Translations under genes and position numbers: made by a program
Shown here: positions 1-64,000 of the stretch, piece after piece
How the letters are laid out: every line of letters begins with the position of its first letter
Numbering within the stretch: the stretch's first letter is position 1
From: Tribonema minus
Lineage: Eukaryota > Sar > Xanthophyceae > Tribonematales > Tribonemataceae
Reading direction: 5' to 3'
NCBI GenBank assembly: GCA_017506865.1
Contig: JAFCMP010000073.1
Span: 273,736 to 337,735 of the forward strand
DNA: 64,000 bases
The notes under the pieces: model-generated
Told to the model about the DNA's origin: nothing
Database searches by the model: none
What the model saw: the letters and a program-made list of their open reading frames with translations, nothing else

Positions 1-850
1 CGCAGTGTTGATGTTGAAGTGACTGTTGTTCCTGTGCTGGGGTGCTTCGGGGATGTGTTTGTAGGGTCTCCTTTCCCAGCACCTGTGCTTGTTGTGATCG
101 CCCTGACTGCATCAGGGGCAGCTGCAAATTGACTCATGTGATTGATGCCGTGCCACTTGGCCGATTCTTGCTGGAACAGCTTCTTTCTGTGTGTTTGTTG
201 ACTTGTTCCTTGCTGTGCGTTGTTGGTGCAGGCCTTCTTTCTGACCTGCTTGGAGGTGTCACATGCCTTGGTCGGTTCTTGAAGGTATACGACATGCTAC
301 CTCGTCAGCAGGCATGCACAACTTGCTCAGTCCGCAACGTGGACCTGGTACCGCGGCAACTAGTTCAACTTCAACTGCGGACTTGTCTCAATGCCGCCAA
401 GCAAGTGTGCGTGCAGTTTGATGCTATACGCTTTCGTTGCGGCTATCGAGAGACGCTGCTACTCGGACTGCACTTATCATCTCTCATGGTGTGACCGCGA
501 AGGCACGGCGACCTATTGTTACAGCTCCTTGCAAACCTTCAACTTCCGAGTTCAGACGGGAGGTGAGTGGTTGACGATACTGCTGTGTAGTACAGTGAAT
601 GGCGTTCGGTGACTGCTTTGGCCATGGCTCGGCCAACCAAAGCACGATCCACGCTTGTGAAGACAGCACGTGCTCCAAACAGGTCGAGTCTCATTTGTAT
701 CATATGGCGTGACGATTGCGGCGGCAGCTGCCCTTCGTGTTGTGATCAGTTTTGTAAAGGAATAACTCTTGCCTTTGCTATTGGTTATTCAGATTACACG
801 TGCGCCGTTGGCTTCCGATGCTTATCATGATCCAGTGTCTGAAATGCGAC
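1..850. other. No recognised gene; upstream flank of the decarboxylase
   Basis: I see no open frame with protein-like composition here. In-frame upstream codons can extend the decarboxylase start to an ATG at 851, so the last bases may be 5' UTR or N-terminal coding sequence. Confidence 0.4.
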
Positions 851-904
851 ATGTCTGATGCCTTAACTTCTCGCAGAGAAGGCCAGCCAACGACTCGTAC
901 AAAC

Positions 905-3900
905 ATGCCTGAGAACGAGGATCACAAGGCGCCATCGAGCCCCGAAAACGGCCACCATAACCACGAGGATGGTCTCCGCTCCCTGCCCCCATTTTTCCTG
1001 GGTGCCTACAGTGAGAACAGCGACATTTTCGAGACCCTTTTCACGGAGCTTCTGCGCGATCACGTGTATTGGCGTCGAAACTTCCACCCCGAAGACACCC
1101 CCCCCATCAGCCCCAGCCAGCAGTGCGAAGCGGGGTTTTAAGAGGGGGTCGCGCGCATGCGTGCGGAGCTGCAGCAGCTCGCAGCACGGCTCAAGCGCTC
1201 CGTGCCTGTCTTCCACCCCCGCTACATGGGCCACATGGTGCGTGCATCCCGAAAAAATAAGCGTTTGTGTGTGTTGGTGGCAGCATCACACTTTACAGCA
1301 GTACTTGTCGTTTGACGGCGAAGCTTATGGGGTAAAGCGTGCGGAACTGCAGCAGCTGGCAGCACGGTTCAAGCGCTCGGTGCCTTTGTTTCACCCGCGC
1401 TACATGGGCCACGTGGTATGTTTGCCCGGGGGTGTTGGTGCGCGGTGTGCCGGCAAAATTTTCACTGTTTGAAGCAGTACTTAGCACTTCAAGGCAAAGC
1501 TCATGAGGAGGAGCGCGCGGAGCTGCAGCAGCCCGCAGTTGTGGAGGAGAAGTCAAGTCGCACATCGACTGCCCCCAGCTGTTTGCAACTTCACTTCCCG
1601 TCCAAAACTTCAAATTCATCTTGAAGTAAGCGCGGCTCAAGCGCCCCTGTGTCAATCTGAAGATTTGTCTTCCACTTGCGCTACACGTGGCCGCGTGGCG
1701 CACGCGCGCGAGCATACGCGCGCATGTTGAAGTCGTGCATGTCTCGAATTCTCCCTCTGAGAGCACGTTGATCGACATCACGCTTGAGAGAATGCGTAAG
1801 CAGCAGCAACGCAGCAGCGCTCAAGCGCTTGGCGCCGATCCTCTTCCCGCGCTACATGGGATACATGGACACCTATGGCGCGTCTCTTCGTGAGGTGCTT
1901 GTGTGTGCGGGGCGCGGTGTGTCGACAGCACTATCACGCTTTGCAATATATTTGCATCTGCTTGAATCAACATGCAATGCACATATGCTTCTTCAAGCCC
2001 CATTGGGTGTAGAGCCAGCATTTGTGGCGATAAGTGACACCAGAAGGGGACATCAGTTGAATGACCTTGCAGAGACTGTCAGCTCAGGCCACTTCTGACA
2101 ATGAATCAGCAGAGCCACTGCAAAGCATCTGCCTTTGACGCACGGCAGCAAATCAAACCAGTGTGGTTTGACGCACGGCAGCTATTCAAACCAGTTTGGA
2201 GCACTGAGGCATTGAGTGCAGCACCACACACGTTGCCATACCTTGTTGTGGGGTGTGTGTTCAGGGGACAGCAGGAGCATGTGCTGCGGTACTCTCCCGA
2301 CTGTGCTTGTGCTCACGAATCTTTGATCTCACAGCCTGTGCATCGTCACAATACGCTGACCCGTGCACTCACAGCCGTGGGGAACACCTGTGGACAACTA
2401 CCCCCACCTCATCAACGCTCAACATACTATTGCCCCCCCCCCCCCCCCCCCCGCGGTAGTCTCCGGTTCCACCAATGTTGTGCTCACGAAGCCTTCGATC
2501 TTACAGTCTGCGAATCGCCACAATACGCTGACCCCCATGATCCTACCCACGGGGAACACATTTGAGCAACCATCCCCCAGCTTATCAGCGCTCAACATAC
2601 TATTGCCCCCTCCCCCCCCTGTCCACGTGGTAGTCTCCGGATTGACCAGTGTTGTGCTCATCAAGTCTTTGATCTTACAGTCCGCAATTGCCACAACATG
2701 ACCAGCATATCAGCGCTCAATGTTCTATCGACCCCCCCCCCCCAAACACCCCCCTGTCCAGCCCCGCAGCTCAGCGAGATGCTGCTGCCCGGCCTCATCG
2801 CTCAGCTCGCCACCACGCTCTACAACCCCAACAACATCATCGCCGCATTCGCGCCCGTGACCATCGACATGGAACTTGAAGTTGGACGCCAATTATCGCG
2901 AATGCTCGGCTTCAACACCGACCCTGCCTCCATCCCTGCGCGCTCGGCCACCTCTGCTCCGGGGGAACCGTCTCCAACGTCCAGGGGCTCCTGCTTGCGC
3001 GCGCGATCAAGCTCTATCCGCTCGCGGCGCGCGACGCGTGCGCGAAACTTCAAGTCTGGCCCGTGGCAGCGCTCCGCAACGCCGACGACTTTGCGCTGCT
3101 CAACTGTGGCGGCGCCGCGGAGGTGCTGGCGCTAGCGGCAGCGCTAGGCGCGCACCGCGGCAGCGGCAGCAGTAGCGGCGCGCTGCTGCTGCGCGAGGTT
3201 GAGCGCTGCCGCACGGAGGCGGTCGGGCTCGCGCGCTTCGCCGCCGCGCACCCGCTCGTCGCAGAGCTGGCAGTGATCGCTCCTGGTGCGTCGCAGGATG
3301 AAGTTGAAGTTGAAGTTGAGGTAGAAATTTTTTTGCTTCGCCGCCCGTTCGCGAAGCTGGCGGTGATCGCGCCGGGTGCATGCAGGGTGTGTTGCTGAAG
3401 TTTCAGTCTCAACAAGTGTAGTACCTTCGCTTCGCCGCCGCGCACCCGCTTGCCGCGGAGCTGGCGGTGATCGCCCCGGGTGCGTCACGTTTGTGTTGAA
3501 GTTGAAGTTACAGTGCTCAACACAGGTAGTACTGCTTTCGCTTCGCCGCGGCGCACCTGCTTGTTGCGGAGTTGGCTATGACCGCCCCGGGTGTGTCCCG
3601 GGGTGTTCAAGTGAAGTTGGATGATGAAAAGAGGGGGAGGTAGTTGAACTTGGTCGGGTTAGTACATTAGAGGTGTCGCAAGCCTGCAGGGTGGGTACGA
3701 TGTAGGGTGCAAGTGGTACAAGGGTTGGTGTGTTGCAGCAGGGGTACGACAGCACGTGCAGCACTCAGCATCTGCTCTCATCGCGTTGCCCAGCAGACTC
3801 AGCCGTACCAGACATTCCATCGTGCACGTCATCATATGGTGTCAGCGTTCTGCGTGTGGTGGCGGCGGGGGTACCCACAGCGCTCAACACCTACACCCAT

Positions 3901-5816
3901 CACACTGCCAAGCACAACACACCCAACTGCAAAACGTCCTGTGCACGTCATCACCCGAACAAGTGTCACACGCATGAGATACCCCCCCCCCCCCCCCCCC
4001 CTCCGCGCAGGCACCGTCCACTACTGCTGGCGCAAGGCCATGTCGCTCGCGGGCCTCGGCGCCGCCAACCTCCTCGAAGCCCCCACCACACAAGCGCGTC
4101 TCGACGCACGCGCGCTGCGCGCCATGCTCCAAGCGCGCAACGCTCAGCGCCTGCCCGTCCTCGCCGTCGTCGCCGTCTACGGATCGACAGAGTTCGGCAC
4201 CATCGACCCGCTGCACGAGATAGCGCCGCTGCGCGGCGCGCCGCTGCACTTCTGGCTCCACGTCGACGCCGCCTGGGGCGGCTACCTGCCCGCCATATTC
4301 AGAGATCCGTGCGGGGGCCGCTGCTGCAGCGGCAGCAGTGTTAGTGCCGGCGCTGGCGGCGGCGCTGCTAGCGGCGGCAGCGGCGGCGGCGGCGGCAGCA
4401 GCGGCGGCGGCGGCGGCGGCGCGCTGCGGACGCGCGCCGCCGTCGCCGCGGACGGCGGCTTCCGCTACTTCCCCAGCGCGCGCGTGCACGCCGCGACGGC
4501 GGCGCTCGCGGCCGCCGGCAGCGTGACGGTCGACCCGCACAAGCTCGGGTTCGTGCCGTACGGCACGGGCGCGCTGGTGGCGCGCGACCGCCGCGTGCTG
4601 CGCCTCGTGCAGCAGGACGCCGCGTACGTCTTTGGCAGCGGCGGCGGCAGCGGCGGCGGTGGTGGCGGTGACGAAGGCGGCAGCTGCGGCGGTGTTAGTG
4701 CCGGCACTGGCGCCGCCATTGCTAGTGGTGGCAGCGGCGGCGGCGATGGCCACAGCGGTGTTGGTGCCGGCACTGGCGCCGCCGCTGCCAGCGGAGGAGG
4801 CGGCGGCGGCAGTGGCGGCGGCGGCAGCGGCGGCAGCAGCGCCTGCGGTGACAATGACGAAGAGTGCTACCGCAACCCCGGGCACTTCACGCTCGAGGGC
4901 TCGCGCCCCGGCGCGGGCGCTGCGGCGTGCTACGCCAACCACCGCGTGCTGCCGCTGGACTGCGCACACTTCGGCGCGCTCATGGCGCGCACGATACGCG
5001 CGACGGAGGCGCTGCATGACGCGCTGCGCGCGCTCGCGCCGGAGCTCGCGCGGCTGCGGCAGCACGGCAGCGGCGGCGGCGGCGGCGGCAGCTGCGGCGG
5101 CGGCGGCAGCAGCGACGGCGGCGGCGGCAGCGGCGGCGGTGCTGTGCGCCTGTGCCTGCCATTCGAGACGGACTGCAGCCTGCTGTGCATTGCGTTCAAC
5201 CCGTGCGGCAACGCGTCGCTGCGCGCGGCGAACGCCTTCACGCGGTGCCTGGCGGCGGCCATGGCCGTGCGTGCCGACCGCCCCGTGCAAGACGCCGCTT
5301 TCTACGGCTCGAGCACCACGGTGGCGCTGTCGCACCTGGGCGCCGCTGACTGTGCGCGCATCGCGGCGGAGCTCGGGGTAAACCTCGCCTCGCCAGATGA
5401 CACGGGGTTGTTTTTGCTGCGGCACACGCTCATGAACCGGTGGCTGCTGTCGCCGCAGGCGCCCGGGGAGCCGAGCTAAGTGGACGCGTACTGCCACTTT
5501 CTCGCGCGCCTCGTGTCGGAGATGGGGGGTAGGCAGGTGTGAGAGTGGCGTGAGGAGAGGGGGGGGGGGGGGGGGGTATGTATCATGGTTTTCACTGCCA
5601 TACCCCTCCCGCACCTCACATGTATATATATGGGTACGCTGTGTATATATGGGTAGTCAGGTATGGTGGCGCTGCCGCCGCGTCGCGTGCCGCGTCGCGA
5701 GCGGGTCAGCGGTCAGGGGGAGGGGGTATGTAAGTATGTAGGACAGCACGTACTTCACGAAGTACATGCCCGCCGTGCACCGCCGCGTCATGCACCGCTG
5801 GCTCGCGGCGCGTTAA
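905..5816 (+). CDS. Group II pyridoxal-phosphate-dependent decarboxylase, interrupted by two TAA codons and a frameshift
   Basis: Family members use PLP to decarboxylate amino acids such as glutamate, tyrosine or aromatic residues; substrate cannot be told here. Exons: 905-1237, 2770-3285, 4011-5536, 5742-5816. Motifs in order: FFLGAYSENSDIF and DHVYWRRNFHPED near the N-terminus, RYMGHM, LYNPNNIIAAFAP, GHLCSGGTVSN, TVHYCWRKA, VAVYGSTEFGTIDPL, HVDAAWGGYLPAIF and VDPHKLGFVPYGTGA, in which the lysine is the PLP Schiff-base residue. Joins agree in phase (exon 2/3 phase 1, exon 1/2 phase 0). Oddities: TAA at 1139-1141 interrupts AGF/EGVARMRAEL; the frame changes at about 2925-2942 just before GHLCSGG; TAA at 5477-5479 precedes VDAYCHFLARLV, which resembles the family's C-terminal helix. 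Three Gly/Ser/Ala tracts are inserted in the catalytic domain. It is either a recent pseudogene, a gene with assembly errors, or one read with TAA as sense. An ATG at 851 is an alternative start. Confidence 0.8.
1139..1141 (+). other. In-frame TAA inside decarboxylase exon 1
   Basis: The frame that encodes the WRRNFHPED motif upstream continues after this TAA as EGVARMRAELQQLAARLKRS and reaches RYMGHM, which is the expected order and spacing for the family. No GT..AG pair removes the codon. Confidence 0.8.
1336..1870 (+). repeat. Decaying tandem copies of the decarboxylase exon 1 3' end
   Basis: After the real exon end (RAELQQLAARLKRSVPVFHPRYMGHM, donor at 1238) the intron repeats it: a near-complete copy at about 1337-1419 with its own donor gtatgt, a fragment at about 1513-1560, and a further fragment at about 1825-1870 that ends in FPRYMGYM. 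Divergence rises with distance from the exon. Confidence 0.8.
3330..3605 (+). repeat. Tandem copies of the decarboxylase exon 2 3' end
   Basis: Exon 2 ends with RFAAAHPLVAELAVIAPG. The intron carries three further copies, at about 3337-3383, 3427-3486 and 3538-3600, each followed by a potential donor (gtgcatg, gtgcgtc, gtgtgtc) and by short ttgaagttgaagt sequence. The unit is roughly 90-120 bases. Confidence 0.8.
4315..5142 (+). repeat. Gly/Ser/Ala-coding low-complexity insertions in the decarboxylase
   Basis: GGC/AGC-rich trinucleotide tracts at about 4318-4430, 4636-4850 and 5064-5142 encode flexible Gly-Ser-Ala segments. They interrupt the PLP fold between the AWGGYLPAIF strand and the RYFPSARVHA region, after the QQDAAYVFGS region, and before the C-terminal domain. 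All three preserve the frame. Confidence 0.75.
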
Positions 5817-7719
5817 TCGGCAGCAAGTACAGCGTCAACTGTGCTTGTGGGTGGGGAGGGGATTACTTGGTTAAGGTGCCCATAGTGCGCGCAACGGCCG
5901 CGCAACTCCCGTCCGCGGAGCGTCATCGCGCAGCGAATGCGCGGCAAGAGCGGGTAAGTAGGCGATTGGGGGGGAGGAGCGAGCTACTACCTAGGCGCTC
6001 TTGCCGGTGCATGCGCCCTCACTTGGGGGACGAGCATGTGAACACGTTAGGTGGCAAGGTCAACTTTGCTGAGCGCGGGGAAGCTGAGCGCTGTGACAGC
6101 GATGCGTGTGTCTGTGTAGTGAAGGTAGCGGCAGCAGTGGCGGGTGCTGCATGTAAGCAAGGGAGGTTGGGCGCTCTACATTGAGCTACTCATGCTAGTG
6201 GCTGCGCCGCCGCCGCTGTCCGCAAACGCAGCGCTTCGCCGGCAGGGAGTCAGGCGGTTGCGGCGACGCCTCATGTTATCAGCCCCATCTGTGCATATAC
6301 ACATGTAACTTTCAGTATATAGTGGGCATGCGACAGCACATAACTTCAGTATGTAACTTTCAGTATATAGTGGGCATGCGACAGCACATAACTTCAGTAC
6401 ATGTTGATGTATGTACAAACAGGCGTCGAGACTGGCGTCGGGATTAAACGCAGACAGCAGCGGCAGCCGTGGCGTGCAAGGTGCGCGCCTGGCGCAATCA
6501 TGTCTCACTGCGTCAGCGCTTGATGGTCAGGAGTAGAGTGTGGCACCAATTTTCATGTCTGTTGAAACAACTTTGCGTTGTGGTCTCATTGTGAGGGGAC
6601 TGGCGCGCGATTTTGACGCAGAGAGCGCTGCAGTCCTACATCCTCCGCTTGAGGTTATGTTTGCTGAATACAGACCACACGAATGATAGTCGGATTTGCA
6701 AGGCCTGCTGTGCGCACGCACACGTGCATGTTTTTCTCTTGGCTGCTGTTGCGGCTTGCTTGCAAACAAACAATGCCACTTTGCAGGAGAGCCACCTGGA
6801 TTTGCGTGCACTAGTTAATGAAAACATTTATGTACACTTTGTCAGTGTACTGCCGCATGTACTGCAGCGCTGTAATGGATGGACTCGTTCCTGAAATGTC
6901 TGCAGAAAACGCATGCTGGCTACATGCGCAGCTTGTCAAAGCAGCGGCAAAGATCGAGCAAACAATGGCATTTGCTGACGCCAGCTGCCCATGCGCGTGC
7001 TATGCTCAATGCGGGACATTGCTGCACCTGATGTTTGATGATCAGCAGTTGAAGCACGCACAATCGTATGATACGCCCCTGTGCTGGGCTGCCTGCATGT
7101 ACGCATCCAATAACCGTCATCGCTACTAAGGGTTGGGATCAGAGTAGCAGCTTCACCAGGTATTCCATGAGCAACTTCGCGTGCACAGCATATTCGCAAC
7201 AGGCGGCACGAAGCACAACACACGGCGAGTGACCAATGGGAGCAGGGGGAGCCGGTGGCAACACTGTATTCAGCGAAATCGAGCATCACTACAGGCGCCG
7301 ACGGAAAGGAGGGGAGCTGCTGCGCCGACGATTTGCGTGCAGCGTCGAGTGCAGGTGTGTGTGTGTTGCAATGCAAGTGGCGCGCACACGCTCTGCGCGC
7401 GATGGAACGGAAAGGTGTCTGTCTGTACTCCGCACGCACGGACGGATGGGAACATGGGGGAGAGAGAGAACTCGCGCCGTGCCGCGCTGGTGCGCGCGAC
7501 GCGGCCAGGGAAACTTCACGTACATCTTCAAGTGCGCTGGTGCGGGAAAAAACTCAAATAAAAATACCACAAAAGCAAGCCCCCTACCACCCGGGACCAC
7601 CTAGCTGCTCACGCGCCCCCCCCCCCCCACACACTCTACTGAGAGTGTAATGGAGGGGGGGATGGCGCTGCTTCGCGCCCTGCTCCTAGCCCTAGCCCCC
7701 CCTTTACCACAAGAGTCCT
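5817..7719. other. Intergenic region between two convergent genes
   Basis: No credible coding exon seen. It contains the 3' ends of the converging decarboxylase (+) and kinase (-) genes, a two-copy tandem repeat near 6.3 kb, and a short C-rich run at about 7617-7628. Confidence 0.5.
6300..6400. repeat. Two-copy tandem repeat, unit about 50 bp
   Basis: The block beginning gtaactttcagtatatagtg and running through ggcatgcgacagcacataac is present twice in direct succession with almost no divergence. No function is apparent. Confidence 0.8.
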
Positions 7720-10700
7720 CTACGCAGCGCTCTCGGGCACGGTGGCGGTGTCAGTGTCGGATGTCGGCGATAGCGCTTTGCCGCTAGCGCCGGTGGGCGA
7801 CTTGTGCGAGCTGAAGAAAGTCTCGTCGAGTATGGTGGGCAGTTTGTCGACTTGAGGGTGGTGCGCAGCGGCTTCGCGCGAAGCCTTTGCTGCCTCCGCC
7901 GCCGCCGCTAGCGCGTCTGCTTTGGCCTTGGCTTCGCGCTTGACCTTGCTCGCGGAGCGCTTGTGAAGAACCTTCTTCTTGTGCAGCGACGTGTTGAGGT
8001 CTTTGCCTGCGTGCGTTACGGGGTATGTATGTATGGGTGTGAGTGCAAGGTTCGCGAGTGAGTGAGTGAGTCACAATCATGGCAACGCGTCGAGACCTTC
8101 TTTTTGTGCAGCGACGTGTTGAGGTCCTTGCCTGCGCGGGTAACAGGGTATGTATGTATTGAGTGTGAGTAGAAGATGCGCAACTGAGTGAGTGAGTTAC
8201 GATCATGGCAATGTGTTGACAGGCGTTCCCCTGCGGCAGCAGGTGTGTGTGTGAGCAGGTATGAAAGGAAGGGAGTCGCCAGTGATTTCAAGTGAGTCAC
8301 ATTACATGTAATGTCAACAAATCCACCCGCCAGTGTCAGACTCGCCCTGCGCGTGAGTATGCACGTGACCCAGTAACTCAAGGCTACTTAACACTCTCTT
8401 CACGAGTAGACGCCAAATATGATACTCATGTTGAGGGACTGTTGACTCACCAGTCATTTCCCTTGCTTCCTATGCTGACCTATCAGCTAGTACTCTGCTA
8501 CAGCTGTATGCTTTGTCTTGCTGGTCGGAGCCAAGCAAGGAGTGATGCACATGCTGCTGCCACTCCCAGACTATTCACAATAACCATGAGGCGTGGTCCC
8601 ATTCATGAATGAATGCCAAATATACTCAAGTTGAGAACCTGCGCATGAACATCGTAAGCACAGGACCCGGTGTCCCAAGCTACTTGCTACTCTCTTCATG
8701 AATAGACGCTGAAACTATATATACGCGCGTTGAGAGACCGTTGACGCACCAGTCTCAGACGCCACCCTGCGCATGAACAACATAAGCACAGGAGTGAGTG
8801 CCTCAACTGGGACTGAGTGCCGCAAGGCTACGTACTACTCTCTCCATGAATGAACGCCGACACCATATACTTCAAAAAAGAAGTATACTCATGTTGAGAG
8901 AGACTTTGACTCACCAGTCTCGGACGTCGCCCTGCGCATGAAGATACTGTTGGCAGCGGCTTGCAGAGCAGGATCGAAGTGCACGTTCTGTGCGGAGATG
9001 GTCAGGTTCGCGCGTGGCGGCTCCTGGTGGTGCTGCTGGTGGTGAGAGCCACTGCCGTGAATATGTCTTTCGCTCTGGCTCCCTCTGCGTAACAGTGGCC
9101 GCACGCAGCAATGAATACACACAAAGAAGTATATGTAAGTGGGTGTCAGCGATGAGAATTCACATGTCAGTGGATATGTCTTTCGCTCTGGCTCCCTCTG
9201 CGCGCGCGCAAATAAATGCCCACACACACAGAGCGATTAGAATTCCATACATATTTCAGTGGATATGTCTTTCGCTCTCGCTCCCTCTGCGCACACGCAA
9301 AAGTGGCCACACACAGCGATGAGAAACTGCATCAGTGCCGGTAGATGTCAGCGATGAGGATTCAGATTGGGCATTAGTGGATGTGTCATTCATTCTGGCT
9401 CACTCTGCGTACGTGCAAAAATGGCCATACGCAGCGATGAGGATGACAGTCAGGGTTAGGATTGATTCTCAACGTGCGCACAAAGCAAAGATCTGGTAAG
9501 AGGGTGCCCACCTTTCATTGGACTGCGCGTCAGTGAACCTGCGTCCCTTGTTGCCATTGCTCTCCACACCGCCGACGTCAGTCTCGTCGTCCTCGTAGAA
9601 GTACATGTCGCCGCTGTCGCCGCCGGCATACACCTGGAGTACACGAGTACACGTGGAGTACAGAGAGGGTACAGCAGGTCAGAGAGAGAGTACATGTGCA
9701 CCTGGAGTACATGAGTACACGTGGTGAACAGGCAGGGTACAGAGAGTGAAAGAATACAGGCTATCAGCACACAGCAAATCAAATCACCAGATTCGTCACG
9801 AGAGTATGGCTGTTTCGGCCCTTGATAGACTCAGCATCGGCTACACATGTATGTAGACTTCTTTACTCGCCGAGCACAACATGCAACAGCATTGTGCAGC
9901 AGCCCTAACCCCAATCCTAAGAGCTAACGCTGTCCTCTCAGACGCAGGCGTGACACCAGTGCCCAGAGACACCAAAAATGTACAGAGAGACCTGTTTGCT
10001 CGCCAAGGACAACATGCAACAGCATGGCGTAGCAGCCCTCACCCTAACCCTAAACGCTACAGCGTGACTGACATCAGTGCCTAGAGACAACAAACTGTAT
10101 ATGGTGACAGAGGCACTCTTGCGCCACACCAATGGCGAGGCGTAACATGATTACTTCATAGTCAAATTTTGGTCACTTCAAATATGAAGTTTGGACGCAC
10201 CTCCTCGTCGTCGCTGACGGGATCACCCATGCCCTGTGCGATGCGCTTCAGGGTCTGCGTGGAGACCATGCGCGACATGGCTGCGGCGCCGGGGGTAGGT
10301 AGGTAGGTAGAACATGATATGTTAATAAGCACAGTCTAGCAAGTAGAACGAATGCGCATTGAGCGATGAGACCATGCGCGATATGGCTGCGGCAGGCAGG
10401 GGGTAGGTAGGTGAGACAGGTAAATAAGCACAGTGTGGCGAGTAGAGCGGATGCGCGATGAGCGATGAGGCAAGCCACAGGCAGGGGGTAGGTGGGTAGG
10501 GTGCAGAACAGCACATACCCCTGCCATGCCCCTGCATCTATACGTACCAATCTGCTGGTGAAGGTGGCAGTGCTCAGGACGCATGCATATTTACCAAAAC
10601 AAACACCAGCATACCCCACTCATGTAATACATACCTGCCATGGACCTGCTGGTGATGGTGGCAGTGCTCAGGACGCCCAGGTCCGCGCCCGACTTGCGCA

Positions 10701-13700
10701 TGCCCGCGCAGAACTCGGGGAAGCCGATCTGCAGTTCGGGCGACATGGGGATGGCATGTATGCGGTGAGCAGTGCACGCAGCAGAAGCGACGCTCAGCAC
10801 AAGCAGCTGAGAACTAGGTTAGGATTAAGCTCAAGCTGGATCTGGCTGAAGGTCAGCACCATGCATGTTGTCCACGACTGCAGCAGAAAGCTGTTAAAAG
10901 GACCTCACCGTAACCCTAACCCTAACCCTAACCCTAACAAAACAACGCCCATACGCTTGCTCTGACACTATCTTGCAACACCAGGCTGTGAGCTCCAAGG
11001 CCCACTAGCCAAGTGCAGTGCACGCGGCAACGGACGCGTGTGCGTCAGAAGTAGCCAAGAGTCAAATCGCTCAGATTGCACAAGTCAGCACGCAAATACA
11101 TGTGTACATGCACGGCGTACTTGCGGTGGCCAATGTCGACGATGGGCTGGCTTATGCGCATGGCTGAAAATACATGCATGAACGCTGACGCATAGAAGTA
11201 CATGCATACCTCGCCGTTGTTTGTCGTCATGTTGTACAAACTCTGCAGTGGCCTCACGCATCTGCTTCACCTACCTACACAGTACACATACATACTGTAC
11301 ACTGCACAAATGCATACGTGCCTTGCCATCCTTGTCTATACCTACCTACACCGTACACTGTACAATGACATTTTATACGTACCTTGCCATCCTTGTCGTG
11401 ATCAAACTCGGCAATAGCTTCGCGCATCTGCTCATCGCTGAGGTCGCTGCCGACGGTAAACTGCAGGTTCTCCAGGGTGATGTAGCCGCAGTTGTTGTGG
11501 TCTAATCGGTCGAAGGCCAGCCGAAGGCGTTGCTCGTCAAGTTTCTGCCACTTGAGGCCTGCGCAACGGCAGCAGGGGGTAGGCATACAAGTGCTTGTGT
11601 TAGGTATGTATGAGCGCATGCGCAAGCTGTTTCTCCCACTTGAGGCCTGCGCGCAACGGCAGCAGGGGGTAGGTATACAAGTAGGTATGTGGGGTACCGT
11701 CATGTCGCTATTTGAGCTGGCCGGTCACCTGATCAAAACAGGCGTTTGTGTACGTCGGAAATGCGAATTGAATCGAGCCTTTGTATACCCGGTTTCCGCC
11801 ACTTGAAGCCTGCGCAGCACAGGCAGTGGCGGGTAGGTATACAAGTAGGTATGTGCGGTATGTAAAAGCGCATGCGCAAGCTGAGCGACTGATGCATGAG
11901 CAGCGCGTTCGAGACTAGGGCTAGGTCTTGGTGTCTGACGCACAGTGCGCCTGACAGTGTGGTGTGGTGGAGCACTGCTGCTCTGCACGCTGCGGCAACA
12001 GCGGCTTGCGCAGCCGTCAAGGCTCATTCGAAGGGTGCGCGTTTAGCAAACAGCGGTCGAGGGCGGTGCGGCTGCAGTCAAGCATAACGCTAGCCCTGAT
12101 CCCAACCCTAAGCGATCACAGCGGCTTCAAGTTAGCAAACAATTGTCATCGGGCTCCCATTCGACGCCCGCTTCAAGTCAAGTGCCCAGAGGAACGCATA
12201 CCGTGAGGGTCGTTGCACTGGCACACCTCCATGAAAGCCGAGGCAGCATGCACAGCTTGGCAAATGGCTGATGCCCATCCGAACCCTAACCCTAACCCTG
12301 ACCCTGACACACCCTACCGCTACTTGAGCAGCTGCATCACCTTTCTCAACACTGACACTGCCACGTACCCTAACCCTGACCCCAACCCTGACCCTACCCC
12401 TGGCCCCAATCCAGGTAACCCTGGTCTTAAACCTGTTGCATGGTCCAAACCCTAACACTGGGGCTACTCACCAGCTGCCATGAACCCCGTGAAGTGCACC
12501 GTGCCGCAGCAGCCGACGTCGAGGGACTTGAAGATCTGCAAGCACGGGGGCAGCAACGCTCAACACGTGAGACACATGACGTCGCTTGTGTTGTTGGCTC
12601 AAACAAGAGCAGCAGCCGCATAAGTGTATGATACACATGGCACAGTCCGATCCGCTGTGTTGTGTGTAGGGGCGCCGGCGGGCCACGAAACATACAGGGA
12701 CGCATGGGCCACCGGCGGGACGCCTCGCTTGACGGTCTTCCTCATGCACCCTCACGCACTTCGCAACCAGCCTGGAGAAGCCGTGCCCGGTGGCGGGTAC
12801 ATCAACCCCGCCAAGTCTGCCGTCGCCGCTGCCAGCCTGGGCGGCACCGCCATTCGCGTCTTCAAGGGCGCCGGTGCCCCCGAGGCGCCTGTGTCCGACG
12901 ACAAAGACGACGAGGAGTACCTGCAAGATCTTCCAACAGGTACTGAGGGAGCCCCTCCTGGAGAGGCCACTCAAGAAGCAGTGCACCATCACCAGCGTTT
13001 TCAAGCAGCGTCCTAGTGCAGCGTCCTAGATGGCGCCCCAGAAAGAAAAACAAGAACAACCACCGGTGTTTCTATACACCACCCTTCTTTCTACAGGAAT
13101 TTTACCATGAACAGTCTTTTGCAATCAGTCTCCGCCTGAGCTGCAAGCTCCACGTGCCACCTAGGGCCGCGTTGGTGTGACTGCTGCATGTCAGCCAGAG
13201 ACTGCGCCGCATGTGACTGCACACCAAGACCATCACCCCCCTCCTCCTCATGCCCCCTGCTGGTTCCTGGTTTTTGGCTTCATTTTGAGCCATGCCCACT
13301 GCTGGTTCCTGGTTTTTGGCTTCATTTTGAGCCAAAATTGCCGAAAACTCTGACATTCACATGCTGCGCTCATGTCTCAACTGCTGTAAATGCCCCCCCC
13401 CCCTCCCCCTTCGTATGTAGGTAGATGGGTAAATAGGTAAACTTCAATATTGAAGAAGACGCACCTGATCGATGTCCGTGTCACGCAACTTGCACTTGCA
13501 GTTGACAATTGAAGATGACGCACCTGATCGATGTCCTTGTCACGCAAAAGTGCGCTTTCACGCATCACTTTGCGGAAGGTCTCCAGAGATAGCTCGCCGG
13601 TGCCCTCCTTGTCCGCTTTCCTGTAAACGCAAAAAGGCCCAGCAGTGAGCATACAGGAGCAACGCCCAATCACCCATGTATATATGACTATGTGCAGTAG

Positions 13701-16700
13701 GCGTTGTGAAAGTGCGCCTACATGCCAAAGTTTGCCCGCCCCCCCCCCCCCCCCTCCATTGTTTCTGCCTTCACAAGTGTCTCAAAAGGTTTTGTAGTTG
13801 AGCCATGTACTAACTGAGCTGCCACATCTTCTGTAGCGCTGTTCGCAGTAGTGTTTCACGCACTTTCGTATGGCGCACCTACCTGCATGAATTTGTCGAG
13901 CACTTTGATGAGGCTGTCCTTTACACATTTGTGTCTTCTTCATATGTTTAGGTACGTATAGTAGTATGCTCGCCGCGGTAGACACTTGTGCACGATAAGC
14001 AGTGCAGTGTTCCGCAGCGTGTACTGGCTGTGTACCCATCCTGAACTGCACTTGAGCCACGCATGTCGTGGCAACCTCTGCAAAGCTGCTTTTGAGATGC
14101 ACAAACACTTGCGAGTATGCACCGATTCACGGCGAGCACATGGGTGGCCATCAATGAAACCATGAAGGTGCCCTAGTGGGCAACACTATACTGAACAGAG
14201 ACGCGTACAGTACACTGCAGTGCACTGGACAATGACAGTACAGAAGTGTACAGTACACTGCAGTACACTCTACCATTACAGTACAGTAGTGTACCTGAAT
14301 TCTGCCTCCAGGCCGCAGATTTGCGTGGGCTCCAGCGTGCGTGCCACAATCTCCAAAGCGACGCGCTGCGTTGCAGGGATGCGGGCACGGACGAAACTAA
14401 TTTTAAGTTGATGTTTTCATAGCGCAGGTGCAAGTGTGACGTGCCTTACTTGAACGCCCCCCATGCCTGATGGAGCATTTCTATCAAAGCTATCCAGCAC
14501 AGATGCAGGTGCAGTTCACAGTACAGGCGTACTCCCCACATTTTGACGACTTGAAGTGCGCACCTTGAGCACGCTCTGGTCTGTGAAGGACGTGAGCCAT
14601 TACATACTGTTCCTTGCTCGCCATACATGTCCAGGTGTTGTGCACACTCGTACACATAGTTCAACTCAAGAACGACTTGAAGTGCGCACCTTGAGCACGC
14701 TTTGCTCCTTGGAGGACCTGAGCCGTTTCTGTCCCTTGCTCATCACATTCAAGTTTTGAACGCTGCCGCATTAGCGTACTTCAACAACTAATGAACGACT
14801 TGAGGTGCGCACCTTGAGCACGCTCTGGTCCTTGAAGGACTTGAGCCGCGCGGCCACGTCGCTCGAGAGCGGCTGGAAGTTATTACACGGAATATATACT
14901 AAAGCTGTACAAACTTCAACTCAGAAGGTGCACAAACTCTGAAGTTGTACACATTTTCGAGTTAAAACTCATAAATAACTTGGAAGTGCGCACCTTGAGC
15001 ACGCTCTGGTCCTTGAAGGACTTGAGCCGTGCGGCAACGTCGCTCGACAGCGGCTGGAAGTGCATCGAGGCGCGGCTGCGCTTGAGCTGCAGCCACGGGT
15101 GTGCCTGCGCCTCCTTCGCCGTCATGCGCCTGAGTCAAGAGTCACATAAGTGAGTAAACAAGTCGTGGGTCAGAGTCACAATGACTGCGCTTGAGCTGCA
15201 GCCACGTGAGCGCCTGTGCCTCCTTTGCCGTCACGCGCCTGAGTCATGAGTCACAAGTGAGTAACGAGTCATACATCAGGATCTCAACTGCTGCGCTTGA
15301 GCTGCAGCCACGGTTTCGCTGCTCCTTCTTTGCCAGGTCTGATTCACGGGTCAAGAAGGAGTAACCAAGTCACAAGCATGAGTGGTCCAGAATCTACAAT
15401 GGCATACACACCCTTGCAAGAGGAGCACGCAGCATGTTGCAAGGGGCGGCCGTCAAAACAGTGCAGCACATCTACAGACAACATCACACGACCAGCCGAA
15501 GCATGTAATTGATTTAATAATGTGCGTACCCTGATGGCAGTAACAGCAGTTGCAGTGGGGAGACTCCATGAGACTGACCTGCTGGGATCTTTGACCAGCA
15601 GCCGTGCGATGAAGTCCTTGCAGTCAGGGCTAGCCACCTGCAGACACGAGAAACGTAGCACAGGACACATGAGGCGCATAAAACATGAAAACACACTCTC
15701 GTCAGTGAAGTGCATGCCGGCTTTGTTGACTGCGCCGCATGTCGCTAGAGGGGAACAATGCCTGTCTTGCACTTCAACTTGATTTTCAAGAACCGTCGTT
15801 GCATCTGTCACGCAGCCTTGAGTGTCCATGCCTGCCTATATACCACCCATCTTCCGTGTTTATGTCAACGTCCCTTGTCTTGAGCATGTGCTGCAGCATC
15901 TGCAGCGGCTCTCTACTTTGCAAAATGCGCGCATGCTTACATACATACATACCTGCGAGTCTCCAGTGTACGCATGTATCGGATAACAGTAGTCACCATA
16001 ATAGTAGTCACGCTACATGCAAGCCCCACATGACCTTCAGTGTCCATGCATGCCTATATATATACCTCCCAGTCTTCTGTGTCCATGTCGACGTCTTTTG
16101 TCTTGATCATGTGCTGCAGCATCTGCAGCGACTCCGCCATGAACGGGAACCGCCCCACCATGAGCGTGTAGGTGATGATGCCGATGCTCCACCTGCAGCA
16201 GCGCTCCACAACATGTTCACGTTCATGAACGAAAATCTGCCGACCATGAGTGTGTAGGTGATGAAATGCCGATACTCCACCTGCAGCAGCGCTCCACACG
16301 TGTTCACTTTCGTTGAAATAAAATGTACCCACCACCATCAACATAGCAGTTTTCAAGCATTACACATTCAGACAGTCATCCCTATACCTCATCTTCATTC
16401 ATGCTTTCACTCCTTGTGTGCGGATTCAGGCACCACACTCCACGATTCAAGATCAACTCACTCGGTGATTCATTCATGCATTCATTCATGAATACGGTTC
16501 CTAAGCTCACATGCCCACGGGGTACGCCCCGGGTGCCCAGCATTGCACCCATAAATTCGTCCATTCAGGATTTTACTTGTTGTTGGTGTGGTTGGTAAAT
16601 CAGCCCAACCTGGCTAGCACACGTGGCTTCCTGACGCAATAGAAGGGCCTGCATTACATTTTACTTTGAAAAATTACGAAAATCTATTATTGCGGCGTGT

Positions 16701-19700
16701 TTGTAATAAATAAAAACGCTCTGGCAATTTATTACACGCGCCGGTGGGCTAGTGAAAAACGAATCAAAGTATCGTTGATATTTTGATCACCAACACTGCA
16801 TGTTTCCTACGTGTTGGGCAGGACTGAGAGGAGCATAAGCTCTCTTGGCGGTAGTGCTGCACACAAGTGGTTGCGGTACACAACCTACGACTGCAACTGC
16901 ATATCGCGAATCTGCTGCTGTTGTCCGCACCTGCCTTTGGCTGAGACATGAGGGGACAGAGATCATGAGCTTGCAGGCATCGCAAAGGTGCTGCTGCCAC
17001 AGGTATTGCGATCACGATCTACAACAATTTACGTTCTCTCCACCAGGCCCAGCTGCGACACAGCGTCCATTAGATCTGAGTGCACACCCACTTGGAGCAT
17101 ATATTACACGAATGTGTGGCATTTCGGCTGCTGAGACTCGCAGCTCCTGCCGTTTTGGCGCTGCACACCTCGCGACGGCGGGTCACTCGCTACATCCCTG
17201 CGCAGTTGTTTGCACTGCGGCCTGACGTTGGCTGCTGCGGAAGTCCTGAACTGCTGACATTCTGATAGAGTGCTCGCCACGTGCTGGTGAGGCTGAATCC
17301 TACTGAGCACTGATGTCACTCTTGACGTTCCACAACAACAGTAGAGAGTGTTTGTCCATGCTACGTATCGTATAGGGTTGCCGGCATCGTAGATTCTGGG
17401 TTATTTAGGACGTAAATCGTAATAGTAACGTGACGTATCGTAAGTAAATGCTGTAAATCCTTAGCACCTTGCTTTTAGGACGTAAGTTGTAATCGTCACG
17501 CAAGTACACCGTAATTGTGAAACGTAATTGCCGTAAATGGTCGTAAGAATGCACCCCCCCCCTGGCATCTGGATTGGGCCAGTTCACACGCCGAAGTACC
17601 TGAACGATGACATGATGTGTCCAGCAGCTGTTGACAAAAAAGAAGAGAGCAAGCTATCCAATGACGAATATCTGCTGCACTAGTGAAGCAGTGCAGGGAT
17701 CAACATGCGCTTGTTGGCAGGCGCGCTCTGTTGTTTCGCTGCAGCTGCGTGGGGTTGCTTGAGAGGTGCTGGATGATCGTCTCACCGCCTTGACAGCCGA
17801 GGAGTGCTTGCTGCAGTAGTTACACTTGATGAGGCTTTGGCTTTCACAAGCTCGCGCTCCACCAGGAATGTTCGCCTGCCTCTACTGTAGTTGAATGCGC
17901 TTAGCATCAACAACAAGCACCCGCCTTGCGCAAGCCCTCGGCCTGCCTGAGGCTGCCAAGCACCTCGACCTCCACCTTCACCTGTTCGTCCTTACATTAA
18001 AACTCGCAAGGTGCACCACCACCTCACGACTACGACTGCTACACATTTTTTCTTCTTCTCTCCGTTTTGGTAACGGCAAATCAGGATTACCGCAAGTCAA
18101 GCGTAAGATTACATAAAGCTTTCAAGAATGTACGACACTTGGCCTTAAGTTACGGCAGCGCGTATTTACGAAGGCCTCTAGACTTCCGACATGATTTAAG
18201 GCGGTAAAGTTTACCCGTAAATTTACAATTTACTATTCCAGCAACCCTTGAATCATGAACAAAGTGAACTTTGAAGTTCACAAACTCACATATCCACGGG
18301 ATAAGGGCTATGCTGCCCCTTAAACACCTCTGGGCTCATGTAAATCCACTGTAGATCCAAAGAGTAGATCCAATGTAGGTCCAACGAGTAGATCCAAAGA
18401 GCGGGCAGAAAAGAGCGGGCAGAAGTGGCACGCAACAGAAAAAAAATTAGTCACTGCTGAGCATGTGTCTTACGTATTGGGCAGGACTGGGGGGAGCATA
18501 AGCTCTCTTGGCGGACACAAGTGGTTGCGGCACACAACCTACGACTGCAACCGCATATCGCGTATCTGCTGCTGTTGTCCGCACCTGCCTTTGGCTGAGA
18601 CATGAGGGGACAGAGATAATGAGCTTGCAGGCATCGCAAAGGTGCTGCTGCCACAAGGTATTGCGATCACAATCTACAACAATTTACGTTCTTTCCACCA
18701 AGCCCAGCTGCGACACAGCGTCCATTAGATCTGAGTACACACCCACTTGGAGCATATATTACACGAATGTGTGGCATTTCGGCTGCTGAGACTCGCAGCT
18801 CCTGCCGTTTTGGCGCTGCACACCTCGCGACGGCGGGTCACTCGCTAAATCCCTGCGCAGTTGTTTGCACTGCGGCCTGACGTTGGCTGCTGCGGAAGTC
18901 GTGAACTGCTGACACTCTGATAGAGTGCTCACCACGTGCTGGTGAGGCTGAATCCTACTGAGCACTGATGTCACTCTTGACGTTTTAAATGAGTGTTTCG
19001 TCCATGCTACATATCTGCAGCACAACTACATAGCACCACAGTTCCGCAGTGCTTGATGACTGTTGCCGTTTGAGCTTGACAGTGTTCAAGGGGATTGCAC
19101 AAGGTCAGATATAGGGTACAATTGACAGCGCAGCCTAGGCTGCTGCGTTGACGCAAGCTTTTCGATTGCATAGGCAACCCGGCCTCCCTTGGGCCTTTAC
19201 AAATACAAGTCCATACGTACAATTGAACCTCTCATTGAGGTGTACGTAGTACAGAATGAGTACAGAGTGCAGTGCGTACCGTTCCCACAATGTCGCGCAT
19301 CATCTGCGCCTGCGTGCCCGTGGTGCCAAGCCCAAAGTCCACAATCTGCGCGTACATACATACATGCATGAATATATGAGTGAGCGAGGTAGGTAGGTAA
19401 GGCCAATGGCGACGCATCGTGGGCGTCTCGGGCATCATTGGAGGGGTGAATGCGGAGCATCATCGGAGCTTTGTCATCAAGACCACAGTCCACAATATGG
19501 TCGCGCGCGAACGGGGCGTACAAGCACAGAACAGCGACCATCCCCTCAAGTCGAACAAAGGTGGGTATGTAGGTACGTGCGTGCCGGGACCAAAGCCCAC
19601 GAGCTGTGCGTGCGCATGAAGTATGAGCCAACAGCATGGCAAACGTGAACACTGATGATGTGCAAAGGGCCAGCTGATGCCAGGGCAGAGAGCGCGGTGA

Positions 19701-22700
19701 GGGTTAGGGTTAGGATTTATCGATGTCCGTACCGCTGCATGCACACGCGGGGGAAGGGCACGCTTATGGTACATGACCAGTCAATTCGGGCTTGACGGTA
19801 CAAGACTATATACATCAGGCCAAATAAAGTATAGATAAGTACGTGCGTGCTTGCTGCTTTGGCGGCATGCTGCAGGAGGCTGATGCGGGTTAGGGTTGGG
19901 ACTAGGGCTAGGGTGGGGTCTAGGGTTAGGTTTAAGGCAGACCAATGCGAGATGTACGGCTCATGCGCCTCGACTCGATACGACTGACAACCAGGCCCCT
20001 AACCGAATGCGTGCATGTGCGCTTCACGAAATGAACTTTGCATGTGAATTCGCATGTGCAGTATAACATCCTGCCGCCATGTGTGACACAAATCGACAAA
20101 AGCTGCGTTCATCCTCATTTTCCTATCGTCTCCTGAAACTGAGGCTGGGTTGCAGCGATCTCTGGTGGACTTCAAGTTTATATGACTTGAGGTTCAGTGA
20201 GGGTCGCCGTCGCCAGCTGAGCTCACCTTGATGCCAGCGTCTGGCCCAGAGTGCTCATACAAGATGTTCTCGAGTTTTAGGTCGCGGTGCTGCGAAGGAA
20301 GTGCAGCAAACAACAACAGGAACAGTCAATACCATCACAGAGAGCCGGTGCCAACCGCATAAAATTCTATAATGGTGGGACATCAAGATCACTCATTAAA
20401 AAACACATGAGTGAGCATGCCACCACCCAGCGCTGCTGACTGAACTATGATCCGCATGTTGCTCAGCGACCAACTCCACCAGTTTCAGCTCTCTTCAAAC
20501 ACTAACAGGAGTGCTACAGGACAACCAGTGTGTCGCTTTGTGGCAGAAGTTGACCAGGTAACCCATGCACACCTCAAGGCTGTGTTTATGGCAGAAGCGA
20601 ACTGCATCAATGATGTCCTTCACCACAAAGGTGTCCCGGTCCTCATCAAAGCCCTAATCCTTCACCACAACGGTGTCCCGGTCTTCATCAAAGCCCTAAT
20701 CCTTACCCTAACCCTAACCCAACATAGCCCTATGCCAAACCTAGAGCTGACCAAGACCAAAAGTTCCGGCACTACTGTGCTCGTGAAAGAGCGTAACCCA
20801 TCAAACATGTCCTTCGCCACGGCAGCTGCGTCCTGCTTGACCCATATTCTAACCCTAACCCTAACTCTACCCCTGATTGAATACGGCACTCACCGCAATA
20901 TCGTGATCGTGGCAATACCGAATGCCATCGACAATGTCCTCATCACAGCAGCTGCACCTAATCCTAACCTACTACTCGACTTGAACTCTAAAATTCTAAC
21001 CCTCACCGTAATACAAGTGCGGCACGCACCGCGATATTGTACTCATGACAATACCGTATCCCATGCACTCACCGCGATATTGTGCTCGTGGCAATACCGT
21101 ATGCCATCAAAAATGTCCTTCACCACAGCAGCGGCGTCCTGCTCCGTCCTGATGCGCTGCCTGTCCACCAGATCCCCCCATGTTCTAACCCTAACTCTAA
21201 TTTTAACCCTAATGCTAAAAGAAGTACGAGATACAAGTACGGTACTCACCGCGATATTGTGCTCGTGGCAGTACCGTATGCCATCGACAATGTCCTTGAC
21301 AACAGCAGCGGCATCCTGCTCCGTCCTGATGCGCTGCCGGTCGACCAGATCCCCCCCGGCATACAGGTCCATCACCATGAACACGTAGTCTGGCGAGTGG
21401 TAGACCTCCTGCAACCGCGCCACGCTTGGGTGGTCCAATTTCTGCATGCGCGGGACGCAGAGGAATTAGGGTTAGGGTTAGTTTAGGGTAAAAATTGTGT
21501 CGTGCTGAGACGCGTGACCGTGGTGAGCGTTGCTGTCACGCCCGGTACATATTCGGCGTCAACTTGAAGTAACTGTTGAACTACGCATATACCAGGAACA
21601 CGTAGTCAGGGGAGTGATAGACCTCCCGCAACCGCGCCACGCTAGGGTGGTCCAATTCTCTGCGTAAAAAGGGTGGAAACGGAAAGGAAGTGAATGTGAC
21701 GTGTGTGGAGCGCTGCTGCACACTTCTTGATGTAGAAGAGCAGTACCTACAAGAGCGCGATACTTGTTCGTGAGCAATCATACATGTGCTTGTATACCTG
21801 TACATGCGGGTGTGACTTCACGGCCAACAGCTGGCCTAAGAGCCCACGACCGCAGTCAGCAGGCGCAGCGTAGCACCATTGCCATAACCCTAATCGTAAC
21901 CCCTACCCAAACCCTAATCTTGGCGCCAAACAACGTCGCAGCAGCATGAGCTGATTGTATGCATGTACCCCTGATCCTACATGCCCCCAAGAACGTGAGC
22001 TCGCACTCATGCATCACCCACCGGCGTCACAGCAGCATCAGTCGATACACCTTATTTGACAAACACAAACACATCATGACACATTGCACTCAGCGCATGG
22101 TCCTGTATTGAATCGCTGCAGGAATTAGGGGGGGGGTAGAACAAGGCACAGGCAGCGTATCGCCGCTGCCTGCAACGCTCACAATTGACCGTTGATAATT
22201 ATGCTCATTGCTGACATAACTGCCAGGCACCATCAAGGTCCCACCGAGAAGCATCGAGTTGCTCATCACCATCACCATTCAGAAATTGGGTCATGATTCG
22301 GGGGTTGAGGTAAGCATGTCAACACACGTCACCCCTCACCTTCATATCAACTGCAGAGTATCCATTTGCACTGCCCTAAGTAGGGAGGTTAAAATGTGAA
22401 TTGAAGTTATAATGTTGAAGTACGACTTGCCCTTGACCTTAATATCCACTTCATCCGTGAACAGGGCGAAGTGCGCCTCACCTCACCTTCACGATCGCCA
22501 CTTCCTTAATGAACAGGACTATTATCATCTCACCTTCATGATCTCCACTTCATTCATGAACAGCGCAAAGTGCGCCTCATCCTTGAGGCCCTTGATCTCC
22601 ACCGTCTTCAGCGCAAACTCCTTGCCGCTGCTGCGGTGCGTCACCGCGCGAACTGTGCCAAAGCTTCCCGCGCCGAGGGGCCGCCCCGTCTGCAGATCAT

Positions 22701-24315
22701 ACACCTGCGGGGCATGTGAACGCAAATGCATTCATGAAAACGCATGAATTTGTAAACAAGGAAGCAGCGCTGCTGCGGTGCGTCACCGCGCGCACCGTGC
22801 CAAAACTTCCCGCGCCAAGGGGCCGCCCCGTCTGCAGATCGTACACCTGTGAACACATGAATTCATGTGGATAAAATTAGTGGAAACGCATGAATTTGTA
22901 ATCTGATAATTCATGGTGAAGCAGCGCTGCTGCGGTGCGTCACCGCGCGAACTGTGCCAAGGCTGCCCGCATCACAAGGCCGCCCCGTCTGCAGATTATA
23001 CACCTGCGAAGAGTGTGAACACACATGAATTAATGAAAACGCATGAATTTGTGAATTCATAATTCATGGCTGCTGCGGTGCGTCACCGCGCGCACCGTGC
23101 CAAAACTGCCCGCGCCAAGGGGCCGCCCGTTTGCAGATCATGCACCTGCGCAAGGGTTGACGCGTGCCAAGCACCAAGTACGGCCACCTGAATGCTGAGC
23201 AATGCAACTGAGCGGTGCCGCCGCCGCGCATGTGCATTGTGAGACGGCCACCAGCCCCACTGCTGCTGCGCCAATTTCGCGTTCAGAGAACCAGTCTGAG
23301 TTGCTGCTACATGCACAAGCTGCGCATAATACCGCCAGTTCATCACCATCCTCAATCCCATGCGGCGCTGTCAGGGTTTGTATGACGTTCACGAGGGCGA
23401 GGACTACAGCATCATGCTTGAGCAGACCAGTTCACGTCACTGTAATGTGGACAACTGCGTCGCAGCGCCAAAAGAGAAGGCACCAGACGACTTTTTCATA
23501 CAAGGTAATGCGTAATACCACACGCCACGGTTCCAATGCAGAGCACGCACGGAGCATCTGTATTGCAGTGCTTCCCCATGACGCCAGTCTGCGGCAGGAT
23601 GCGAGCGCAGCAAATGGCTGATTATCACATTTGGGCAATTGAACCGTTGCACTGGTGTTGCTAAGGCGTGGTTGACAGTTGCTGTCTATGACTACCTATG
23701 ATGGATGGTGAGGGCAGATTGCATGATCTGGTGCAGTGCGGTGACGTCACTGTCGATGGCTGTTGGGGCACAACTTCATGTTGATGTTCGGTGACTGTTC
23801 ATGGTAGGCACTGCTGATGCCTGAACACGTGTGTGCTGGTGCCGATAGCGCGCACTGAATAAAAGCCCCTGGTGAGGCTATGATTGGCACCAATGGCTTC
23901 AACGGCCCGACATGTCGCCGATGAAACTAAAGACAAGTCACTGAAAACGCGGCACTCGCATTCGTTTTGAACAAAAGCAACATTATTGATTATTAAGTTG
24001 AAATGATTTGTGCAAACACCTGTGTCCAACTCTGTCTGCAGCGAGTCAAATTTCTCGTCAGGCGTGCAAACTGAACCCCCCAAAAGCAGGGCACAAGGGC
24101 ACGAACAACATGCTGTCGGTGCGGCAGATGGTCCTCACCTCGTCGATCGTTCTTCTGAACTCCTCGTGCACAAGGTTGTGCAGCATCATCGACTGTTTTC
24201 TCCGGGTGCAGTCCAATTCTCGCCTCTGACCCACGCATCGCCCTTGGACCTTTTTCGCGGCGGCTTCCGCGGCCAACGCAGACGCGACCTCAGACTTTGA
24301 ATTAGAACAGCCCAT
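7720..24315 (-). CDS. Calcium-dependent protein kinase (CDPK-like), 18 exons found, one expected exon missing
   Basis: Ser/Thr kinase fused to a calmodulin-like domain, expected to couple calcium signals to phosphorylation at membranes. Exons, 5' to 3': 24139-24315, 22534-22704, 21250-21441, 20227-20289, 19280-19345, [gap], 16066-16192, 15579-15637, 14994-15129, 14295-14365, 13524-13620, 12472-12535, 12202-12267, 11383-11558, 10635-10728, 10201-10280, 9512-9633, 8915-9051, 7720-8006. Phases agree at every join except across the gap. Motifs: MGCSNSK N-terminus (myristoylation/palmitoylation type), LGAGSFGTV, FALK lysine, HRDLKLEN, DFGLGT, WSIGIITYTLMVGRFPF, RRMTAKEAQAHPWL. Four EF-hands follow; only the last (DHDKDGKIGFPE, split by an intron) is canonical, as the first three lack the position-12 glutamate. 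About 200 residues, His/Gln- and Lys/Ala-rich, follow before a TAG stop. The APE-containing exon (about 20 residues) is absent, so activity is doubtful. Confidence 0.85.
8040..8170 (-). repeat. Copy of the kinase last-exon 5' end with its acceptor
   Basis: The start of the last exon (GKDLNTSLHKKK, acceptor at 8007-8008) is repeated at about 8095-8140 with a matching cag acceptor and the same flanking tatgtatg and gtgagtgagtgag sequence, at a spacing of about 130 bases. The upstream block reaching 8250 also resembles it. Confidence 0.75.
8325..8910 (-). repeat. Copies of kinase exon 17 3' end plus donor
   Basis: The junction at 8915 (MRRATSETG, donor gtgagtca) recurs further into the intron at about 8735-8790, 8430-8470 and 8330-8375, each with the tgactcacc-type donor complement and the following tgttgag block. 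Copies diverge with distance. Confidence 0.65.
9060..9470. repeat. Tandem repeat, unit about 90-120 bp, in a kinase intron
   Basis: Four successive units share gtctttcgctctggctccct, then a variable cgcaaa stretch, then cagcgatgagaa. It lies just upstream (in gene orientation) of exon 17. I cannot relate it clearly to exon sequence. Confidence 0.75.
10286..10625 (-). repeat. Copies of kinase exon 15 start and exon 14 end
   Basis: Blocks at about 10365-10400 and 10445-10490 repeat the exon 15 5' end (AAMSRMVS) with the flanking gtaggtaggt tract. A block at about 10548-10585 repeats the exon 14 3' end (LSTATITSR) with a following gtac. Duplications from both sides of this intron therefore meet in the middle. 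Confidence 0.7.
10908..10940. repeat. Interstitial CCCTAA telomere-type repeat
   Basis: Four consecutive ccctaa units inside the intron between kinase exons 13 and 14. Similar short runs recur at 12282-12302, 20698-20720, 20857-20873, 19698-19714, 21464-21482, 47318-47341, 49145-49158 and 49859-49876. Confidence 0.9.
11170..11382 (-). repeat. Copies of the kinase exon 13 3' end
   Basis: Sequence matching the exon 13 end (QMREAIAEFDHDKDGK with donor gtacg) recurs at about 11210-11275 and, as the terminal cttgccatccttgt block with the acgt donor complement, at about 11318-11340. Confidence 0.65.
11559..11870 (-). repeat. Copies of the kinase exon 13 5' end with acceptor
   Basis: The acceptor block cttgaggcctgcgcaacggc followed by agcagggggtaggtatacaa is present at about 11551, 11640 and, more diverged, 11801. 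Each copy keeps the cag that would act as acceptor on the minus strand. Unit about 90-160 bases. Confidence 0.8.
13441..13523 (-). repeat. Copy of the kinase exon 10 3' end plus donor
   Basis: The 3' end of exon 10 (LLRDKDIDQ, donor gtgcgtc) is duplicated once at about 13455-13490, directly adjacent in the intron, with the gaagatgacgcacctgatcg block conserved. Confidence 0.85.
14550..14993 (-). repeat. Three extra copies of the kinase exon 8 3' end plus donor
   Basis: The exon 8 terminus (FQPLSSDVAARLKSFKDQSVLK, donor gtgcgcac) is repeated at about 14800-14880 (nearly perfect), 14675-14735 and 14550-14595. Each copy keeps the ttgaagtgcgcaccttgagc block. Copy length shrinks and divergence grows away from the exon. 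Confidence 0.9.
15130..15345 (-). repeat. Copies of the kinase exon 8 5' end with acceptor
   Basis: The exon start coding AKEAQAHPWLQLKRS and its upstream cag acceptor recur at about 15187-15245 and 15292-15340, each followed by the gagtcatgagtcacaagtga block. Confidence 0.85.
15830..16320 (-). repeat. Copies of both ends of kinase exon 6
   Basis: The exon 6 3' end (MLQHMIKTKDVDMDTED plus donor) recurs at about 15825-15915 on the downstream side. The exon 6 5' end (acceptor ctgcag, then TYTLMVGRF) recurs at about 16195-16290 on the upstream side. The exon is thus flanked by its own fragments. Confidence 0.8.
16795..19016. mobile_element. Composite insertion: about 550-bp direct repeats flanking a TIR-bearing segment
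   Basis: Near-identical direct repeats occupy about 16795-17367 and 18465-19016, differing by small indels and scattered substitutions. Between them lies an AT-richer block with inverted ends (about 17374-18249). The direct repeats code for nothing I recognise. It could be an LTR-like pair, or a segment duplicated after a DNA transposon landed in it. It sits in the kinase intron where the activation-segment exon should be. Confidence 0.7.
17374..18249. mobile_element. Candidate non-autonomous DNA transposon with AGGGTTGC ends
   Basis: The left end reads agggttgccgg and the right end, reversed and complemented, agggttgctgg; the following bases on both sides are rich in taaat, cgtaa and tagtaa motifs that continue the inverted similarity loosely. 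AGGGTTGC-type termini resemble hAT elements. I found no clear 8-bp target duplication. Confidence 0.45.
19126..19216 (+). mobile_element. 91-bp 5'-truncated copy of the window's non-LTR retrotransposon, with target-site duplication
   Basis: These bases match the 3' end of the full-length element at 54432-54522 (opposite orientation) almost perfectly, covering the last codons and the short 3' UTR that ends ccatac. The copy is bounded by the perfect 10-bp direct repeat gtacaattga at 19116-19125 and 19217-19226. There is no poly(A) tail. This defines the true 3' end of the family. Confidence 0.92.
19400..19625 (-). repeat. Diverged copies of the kinase DFG exon 5' end
   Basis: Blocks at about 19440-19500 (translating near IVDCGLDDKAPMML) and 19570-19610 (QLVGFGPGTHV) match the DFG exon start IVDFGLGTTGTQAQMMR at 19345 and keep an upstream acceptor-like sequence. 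They are non-functional as exons because the DFG is altered. Confidence 0.65.
20560..21235 (-). repeat. Copies of the kinase exon 3 3' end mixed with CCCTAA runs
   Basis: The exon 3 terminus (EQDAAAVVKDIVDGIRYCHEHNIA with donor gtgagt) is repeated at about 21055-21180, then in shorter forms at about 20885-20955, 20790-20850 and 20570-20690. Each copy is followed by ccctaaccctaa-type sequence, giving a composite unit. Confidence 0.85.
21588..21668 (-). repeat. Copy of the kinase exon 3 5' end
   Basis: The exon 3 start (KLDHPSVARLQEVYHSPDYVF) is duplicated upstream at about 21590-21665 as ELDHPSVARLREVYHSPDYVF, with an acceptor-like sequence before it. Confidence 0.85.
22395..22533 (-). repeat. 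Copies of the kinase exon 2 3' end plus donor
   Basis: The exon 2 terminus (AHFALFMNEVEIMK, donor gtgag) recurs at about 22485-22530 and 22435-22495 in the intron, each with the ctcaccttca donor complement. Confidence 0.75.
22755..23155 (-). repeat. Three extra copies of the kinase exon 2 5' end with acceptor
   Basis: The exon 2 start (VYDLQTGRPLGAGSFGTVRAVTHRSS) and its acceptor are repeated at about 22765-22855, 22920-23010 and 23065-23150. Most keep the tgcagatc..acacctg acceptor and are separated by aattcatgaaaacgcatgaa-type spacers. Unit about 150 bases. Confidence 0.9.
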
Positions 24316-26226
24316 GGCGTCAGGAGCCGTTGTTCGACCCTCGCCACACTGGCTTTCGCGCCTTGCTCCGGTCCTGCCCTCTCTAACGCTCCAACTGAGA
24401 CCCACTGCCAGTAAGCCTCCTCCGATCAGCTCTGCCTAAAGCTGTTGCCGCTCGCGGTCCTGATTAACGTCCTTTCCAATTTGCTGTATATCTGTCCGCA
24501 GCTTTCTCTCGATAGCCTCGGTCGCAACCAAGGCCACACTTCAAAAAAAAAAAAAACAGAACAAAGTTCCTGAGAAGGCAAAGTTTCTGAGAACTTTCCT
24601 TTCAGGAACCGAACTTCAACTTCTTATATTGTTGAACTTCGGTTTTTCCCCCGTACAAGATCTCCCCCGCCGGGGGGGGGCTCGCGACCGCCGAACAAGG
24701 CGTAAATCGCATCCAAAGCACGCCCAACGCCCCTCCCCCCTAAGGATAAATTGCATTCAAAGCAAGCTGCGCCGACGCCATGCGTCGCGGAGGAAAGGTT
24801 CAGTCGTGGCGGGTGGCAGTGCGCACACCGCCAGCATCCCCAGGCGAGCGCAGGCGCCGCCGCCACAGTGTAAGCACATGCAGGCGGCGCCGCCGCGGCG
24901 CATGCGCAACCACCTCGTCAAGCCACGCGCTGCAGCACGTGCAGCGCGCGCACAGGCGTCGCCAGCTGACATGCAGCTGAGACAAGCACGTAGGCGGCGC
25001 CGCGCGCCAGCGCCGCTAGCTGTGGCGCGGGCGACAGTGCGCACACATGACGTCGCCAGCTGCTGCCGCGTGCGCCAGCGCCACCATCTGCCATGCTTCC
25101 AAGCATCCACAGCGCAAGCACGCGCGGGCGCTGCCACCGCTGTTGCCGCAGCGCGTGGGTGGGCACTGTGCTGAGTTGAGCACTGCAGCGGGTGCAGCAT
25201 TGCATACAGGCGCCGCCAACTGACAGGCGCGCAGCCGAAACAGCGCGCGCCGCGCGGGCTAACAGGTCATAGCAGTAGTGCTGAGCAGCTGCGCAGCATA
25301 GAGCACCGAGCCGCTGACTGCTAGCAGCAGGCGCCGCCGCAGCGCATGCGCGCCGTGATGCGCTCAGCATTGCAGAAGGCAGCATTGCAGAAGGCACGCC
25401 GCGCTGCGCAGCACAATGCAACTGCGGCAAAACTGTCCTACGTCAAGGTGCCGCTGACTGAAATACACGCGCAAGCGCCGCCGGGGCACAATAGCACGTG
25501 CAAACATAACGTCAGCATCACCTGCTGTGACGCAGACAGCGATGCGCACAAACGCTGCAGCGCGCGCAGCGTCGCCGCCAAGTGGAAGACGCGCAGCCGT
25601 GACAGACGAGCAGCGCGCGTAGGCAGCGCCGGCCACCAGGCGCGCAACATCATGTTACTGCAACAGTAGGTAGCCAAGCTGGCCTTCAATCAAACAAATG
25701 CAGTGCGATGTGTGCGCACGCGGCAGCGCCGCGGTGGCGCTGCCTCTGCAGCAGTGCAGCATTATATGTCCTTGCAAATCGTTCTGAAAAGTCGCATAGC
25801 ATACTGACACAGCAGCAGTCGCGTTGAGCCACTCGGAACATGTGTTCGCCCCAGACCAGTGTCATTGAACAGAGCAAGTGAGGCAACCTCAACTTTTGCG
25901 AAGCTGGTTCTGCAGTCAGCTGGCTCGCCATACGGGCGCAGAGATACCACAGCAGAAAAATGAACAACCTTGCTGCAGTCATAAAAATGCTATCAGACAC
26001 GATCTAGACCAAATTCCACACCTGCGTCGTCCACAGTTCACAGAGCGCCGCCCGTCACCGAAACCGAGCCAGCCGCCATCGCAGCACGCCATGCACACCA
26101 CCAAGCAGCTCCCCCTTCGACAGAAACCATCCTCAGCAGTAGAAATCACCATCCAGCAGCTTTCCAGGCAGCAAACACGCAGCCAGCTAGAGCACGCGCA
26201 GGCCCCCCCAATAGAAAATAACGCAC
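24316..26226. other. Region upstream of the kinase; no confident gene
   Basis: Contains an A-run at about 24543-24556, then from about 24780 to 25640 a GC-rich tract dense in gcgccgccgc and cagctg-type words. A frame on the minus strand at about 25765-25950 has protein-like composition (VASLALFNDTGLGRTHV) but no identifiable motif; it may belong with the exon at 26227-26622. Confidence 0.35.
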
Positions 26227-26622
26227 TTGAAGTTCTCGCGGAGCCTGTAGCTCGAAGCACACGTTCAACACCCACTCCCGCAGGCTGTCCGAGAAGAAAG
26301 CACGCTGCAGCAGCATATACTGCTGTATCATCGCCTCAGGCAATGTCTATGGCGCGCTACACGCACAAACAGAAGCTCGCCGGATTGTCTATTACAATAC
26401 AGCCTGCCGAAATCGCCATAGCTGACGACGCACAGCGAGGTAAAGAGCAGGACCAGCGTCAGCAACAGCAATGTCGTAGACAGCGATACTGCACACCACC
26501 TTCGCCCGCCAGCCGTGTGCCGTTGCCTGGCAATCACCCACGACACGGCTCGAGACCCTGCCAAGCCGCAACTGATGCCACATCAGCTCACCAAAATCAT
26601 CACAGGTCGTCTCCCGCTGCAT
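26227..26622 (-). CDS. Fragmentary membrane-protein-like gene, unrecognised
   Basis: An ATG at 26622 starts MQRETTCDDFG and then a donor-like gtgagc. A phase-compatible continuation after gcttggcag encodes GSRAVSWVIARQ and a hydrophobic helix (TTLLLLTLVLLFTSLCVVSY). A further coding-like stretch, AMIQQYMLLQRAFFSDSLRE, is in another frame and ends at a donor gtgcgt at 26226. Joining the last two needs a 20-base intron (gtgcgtgtagcgcgccatag) or a frameshift. A long open frame on the opposite strand overlaps. Low confidence; no family recognised. Confidence 0.3.
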
Positions 26623-27525
26623 GGCGAGGCGCCATCAGCAGCGATCCTGACGGCAGAGCAAGCACACGCGCCGCACACACCCCGCGGCCCGCGGCCCCGC
26701 CCGTCGTCAGCCGCAGCCCGGCGTCAGGCCCAGGCCTCCCGCCAAAAGGAAATTCAAAGTTAACGGGACCCCCTCAGGAAACTTGCCCGAAATTTCCTCA
26801 ATCACTCGAGCATGGTAGGGCCTCCATCAGCCAGATTTGCTCTCGCGGCTCGCGCCGCGTCGCTGCCGCTCCGCGGCGTCCGGTCGCTCGCTACAATGCT
26901 TTTGAAAAAAAGGCAACCAGCACAAACAAGCAAGCAGGCCTGCGCACAGTTCTGGGTATCGGCAGGCTATTGAAGTATACACAACTTGCACCTTCCCACA
27001 AAAGTAGCATCAACCACTTTGTAGATCACACAGGCAGCACATCAACTGCGAGAAACGCAGAAGCCACACAGGAGACAGCATGACCCTGAGCATGGGCAAA
27101 GCTTTGTGTTTTGATGCATGTGACAATGCGCGTGTCTGCGCATGATTGCCTTCATACAGGCGCCTCTTGTGCCAGAATGTACACTTACGGCGGTGGGCAG
27201 GAAACCACTACTGGCAACGTGTGCATGAATGTAAATGTTGTGCAGCTGCTGCCGTTGATGTGCTCATGCAAATGAGCAGGACTTGACACTGCGCTGTCTG
27301 GCGTCTGGAGCTTTGGATGACTATCACTGTGAAGAGGTCGGCTGCTTCCGACATATAATGCAGCTGCAGTCTCTGCAGCTATGTAGTAGCACCAGACAAT
27401 CACGCATGAACGCGGGACAATCTGGGTAACCCACTACGCAGCGCATACATTGATGCTGCTCCTTGAGCTGACATCTGCCCTGCTTGCACAACTGTACGCA
27501 TGTGGCAAACACAACTAGTAGTCGA

Positions 27526-28281
27526 CTACCTGTCTTTCCCGTCATCCTCCTGCTGCTCTCGGAGCCTCTCATCTCGTTGCTTGAGCAGCCTGTCGAACAA
27601 GCCCATCCGGCGCGCCTCCGTCTCGCGCAGCTGCTTCCTCTCTCGCACATCCAGCAGTTCCTTCTCCTCGGGCAGCAGAGCATCCGCACTACCGCTTGCG
27701 ATAGTATATGCTGGTTGCGATACGAGCGCTGCGATTCCAAGCGCGCCCAATGCTGCGACCAGCGCCAGATTGCCTGCCTCAGGGCCACCACTGCTGCCAA
27801 TGCCTGCCTCCAGCAGCGGTGAAAACAGGCCCGTAGTCACGATGGCTGCCAGCAGAGCGAAGAAGTCAGGAGCCTCCACGGACCTGACCAGAGGCAGGGA
27901 ACCCAAGAACATCCCGCAGAAGACCCAGTCGCCCCTCAAGACTCCCAGCTGCAGCGCCAGAAAGTAGATCACTCGCAGCTCCGTGAGGCCAAAAAAGTTC
28001 AACTCGCGGGTGAGGAAGTCGACGGCGCCGATGGAGGCCTGCACCACCGCAGGCTCATCGTCTTCGTCCTCTTCGTCGTCGTCAAACCTGCGGGCACGCA
28101 GCGCGGGTCCGGCCCTGATGGTGCCTGTCTTGAAGGCCATGGCCACCTTCAAATCGTGTACATTTGGCTGCTGAAGACGAGATCCGGCATGGGTGTTACC
28201 CAGGCAGAGGGGAGGCAGCAGCGGCTGTGACGCTGGAGGAGATCGTAGCAGCAGCGACGGTATCACCGTGTAGCACCGCAT
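27526..28281 (-). CDS. Conserved-looking multi-pass membrane protein, possibly plastid-targeted
   Basis: Single-exon 251-residue frame from an ATG at 28281 to a TAG. The N-terminus (MRCYTVIPSLLLRSPPASQP) is hydrophobic then basic and Ser/Pro-containing, which fits a transit peptide. A later ATG at 28141 (MAFKTGTIR) is an alternative start. An acidic patch (FDDDEEDEDDE) precedes three hydrophobic segments, around VIYFLALQLGVL, FFALLAAIVTTGLF and LALVAALGALGIAALV. The C-terminus is charged and helical (ERKQLRETEARRMGLFDRLL). No family recognised; localisation is inference. Confidence 0.65.
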   Translation of the reverse strand: MRCYTVIPSLLLRSPPASQPLLPPLCLGNTHAGSRLQQPNVHDLKVAMAFKTGTIRAGPALRARRFDDDEEDEDDEPAVVQASIGAVDFLTRELNFFGLTELRVIYFLALQLGVLRGDWVFCGMFLGSLPLVRSVEAPDFFALLAAIVTTGLFSPLLEAGIGSSGGPEAGNLALVAALGALGIAALVSQPAYTIASGSADALLPEEKELLDVRERKQLRETEARRMGLFDRLLKQRDERLREQQEDDGKDR

Positions 28282-28427
28282 GCCGACAGAGAATGTCAAA
28301 AAATCCACACCACACAGTTAAACTGCAAGTGCGAACTTGGCCTTTCAGACCAGCTTGCAGTGGTCACAAAGGCAACTTGGAGAACAAGGCTGACGCACAC
28401 GGCAAGCACACTGCTGAAGCGAGGACA
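28282..28427. promoter_or_regulatory. Divergent intergenic region, probable bidirectional promoter
   Basis: Only about 146 bases separate the ATG of the membrane-protein gene (-) from the first ATG of the bHLH-PAS frame (+), so both 5' UTRs and promoters must lie here or overlap coding sequence. No TATA box is evident. Confidence 0.4.
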
Positions 28428-31400
28428 ATGCATCCACGCTACGATGGCCGCAGACGGGACAGCAGGCGGGCTTCCTCCCCCTCAAGCAGCGCCAAGAGGC
28501 TGAGATCAGACGCTTCGTGCAGCAGCAACAGCCCGCAGGCGCCTGTGACCACTGCACCACCAGAGCATGCTCTCATGCTCCAGATGCTGTACGAGCAAGC
28601 GCACATGAACCGAGGTGTCCCCATGGGCATGCTTTCTTTCCCCCACGTGCAACGCGTCGCGCCCTTTATATCGCCGCCTCTGCAACACCAAAGCCAGTTT
28701 CCTCTGCAAGCCACTCCACCCTCGAGAAGCGATGGAGGCAACACCACGAGCGGCAGCGTAATGGGATTTGATTCGTCCTCCCTGCCCGGTCGGGGCGCCG
28801 CCACCACTCTTCACGTAAGCCAAGGCAGCAATTTCTCTCGAGCTGGCTCTTCAGTCGTAACAGCCCAGTCCGCACACAGAACATCGCCTGTGCCCGCACA
28901 GCGTAAAGCTGTTCAGCGCCTTCACAGCACACAACTGGGTCTGCACTCAGCCGTTGCTGCCCCTCAGATGCGCCATGCGCAGCAGCCGAGCGCCCTCCTG
29001 CTTTCTCAGCTGTTCGCACCCTTGTACTCCTCACTCGACACCTCGGAGGGCTGCGTGCAGCTGCAGCAGCCCGAGATCCCCGATCTCACTCTTCCAGAGT
29101 TCGCAGCCGGCCCCTCGCTCACGGTCCCCTACCCCATGCCCCCCTTCACCGCGGGGCTCATTGGCGATGGAGTGCTCTCTCGGCCGCAGTTTCGAAGTTC
29201 CGATACCGGGTGGCCAGCAGTAACGGCGGCGCGAGGCTTCGGCAGCAGCTGGCACAACAACGCAAGTTCCTCAGGCAGCGACTCCCCCGTGCCCGCTGCG
29301 GCGGCGCGCTTCTCCGACCGGCGCCAGCGCTCCCCTACGCCGCCGCGCACCACCGCCGCATTCGCCGCGCTGCTGCGCTCCATGCAGCAGCAGCAGCAGC
29401 AGCAGCACGCCGAGATGCCCGAGCTCGGCAGCGCCGGCGACGCCAGCGTCGACAGCGACGACGGCTACGCGAGCGACTTCGGCGGCGGCGGCGCGCGCGG
29501 GCACCGCCGCGGCGGCGCCGGCGGCAGCGGCGGCAGCGGCAGCGGCGGCGGCGGCGGCGCGCGCGCCCACCGCAACGCGCGCGAGCAGGTGCGCAGCGCG
29601 CAGATCTCGGAGCAGATCGCCGCGCTGCGCGCCGCGCTCGCGGGCGCCGGCGTCAGCGCTCAGTCGAGCCGCCACGGCCTCCTCGCGGACGTCGCGGCGT
29701 ACATCCACGCGCTGCAGCGGCGCACGCGCGCGCTGGAGGATGAGCGCCAGCGCTGGCTCGCGGAGAACCCACCGGCGAATTCGCTGCTAAGCGCTGGCGG
29801 CTGCGGCGGCAGCAGCGAGGGGAGGGGGGGGGGAGAAGGGGGGGGGGCGAAGGCGACAGAGCTGGGCGTGAGCGCTGCTGCGGCGGGGGCGATGGCGTTC
29901 CAGGCGATCTTCTCGCAAGCGGTGAGTCGCTGCGGAAGTTGCGCTAGCCCTAATTCTAACTCTAATGCTAACCCTAAGCAGCACGTGTCAGCATGCACGG
30001 TCTAGCACCCTGCGTGTGCGTTCGCCAGTTGGTACATGCGTAGTGGCTCCGTGCGTCGCTTCTCTTGTCTCAACCGTGTACTTTTATTATATTCCACTTG
30101 TGGCTGTGGAAATGCCATGTTGTAGGTGTGTCGCCTTGTTCTCAACCGTGTACTTCGAAGTACATGAAAAATGATGGCATCAGCACTTCCTGCAGAGGGC
30201 AGTGGAGGAAGGGGCGTTCGCCTTCTAGTTACCATCGCGGGCCTGCCACTCCACAGAGTCGACTTCCTAGAAACTTGGCGTTGGTGCACATGAAGTAGCT
30301 GTTGAAGTATACGCAATGCGTCCGTGGGCGCCGGGCGTTGCATTGCGCGCGCGCGCGCGGCGCACGAGTCATTGCAGTTACAGGGGGGGTCACGATATAA
30401 GAGCGGGTCCGTCCCGCCAGCCTCACCGCTCTTATAAATACTGTGACCGCTCCTATATCAGTCCTTGTGCTTAAGTAGGGTTAGCCCAAACCCTAAGCTA
30501 ATCCTAGCCCTAGCCCTAGGGTTTGAAGTGTTTAAGTAGGGTTAGTGTGCCAACAGTTAAAGTTGGCTCCGAATTAAGCCGGGGAAGCAACGCACTGTGC
30601 GCTACACGCTGTGACTGATCGAAACGCGCTTGAGCGTTGTTGAATATCACGCAAAAGCCGGTCTTCAGGCATCGTTCGTGAGGCGGCTAGTGGTAGGTGG
30701 ACACGATATAAGAGCGGTCTGCCCCGACGGGCGCCAAATCGCTCTTATATCGACCAGATCCGTGTTCAGCCGTCAGACCGCTCTTATACCGTGACCGCTC
30801 TTATATCGAGCGCTCTTATATCGTGACCCCCCCTGTACAGTCACACTTGAGGAGTAGTCGAAGAAGTGCACGAAAGCCACAACTGCTTCTGACGGCACCC
30901 ATGGTACGGCGCGCTGCGATGACAGCAGCCGCCATGTGCTCACTGGCTCGACACGCAGTGGCAGTTGCATTGGCTGCGGCGGCTAGACCTCATTTACCTA
31001 TGTAATGTTGCTTTTGTGCCGGCCCTCTCATAAGTTGGATGTTGATCTCGCTCCGGCGACGCCACACATGCCGCTGGCAGCGGCGTCGATCGAGCATCCA
31101 GTTGTTGTCGACGGTAGCTTGCGTATGCTAGCGGCCCGCTCAGTTGTCACTGGGCTAGCAGCTGTGCACATGGCGCACCGCGCGGGGCCGACCCTCCATC
31201 TTGCGTGCGCAAGTGGCAGCAATGCACCGGTTTAGGGCTAGGGTTAGCATCGGGGTTTGGTTAGCCATCATCCTGATGCTATTGGACAGCCGTGCAGCTG
31301 CCGCGGCAAAGCGCGCGGGGCGATCAACGAACTACAGCCTGCTTCTCGTCCGACGAAGAGAAGAAGACACTTCAGTATTGGTAAAAGGCGCCTCTTGCGC

Positions 31401-32115
31401 CCCGTTTGAGGCGGCAGTGCTCAGCCATCGCAGCCATCTATTTTTGTAGAAGTACATACACAGTGACAAAAATGTACTTCGAAGTATGCTCCAGAGTACA
31501 CGTACTTACCTACTTACCCATGCGCCGCGGCCGCCGCCGCAGGCCGTCGGCATCGCAACAGCAGACGCCACGGGGCGCCTCGGCGAGTGCAACGCGCGCT
31601 TCGAGGAGGCGTCCGCATTCACGCGCGCGGAGCTGCGGTCACACACGCTGCGCACGCTCGCAGCGCCGGCGTATCTGCCGCGCATCGCCAAGCTGCTGCG
31701 CGCAGTTGCTGCCGCCGCTGCCGCAGCTCCCGCGCCGCCCGCCGACAGCGGCGGCAGCAGCAGCGGCGGCAGCAGCAGCGGCGGCAGCAGCAGCGACGGC
31801 AGCGGCGGCGGCAGCAGCGGCGGCGGCAGCCCACCGCCGCCAGATGTGCACATAGAGATGGACCGCAAGGGCGGCGGGCGCGTGGCGGTTACGCTCGTGG
31901 CAGTTACGGATTCGCGCGGCCGGCCCGCGTACATCCAGTGCCTCGTGCGCCCCGGCGCGGTGGCGGCGGCGGCGGCGGCGGTGGCGCCGCTGCCGTCGCC
32001 GCAGTGGGGGTGCCTGGGGGGAGTGCTGCTGCAGGGGGGGGTGGCGGGGGGGCGGGGGGAGCAGGGGCCCCTGCTCGCGGCAGGGGGTATGCCGGTGACT
32101 GCGGGGGGGCAGTAG
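28428..32115 (+). CDS. bHLH-PAS transcription factor
   Basis: Predicted nuclear DNA-binding regulator of 688 residues in two exons, 28428-29921 and 31543-32115, joined in phase 0 (donor gtgagt, acceptor ccgccgcag). The first 370 residues are Ser/Pro/Gln-rich with a short polyglutamine at about 29384-29405. The bHLH lies at about residues 378-440: HRNAREQVRSAQISEQIAAL, a loop, then SRHGLLADVAAYIHALQRRT; the basic part keeps the N.RE..R pattern. The intron falls inside the PAS domain, between AMAFQAIFSQA and AVGIATADATGRLGECN; the PAS body continues to PRIAKLLRAV, is interrupted by a Gly/Ser tract, and resumes as GGRVAVTLVAVTDSRGRP. A TAG ends the frame. bHLH-PAS factors occur in animals and in some algae such as diatoms. 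The start is the first ATG after the divergent promoter. Confidence 0.85.
30381..30835. mobile_element. MITE with 25-bp perfect terminal inverted repeats and TA target duplication
   Basis: The element begins cagggggggtcacgatataa and continues gagcg; its right end is the exact reverse complement over 25 bases. TA flanks both sides (30379-30380 and 30836-30837). Further inverted and direct copies of the ataagagcggtc word occur inside both arms, so the RNA or single strand could fold extensively. It lies in the bHLH-PAS intron and holds TTAGGG-like sequence at its centre. TA duplication and CAGGGG ends suggest a Tc1/mariner/pogo-type parent. Confidence 0.9.
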
Positions 32116-34424
32116 CGTAGGGAGGACATTGGGGGTGGGGGGGGGTACTGCAGTGGATTATTGTCTGGGTATAGGAGGTGCTGCATGCTTCTTGTTTGGT
32201 GCCCTGGCGTCCACGTGTGAATACGCTGCCGAGGCAGCGCGCGCCACACGTGGTAGTGCTCAGCAGGGGCTGCTGTTCGTTGCTAATCATTACGATGCGG
32301 GGGATGGCTGGTGTGTGACAGCGAGGGGGATTTGAGGGAGGGTGTGTGTGGGGAGGGGGGGGGTGGGGGCTTTGCATATGATTAGATGCGGCTTTGCAGG
32401 CTGTTTAGATGCGCGTTTCGGCACGCGCAGGCACCAACCAGGTGGCCGAGTTTGGCACATACGTCTCTTCTCTGTAAGAACAATTTGCTTGAGTCGTACA
32501 TGCATGCTTTATTCTTAGTTGCGTGGTAGATCGGGTGGCTGGACACGCAGCAGCAGCACGGCTCAACAGCCGCAGTAACCACTGGCCATCAGCCGTGGGG
32601 GGGCAGTTGAAGTTGAGCATGCGACTTCCAATTGTAACATATCTACACTTCAAGCTGCGTCTGCGATGATGATGCGACCTGCTCGGTCAGTGTCAGTTTT
32701 TTTTGTGTGCATCTGTCATCGGTTTTGTCTTGTTGGTGTGGCTCATGTAAACATGACTCGGTGGTAGTGCTGTTGTTCTGCGGACCATGTCACTCTCTCC
32801 AAGGCATGCCCTTTTCTTTCAGATGAGGTTGATCGCCAGCTGATGCAGCTAGAGTGCAATGTGCTTGAATGGTTGCTACTGTAGGTATGATACTTGATGA
32901 TCTTCTTGCCAAAATTGTTCAAAATGATGAGTTGATGCGGGCGGGATTTGTGTGAGCTTCAGTACATGTCATCCGCACGTAGTGCTTGCGATTATTCGCA
33001 GTAGCCTCGTGCATCTGTGCATACCTTAGGCAATCCGCCATGCGGGAAGTCCAGCACTCTCCAGACATGTGTTGATCATGTGCAAGCCAATGCAGTGCCG
33101 TTCTCAACCAAGGACTGACATTCTGCATTCACAGTCCATTGGCGTCGCATGCAGCAACTTGCGCCCATGGCCAGCGACATGCACAAGCCAGAAAGTGCGA
33201 CCTTGTCTCTCCTGCCGCCCGGTGGGCATGTCATTGCTCCGCAGGGCATGCAAGCTCACTGTGCACGCTTGTTTGCTGTGCAGTGCCCTCAATGTGGGTG
33301 ATTTATGCCGTTGGCATCCAGCGAACTTCAAGTTGCGCCCCTGGCCAGCCACAAGATCATTTAAAGCAAGCATGAGGGAAGTACGACTTTGGTGCTCCTG
33401 CCGCCCTGTGGGCATGTCATTGCTGCACAACCGAACTGTGCATGATTGTTTGCTGTGTAGTTACTCAATGGCGGCGACTTATGCAATGCCGAGGAATGAT
33501 ACAAAGCCACGCCATGGTCTATTTTGTCATCATGATAGTTCAACTTGCGTCAATGTTTTGCATTGAAATCATCACTGGTCAGTTCCAGCCAGCCAGACAA
33601 CTTTTTCAGTTCAAGGTGATGTCAACTTGCTTTCGTAGCTCACCAGTGATGAACTTATATGCAGGATGCAGATCTATGTTGGCAAGACACTCAACGTGCA
33701 TGCCAGGACGCAGGACATTGATGTGTTACTAACGGAGTTCTGCTTGAGAGTACACAGTAACAACATAGTATTTAGACTACATAGTGCACATGCAATGCAC
33801 TGTTGCGTGCTGTGTTACGTAGTGGCAACCCCTGCCAGCTGCCCGGCAGTCCCGCCAACAAGTCGACGCTCGATGCAAGTCGGGCCAGCGCCATCAGCTC
33901 AAGCCTGCGGTTGACAGCAGCCATGATCGACATGTAGTCAAACATGTGCCCTCAGGGAAAGGTCCAGCCACATGATGGGTCCGTTACTGCTCGCTGGACC
34001 CTCGAACTAGATTCAAAATTTTTGGCGTTGTGCATGTCTCCGAGCGTCGTGTGTCGCGCTCCTCATTGACCGGCCAGCAATCCAGCCAAGTGGCGACGGC
34101 GAGCCAAGCATAAGCCTTCAGGATGTTGCTTTGCTTCAGCAACTTGACAGCAAGCACACACGTGCACACGCGTCGATCAGCCATCATCCGGTCAATTGAA
34201 AAATTGACCCTCAACGGAAGTTGGTTAACGTTTCTGCTGACTTTCCTCAACGTGCGCGGGGCGCGCAGAAGATACGGAACTTGCACACGGAGAGAGAGAG
34301 ACACACAGACGCGACTGTTAGGACAGTAAGCGACAGCGCAGTGACAGCACTCGCCTCCCTGCAGCATCAGCAGACAACACCGCGCCTCTCGCACAAACCC
34401 AAAGGCGAGAGCACGCAGATCATC
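32116..34424. other. Long region without a recognised gene
   Basis: Contains the 3' flank of the bHLH-PAS gene with G-rich runs at about 32128-32148 and 32345-32370, and a two-copy direct repeat at 33.15-33.47 kb. No convincing coding exon was found on either strand. Confidence 0.4.
33150..33470. repeat. Diverged two-copy direct repeat, spacing about 175 bp
   Basis: Both copies run from an acttgcgccc..ggccagc block through cctgccgccc and gtgggcatgtcattgct to tgtttgctgtg. The copies carry indels and many substitutions. Confidence 0.75.
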
Positions 34425-35123
34425 ATGTCATCCGCCTCGATGGTCAGCCTGAGGCGCTTTCGGAAGGCGCAGCACCAACAGCAGCGCGAGAGGCGCCAGC
34501 ACAAGTCGCTGCACTTCAGCTGGCCCGCGGGCTGGATCTGCGCCAGCCAACAAGTTCAGCCCCCTGACGAGTTGCTGTTGACGGCTAAGCAGAAGCAGCC
34601 AAGGCGCAAGGGCAAGGCAGTAAAGTTTTGCGAGCGCGTCCGAGTAATACTCATACCCGCGAAGGAGGAGGTAGAGCACGAGCGGGTGTGGTGGACCTCA
34701 CAGGAGCTGCACGGCTTCAGGTGCAAGTTTTACAAAAGCATCAAAGTGTTCAAGCCACACCAGGAGCCAAGATCCGCGGCCACAACGTTTGACCTGTCGG
34801 AAGACGACTACCTCCTTGAACAGCTCTCCATCTGCAGCCCGACTCCGTGCTCGTTCGGCGACGCCATCACGGCAGCTCCGTCCAGTGTCCGCGCGTCCGT
34901 GCGCTCCGCAGTCGCTGCCTCCGGTGCTGCCGCGCGCACAGGCTTCTGGTCCCTGTCGCAACGCAAGAGAGGCAGCAGAGCGGCGCACAGCAGCGAGGCG
35001 GTCACCTCCTTCTCCGATCTCTCCAATTTTGACTTAATGGACTTCGGCGACTTTGCCTCCATGCCGTCGCCCGCCCCCTCCCCGCTGCATCAGCAGCAGC
35101 TGTCGCATCGCTGCAGCCTGTGA
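34425..35123 (+). CDS. Small protein with a VRVILIP...WW motif, unrecognised
   Basis: Single-exon frame of 232 residues from the ATG at 34425 to TGA. The N-terminal third is basic (RRFRKAQHQQQRERRQHKS). A central block, KAVKFCERVRVILIPAKEE then ERVWWTSQELHGFRCKF, matches the form of a short conserved element (aliphatic strand, IP, acidic run, WW, acidic, F) that I recall from many uncharacterised algal and oomycete proteins. The C-terminus is Ser-rich and acidic (SFSDLSNFDLMDFGDF). The frame is open further upstream but without a better ATG. Function unknown. Confidence 0.6.
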   Translation: MSSASMVSLRRFRKAQHQQQRERRQHKSLHFSWPAGWICASQQVQPPDELLLTAKQKQPRRKGKAVKFCERVRVILIPAKEEVEHERVWWTSQELHGFRCKFYKSIKVFKPHQEPRSAATTFDLSEDDYLLEQLSICSPTPCSFGDAITAAPSSVRASVRSAVAASGAAARTGFWSLSQRKRGSRAAHSSEAVTSFSDLSNFDLMDFGDFASMPSPAPSPLHQQQLSHRCSL

Positions 35124-36600
35124 CGGGGGGGGGAGGGGTGGGTGCGAGTCCCGCTGGCGTTAAGACCCGCCCTTTGTTGATGCCTGTGTGCGTGCGGGTG
35201 CGCGTGTCCCGAGGATAGCGTTGTTTGCCGTTCGGGCCCGAGAGATGGATGGTTACACTAGCATGCGAAGATCTGCTTCACAGCTTTTCATGCACTGTGG
35301 GGGAAGGTGGTCCCGCCGAGCGATTCCTACTACAAGTTGAAGTTGAACTGGCGTGTTTTGCGTTGGAAGTTTGTCGTCGATACCGCCGTACTCCTAACGA
35401 TGTGCGCATGGCTCCATTCCAAGGCGAGTACATGTGACCCTAGCCTGTTCTGCTGTGCGGATGGCCGAGAAAGTCGTCCTATGTGTGCACATATCGGTCG
35501 GTTCCCCCAACCAAGTTTACAGTCATTCTCTTCATTACAGAGAGAGAGGTGATGCTGCGCGTCTGTTCCAGCCAGCTCTTTCAATACAACACCTTGTAAC
35601 CACAAGTCCAACTTCGCAGATGACATGGCTGCACTACACCTGTGTCCTTTCTCTCTGTCGGTGCATCTGCTGCGATGTCCTGCTTGCGTGCCTGAGCCGT
35701 GCTGCAGTCCTGCCGACTGGGCGCGACAATGCCCCTACATGCGCATGATGATGACCAGATTTTGCATGCATGTCACCTGCTTAAAGTTCCAACGGCACAC
35801 TGTATAGTGCGACAGTTCTGCAAAACTTGCACGTTGAAAGTGTCTGCAAGCCCTGACCACTGGACCAGCATGGCAATGGCCGCATTGATGATATTGAGCG
35901 CATTTTGACTCGCTATACATGCATTATGAGAGCACTGCTGCGATATGAATGATTTGTTGGTGACATCAGACTCACGACAGATTGTTGGCGCTGACATACA
36001 CGCGGGTCTGCTAGGTGTCAAGTGCCCCAGTTGTTTGGCATACTATGAGTTGAAGCTGCTGTGTGTGCATTTCATTTGCGCTTGTGCAGACACTTCATCG
36101 CTCCTCTTCGCGGCCTTTTGAGAGTTGATGATTCCAGTGCTGGTGCAGCGCTAACATTTCTGGGTGGCTGCACCATATGGTTGTTGATCGTATTGTCATG
36201 TCACAATGCTGTTGGCCTTGCAGAGATAATCTCAACAAATGCAGAGTGAGCACCACACAAAACTGACGACAGGTTATACTTCAACACACACACCTTTGCT
36301 GTGGTAAATATTGACAGTATGTATCCTATATGCTGCCAAAGCATTGCAGGGCAGCAAACACCAACTGTTACACAAACTGCACGCACATTACCCATGCAGC
36401 AAGTGCAATCATTGAGCACACCTCGCATGCATTGCAGCAGCTTGCAACAACGCATGCCGCAGCGCAGCAATTCAGTGTCAGCCATCTTCGACTTGCATGC
36501 GCCGCCCTTCCCTCCACAATTGCTGTGTCACACACTCACTGCCTGCATGCGCTGCTTAGTCTTTCCAGCCACACATCGACCCGCGGCAACGCGCAGCTGT
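35124..36600. other. Region without a recognised gene
   Basis: A G-run follows the stop of the preceding gene at about 35124-35137. No exon-like frame or mobile-element hallmark seen. Confidence 0.4.
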
Positions 36601-38470
36601 AGTACCAGAGCATCATGTAGCACCCCGCAAATAACTTCGCGAGACTCTGTCCGCGCTGCTGGCGGTGCGCTCAAACGCCGCCTGCGCCAGCGCTCCCCCG
36701 CTGCCCCACTCCTCGCCGCCCGCAGCATGTACACCATAAAATGTACACCATGAGCGTGAACTCATTGGCAACGGCGCTGTCGCGGCGCTCTGCGCGCGTG
36801 TTCTCCAGCGCGGAAAGCGCTTGAAGTGCCGCCAGGTGCCCCACCGGGTATGCGCGAGCTATGGGCCCACGGGCTGCAGCGCCGCGCGCCACACGCGCTG
36901 CTGCGTTCCGCACGCAGCGCTCAGCAGCGCCGCGCGCATCTCGGTGGCATCTGCGCCGTCTGCGAAGTGCGCGCGCGCCGAGCACGATCCGGCGGCAGCT
37001 GCTGCGCGGTGATTGCCTCGGCGCGCCGTTCGGCGCTGAGGGCGCGCGCTGCCGGGAGGTGTGGCGGCAGCAGGCCATGCATGAGCAACAGAGTGTACGG
37101 GTGCTGCGTGAGGAACGGCGCTCGGCGCAGCGCCCCTGGCTTGGACTTCCGATATTTTTCATCAGCTTTTTGAGCACATTAGGCATGAACGAGGCGGACT
37201 GCGGAGGCGGCAGCGGCGGCGGCGGCGGCAGCGGCGTGCGCGGCGGCGGCAGCAGCCGCAGAAGTGCGTGCAAAACCGCGGCGCTGTCGCCATGTCCCCC
37301 ATGACGTGGCGCACAAGCTGCTGCACGTATGATTAAGTGCGGGCAGGCAGCCGAGCACCTGGCACTTCACGATCGGCTGCGAATTGCAGCGCCGCGGCGC
37401 GCATGCAACGTGTGAGCGCCTCCAGCGGCGCCGTTGGTATGCGCGACAGCAGCTCCTGCAGCGCCGCGTCTGTTTTGCATGCACGCACGCCAGGATGCGC
37501 AGGGCTCTGCTGCTGCCGTGTCCGCGCACATGACGCTGACCATTGCCGATACCACTACACTTTTCTCTGTCGCCGTGCCGCGGCGCGCTCGCACCAGCGC
37601 ATCCAGTGCCCTGCCCGGGCCGTCAGCGCCACCCGGGCTTCCACGTCAGTGGCACCATCGCAATATCAATGCTCTGCCGCCTCCACGTCCGCAGCTGCTG
37701 CTGCCGCTGCCGCCGGCATCTCCGCCGCCGTCGCAGCAGAGCAACCGAGGCTGCATACTCGCTGGCACCGCGCCGCGCGGAGCGCGCGCACGAGGCGGTG
37801 CAGCGGCCTGGCGTTGAAAAACGGCAGATGTGCTCGAGGCGCAGCAGACAGGCAGCGAGCGCCGTTGCGGCATCCTGCGTTGTTTCTTTCAATGCGCTCA
37901 ACATTAGCCCACTGGGCTGTGGCTGGATGGCAGCAGCAGCGGCGGCAGCGGTCACGGCAGCGGCGGCCCGCACAAACGCGCCGCCAGCAGCAGCGTCGGT
38001 GCTGCTGGCGGCTCCAGCTTGTGCTGAGGTGTCTGCAGCAGCTGCTGTTGTGACCGCACGAAGACATGCTGGCGCGCCTCCTCCAAGTGTCCGCCAGCCG
38101 CAGCTGCGCATCCTCGTGGCGTCGACAGTCAGTGGTATCGTGTATAATGAGAGGAGGGTCGGCGGCGATCACCATAGTAGCAAATGCGGTGCTGGCCTCC
38201 GAGTGCCGGTGTTGCGCAGCGAGCGCCGCGTTGCATCACACGTGCGCATTGAACAGCGATGGCGTGTACATGGTGGCGCCCGCCTCATACCGAAGCGCTG
38301 CATCGGCGCTGCCCTTGCGCAGCTGAATGGGATGCTCATGTGTGCGCCGATCTCGCTGGCTTCCAGGGCGCGATGTGGCATATCCGCATTGCAGATGCTC
38401 GACAATGCCTGGAACCTTGAGCTGGCGGACGTCATGGTCCCAAACGCCATCGTAGCGCCAGCTCTGCATT
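36600..38470 (-). pseudogene. Coding-like helical-repeat (ARM/HEAT-like) remnant with frame breaks
   Basis: The minus strand shows stretches of protein-like, Ala/Leu-rich helical sequence that hop between frames without splice sites: ALSSICNADMPHRALEASE, then AALRYEAGATMYTPSLF, DAATALAACLLRLEHICRF, ALDALVRARRGTATEKSVVV and DAALQELLSRIPTAPLEALT. In-frame TGA codons occur between them. The pattern resembles degenerate armadillo or HEAT repeats. It could be a pseudogene or a real gene with sequencing indels. Family assignment is weak. Confidence 0.35.
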
Positions 38471-38935
38471 AACTCCGATCAATGCTGGGCGATGTCACAG
38501 CTCGCTCAGCCGCATCTCCATCGAAAGCTATTTCTGAACCCTCTCATGGTCAAGAACTTACTAAGCACTTTGTGGTGACTCTGGCTTGAGCAGTGAGCTG
38601 AGAAAGCTTGCGCACATGTTGCAGATTCCTCCCTGATATGGAGTGCCAAACACCACTGCAGCGTGTCCTTACCAGGAGCAGCACGTGCTTCATCCGCGTC
38701 AACCACGTGTGCTCACATCTCCGCGCGCCGTTGCCGATACAATGGGAGGGCAGACACAGAGGCAAACCAGTCGAAGTTCGCACCTGCTTCACCACTCCAC
38801 CACCACCACTACAACACCACCACAACAAAAACAACCGTTTCACGAACTGAAACCGTAGAAGTTTGACTGCTGCATCTGCAGATTGATCTGGTGACGAAGC
38901 TGTGTCTGCAACATTGGTGCCAACATCTGGCTGCG

Positions 38936-41900
38936 ATGCTGCGCTTCAGCAGCGAGAGTCCCGAGGAAAAACGGGAGAAACAAAAGGCCTACCATCACAG
39001 GCTGGATGAGCAAGTCCAGGAGCAAAAGCTGAGACAGGTGTGCATGATTCGGTGCACCGCTTCTTGTAGCTGTGCGCTAACGCTTGTTCCTCGGTGAGCA
39101 GATGCCGTGCCTCATCTTAAAGGAGGATTGCGTGATGAACGAGCGCAGTGCAGACGCCTCTGAACTTGAGTTGTTCTGCGCTGAAACAGTAATTGTAATT
39201 CGTGGTGTCATGCACGTTCGTGAAGGCCCGTAAGCGTTGAAATGAGTCGATAAAGTGATGATGACTGGTGAGTACATAGAGTGAATAAAGCCGTGCAACC
39301 ACCTGTTGTTGGTGTCAACTTCGTGCTGCCGGTGGCCATGAGTCTGGAGCTGAAATATTTACCTGGTGGCACTGTTTGACTCGTGGCCAATGACTGCAGC
39401 AGCGGCGACCACGGTTATTGGTGGAAGGCACTTGCGGCTAACCATCCCTTGTCACCTAGAGCTCAACGATCTCGATCTTTTTGATTCGTTTTTCATTCCT
39501 CCACTCGACGGCGTCAACACACGGGTTTGGTTTAGGCCTGTATGCTGATGCAATGCTGCTCTGACAGCTATGTGCTGGTGCATGCGTGCTCTATGCCTAA
39601 GTTAAAACATATTGCATCACCACGGCTGCAGAAAACACATAGAGTTCACTGCCCTGGCGACTGATGGTGTTTAATGGGAGGCAGCTCATATATAAATAGC
39701 ACCAATATCACAGCGTCTTATCTGCTGTGCAATACGCTCTCTTGGTTACCCTGAATGTTTCTTTGACATCGATGCCTCAAGTGACAGCCTTCATGAGGTG
39801 CCAGCAGGGCCATGTGATCTTTGCCTGACCATAGGAGTGCTACATTTGCCAGCGTTGCAGGGTAAAAAGTGTGCGTTTGGCGGCCTTGCGTTGCGGCTGC
39901 TCTCCAACCTCTGCAAATGGCAACCTCATAGAGTCTATCAGCCTTAAACTGACACAACGTCAAGCGCACACGCAGCGATGTCACAGTCCCCGGTCATGCG
40001 GCATTGCAGATGGAGGAAAGTTCTGGGCCCAGGCAGGTACAGTTCCTGCAGGCGCGTCCCCCGAGTCACTTTCCAGCTGTGTCACCGCCCTACGGCGTCA
40101 GCGCCAGCAGCGCAGCCAAAGCGGCTGGCTTGACGGCGCAGGCAAGTGCAACTTCATCTTCAACTCATAGACCTGATGAGGGGTGTCGCGCTGTTGAAGA
40201 TCTCAACCATCAAACTCAACATTGAAGTACTGCTGGTGAAGCGCTCAACACTGAAGCAGCATTAAAAAGTGCAGTAGCCAGTGCAGTTGCAATCGCACCT
40301 GGAAGATGATGAGCAGCTTCATGTTGTGCAACTTTACAGGGCATGCCAATGATGTGCTTGGTCATCCGCGTACACGTGATCTGTGAGAAGATTTTGAGAT
40401 TTTTCAGGATGGTGCACGGCCCTCAACTGCCGCTCTGCGTGCCAGCGCTGACGGCGGCGGCACACGTCGACAACGTGTGTGGACATTCGCAGCCGCGCTG
40501 CTGACGCCGCTATGAACGCGCGGACTTACACGCTGCGCCGGCGCTCACAGTGGCTGTACATATATACCTACCTACCAATGCATGAGCACTGCTGACGGCG
40601 GCCGCACGTGTCGACACCAACGAACATGTCAGTGTCAATGCATTCACGGGCGCGCTGCTGATGCCGCCATGAACTTGCACACCGACACGCCGTGCCAGCG
40701 CTGGCAGTGGCTGTTCATACCTACCCACCAACGCATGAGCACTGCAGACCGCCAACACTGACCGCGCTTTTGTCCCCCATGCCCCCCTCCTTACCAATGC
40801 ATGAGCACTTGAGACCGCCAACACTGACTGCGCTTCTGTCCCCCATCCCCCCCCTTGCCCCTCCCCCCAAAACGCAAACAGCCCCCCTCCAGCACGGGCC
40901 GCACGCGCCAGCGCAGCCCCCAGCCCTCCCCCTACCAGAGCCGCTCCCCCATACCCCTCTCCATACTGCTAGACGAAGCAGGCCCCGACACCACCGCCGC
41001 CGCCGCTGCCTACGCCAACGGCGGCGGCGCCTACGCTAATGGCGGCGCCTATGCTAATGGCGGCGGCGGCGGCGGCGGCGGCACCGTTGCGGCGGAGGTG
41101 GCGGCGGCGCTGTGGGGAGAGCTGCAGCGGCTGGCGCGGAACGCGGAGGCAGAGGCGGCGCGGCGGCGGCAGCTGGAGGGCGCGGTGGGCGCGGCGCGCG
41201 ACGCGGCGGCGGCGGCACGCGCGGAGGCGGCGGCGGCGGGCGCGGCGGCGCTCGCGCAGCAGCGCGACGCGATGGCCGGGCTGGAGGGCGAGGTGTGCGT
41301 GAACTTTAATTTTGAAGTCATACATACTTCAGTTTTGAACTCATGCTGTTCAGTGCTGTGAATGTGGTAGTCTGGTGTTGCGTCGGGGCGACAGTGGAGA
41401 CGGCGGCGGCGGGTGCGTCAGCGGCGGCGCAGCAGCGCGACACGATGGCGGGGCTGGAGAGTGAGGTGCGTGTGAACTTCAGGTTCGAAGTTGTGCTTTA
41501 TTTCTGAAGTGATGCTGTTCATCAGTGCTGTGCACTCGGCAGTCTGGTGTGGCGGCAGGGCAAGCACGGAGGCGGCGGCGGCGGGCGCCGGCGCAGTGGT
41601 GCGGCAGCACGACGCAATGGCCGTGGCTAGAGCGTGACGCGTGCATGCTTCAAAGCTGAATTAGTACTTCGAAGTACCTCAAATTTGATTCACCAACACT
41701 TCACAGCGCTGTGGATCTGGCGGTCTGTTGGTTGGTCGACGGGGGCAGCCGCAGTGACTGCAGGCACAGAGCACATAGAGTCTGCGGGCTGCAGAACACA
41801 GCACTCGCTCGAAGCCGCAATACGACAAGCCGCTTCCAAAAGCGGGTTCCGAAATTCCCTGCTGCCGATAGTGGCGCTGCCACTGGTTCCAGCGCACCAG

Positions 41901-44900
41901 TCGCCACAATGTGAAATGGCCAACTTCAACTTGAACTCCCAAACTTCTTTTGCAGCTGCGCGCAGCGCGAGTGGCGCTCGCGCGCGGATCTCGCGCTCGC
42001 GCTGGCGGCGGCGACGGAGCGCCATGCGCTGCAGCACACACCTGCAGACTGACCAACTTCAACTTGCACTGTCAAACTTCTCGTGCAGCTTGTGCGCGAC
42101 GCGCGAGTGGCATTTCGCGGCGCTGCAGCGCACCAATCCCACATCAATGTACACTCACCAACTTCAACTTGAACTACCAAATTTCTCTCGTGCAGCTGCG
42201 TGTGGCATGCGAGTGGTGCTCCCGCGCGGACCTTGCGCTGGCGGCAGCGGCGGCGGAGCGCGAGGCACTGCAGCGCGAACCAACCACCTTGAAAGTGAAC
42301 TGACCAACTTCAAATTGAAAGCCACCTGAACTTCAACTGCAGCTGCGTGCTGCGCGCGAGTGGCACTCCAGCAGTGGACTCCCGCGGCGCTGCAGAGCAC
42401 CAACCACTTCAAAGTGAACTAGTCAACTTCAACTTAAACTTTTTATCTTGTGCAGCTGCGCACGGCGCGCGAGTGGCGCTCGCGCGCGGACCTCGCGCTG
42501 GCAGCGGCGGCAGCGGAGCGCGAGGCGCTGCAGCACACGAATCATTCTCAATGTGAACTAATCAACTTCAACCTGAACTGCCAAACTTCTCGTGCAGCTG
42601 CGTGCGGCGCGCGAGTGGCGCTCGCGCGCCGACCTCGCGCTGGCGGCGGCGGCGGCGGAGCGCGAGGCGCTGCAGCGGCAGGTGTCGCTGCTGCAGGAGG
42701 AGGCGCGGCGGCGCCTGGACGGCGACGACGCGCGCTCCAAGCGCGTGCAAGACGCGTTGCAGACGGTGGCGAGGGAGGTGCGTCACCCCTCATGAACTTC
42801 ACTTTGATAACCCTCGGCAGTAACCTCAGCTGCATTACGCGGCGCGCGCGGTTGAAACGGGCATGGTACGTGCTGCAGATAGTAGCGGACGGCGACGACG
42901 CGCGCTCCAAGCGCGTGCAGGACGCGCTGCAGACGGTGGCGCGAGAGGTGCGTCACCACTAATGAAGTCATGTTCAACTTCAAAGTGCGTGCTGCGCCTG
43001 AAGTGCAGCGGAAGATGCGTTCGCGGCACCCTCGACAGTGAACGTCACATTCTGCAGTACGTGTGACGCGCGCTCCAAGCGCGTGCAGGACGCGCTGCAG
43101 ACGGTGGCAAGAGAGGTGCGTCACCCCTCATGAACTCCAAAAACTTTGACAGTGCGCCCATATGCGTGGAAGATGCATTGCAGGAACTTCCGGGCAGTAA
43201 CAAGAGAGGTGCATCACCCCTTTCAAAGCTGATGTTTATCTCTGCACAGTACGTGACGACGCGCGCTCAAAGCGCGTGCAGGACGCGCTGCAGACGGTGG
43301 CGAGGGAGGTGCGTCACGCTCAGTGCAACGTCAAGTGTTGCAGTGCATGACACGTGATCGAAGCGCGTGCCTGGACGGCGACGACGTGCGCTCCAAGCGC
43401 ATGCAGGACGCGCTGCAGACGGTCACGCGGGAGGTGCGTCACTTCTCATGAACTTCAGTTGTCAACCTCGGCAGTGCAACCTCAGCTGCTGCAGTACATG
43501 ACGCCCACGGTCATAGTGGGTTTGGTGCAAGCAGCACCTTTTCATGAAACATGCCATTTCAACTAGTTTGTCATTTGTGACAATCGATGCGATCAAGCCA
43601 TGGCAGCCGCGGCCGTTTGCGCCCGTGTGCACAGGCAGAAGCTGCATCACTGAAGCGGCGCACGGCTCAGGCGGGGGCGATGCAGCGGCGCAGCAACCTC
43701 GACGCACCCCTCACTGGGTGCTGTCAGCAAACGAGTGTCTGACAGTTGATGCGGCTAAGTCATGACAGCAGCAACCGTTTCCGCCCGTGTGTGCAGGCAG
43801 AAGCTGCGTCATCCAAGCTGCGCACGGCTCAAGCGGGGGCTGTGCAGCGGCTCAGCAACCTGGAGGCAGCGCTCACCGGCGAGAGCAAGGCCCTCAGGGA
43901 TAACACCGAGAGGCTTAAGGAGGGGCTGGTGGCCGCTGGCAGAGCTATCAAAGAGGGGGAAGCCAGGTGAGGGGCTTTGGAGTGTCACCTAGTGGAGTGT
44001 CACTTGTTGAAGTAGATGTTGTCCTGCTGAAATAGAGGTGAACGTAGGTGATGGGCTTCCAAACGTCCCCTAGTTGAATGCCTCTTGTTTAAGTCGACAA
44101 TGTCCTTTGAAGTAGATCGTCAGCTTTGTGCCTCAAACTTCATGGTGTAGAAGTCATGGCAGGGCCATCAAATAGGGGGAAGCCAGGTCAGGGGGGGCTT
44201 CAGCAGTCTTACTTCATTTGTTGAAGTAGACTATGTCCTTTGATGTAGAAGATGAGGTCATATGCCTCGAACTGTACGTATACATAGCTGGCAGGGCCAT
44301 CAAGTAGGGGGAAGCCAGGTAGGGGGCTTCGGCGCGTCCCCTACGTGGAATGTCACTTGTTGAAGTAGGTAATGTCCGTTGAAGAGGAAGTTCGGGCATG
44401 TGCCTCAAACTAGAAGTATACTTCGAAGTATGTATAGGTAGCTGGCAGGGCCATCAAGGAGGGGGAAGGCAGGTGAGGGGCTTCGGAGCGTCCCCTAGCG
44501 GAACGTCACTTGTTGAAGTAGACGATGTCCTTCGGAGTAGATGGCTCTAAGCTGTATGTATATGTAGCTGGCAGGGCCATCAAGGAGGGAGATGCCAGGT
44601 GCTGGGGCTGGCAAATCTTTGAAATCATCTTTGTGCAAGTGCTGAATTCGAAAACATGCACGTGTTTGCAATGATCCTCTCGCCAGCTCTTGTGCCAACA
44701 TGGGGCTCTGGCGCGTCCCTAGTGGAATGTCACTTGTTGAAGTACACGATCTTCTTCGAAGTAGAAGATGAGGTATGTGCCTCTAGCTGTATGTATACCT
44801 AGCTGGCAGGGCCATGAAGGAGGGGGAAGCCAGGTAATCGGGCTGGTATGTCATCATTGTGCTAGTGCTGAATGCAAAAATTGTGTCTGTCTTCGCAGGC

Positions 44901-47900
44901 ACACCAGCCAAGTGGCGGCGCTGGCTGCACTCCAGGCGTCGCACCAGGAGGCAGTGGCCATCGCGCAGCAGGCGCGGCAGGCGGCAGCGGCCGCGACAGC
45001 GGCTCAGCTGCTGGAACTGAGGTACAGAAATTGTGCCAGTATCGCGGTTGTGCAGACTCAAATACGGTTTGGGTACGGGGCGGCTGGCGGTGAGTTTGAG
45101 GGGAAGGCGCGCGGGGGGGGGGGGGGGGTCGAGACTTGCTTGGGAGATTGAGTGCTGCATGAAGGTCGCGGTTTGAGAAAGATGGCCTCTGCCGCCACAG
45201 CGGCTGTGTGTTTGCTCATTACGAGTGCAACCTCGAATCTGCGTTGTTGATGAAGGCACGACGCGAGACCGGATGTTTGGTGTGTGCCTGCTGCAGCACC
45301 CTTGTACATATCAACTCCAACTCCAATGCAGCAACTTCAACCTCAATGGCGGAGACGCGCATCTACTGCTGCTATGCTCCGTACCAACCCATCAAACCCC
45401 CCTCACCCTCCATGCGCGCCGCCCCCCCCCCCCCTCCCCCCGCAGGCGCTCCCTAGCCGCCGACGCCGCCACCGCCGCTGCCGCCGCCGCGGACCTCGTG
45501 CGCCGCCAGTGCGACGCGGCGCGCGCCGCCGCCAGCGCAGAGGTCAAAACCTTGCGTGAAGAGCTTGCTGCGGGGTACGAGCGACTGGAGGGGACGGGGG
45601 GGGCTCTGATGGTGATCAGGGGGACGCAGGGGGAGCTGAGGGCGGGGCTGGCGGCGGAGGCGGAGGCGCGGCGGCGCGGCATTGCGCAGCTTGGGCAGGC
45701 GCAGGCGCAGCTGCGCGAGGCGGAGAAGGCGGCCGTGGCACAGGTAAATTGGACGTTGAGCGCTGATGAGAAATACTTGAAGTTGCTATTGAAGTAGTGA
45801 TGTAACGGCGGCGTAGCACCGCGCAGTTGGGGCGCCACCTGCTGTCAAATCACAGTTGAGAACGCGTGCAACGACCTCAAGTTGACCGCTCACGCTGTAG
45901 TACACGTGCAATGCGGTATGTACATCTGCTTTGCGCTGCAGTATGACAGGGGGGAAAGCTGAGCTGCCAACTTCAACCTGCTTCTGCATCATCCGCTCAC
46001 CCCACGCCCTGATCCTTGCTGCTGCACCCATTGCTGCAGACGGCCTTTGGCATGCAGCGCCGCTTCGATGAGCTACAAGCTGCAATCAAGGCCGCATCCG
46101 GCGAAGCCAACGACGCCCGGCACATGCTCGCGCAGACGCTCAAGTCGCAGGTAAAACCTCGAGCTCGTCAGACCTAGGGCTAGGGTAAGGACTACTTCGT
46201 AGGATTGGGAGTCAACGATGAGGGTTGGGTAAGTTGAACTTGCAGACTACGTAGTTGGGAGTCAACAATGAGGGTTAGGGTAAGTTGAACTTGCAGATCC
46301 CAAATACAAACCACCCAAGGATGGAGGTTACCGCTAGGGTCAGCCATAGGGGCTCGGAAGGAGAGTCAATGCATTCCTTACAAGCAGATGCATTTGATGG
46401 GTTTCCTCAACAGGCGGAGTGTCACTGTATCCCTTTGAGGAATCGTGAGCAGACTTGTGCACTTAGCCGAGAACACGCATGTACAACACAGCAGGTGACA
46501 ACATTGTTAAACCTGGCGAACGTGTCTGCAAGGCACGATCATCAATGCTAACCCTAAACCAACCCCTCAACTCAATCCCGAACCCTAACACGCGCTTGAG
46601 GTGAGTCACAGGTTTGAAGCTGTGTGCCGCTGAGATCGCCCCTTGCAGCCACCCACTTACAGGCAACACAGCTTTTTGCCCTAACTCCCCTATGCCATCC
46701 CCCTTGTGAGCGCTGCCGCAGATTGCGCAGTCCGCGGAACGCAGCGCGCGCGCCGTCGCACGCGTCGAGGACGCGACCGCGCAGCACGAATCGCAGCTCT
46801 CCGCGCTAGCGGCGCAGCGCCAGAGCGACGCGTCCACCACTGCAGCACGGCTCGACACCCTCGCGGCGAGCGCTGACGCGTTCAGCGAAGCCGTTGAGCG
46901 CTGCGAGGAGAGGGTCAAGGACTGGGCAAGGGGCGCGCTCGGCAACGTGCAGGTGCGTATGTGCGCTAACCCTAGCCCTAGCCCTAGCCCTAGCCCTGAT
47001 TCTTGCTATGAGGTGCGTACCCTGACTGTAGCTTTAGAGCTAGTCTTACCCCTAACCCACTAACCGCAACCCTCAGCCTCGCCAACATGCAGGTAGGCAC
47101 GTGCTAGTCCTAACCCTAGCCCTACTTAGTTTGCGCAGGGCGAGAGCCGATCGCTGCTGTGCGCCGATGCGCTGCTCCGCGGCCTTGCGTTCAGTGTCAG
47201 AGATGTAGGTGTCAAGCGCACAGGGCTTTGGGGAGGTTCTGGGCCGCCTGGCTGTATTGTTGCAGCAAGTGAGGTGGCAGCGCAGTCGCGCGCGCTACAG
47301 TACTTGCGTGACCTGCCTAACCCTAACCCTAACCCTAACCCTTGCGTGACCTGCCTGGACTAAGCGGGCCTTGCTGCAGGGAGGGTGCGTGGTAGCTCTA
47401 ATCCTAACCCTGACCAGGTGCATGTAGCCCTAACCTCAACCCTAGAAGGTACTCAGCAGGTGCGTGCAAGTCTTAACCCTAGCCCTAGCCCTGACCCTAA
47501 CCCTAATGAGGTCTGCGCAACCCTAGCCCGAAATCCAGTTTGAAGGTGTACTGCAACTGCGTGCTAGTCGTGGCCCTAGCCCTAGTCCTAATCCTAAGCG
47601 GGACCAGGTGCATGCAACCCTAACCTCAGCCCCCACTTGAGGGTGCAAGCAGGACATTGGCGCGGGTTCAAGGTGCGGTAGCTTAGGATCAGGGTCATGG
47701 TCTAGGGTTATGACAAGGGTTGGGAAAAGCATTTAGTGTTTGACACTGGGATTTGGGGTGGTAATCATCAGGTCGGGATTCAAGTTGGAGTCAGAGCTAG
47801 CATAGACGTAGGGATTGACGTGTGGTTGCACAGTGCGCTCGGAACTAGTCTAGGGTTAGAGCTGGGTCTCCAAATAGGTTTGCGACAAGGTCAGAGTTAC

Positions 47901-50900
47901 AAGATGATCATCGCAGACTTGGATGCATGTCGTCAGCATGAGAATACATACGCTCATAACCTCCATTAAATCGCCATTTGTGCCATGCAATACATGCACG
48001 GAGCCTAATTGTTCCTGCACATAGATGATGGCCTAGGCATCTGCGCGTGGCACTAGTGACAAGTCATCGAGTCAGCGAGCCTCGGTGAGTCAGCGAGACA
48101 CCAAGGCTTTCACTGTGGTTCAGCTTCCACGCAGAGCACCATTGCCAGCCTCGGATGCACGCTCTCTCTAGCCCCAACCCTGACTGCCACCCTGACCCTT
48201 TTTACAAACCTGTGGTACACCTGCAGTCCAACCAGTGTTGCACACATGTACTTTTTATTAATTCTCGCTCAGGGCGCGAAAAAGCCCAGATGATTGGCAT
48301 CTAGCTGTAAGGAATCTACATGTCGTATGACAGTCTGAAAGTGTCGCAACGACAACCACTGTACTTATTTTGATTCTCGCTCACGGCCCGAACAAACCCA
48401 GATGGTAGATGTCCAGCCTGCTACCAGAATCTGCATTCTTCATGTGAAAACCTCCAAGTATTTCAATGCGTACTGACAATCACTTAATGTACATCAATGC
48501 CAGCATGCATTCCCAACGGCGTGTCATTGAGTCATCGAATCGTTTCGCCTGCCGCAGAGCGCCATCGCCAGCCTCCGCCACTCACTGGACGCCGAAGGCG
48601 AGCTGCGCGAGCAGGCCACCGCCGCCGCCACTGCAGCCATTGCCGCCGCCGCCAATGACAGCGCTGCTGCGCGGGACAGGCTCAGAAGCGCTCTGCAACT
48701 CAAGGTATGAAGGGGGTGCAAGTGTGTGCTTAGGGGTATGTATGTATGCGGTTGTAGTTTGTGTGCAACGCATGGTGTGGGGCGTCCAAACATTGGCTGC
48801 CCGTGTGCAGTCATACTTGCAGCAGCAGGTTCGCTACGTCGTGGGGTACATACTGACAGTACCGCAGATTTGTGCGCGTCGCCACCGCCGCGCACAGGCC
48901 CATGCATGCCGCTGCCACCGCCGCCTCCGCTGCCGCCGCCGCCGCCACCGCAGCCATTGCCGCCGCTGCCAACGACAGCGCCGCCGCCCGGGACAGGCTC
49001 AGAAGCGCTCTGCAACTCAAAATATGTACGTAGGTATGCGGTGGTTTTTTGTGTGCAACGTGCGGTGGGGCGGCCAAACATTTGTGACGCTGTGTCCGTA
49101 GACATTTAGGGTTGAAGCTAGAGCTAGATTTGGGGTTAGCATCGGGTTAGGGTTAGGGCCAATGGTAGCCATGCAGTCTCATGGGGGCTTGCTGCAGCTC
49201 GCGCTATTCCTACGGTGGGATGTGTGTTGTCGGAGTAATAGACAGCGCTCGCAGTATAAGAGCACACGGCATGTGGTGAGTGTGCGCTATGGCATTCACT
49301 ATGGCTGACATGCCATGAAAACGGCAGGCGCGAACGCCCATATGCGACTCATCGCAGAGGGTGGCATGTGTGCCCTGTTCAAGAGCCTTCGACGCAACGT
49401 AAACAGGACACACATCACTGAATTGCGTCTGTTCTAAAGCTAGGTTGTGCCCAACCAAGGGTGACGGTCAGTATCAGGGTTGGCGATAACGCTAGGATGC
49501 TGCTGGTAGGCCCTGGTGCGGTTTTTAAACAACTTAAAATACGCTAGGGCTAGAGAGCAAGGTTACCAAACCCTCACCCTGGGCCCTGACTATGCATTGC
49601 AGCCAGCACGTCTGTGGCTAGACCATCGCGCAGCACAAGTAATTGAATCAGGCTGTGCGCCAGATACCTGGCATACTTGTACCAATCAATACAGATTTCA
49701 TGAGTGAAGCCCTAACTTAGTGACCCTTATCCTAATCCTAACGCTAACGCTGTCCATGCAAGCTCGTCTCGGTTTGCCATTCCCCTATCATGTACTTCGC
49801 AGTAGTGCCAACTTACGCTGACGCCGACTCTTAGGATTAGGTCAGAATTGGCACATGGGGTTAGGGTTAGGGTTAGAGTGTTGCTTTTGGCGTGCTACCA
49901 TGCATATCTCGCTGGTGAATCAAGCGAGCTTGTTTCCGTTCCCTTGCTTGATCCACAGGTGGAGTCTGCTATTGCATCAGCAACCAAGGAAGCCACGGCG
50001 GCCATTCACGCGGAGGCGGGGGCACGTGGCGAGGAGGTATGTATGCATATGCATCCACGTGGCATGTATGTATTCACATAGAGGAGGTGCATACCTCGGT
50101 ATGCATGTATCTATGGATGCCTCCACACTTGTGTATGTACACTTGAAAGTACTCCTTTTGCTGGTTTGCTGCTGTCGAGACCGCAGAATGTTCGGTGCGG
50201 CAAACAGCGTTGGCATTGTATGAGATGGCGATGCGATCAGGACACTTCATACAGGGCAAGTGGGTATGCTTAAAAAGCGAGCTGCGCCAAGCGGCACGCT
50301 GAGAGGATGTTTATGTCTGCATGCATGTACTCATCCACACCTTGTGCCCACCGCTTCGCCTGCATGCAAGTCTGATTGTAGCTGGAGGCACTGCGGCGGC
50401 GTGCACCAGACACCAGTTACTTCAATTTTTTACTTCAAGTGGCAGGCGGCAGCACGACCAGCACAGCACGGCATAAACTCCACTCAAACTGTGTTCCGGA
50501 CCAGGCTTTTTCTTTGCCCTTGCATTCCTTGCGCCGTTGCTGGAGGCGCTGTGGCGGCGTGCACAAGCAAGAGTTGCGTGTGCAAAATCACAATTCCGCC
50601 AAACTTCAAGCACAACTTGAAGTGAACAGCGGCGTGACACTGATATCATGATATCCCCCCCCACACACACATACACACACATACACACACATACAGGAAC
50701 TCACGCCGCGCTCGGTTGCAGCTGGAGGCGCCGCGGCGGTGCACACCCGCATGAATCTTTGCTGCTGACGTGACGCGACGTTGAACTTCAAGAACAACCT
50801 CAACTGACACTAATGCCGACCCGTGCCTTGTGCATTCCCCGTGCTGTAAGAGCTGGAGGCGCTGTGGCGGCGCGCGCAGGCTCAAGTTGTCGCCGCCGAC

Positions 50901-53282
50901 GCGGACCAGCGGCGTAGCAAGTCTTTACTTTGTGACACCAAAAGAAACATCAACTGAAACTGATGCGGAATCGCCCATTCTCCGCGCGGTGACAGCTGGA
51001 GGCGCTGTGGCGGTGGACGCAGGCGCGTGTCGTCGCCGCCGACGCGGACCAGCGGCGCTGAAGTTTAAGAGAAACTCAACTGACACTGCTTTCGAACTGC
51101 TCATGCACTCTCTGCGCAACTTCAGCTGACGTGGAATTTGTACTGTGCCTCATGAATTTCCTGCGCATTCGACAGCTGGAGGCGCTGTGGCGGCGGACGC
51201 AGGCGCGGATCGTCGCCGCAGACGCAGACCAGCGCCGCTGGGCCGAGCAGCGCCTGCTCACCGTCGTTCAGCTGCTGCGCGAGTTTGAGAACAACCTGCG
51301 TGGGCTGCGCGTGGAGGTGGCGGAGCTGCGCGAGTGGGCGAGCTCGGGGGGGGGCGGGGACGTGCAGGTGCTGGAGGGGACGATGGCGGGGAGTGCGGAG
51401 GGCGGGGGGTACCCCGGGGACGGCGGAAGAGAGGTGGGCATTGTACGCTAGCGCTAAGTTGAAGTTGAAAGCATGGTGCGGTGTACTGTGAGTTGCGTTG
51501 CGGGTCTCACTTTGAAGAAGAGGTAACGTCGCTGCTTGTTATGAGGGGGGGGGGCGTGGTGCTGGAGGGGACGATGGGGGGGTTGCGGGCGGGGGGGGGG
51601 GGGGGGGGGGGGGGTTGGGGGTGGCCCCAGGTAGGCGGAAGAGAGGTGGGCGTTGTGGTGGCAGGGTTGGGTAGCTTTGAGCTGCGCGCACTGCACGCGG
51701 CAGTGTGAATTCTGTTGCGGATCTAGAGTTGGGAGAGAAAGAAAGTGGTATAGCCGCTTTTGATGGGGCGGGACGTGCAGGGGCTTGAGGGGACGAGGTG
51801 CGGGGGGTGGGAGGGCGGGGGCGGGGGGTGGGGCTTGCCCCGGGGAAGGCGAAAGCGAGGAGGTGGGTGTTGTAGAGTAGCTTCAAGTTGTAGTTGAAAA
51901 CATCGTGCGGTGCATTGTGAATTGCGTTACATATCTCATTTTGAGAAAGAGGCAACGTCACAGCTTGGTGTGAAGGGGGGGGCGTGGTGCTGGAGGGGGC
52001 GATGACCGCAATACAATCAAGATGACATGGCACGTCACCTAAGTTCGACTTTATGCACGTCACGCCTGCCGTGTCTGTTGGTCTTCCACACCGCGCAGAG
52101 CGGCGATCAGGATGAGCGCTGGGGCGATGGCGCGTCACCGCTTGACGCACAAGCGGGAGGCTACGGAGGCGTAGACGGCGAACCGCAAGTTGAAGATGAT
52201 GGGCCGGAGGGCAGTTACAGCATTGAAGTACACGCCGCCGCAGCGCTCGCGCCGCGCGCCAACGCGCTGACCGCGCTGATGGCCGAAATGCGCGGCGAAG
52301 ACGACGGCGACGATGGCGAGAGTGGCAGAATCAGTGGCGAATCCAACGGCGTAACCGATGGCGAAATTGGCGGCGAAATAGATGCCCAAGCCGACCAAGA
52401 ACAGGCTTTTGACGGCAGAGAAGGTGGAGATGGTGGCTATGACGATGGCGGCGAGGAGCAGGGCGGTGACGATGGAGGCGGCTATGAAGGCGACGGTGGC
52501 GCTGATGAAGGGGGGCCTGAGGAGGAAGGGGGCCCTGACTCTGAACCACAGGTGCGTGACTTCGACTCTAGAACAACGGTTTCTGGGCACTGGCAAGCTG
52601 AAAGCACAGCAGTTGGGAAGGCTGCTGGACTCAACTGGCTCTTGAGATTTGGGGGCACATAGAACGCATTTGGCAGGCAGGTGTGAGGCACTGCCCCGCC
52701 AGCAACGCTCTGTCGATGATGCTCAACCAATGAAGCCTCAGTTAGCAGCGTTCAGCCAGCACACGCTGCGCCCGCGCTCCTCTTTCACCATAACGCCACC
52801 AGCATAGCGCATGTTGCAGTGTGGAAAACAGGGAGTGGATGACATTTTTCCCGGGGACCTTTGCGGCCAACACTGCTTCCAATGGGAACCGCCGCTTGCG
52901 CTGCTTGATAGCGGCGTTGCCTGCCTCCACCAACCACCAAGTAGCATGCGACTTGCCAAGCGACTTGAAGTTGTGGCGCCTGCGTTGGACCGACACTGAC
53001 TGCTGAGCGTTGCCACTGCACCCGCAGGCGCTCCACAGCGGCGGCGGCGGCGGCGACAGCGGCAGCGGCGAAATGGCACCGTCGCACAGCCAGCAACGCC
53101 TGCACTCCTCCGCATCGCAGCGCAGCACCAGCGGCAGCAGCGGCGCAGCACCGGCTGGCTCATTGTCGGCAGCGTCGCTGCACGGCAAGGCGGCGCAGCA
53201 CGGCGGTTCGCGCGCCGCCGACGATGGTGAGCCGGAGGGCGACTCCGAGGAGACGGACGAGACGGCGGCGGACAGCACTTGA
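38936..53282 (+). CDS. Long coiled-coil protein, about 15 exons
   Basis: Predicted structural or scaffold protein of roughly 1000 residues. Exons: 38936-39037 (may begin at 38882 as an internal exon), 40010-40141, about 40912-41292, 42598-42777, 43797-43966, 44899-45021, 45446-45743, 46040-46150, 46722-46952, 47139-47204, 48558-48704, 49959-50036, 51176-51433, 52099-52551, 53028-53282. Nearly all junctions are phase 0; two are phase 2 and match. The first exon (EEKREKQKAYHHRLDEQVQE) has a charged helical pattern reminiscent of centrosomal or ciliary proteins. The middle is Ala/Arg/Glu/Gln heptad-like (AREWRSRADLALAAAAAERE, LRAGLAAEAEARRRGIAQLG). It ends with an acidic Gly/Glu/Asp region (exon 14) and a Ser/Gly-rich tail with TGA. 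The second intron may use a GC donor (40142). Function unknown; 5' end uncertain. Confidence 0.75.
40430..40850 (+). repeat. Tandem repeats upstream of coiled-coil exon 3
   Basis: A long unit of about 170 bases (gctgacggcggc..cacgtcgacaac to cctacctaccaatgcatgag) occurs about twice, followed by two shorter units sharing catgagcac, gagaccgccaacactgac and tgtcccccat. It is not clearly exon-derived. Confidence 0.75.
41390..41640 (+). repeat. Copies of the coiled-coil exon 3 3' end plus donor
   Basis: Exon 3 ends AAAGAAALAQQRDAMAGLEGE with donor gtgtgcgtgaac. It is followed by copies at about 41400-41465 (AGASAAAQQRDTMAGLESE, donor gtgcgtgtgaac) and 41570-41637. Both copies keep the exon tail, the second without an evident donor; the unit is about 170 bases. 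Confidence 0.9.
41950..42597 (+). repeat. Five copies of the coiled-coil exon 4 5' end with acceptor
   Basis: The true exon starts at 42598 (LRAAREWRSRADLALAAAAA). Copies with their own tgcag acceptor lie at about 41955-42035, 42085-42130, 42195-42270, 42340-42400 and 42455-42537, each preceded by a caacttcaacttgaac spacer. Several retain an open reading frame. Confidence 0.92.
42835..43445 (+). repeat. About five copies of the coiled-coil exon 4 3' end plus donor
   Basis: Exon 4 ends GDDARSKRVQDALQTVAREV across the donor gtgcgtcacc. Copies lie at about 42888-42955, 43067-43122, a fragment near 43170-43212, 43255-43313 and 43376-43440. Four of them end in gaggtgcgtcac, so each preserves a strong donor; the fragment near 43170-43212 ends gaggtgcatcac. 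Confidence 0.92.
43605..43720 (+). repeat. Copy of the coiled-coil exon 5 5' end with acceptor
   Basis: The block from cgtttgcgcccgtgtgcaca through gcagaagctgcatcac to gcagcggcgcagcaacctcg duplicates the exon 5 acceptor and start (AEAASSKLRTAQAGAVQRLS at 43797). Confidence 0.88.
43985..44850 (+). repeat. About five copies of the coiled-coil exon 5 3' end plus donor
   Basis: Exon 5 ends AGRAIKEGEAR with donor gtgagg. Copies of ggcagggccatcaaggaggg followed by a gccaggtgaggggc-type donor occur near 44160, 44290, 44450, 44570 and 44805, joined by a ttgttgaagtagacgatgtc spacer. Unit about 130-230 bases. Confidence 0.9.
46955..47715. repeat. Dense array of degenerate CCCTAA/CCCTAG repeats in coiled-coil introns
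   Basis: Runs include five ccctag units at about 46970-46998, four ccctaa units at about 47318-47341, and mixed blocks at about 47400-47640, interleaved with tgcgtgac, caggtgc and aagcgg words that look like reiterated splice-junction pieces. Confidence 0.85.
48840..49025 (+). repeat. Copy of most of coiled-coil exon 11
   Basis: The exon 11 3' half (AAATAAIAAAANDSAAARDR to LRSALQLK) recurs at about 48925-49022, followed by a gtacgtaggtatgcggt block like that after the real exon. The retained frame could be spliced in only through a different acceptor. Confidence 0.85.
50375..51175 (+). repeat. Five copies of the coiled-coil exon 13 5' end with acceptor
   Basis: The exon 13 start, ctggaggcgctgtggcggcg preceded by cag or an equivalent ag, is present at about 50382, 50541, 50720, 50852 and 50996 before the real exon at 51176. 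Similarity reaches further into the exon (RTQARIVAADADQRR) in the nearer copies than in the distant ones. Confidence 0.92.
51434..51880 (+). repeat. Copies of the coiled-coil exon 13 3' end plus donor
   Basis: The exon tail (gtgctggaggggacgatggc to ggcggaagagag, donor gtgggc) recurs at about 51557-51660, with a 26-base G-rich run inside, and at about 51775-51870. Each ends in an aggtgggtgttgt-type donor. Confidence 0.88.
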
Positions 53283-54431
53283 TGTTGAAGTTATGATATT
53301 GATGTTGAAGTTAAAGTGTGCATTAGCGCAGCAGCGCACCACCGCGGGCGCGCGTGGCTACGGCTGCGGGCGGCATACGTACTGTCACACGCATCTACGA
53401 TACAATAATATACTTTACTTTGCAAAGTACTTGATGTGGGAACAAGCGAGGATCGAGCGCGGCGACTGCCGTAGCGTGTGCATCAGCTGCGGCGGCGCGT
53501 GCCGTGCTCTTCTGCCCTCCGGCCATTGGGTGCATACTTGGCAGTTGCAGTGGGCGGGTGGGCATGCCTGCAAGGCTTCGGTCGCCGCCTGTTGCGTCCG
53601 CAGCACAGCTTCACGGCAACGCCTGTACCTACATGCCCATACAGACTCGTGGGTACTTTCTGTGAACTGGCCAATCAATGCCCCTCGATCATGGGCTTTA
53701 TAGCAGCAGAGCTGAGCAGTGATGCCTGTACCCGCACCCCATACCCGTGCCCCATGCCCCGAGATGCCTACGTAATCCGTATTTCTCAGCTTGATGTTTC
53801 ATAGACCCAGACAATCGCTAGTCATGGGGTCATGAATACATGTGAGAACCCAGCTGACAAGTTGTTGAGCGGTGCCACGTCGTTAAGATCCCAACACCAA
53901 GCAAACCACTATGGCTGCTGCTGCTGCCAACCCCATTCCATACCCTTACCAAAAGCTTAGTACCGGCGCCGGCCGCTTGCATTGCAGCGCAAGCACACGA
54001 GAAGTTCAACAGCAGGCCAACCACTTTGATCCTCCCTGCGATGATCGCCGCGATCGTGCTATGGTGCAGCAGCGCTCATCACATGGTGCAGAAAGTGGAG
54101 CGGCAGACGTTGTGCGCCTAGGTGTCGTCGAAACAAAGCATCTCGGCACCCATACAACGCCATGTCGGCACCTGCGCGTACCGGTACCAAGATGTGGTGG
54201 TGCCGAGATGCGCATGGACAACACCTACGTAATGCATGGTGCAGTGCTCAGCAGATGGCACTTCATGCACGCTGCACCATGGCCGCTTTTTGGAACAGCG
54301 GTGTGGGATGTCCCGGCGTTGTGCAGGTCACGTTGTGCATCTTTAGCTGGCGCTTGCCGAGCAACGGCAATTCTGGGAGGCGTACTAGTGCAGCTGCACG
54401 ATGTAAAGCCTGCGCAGAACATCAGGCGTAC
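53283..54431. other. Intergenic region before the retrotransposon
   Basis: No confident gene. An open frame of about 200 codons on the plus strand (53911-54513) runs into the retrotransposon 3' end and starts without a family-like motif, so I treat it as chance. The 8-base left target duplication aggcgtac is at 54424-54431. Confidence 0.4.
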
Positions 54432-54509
54432 GTATGGACTTGTATTTATAAAGGCCCAAGGGAGGCCGGGTTGCCTATGCAATCGAAAAGCTTGCGTCAA
54501 CGCAGCAGC

Positions 54510-57500
54510 CTAGTCTGCGCTGTGCCCTAGGAGTTTGGATACCGGCGCCGCAACACAGCCCAGCATTCGCGCTCCACGTGTGTATGCCATGACGCGCTCC
54601 GCCAACTCCCGCGCCAGCGATATGCTCAGCTCAATGTGGATCTGACGCTTAGCTAACCCGGCCTTGCGTAACACATCTGCCTTTCCCCCCCCTGAGCACA
54701 GTGCTGAGTGCATTGCCAACTCCTTAACAAAAAGGCTTGTCTGCTTGCCCAGCCGTCCGTACGACTCCTGCACGAATGGCACAAAAGCCCAAGATGACGT
54801 CAAGGTGCCGGTGTGGTGCTTGACCTTCGCGTCCTCCCCCACCCCAGCAGCATAGCCGTCCGTGTTCGAGGCATTTGTTTTGCCTGTCAGGTACGAGCTC
54901 GCTGTGGGTGCGCGCACACTTGTGTCTAGCACTATTCCCTTGTTACGGTATGCACTGCTAAAGTGCAGACACCCTGGGTCAATGACTGTGTCCGCCCGAT
55001 ACCCCGGTACCTTGAAGACGCTAGCGTCCTCATTGCGGACAATAGAGACATGGTGCTGTCTCAAGATGCGCTGTAGGCACCGCTTTTGGGCAGTGTGTGT
55101 CGCGTTGTGCCCCCGTATGTGCTGGCTGGGGCAGCTGATCGCATGCGTGGAGGTGGGGCTCACGTCACTGCACCGCCATGGGCACACCTCGCCCTGTATG
55201 CCCCACCCGTCTATAAAGATCGCAACCATAATCATCGTGGCTGCTGCCATACTGGACATGGGCGCCGCACCCGGGCGGTCATTGGCAGCGGGTGGCACGC
55301 TCATCCACGCCATTGCCCCGGACGCACGCTGGCTGCGCAGCTGCGCCAGGACCCGCGCGCTAGCCTGTTGGCGGCGGCGGCTGGTGTCACGCAAGTCACC
55401 AATAAGTGTAGCCTGCGTCGGCTTGCCCACGGCACCAGCCGAGGCAGCCTCTAGGTCCTCCACCAGGCAGTCCTCGTATTGACGTCGAAGAACATTTGAA
55501 AGGCCGGCTTGTAGTCCGTGCGTGAAGTGACCGCGCCGGCGGCGGGGCACTACCTTTCTGCAGATCTCGTCAGCATAGGCCTCCCAGTCGTCGTCGTCGT
55601 CCTCCTGCCCGCCGCTGCAGCTGCTTTCTTCCGCGCTAGTTTGTGTTTTAGCGGGCGTGGAAGAGGCAGCCGCGGCAGCGGCTTGAGGGCCAGGTACGGT
55701 CGCCGCCGCAGCGGCCGCCTCGGCGCCAGGCACAATGCCGTGGGTGTGTGGGGCTGGCTCAGTGGTCCCCGTCTCCGTGACGGCAGTTGCGGCGTAGATC
55801 GCTTGCACCGCAGTGGGGAGCGTCGACGCTGCGGCCGTTGTATCCGCTGCCCACCGTAGCAACGATGCTGGGAGCTGCTCGGCCACAGCTGTGCGTGATT
55901 TTTCGCCGCCATCAGCTGTCAGCGCTCGCGTAGAGCGTCGCACGGCCTCGATGATTGGCGGCAGTCCCTGGTCCTCGCGTATTGCGCATGAGTGCTGCGC
56001 GAACCAGGTGACTGCGCCGTGTTCGTCAGTGCCGAGCCTCAGGGCCCCTGCTGCCACAGTGGCATGAATTATTGCAGGCCGCAGTGTTGTGCATGCCTGG
56101 GCCGTGTATGCGGCTGGTGCCAGTAGCCCCAAAAGCGGCATGCCCAGACCGCCTCGTCGCTCCGGCAACCGTGACGCCCGCAGTGGCACTGCGATGTCCG
56201 TGAGTTCTGGCGGGCCCAAGCGCGGCAATACCAGCACGCTGCCACTGCTGGCTACCTCATTGTCACCAGCAGTGCAGGCGGCCAGCAGGTGTGACTTCAT
56301 GACTGCCGCGGTAGCGCAGCCGTGCAGGTGCAGCATGCGTTCAAGCGTCCATGCACAGAACCCGTCAAATGCGTGCAGCCATGTCTCACTCAAAGCCGTG
56401 TCAACGACCCGAGCTAAGAAGCCCATGCGCTTCGTCAGTGACCTGCGCAGAATGAACTGTGCTGCCTGTAGGTGATGCCGCGCCATCCCAGCTAGCTGCC
56501 ACGACAATCGCCATGTCCCTGCGTCAACAAGATGCTTGCTCATGGCAGCATGCACATAGGCTGGGTGCCCTACCGGTACCCCGACCGACGTAAAGCCCTG
56601 ACTGGATTCTGGCATGGTGGCGTCCACAAACGGTATGTCAAGGGCGCGCAGGCGTGCTCTGGCCGCTTCATCAAACACTGTGCCGCGCATGGCAATGGCC
56701 AGCGACTTGTCTGGTCGAACGCGTAGGCCCCCTGCCGCAAGCCGACGGATCACCTCTGCCACCCCAGCGGCCGCTGCATCGTCGAAGTAGGCAGCTTGCA
56801 GCACGTTGAGGTCATCCAGGAAAGCGCAGTGCGGGGCTGGCGGTTCCGCTGTGCTGTGGCCGTAGGCCGGCATACTGCCGGGCGTCGCACTCACTCCATC
56901 AGGGTAGAAGAGTAGGAATGCCGCTGCCACTGCAAAGTACAGCGGCCCTAGAGGGTCCCCTTGCTGGCACCCTAGGTGGGAGCAGATAATGCGAGCTTCA
57001 CCGTTCACCTCCACTCGCATCTCTGGGGCAGTGTCACCACAGTATACGGACTCAAAGTGCGGGAGCAGCTCCGGACAGAAGAGCATAAGTCCCCGCACAA
57101 TGGCGGCGCGATCCACACTGTTAAATGCGTTCTCACAGTCCAGCTGGATTGTGGTGCCATACAGCTCGTGCCACACGCGCGCGCGCGCTGCCACATGCTC
57201 GACGCCAGACCGGTATCCTACGCCAAACTGCGACATGGAGGCCAGCAGCCCCGATATTTTGCCCTTGACACCCCGTGCCGCTGTGGACCCGAGGAGTCTG
57301 CGCCAGACACTGGAGCAGGCGATCGGACGCCGCTTCTGTCCTATGCCTGAGAGGGCCGCGGCGCGGAGAAGCCGTTGCGATTGCTCCGGCAGCAGTTCGG
57401 GCTCAACAAGCAGCGTCGTGAACACCTTGGCCAGGTGATGGGCGAATGCCGGTTCCATCACATCCGATTCTGAATCACCAGCTAGTCCTGGCGAGGCACT

Positions 57501-60500
57501 GCCCACGGGGCGGGTGGCTGCTTTCACTGGTGCACCAGGCCCAGCGGCCATCAAGAGGTGTTCATAGCGTAGGCCGTCCAGCCCTCCTGCCTTCCCCGCC
57601 CCTGCTGCGGACAAGGTCGACAGTATGTCTGTCGCCTCCACCTCGAGGCGCCGTCCGGCTGCGCTGGCAGCATCCTCAGGCCTATCGCTGCGATCATGCG
57701 CCTGACCCGATTCGAAGACGGGACTGCCGCTGCCAGCGGGCCCGGCGGTCGTTGCCACCCCTGCGCCGTGCAAGCAGTGCCGCCGGGCGTCGCGTACCAG
57801 GCCGCGCACTTGCTCCATTGGCGTATCGACTACCCCGGGCCGGGTGCCAGTTTCAGGGTGCTTTGCTGCCAGCACCTGTGCCGTGACCTCGTCTGCTGGG
57901 GCGCATGCTTCACGCGCCTCTAGTCGTGCGGCAGCCAGGCCTACCCCCCGTCGCTTGCCTGAGAGGGCAGCGCATGCTGTTTGCTGCCTGGAGTCAGCCT
58001 CCGTCCAGTCGGCATCGAAGTTCGTTTGTGCCGACGCCGTAGCTGCGTTGTTTGGTTTGGGGGCCCGCAGCGCCGCTGCTGCTGACAGCGTCTTTCTCAG
58101 TAGCTCCGCAAAGTCGCCAGACAGCAACGCTGCCAGCCGGGCCGCAGGCGGCATACCGGTTCCCTCCGGTTGCCTACCAAAGGCCATTGCTGCTAGCAGG
58201 TGCAGCAGCCTGTAGCCGCGCTGCACTAGAGTCTGAGAAACCTGATGAGCAAACGCCCCGGCACCATGGTGGAGGCGCACCCGTGCCGCCTCACGTGCAC
58301 TGTCTGTGGCGTCCGCCAGTAGTCGTGTGGCGTGCTCCACTAGCCGTGCCCACTGGGTGCACTGCAGCTGAGTGCGGAAGGGGTTGGCAGTCGTGGTGAA
58401 CCGTAGCAGCAGTAGATCCGCCTCATTGGTCTGGTCAAGTGCGTGGACGACCGAGGGCGTCGAGAGGTCCCAAGCCAGGGATGCTCGTGACTGGGGCTTT
58501 GAGGGCCTGCCACTGGTGGTGGTGGTCGGGGGGGGCGGTGACGCGGCATCGTCCGGCGGGTCCAAGTCCATGTCCGCCCATCCCACGGCCGTCCCGTGGG
58601 GGGGGCTGCTGTCCTGCAGCCTTAGGCTGTTAGACTGAGTGCGGCTGCCGGCGCTGCCAGGCGGTGCCGCAGCAGCTGCCGTTCGGCGCCGGCGTTGCGC
58701 GCCGGTTGCCGTGGCCGCCGGGCGTTTCTTGCTGGACTTTGAGTTGGCAGCGCCACTAGCCGGCACCGCCGGTGGCTTTGGAGGTGTCGCTGCGGCAGCC
58801 CCCGCCGCCGCGGCCGCGCCGTCGCTACCCGCACCCCCGCCCTCGGACTGGCCCGGGGGTACTGCCGGGCGTGCGCGCGTGGGGGCGCTTCCATTCCGTC
58901 GACACGTGTGGCATGGCGAGGTCAGCGCGCATTGCCTCTGCCCCGCGCTGGCTGACATATGGACCAGACCGCAGGCACCTGTGCATGCACTCAGCTTCCT
59001 TACCGCCCGTAGGAAGTCTTCTGCCGTGCAACCATACATGGTGCTCATCTCCTGCACACGCTTGGCATGGTGTGCCCCAGTGTTGCAGGTACTGCTGCCT
59101 GAAGGGGCACGGTCACCGGATGGGTCGTGATCAACCTGCTGCCGGATGCCCTTGGCGTATGCTGCCGCCAGATTTTGCTGACAGTGTGATGTGCTCGCCT
59201 CAGGGTTCAGCATCGACCTCGTGCAGCTACCACCGTTGAAGTGGGCCACTACCGGTGCCATGCGGCTCGCAGCTGACAGTTTGCCTCGCTGTTTGCTGTC
59301 CTCTTTCTGACCAAGCTGCCAAAATGCCAGTGTGCATAAAGGACACCTCAGTGGCTCAGGCTGCTGTGGCAACTGCAGCGCAGTACGGGGCTGTGTCCGA
59401 CTCGGAGCCGTGATGTGGGTGCTGTTAGCTTGAGTGGTCGCCGACGCTGTCATAGTGGTTGGCAAGGGCGGAGCTGCCGCAGGGGCGACAAGCAGTTCAA
59501 AGTGTCCCACATTTGTATATAGCCCAGGCGGCGTCCACAGCACATCCAGATGGCAGTCAGGCTGAGCTGGAGTTGCCGGTGCGAATACCGCTGGCAGCCC
59601 CATCAGTTGTGCCAGCACCAGCCCTGTTGATTTTTGCGTGCTGCCAGTGGCCTGAGGCTCGGCCTGCCACACCGTCACCGAGACCGCGTAGACCGCTGCA
59701 ACAATGGCCCACACAGACAAACCGAGGGGCCGTCCCCACACGCCCTCTTCCTGTAGGCGTTGCAGCAGGAGCGTGTGCCCGCTGTCCGCGCTGTCCGTTT
59801 CATTTGTGCCGTACTCGATTGCGAGGCAGCGAGCGCGTGTCCCGTACGTGTCGAATTGTTCACGTGTACACGCAGGTTGGGCTGCTGCATGCGCGGTCAG
59901 TTGACGCATCGATGACATGCTGGCCCCTTGTTTGCCCGCCCCCTGCGTGACGTATGCCACCATCCCGTCCAGCAGTGCCTCTCGCATGGCAATCACCAGT
60001 GCTGGGGCCGGCAGTCCGTGCTCAACTGCGACGCTGCCTATGCCGTGTAGAGCTGTATGAATCAGGCAGTTGCCGTTGCCCACGTTGCTCACGGGGCGAA
60101 GCTCCCCACCACGTGCTAGCGTCGCTGTGTTTTCCCCAAGCGCCTGTTTGTGGAGTGCCTGCAGGCCCGTGTGCCAAGTGGAAAAACCATAGTTGGTGGC
60201 TTTTGCCAGCGCGTCTTGCTGCTCCTCCACGGTGACTGTATGGCACACGGTTGAGGGTATCCGGGTCGCCACCGTCACGGTGGTGACCTTCGCCGGCCCG
60301 GATATTGGTGCTGAGGGGGCAGAGGCACCGCCCCTCGGCGGTGTGGTGGCTGGTGCCAGGGGTGCACGAGAATTGTCGCACTGGGCCTGTCGCTCCTGCG
60401 TCCGCCGTCTGTGTTTACCTCTGCGTCGACTGCGCTTTCCACTGGCAACCATAGCCGTGACAGGTGCTGTCTCGGTCATTGTTGCGTGGGTGCTGTTATC

Positions 60501-62972
60501 ACCAGCCTGCGTTACGTCTGACTCACCACGTTTCCCGGCTGGCTGGCGAGGCGACCTGGCAACGACCGGTTCCCTAAGGGAGAGTTGGTCAAACACCGTT
60601 GCCAGGTCATTACCTTCTTCTCGGAGGGAGAGCAAGCTGAACGTGACCGTCAGGTCATGCATCTGACTCACCAGCGGTGCGCAGGAAGTCCGGCCCAGCA
60701 GGGTCTGTGTTGCTGGCGCGTCGCTGGGCGCCGGCCGCATATGCAGTCGGCGTGACGTGCGGCAGGGTCCAAGCTTGGTACCCGTCGGCCAAGCGCAAAG
60801 CACCGTGACGCGTGCCCGATTGGGGGCAAGGGCCAGTGCACGTACCCTGCGCGCGAGTGCGCCAGCCGCCCCCAGCAGGCCTTGCCAGTGTGATCCCGTC
60901 GGGTCCCTGGGGCATTCGCTAGACTGAGCGCCCGCTGCGACAGCAGCTGCGGCACTGCCAGGTGTGCTGGGCACACGATCGTTGCTTGACATCGTTGCGC
61001 CGCTATCGCTAGCACGACTTTCGCCAGGCAGCACACCCATTGTGCTGCTCCGGGTCAGTCTCGGCAGCGGCGCATCTGCCACACCGTCCAACGTAGATGC
61101 ATGGGCTTGCCTGGGGTCTACCCCCAGGTGCTCGCATCCGAGGATTTTGCGTATGGGACCACATTTGCTAGCGGCGGCGAGCAGCGCGGCTGTTGGCTTC
61201 AGGCTATTCCCCCCACCAACAGCTGCACCACCCGCTGCCGCCGCGCATGTCGTTGGTCGGGTGTGTATGTCAGCAATGTGATCATGGCCTGATGCACGGT
61301 CACAGCCTGACAGTGTGCATGCTGTCGCGGCGACCGGGCCTGCGAGGCAGTCGGCGCAGCGCCACACGTCGCACTGGTCCAGGGCCCCTAGATCACCAGA
61401 TGGTGTCGTGGCGCTTGCTGCTGTGCGTCTGATGAAGAGGTTGCCGCACCCGTCGCAGACCTGCTCCAGGCCGCCGTATATTGGTCGGTGGTCTAGGAAA
61501 AGCTGAACATGCAGTTCTGCAAATTGCTTCCCTTTCCCTGTGTGGCGCGTGCGCTGGTGTGCACATGCGTGTGCCGCTGGGCAATTCTTTCCCGGGGCCC
61601 GAGGATTTGCTCGCACTATGAACTTGTCGCACATGCGGCAGTCCAGCCCCGGGATATTGACCTTCCGGTTGGCAGCGGGTGTCTTGGCGGGCGCCAAAAC
61701 TGTCATAGCGGTGATGCCGGATATTGGGTGCCCGTTGCGACTGTTACCGTCAGAGGTGACGCTGCCGCCTGACAGAGAGGCGCCGCTGCCAGCTGGCTGC
61801 AAAGACCGGGACGTGATTCGTCTCTGGTGACCCGCCGGCCCAGGTTCGCCAACTTCCATCGGTACAGGCATGGTCACGGTGACCGGCTTTGCCAGCGCAC
61901 CGCCAGACTGTGGCTCTGGACGGGTGACGCTGCCAGTGCTTTGGGCGCTGGCGCGGCGCCGACCCCGCCGGGGTGCAGCCGCCCCACGTTCGCCGCCCGG
62001 TGCAGCAGCCGCTGCGGCCGCTGGTGCTGTTGTCACCATGTCTGCAGTACATGGGGTTTCCGCTGCGGTGACCTCCATCGGCTGAGGACCGGGATGCCAC
62101 TGGGGAGAGGCGCCGCTGCTAGCTGGCTGCGAAGGCCGCGACGTGATCCGTCTCTGGTGACCCGCTGGCCCACTGGTAGGTTCGCCAACTTCCATCGGTA
62201 CGGGCACGGTCGTGGTGACCGCCTTTGCCAGCGCACTCAGTTTGCCAGACGGCGACTCTGGGCGGTTGATGCTGCCAATGCTTCCGAGGCGTCCCAGGGG
62301 CGGCCCGGCGCTGGCGCCGCGACGCCGACCCCGCCGGGATGCAGCTGCCCCGCGTTGGCCATCTGATGCGGCAGCGCCTGCCGGCGGTTTTGGCACCATG
62401 TCTGCCGCACGTGGCGTTGCCGCCGCCGTTAAGTCGGAGGTAACCTTGCGACCGCATGCAGCGGCGGCTGTGACAGTCGTCCGTGGCTGTGCAACCACCG
62501 GGTTGGCCGGTGCGGGCCCCGCCGCTGGTGCGGCAGTGGCAGCCGTCACTAAAGGCGTTTTCCGCCGCGAACGTCGTTTTGGCATTGGCGTTGTCGCTAC
62601 TGGTGAATCCGGCGGCAGTGTCGCCCGACGGCGTTTATTTGCCGCTGGTGGCGGTAGTACCACCAAGCTCAGTACAATCATCGCTGCTGGCGGCAGTGCC
62701 TCCCGTAAACTCGCCGCTTGAGACTCCGAGTCACTGGCAGGCTGATGCCGCGGGCGCTTCGTCTGTGAGCATCCCCTGTCACAGTGATTAGCGGCACCTG
62801 GGCTAGACAGATGGCGGCGGCGCTTCTTGACGTGCGCGTGGCTGCCACTGCCCTGAGGCTCGTCCGAGTCGGCTGACGACAAGTGTAGTCTGCGCATGCT
62901 TCTGCACAGCTCTGCAACCTGACTGCACACTGGCACCTCTGGCATCGGCCGCGGTCTAGAGCTCTGGGCCAT
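54510..62972 (-). CDS. Retrotransposon polyprotein: Cys-rich fingers, OTU-like protease, reverse transcriptase, zinc knuckle and restriction-like endonuclease
   Basis: 2820 codons without a stop, from ATG at 62972 to TAG. The open frame continues upstream but only through the tandem-repeat region and without ATG. Approximate residues: 1-440 low-complexity, basic, Ala/Pro-rich; 446-576 Cys/His-rich (CRMCDKFIV, CDGCGNLFI, CADCLAGPV); 950-1165 OTU-type cysteine protease with GNGNCLIHTALHG (catalytic Cys) and NVGHFELLV (His); 1210 CPLC finger; 1352 CHTC finger; 1795-2140 reverse transcriptase with QLDCENAFNSVDR (motif A), LGCQQGDPLGPLYFA (motif B) and FLDDLN (motif C; FLDD replaces YADD); 2597-2690 C..C..H..C knuckle followed by RADTVIDP and GIVLDTSV, typical of the restriction-like endonuclease. 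No RNase H or apurinic endonuclease seen. The intact frame suggests recent activity. It would nick target DNA and prime reverse transcription there. Confidence 0.9.
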   Translation of the reverse strand: MAQSSRPRPMPEVPVCSQVAELCRSMRRLHLSSADSDEPQGSGSHAHVKKRRRHLSSPGAANHCDRGCSQTKRPRHQPASDSESQAASLREALPPAAMIVLSLVVLPPPAANKRRRATLPPDSPVATTPMPKRRSRRKTPLVTAATAAPAAGPAPANPVVAQPRTTVTAAAACGRKVTSDLTAAATPRAADMVPKPPAGAAASDGQRGAAASRRGRRRGASAGPPLGRLGSIGSINRPESPSGKLSALAKAVTTTVPVPMEVGEPTSGPAGHQRRITSRPSQPASSGASPQWHPGPQPMEVTAAETPCTADMVTTAPAAAAAAAPGGERGAAAPRRGRRRASAQSTGSVTRPEPQSGGALAKPVTVTMPVPMEVGEPGPAGHQRRITSRSLQPAGSGASLSGGSVTSDGNSRNGHPISGITAMTVLAPAKTPAANRKVNIPGLDCRMCDKFIVRANPRAPGKNCPAAHACAHQRTRHTGKGKQFAELHVQLFLDHRPIYGGLEQVCDGCGNLFIRRTAASATTPSGDLGALDQCDVWRCADCLAGPVAATACTLSGCDRASGHDHIADIHTRPTTCAAAAGGAAVGGGNSLKPTAALLAAASKCGPIRKILGCEHLGVDPRQAHASTLDGVADAPLPRLTRSSTMGVLPGESRASDSGATMSSNDRVPSTPGSAAAAVAAGAQSSECPRDPTGSHWQGLLGAAGALARRVRALALAPNRARVTVLCAWPTGTKLGPCRTSRRLHMRPAPSDAPATQTLLGRTSCAPLVSQMHDLTVTFSLLSLREEGNDLATVFDQLSLREPVVARSPRQPAGKRGESDVTQAGDNSTHATMTETAPVTAMVASGKRSRRRGKHRRRTQERQAQCDNSRAPLAPATTPPRGGASAPSAPISGPAKVTTVTVATRIPSTVCHTVTVEEQQDALAKATNYGFSTWHTGLQALHKQALGENTATLARGGELRPVSNVGNGNCLIHTALHGIGSVAVEHGLPAPALVIAMREALLDGMVAYVTQGAGKQGASMSSMRQLTAHAAAQPACTREQFDTYGTRARCLAIEYGTNETDSADSGHTLLLQRLQEEGVWGRPLGLSVWAIVAAVYAVSVTVWQAEPQATGSTQKSTGLVLAQLMGLPAVFAPATPAQPDCHLDVLWTPPGLYTNVGHFELLVAPAAAPPLPTTMTASATTQANSTHITAPSRTQPRTALQLPQQPEPLRCPLCTLAFWQLGQKEDSKQRGKLSAASRMAPVVAHFNGGSCTRSMLNPEASTSHCQQNLAAAYAKGIRQQVDHDPSGDRAPSGSSTCNTGAHHAKRVQEMSTMYGCTAEDFLRAVRKLSACTGACGLVHMSASAGQRQCALTSPCHTCRRNGSAPTRARPAVPPGQSEGGGAGSDGAAAAAGAAAATPPKPPAVPASGAANSKSSKKRPAATATGAQRRRRTAAAAAPPGSAGSRTQSNSLRLQDSSPPHGTAVGWADMDLDPPDDAASPPPPTTTTSGRPSKPQSRASLAWDLSTPSVVHALDQTNEADLLLLRFTTTANPFRTQLQCTQWARLVEHATRLLADATDSAREAARVRLHHGAGAFAHQVSQTLVQRGYRLLHLLAAMAFGRQPEGTGMPPAARLAALLSGDFAELLRKTLSAAAALRAPKPNNAATASAQTNFDADWTEADSRQQTACAALSGKRRGVGLAAARLEAREACAPADEVTAQVLAAKHPETGTRPGVVDTPMEQVRGLVRDARRHCLHGAGVATTAGPAGSGSPVFESGQAHDRSDRPEDAASAAGRRLEVEATDILSTLSAAGAGKAGGLDGLRYEHLLMAAGPGAPVKAATRPVGSASPGLAGDSESDVMEPAFAHHLAKVFTTLLVEPELLPEQSQRLLRAAALSGIGQKRRPIACSSVWRRLLGSTAARGVKGKISGLLASMSQFGVGYRSGVEHVAARARVWHELYGTTIQLDCENAFNSVDRAAIVRGLMLFCPELLPHFESVYCGDTAPEMRVEVNGEARIICSHLGCQQGDPLGPLYFAVAAAFLLFYPDGVSATPGSMPAYGHSTAEPPAPHCAFLDDLNVLQAAYFDDAAAAGVAEVIRRLAAGGLRVRPDKSLAIAMRGTVFDEAARARLRALDIPFVDATMPESSQGFTSVGVPVGHPAYVHAAMSKHLVDAGTWRLSWQLAGMARHHLQAAQFILRRSLTKRMGFLARVVDTALSETWLHAFDGFCAWTLERMLHLHGCATAAVMKSHLLAACTAGDNEVASSGSVLVLPRLGPPELTDIAVPLRASRLPERRGGLGMPLLGLLAPAAYTAQACTTLRPAIIHATVAAGALRLGTDEHGAVTWFAQHSCAIREDQGLPPIIEAVRRSTRALTADGGEKSRTAVAEQLPASLLRWAADTTAAASTLPTAVQAIYAATAVTETGTTEPAPHTHGIVPGAEAAAAAATVPGPQAAAAAASSTPAKTQTSAEESSCSGGQEDDDDDWEAYADEICRKVVPRRRRGHFTHGLQAGLSNVLRRQYEDCLVEDLEAASAGAVGKPTQATLIGDLRDTSRRRQQASARVLAQLRSQRASGAMAWMSVPPAANDRPGAAPMSSMAAATMIMVAIFIDGWGIQGEVCPWRCSDVSPTSTHAISCPSQHIRGHNATHTAQKRCLQRILRQHHVSIVRNEDASVFKVPGYRADTVIDPGCLHFSSAYRNKGIVLDTSVRAPTASSYLTGKTNASNTDGYAAGVGEDAKVKHHTGTLTSSWAFVPFVQESYGRLGKQTSLFVKELAMHSALCSGGGKADVLRKAGLAKRQIHIELSISLARELAERVMAYTRGARMLGCVAAPVSKLLGHSAD

Positions 62973-62982
62973 CAGCTGAGGT

Positions 62983-63182
62983 GGTGGCGGGCCGGGTATC
63001 GGTGGCGGGTCCGGTATCGGCGGCGGGCCCGGTATCGGCGGTGGGCCCGGTATCGGCGGCGGGCCCGGTATCGGCGGGGGGCCGGTATCGGCGGCGGGCC
63101 CGGGATCGGCGGCGGGCCCGGGATCGGCGGCGGGCCCGGGATTGGCGGCGGGGCCGGGATCGGTGGCGGCGGCGGTATCACT
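62983..63182 (-). repeat. 18-bp minisatellite at the 5' end of the retrotransposon
   Basis: About eleven units of ggtatcggcggcgggccc-type sequence, with small variants (gggatcggcggcgggccc, attggcggcg). A length change within the array switches the translated phase from DPGPAA to PIPGPP units. Position just before the first ATG suggests a 5' UTR repeat. Confidence 0.85.
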
Positions 63183-63190
63183 AGGCGTAC

Positions 63191-64000
63191 CCAACGGCCA
63201 ACACCATGGCGGCGTCTGCGGCGTGTGTCAGATTGGCGTGCAGCTTTGACCTGCCACCACCACAAGCCAGTATTCAGCCCGTGGTTGCGCTGTTCCCGTT
63301 TGCGTTTCAGAGGTGACCCCTCCCCACGTGAGGCAGGGCTGGTAAGCCAGTGGAGAGCCATAGCTTTGAAAGGCGACTTTGAGGCGCGAGAAAAAAAAAA
63401 AAAAAAAAAAGCCCAGGCTCGGTCTCGAATGCGCGGCTGCCTACCGCGACCACTCCCCTGCACAACTATACCACTTTCAGTTCAAGATCCCGCCCTGCTC
63501 TGGTGTACCTGTTGAGGTGGTTCTCCCGCCGTCGTGAAACGAGCGGTGGTGGAACGAGTCGGTGTGCTCAAGCTCTCTGCCTCTGACCAACACAAGGCAG
63601 CTGGGCTGAATGCAATGCTGTGCAATTCGTGTCCTTGCCGCTGCAGTGTCGTGGTCCTGTCGTGTCTGTGCGTGTGCTGAATGCAGTCAGTCTCTGCCAG
63701 GCGAGGTCCCTTGTGCGGCTGCAAATCAAGCTGGTCAGCAAGCGTTCAAACCTTAATCTGGTGAACTGCTATCTACTGCCCTGCGATCCAGTGTGCCCTA
63801 GGTTCCCCCTTCCCGATCCGTCGACGGCGATATCGTCTGATGTTTTTTTTTTTTTTTTTTTTTAGTTTGCCTTCTTGTGCTTCGGCCGATGTCGCTGTGT
63901 GCGTAGGTAGCTTTAGCAATATCAATGCGAGGCTTACTTGCTTACACCGGCGACACGCTGCGTGTCTGGCCTTGTTCGCCTCAGGCCCGCGGTGGAGCGA
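63191..64000. other. Flank beyond the retrotransposon 5' end
   Basis: No recognised gene. Holds an A-run (63391-63410), a tRNA-like segment on the minus strand (63411-63480) and a T-run (63842-63863). Confidence 0.4.
63411..63480 (-). other. tRNA-like segment followed by oligo(T), possible SINE or tRNA pseudogene
   Basis: Read on the minus strand it has tggtatagttg (A-box form), a 5-bp stem cgcgg/ccgcg around a 7-base loop, and attcgagacc (B-box-like), then an oligo(T) run that would terminate polymerase III. The T-arm does not pair well and position 33 is not T, so it is not a good functional tRNA. Confidence 0.3.

Follow-up and report, generated by a model that had tools for sequence, protein, structure and literature searches.

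Introns of Tribonema minus (Xanthophyceae) contain copies of their own exon-intron junctions, an observation that was made in a preliminary description of one stretch of DNA and that is confirmed here. Local repeats in these introns are biased towards junctions, which is supported in the genes tested, and the reading that we favour (with a probability of roughly 0.65) is that tandem duplication recurs preferentially at exon borders and is tolerated since splicing keeps to the outer sites.

Setting and gene models

The window, i.e., the whole stretch of 64,000 nucleotides that was analysed, is the end of a contig (C73) in a genome of 158.2 Mb. Two genes have exact exon models. The first, on the reverse strand of the window (7720-24315), encodes a protein resembling calcium-dependent kinases with EF hands and comprises 18 exons and 17 GT-AG introns, which yield a single open reading frame of 737 codons, stop codon counted. 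This model rests on exon-by-exon alignment to two transcript-derived homologous proteins from EukProt: P0002, which is close (89-100% identity in most exons), and P0001, which is clearly diverged, more so than P0002, and which may come from a relative or be a paralogue. The exon numbering is our own and differs from that of the preliminary description. The second gene, CCT-gamma (locus L029), has nine exons and eight GT-AG introns, and its translation, rebuilt from the locus, is identical to an annotated NCBI protein of Tribonema minus (P0057). Models for six other CCT loci (L024-L028 and L030) consist of Pfam-supported exon cores alone, with approximate edges and some exons missing, and that for a seventh further locus (L031) consists of three exon cores. 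A homologue search with the coiled-coil protein encoded in the window gave no match, and the exon edges of its gene are hence approximate segments. The name of the decarboxylase-like region was assigned by eye. Near the contig end, the reverse strand carries a 2905-residue open frame (54510-63227) that is reverse-transcriptase-like by eye and holds an internal 330-base repeat at 61775-62429.

Copies at the kinase junctions

Exon-only alignment, in which a match had to exceed by more than 8 score units the best match to shuffled introns and to other introns, detected a copy of the exon in its own adjoining intron at 15 of the 34 junction sides of the kinase gene. The 34 local repeat pairs of this gene fall into 16 families, 14 of which overlap an exon, while one abuts exon 16 and one is intronic only. 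Adjacent copies are spaced 68-223 bases apart, close to the unit of 90-230 bases originally proposed. The claim that some exons are flanked on both sides by fragments of themselves also holds, for kinase exons 2, 3, 7, 9 and 17. The features are as follows:

22534-22704, reverse strand: true kinase exon 2 (P0001 match, GT-AG)
22768-23145, reverse strand: three upstream copies of the exon 2 5' part with its acceptor (22768-22846, 22925-23003 and 23068-23145; 79, 79 and 77 aligned bases with 5, 9 and 7 differences; AG intact in all three)
22442-22516, reverse strand: two downstream copies of the exon 2 3' part (22487-22516, with GT; 22442-22480, short of the donor)
21250-21441, reverse strand: true kinase exon 3 (homologue alignment)
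21591-21657, reverse strand: upstream copy of the exon 3 5' part (6 differences in 67)
20772-21179, reverse strand: four downstream copies of the exon 3 3' part (21073-21179, 21030-21064, 20893-20956 and 20772-20837; divergence 7, 14, 14 and 23% with growing distance)
15845-16280, reverse strand: exon 7 (16066-16192) with an upstream 5' copy (about 16226-16280) and a downstream 3' copy (about 15845-15911)
14564-15334, reverse strand: exon 9 (14994-15129) with upstream 5' copies (15185-15238 and about 15290-15334) and three downstream copies of its 3' part (14813-14880, 14690-14726 and 14564-14598)
13465-13488, reverse strand: short downstream copy of the exon 11 3' part (24 bases, GT intact)
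11383-11883, reverse strand: exon 13 (11383-11558) with two upstream copies of its acceptor region (11629-11682 and 11792-11883)
10368-10582, reverse strand: copy of the exon 14 3' part (10552-10582) and copy of the exon 15 acceptor region (10368-10469)
9699-9742, reverse strand: exon 16 acceptor region in copy (its true counterpart lies directly against exon 16)
8670-9441, reverse strand: exon 17 (8915-9084); its acceptor is copied upstream, within 9170-9441, and its donor once downstream, at 8670-8777
7720-8219, reverse strand: exon 18 (7720-8006) with its acceptor region copied head-to-tail (8095-8219, 85% over 125 bases)

The kinase introns also hold repeats of other kinds. A direct repeat of 574 bases (16798-17369 and 18461-19015, in introns 6 and 5, 93% identical and 1.66 kb apart) is element-like and unlinked to junctions. 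Interstitial telomere-like repeats (CCCTAA/TTAGGG) are frequent between 9903 and 49879 of the window, where, among the 18 clusters listed out of 19, 11 lie in kinase introns and five at 46-50 kb. A five-repeat telomere-like word has 3123 + 2303 matches genome-wide (overlapping ones counted), and a long run of CCCTAA opens contig C2. Such repeats as a required trigger of junction copying can be dismissed, being absent from L029 and L030 despite the strong arrays there.

Enrichment at junctions and its controls

Of the 25 local repeat families found in the kinase and CCT-gamma taken together, 22 are in contact with a splice junction: 15/16 in the former and 7/9 in the latter, where six families overlap an exon, one abuts an exon and two are intronic only. 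Would duplications placed evenly along these genes look the same, if those spanning a junction were seen more often, selection having frozen their exon copy, and those internal to exons were purged? Exon-derived stretches of the copies have decayed less than many intronic ones, and duplications inside exons would disrupt proteins. However, even placement of units of the observed lengths (purely exonic units and those holding a whole exon left out) predicts junction contact for 19% of units in the kinase and 26% in CCT-gamma, and for 32% and 42% even with twofold better detection. At these higher shares the binomial chance is 5e-7 (kinase), 0.03 (CCT-gamma) and about 1e-7 (both pooled, share 0.36). 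Furthermore, when exons are masked, five of the 22 junction-linked families, visible through their exon part alone, are lost, but 17 are still detectable from intron sequence, as against three intron-only families. The starts of these 17 lie 1-3 bases from the exon edge in nine cases, 6 and 11 bases from it in two and 37-147 bases from it in six. Since most families survive masking, the enrichment does not stem mainly from a frozen exon copy, and exon conservation as its sole cause is ruled out. Start and stop borders, which are equally protected, show copies at score 44 in 0/8 cases, a small sample in which four stops were placed by the reading frame of the final exon core. Even duplication is therefore, on these controls, an unlikely account, and we infer that the input of duplications is itself border-biased.

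The copies are also sided, as had been claimed for exon 5' ends reiterated upstream and 3' ends reiterated downstream. When 70-base exon ends from eight genes, six of which contribute, were aligned to their flanks, 5' ends matched upstream in 15/54 cases and 3' ends matched downstream in 17/54 (score 44), versus 0/54 each on the opposite sides. Tiles from intron interiors, members of the junction arrays among them, also have a match nearby in 47 and 50 of 431 cases, so that the contrast by that measure is only about 2.6-fold.

None of 21 families takes more than 60% of its exon (two genes, entered by hand; simulated chance 0.0035), and the 5' and 3' families of one exon (kinase 2, 3, 7, 9 and 17; CCT-gamma 5) are free of overlap in 6/6 cases, for which the chance is 0.15; a positioned nucleosome with breaks at its borders would fit both, which is conjecture. 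No signature was found at breakpoints. Several downstream families have little intron sequence in common past the donor, and head-to-tail duplication is thus not clear for every family; short-period rows, in which the two compared sequences overlapped, were left out of these intron-extension alignments.

Age gradient and decay

Similarity had been described as falling with distance from the true exon, and comparison within arrays bears this out. Over 50 pairs of copies, each pair from one array, the balance in favour of greater divergence at greater distance is a net +31 (p 0.0005 by permutation, copies of one array being non-independent). The nearest copy is the least diverged in 7/9 arrays; the two that depart from this lie 3' of kinase exon 2 (13%, 13%) and 5' of CCT-gamma exon 5 (5%, 3%). 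From this gradient, new copies seem to be made beside the exon. Arrays reach up to eight copies, with units of 70 bases and more. An assembly artefact (collapsed haplotypes or read errors) could be invoked, tandem repeats being difficult to assemble, but copies that diverge by about 3-23% from the exon, some with indels, and that are present in several contigs make it scarcely credible.

Of 39 exon-derived copies aligned in the kinase and CCT-gamma, 32 come within three bases of the junction, with a mean identity of 91%, and splice signals are retained in most of them, in line with the initial claim: the donor GT is kept in 19/20 and the acceptor AG in 11/12, little above what 91% identity predicts. 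Differences from the exon amount to 49, 37 and 104 at the three codon positions (about 675 sites each), and changes unique to a single copy to 23, 13 and 38, an excess at third positions (p 0.0016); a further set that shows the excess was chosen by protein similarity and is biased toward silent change. Such an excess arises under serial copying because an early copy retains states that were later changed silently in the exon, which needs no constraint, although weak constraint would explain it too. The test is therefore no demonstration of copy function.

That selection keeps the copies, their extra splice sites aiding exon recognition or giving useful isoforms, would agree with this third-position excess and with the strength of the copied sites (below). 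Changes nevertheless pile up at first and second codon positions too, some copies have indels, the dinucleotides are hardly better retained than the rest, and no copy is visible in the few proteins at hand, all of which makes selection an improbable explanation. By sequence, the copies look neutral rather than functional.

Splice-site strength and choice

Matrices built from 25 true sites of each kind place all the decoys scored (16/16 donors and 11/11 acceptors) at or above the 10th percentile of true sites, whereas among all GT and AG dinucleotides of introns the true median is reached by 2.3% and 1.1%, respectively. These 27 decoys are drawn from the 32 anchored copies. Of the five others, three have GT but gapped alignments, a fourth lacks GT, and in the last, the copy upstream of exon 3, the junction lies one base off. 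Such strength is expected, because decoys descend from true sites, but it has a consequence: local strength is no explanation for the fact that outer sites alone show in proteins. No use of copies is visible in P0001, P0002 or P0057, and each exon part is present once in the kinase and CCT-gamma proteins, as it is for CCT-gamma in three other stramenopile proteins. The idea of a large reservoir of alternative splice sites thus stands as far as strong signals go, but not in any use visible in these proteins. Outer sites would rather be chosen via exon definition, in which sites are paired across the short true exon. The start of P0002 aligns to 13521-13715 (reverse strand), just before kinase exon 11, which suggests some intron retention or an alternative start.

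Copies elsewhere in the window and genome

Three genes on both strands of the window had been reported to share the pattern, and it is indeed found in the coiled-coil gene and also in a decarboxylase-like segment, both on the forward strand, in addition to the kinase. Copies in these two regions come from tblastn (E up to 0.01; low-complexity chance matches elsewhere uncounted):

41227-41622, forward strand: coiled-coil segment 41227-41295 with two downstream copies
41960-43439, forward strand: coiled-coil segment 42595-42783, flanked on both sides by copies of itself, four upstream (5' part) and four downstream (3' part)
48600-49021, forward strand: coiled-coil segment 48600-48704 with one downstream copy (48932-49021)
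50540-51340, forward strand: coiled-coil segment 51173-51340 with three upstream copies of its 5' part
3222-3592, forward strand: decarboxylase-like coding segment 3222-3290 with two downstream copies of its 3' part

By contrast, the ends of the open reading frame at 28134-30005 (labelled bHLH-PAS in the preliminary description, which described that gene as lacking the pattern) and of three other long frames have no copy at the threshold (scores 17-29 versus 44).

Beyond the window, junction copies are present in five of seven further CCT loci. Six of these together have 24/32 families linked to junctions, by incomplete exon models (L024 8/9, L025 2/3, L026 2/2, L027 6/9 and L030 6/9), the two of L026 being short and below score 44. 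L028 has no repeat family, and the sole family of L031 (0/1) touches no known exon core. All genes counted, 46/58 families are junction-linked. In blind samples (fifteen 10-kb stretches at round coordinates, chosen unseen), 16/54 families cross a boundary of a segment scored as coding, versus 8.2 expected by shifting (p 0.004); these stretches include an Rpn1-like proteasome gene (L014) and a phosphatidylinositol 4-kinase-like gene (L017), both named by eye from peptides. At the level of domain profiles, whose sensitivity is too low for counting, an echo is rare (about 4/56 CCT and 2/132 kinesin matches, by reading the matches).

Two of the samples, L013 and L011, contain long satellite-like tandem arrays with periods of about 400 and 130 bases. 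Elsewhere in the genome, contigs C334 and C112 carry fragments of an rbcL-like gene (loci L003 and L004), whose translations look red-type, as would suit a xanthophyte. Several contigs have cox1-like fragments; both kinds are probably organelle DNA in the nucleus.

A proposed model for junction-anchored intron growth

In the border-biased duplication that we favour, (i) short tandem duplications, with copies about 70-220 bases apart, would recur at exon-intron borders, (ii) each duplicated unit would span the splice site, with a piece of the exon on one side and of the adjoining intron on the other, (iii) the outer, original site would stay in use, leaving the extra copy inside the intron and the protein unchanged, (iv) the embedded copy would drift neutrally and (v) further rounds at the same border would push older copies inward, so that introns would lengthen from both ends. 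As for the cause of the bias, our tentative preference is for breaks or stalled forks at borders (through polymerase pausing, RNA-DNA hybrids or exon-set nucleosome edges), followed by fill-in or template-switch repair. A bolder possibility is that a directional process, acting across the genome and coupled to transcription or splicing, might duplicate borders, so that introns grow from their ends, while the spliceosome, under strict exon definition, takes the outermost of several equally strong sites.

Relation to known systems

Intron lengthening is usually ascribed to mobile elements and random insertions, and introner elements in algae are a mutational process altering intron content across the genome. 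The Tribonema copies resemble introners in being the mark of a mutational process that changes intron content, but they share no mobile sequence: at the 15 flagged kinase junctions, the exon segment finds its match in the adjoining intron and in none of the remaining kinase introns. NAGNAG acceptors are tandem alternative splice sites, and here too duplicated sites lie next to the true one; unlike NAGNAG, the Tribonema units are at least 70 bases long and include exon sequence, their arrays reach eight copies and no use is seen.

Closer parallels come from tandem duplication. The potato RdRp gene gained a single intron by tandem duplication across an intron-exon boundary (PMC4974935), with a unit that, as in the acceptor families of kinase exons 2, 7, 9, 13, 15, 17 and 18, includes an intron end, a splice site and part of an exon. 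That was one event creating a new intron, whereas in Tribonema many junctions of several genes are concerned and the copy is absorbed by an old intron; neither a new intron nor a raised exon number was seen in the kinase and CCT-gamma proteins. A different route, in which an exonic AGGT segment is duplicated in tandem and an intron results (Rogers 1989 and Hellsten 2011, as cited in PMC4974935; Drosophila cases in PMC2891723), could have left the copies as remnants of intron birth. It likewise involves local tandem duplication with the protein left unchanged by splicing, and it yields exon-end copies inside introns on the sides observed. The Tribonema units, however, span existing junctions, and in the readable alignments a copy is continued by intron sequence rather than by the following exon. 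Moreover, no intron 5' end matches the 5' end of the following exon, and no intron 3' end matches the 3' end of the preceding exon, at a score of at least 36 in the 25 introns tested (0/25 for either signature; maximum 17 in both), by which intron birth of this kind is contradicted in these introns and, as a source of the copies, very improbable. Of the proposal that introns have grown from copies of their own junctions, expansion therefore fits, 24% and 45% of intron bases in two genes lying in local repeats, but origin does not. Among titles and abstract openings, mostly without subscription papers, we found no report of genome-wide junction-anchored duplication, nor of such duplication in Tribonema.

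Outlook

These arrays offer a layered record of duplication that can be read at single junctions and dated by divergence, in ordinary housekeeping genes. They also amount to a natural experiment in how splice sites are chosen, with several equally strong donors or acceptors within a few hundred bases, and their exon-like decoys may mislead gene prediction in such genomes. If the input of duplications is junction-biased, Tribonema minus would harbour a mutational process coupled to gene structure.
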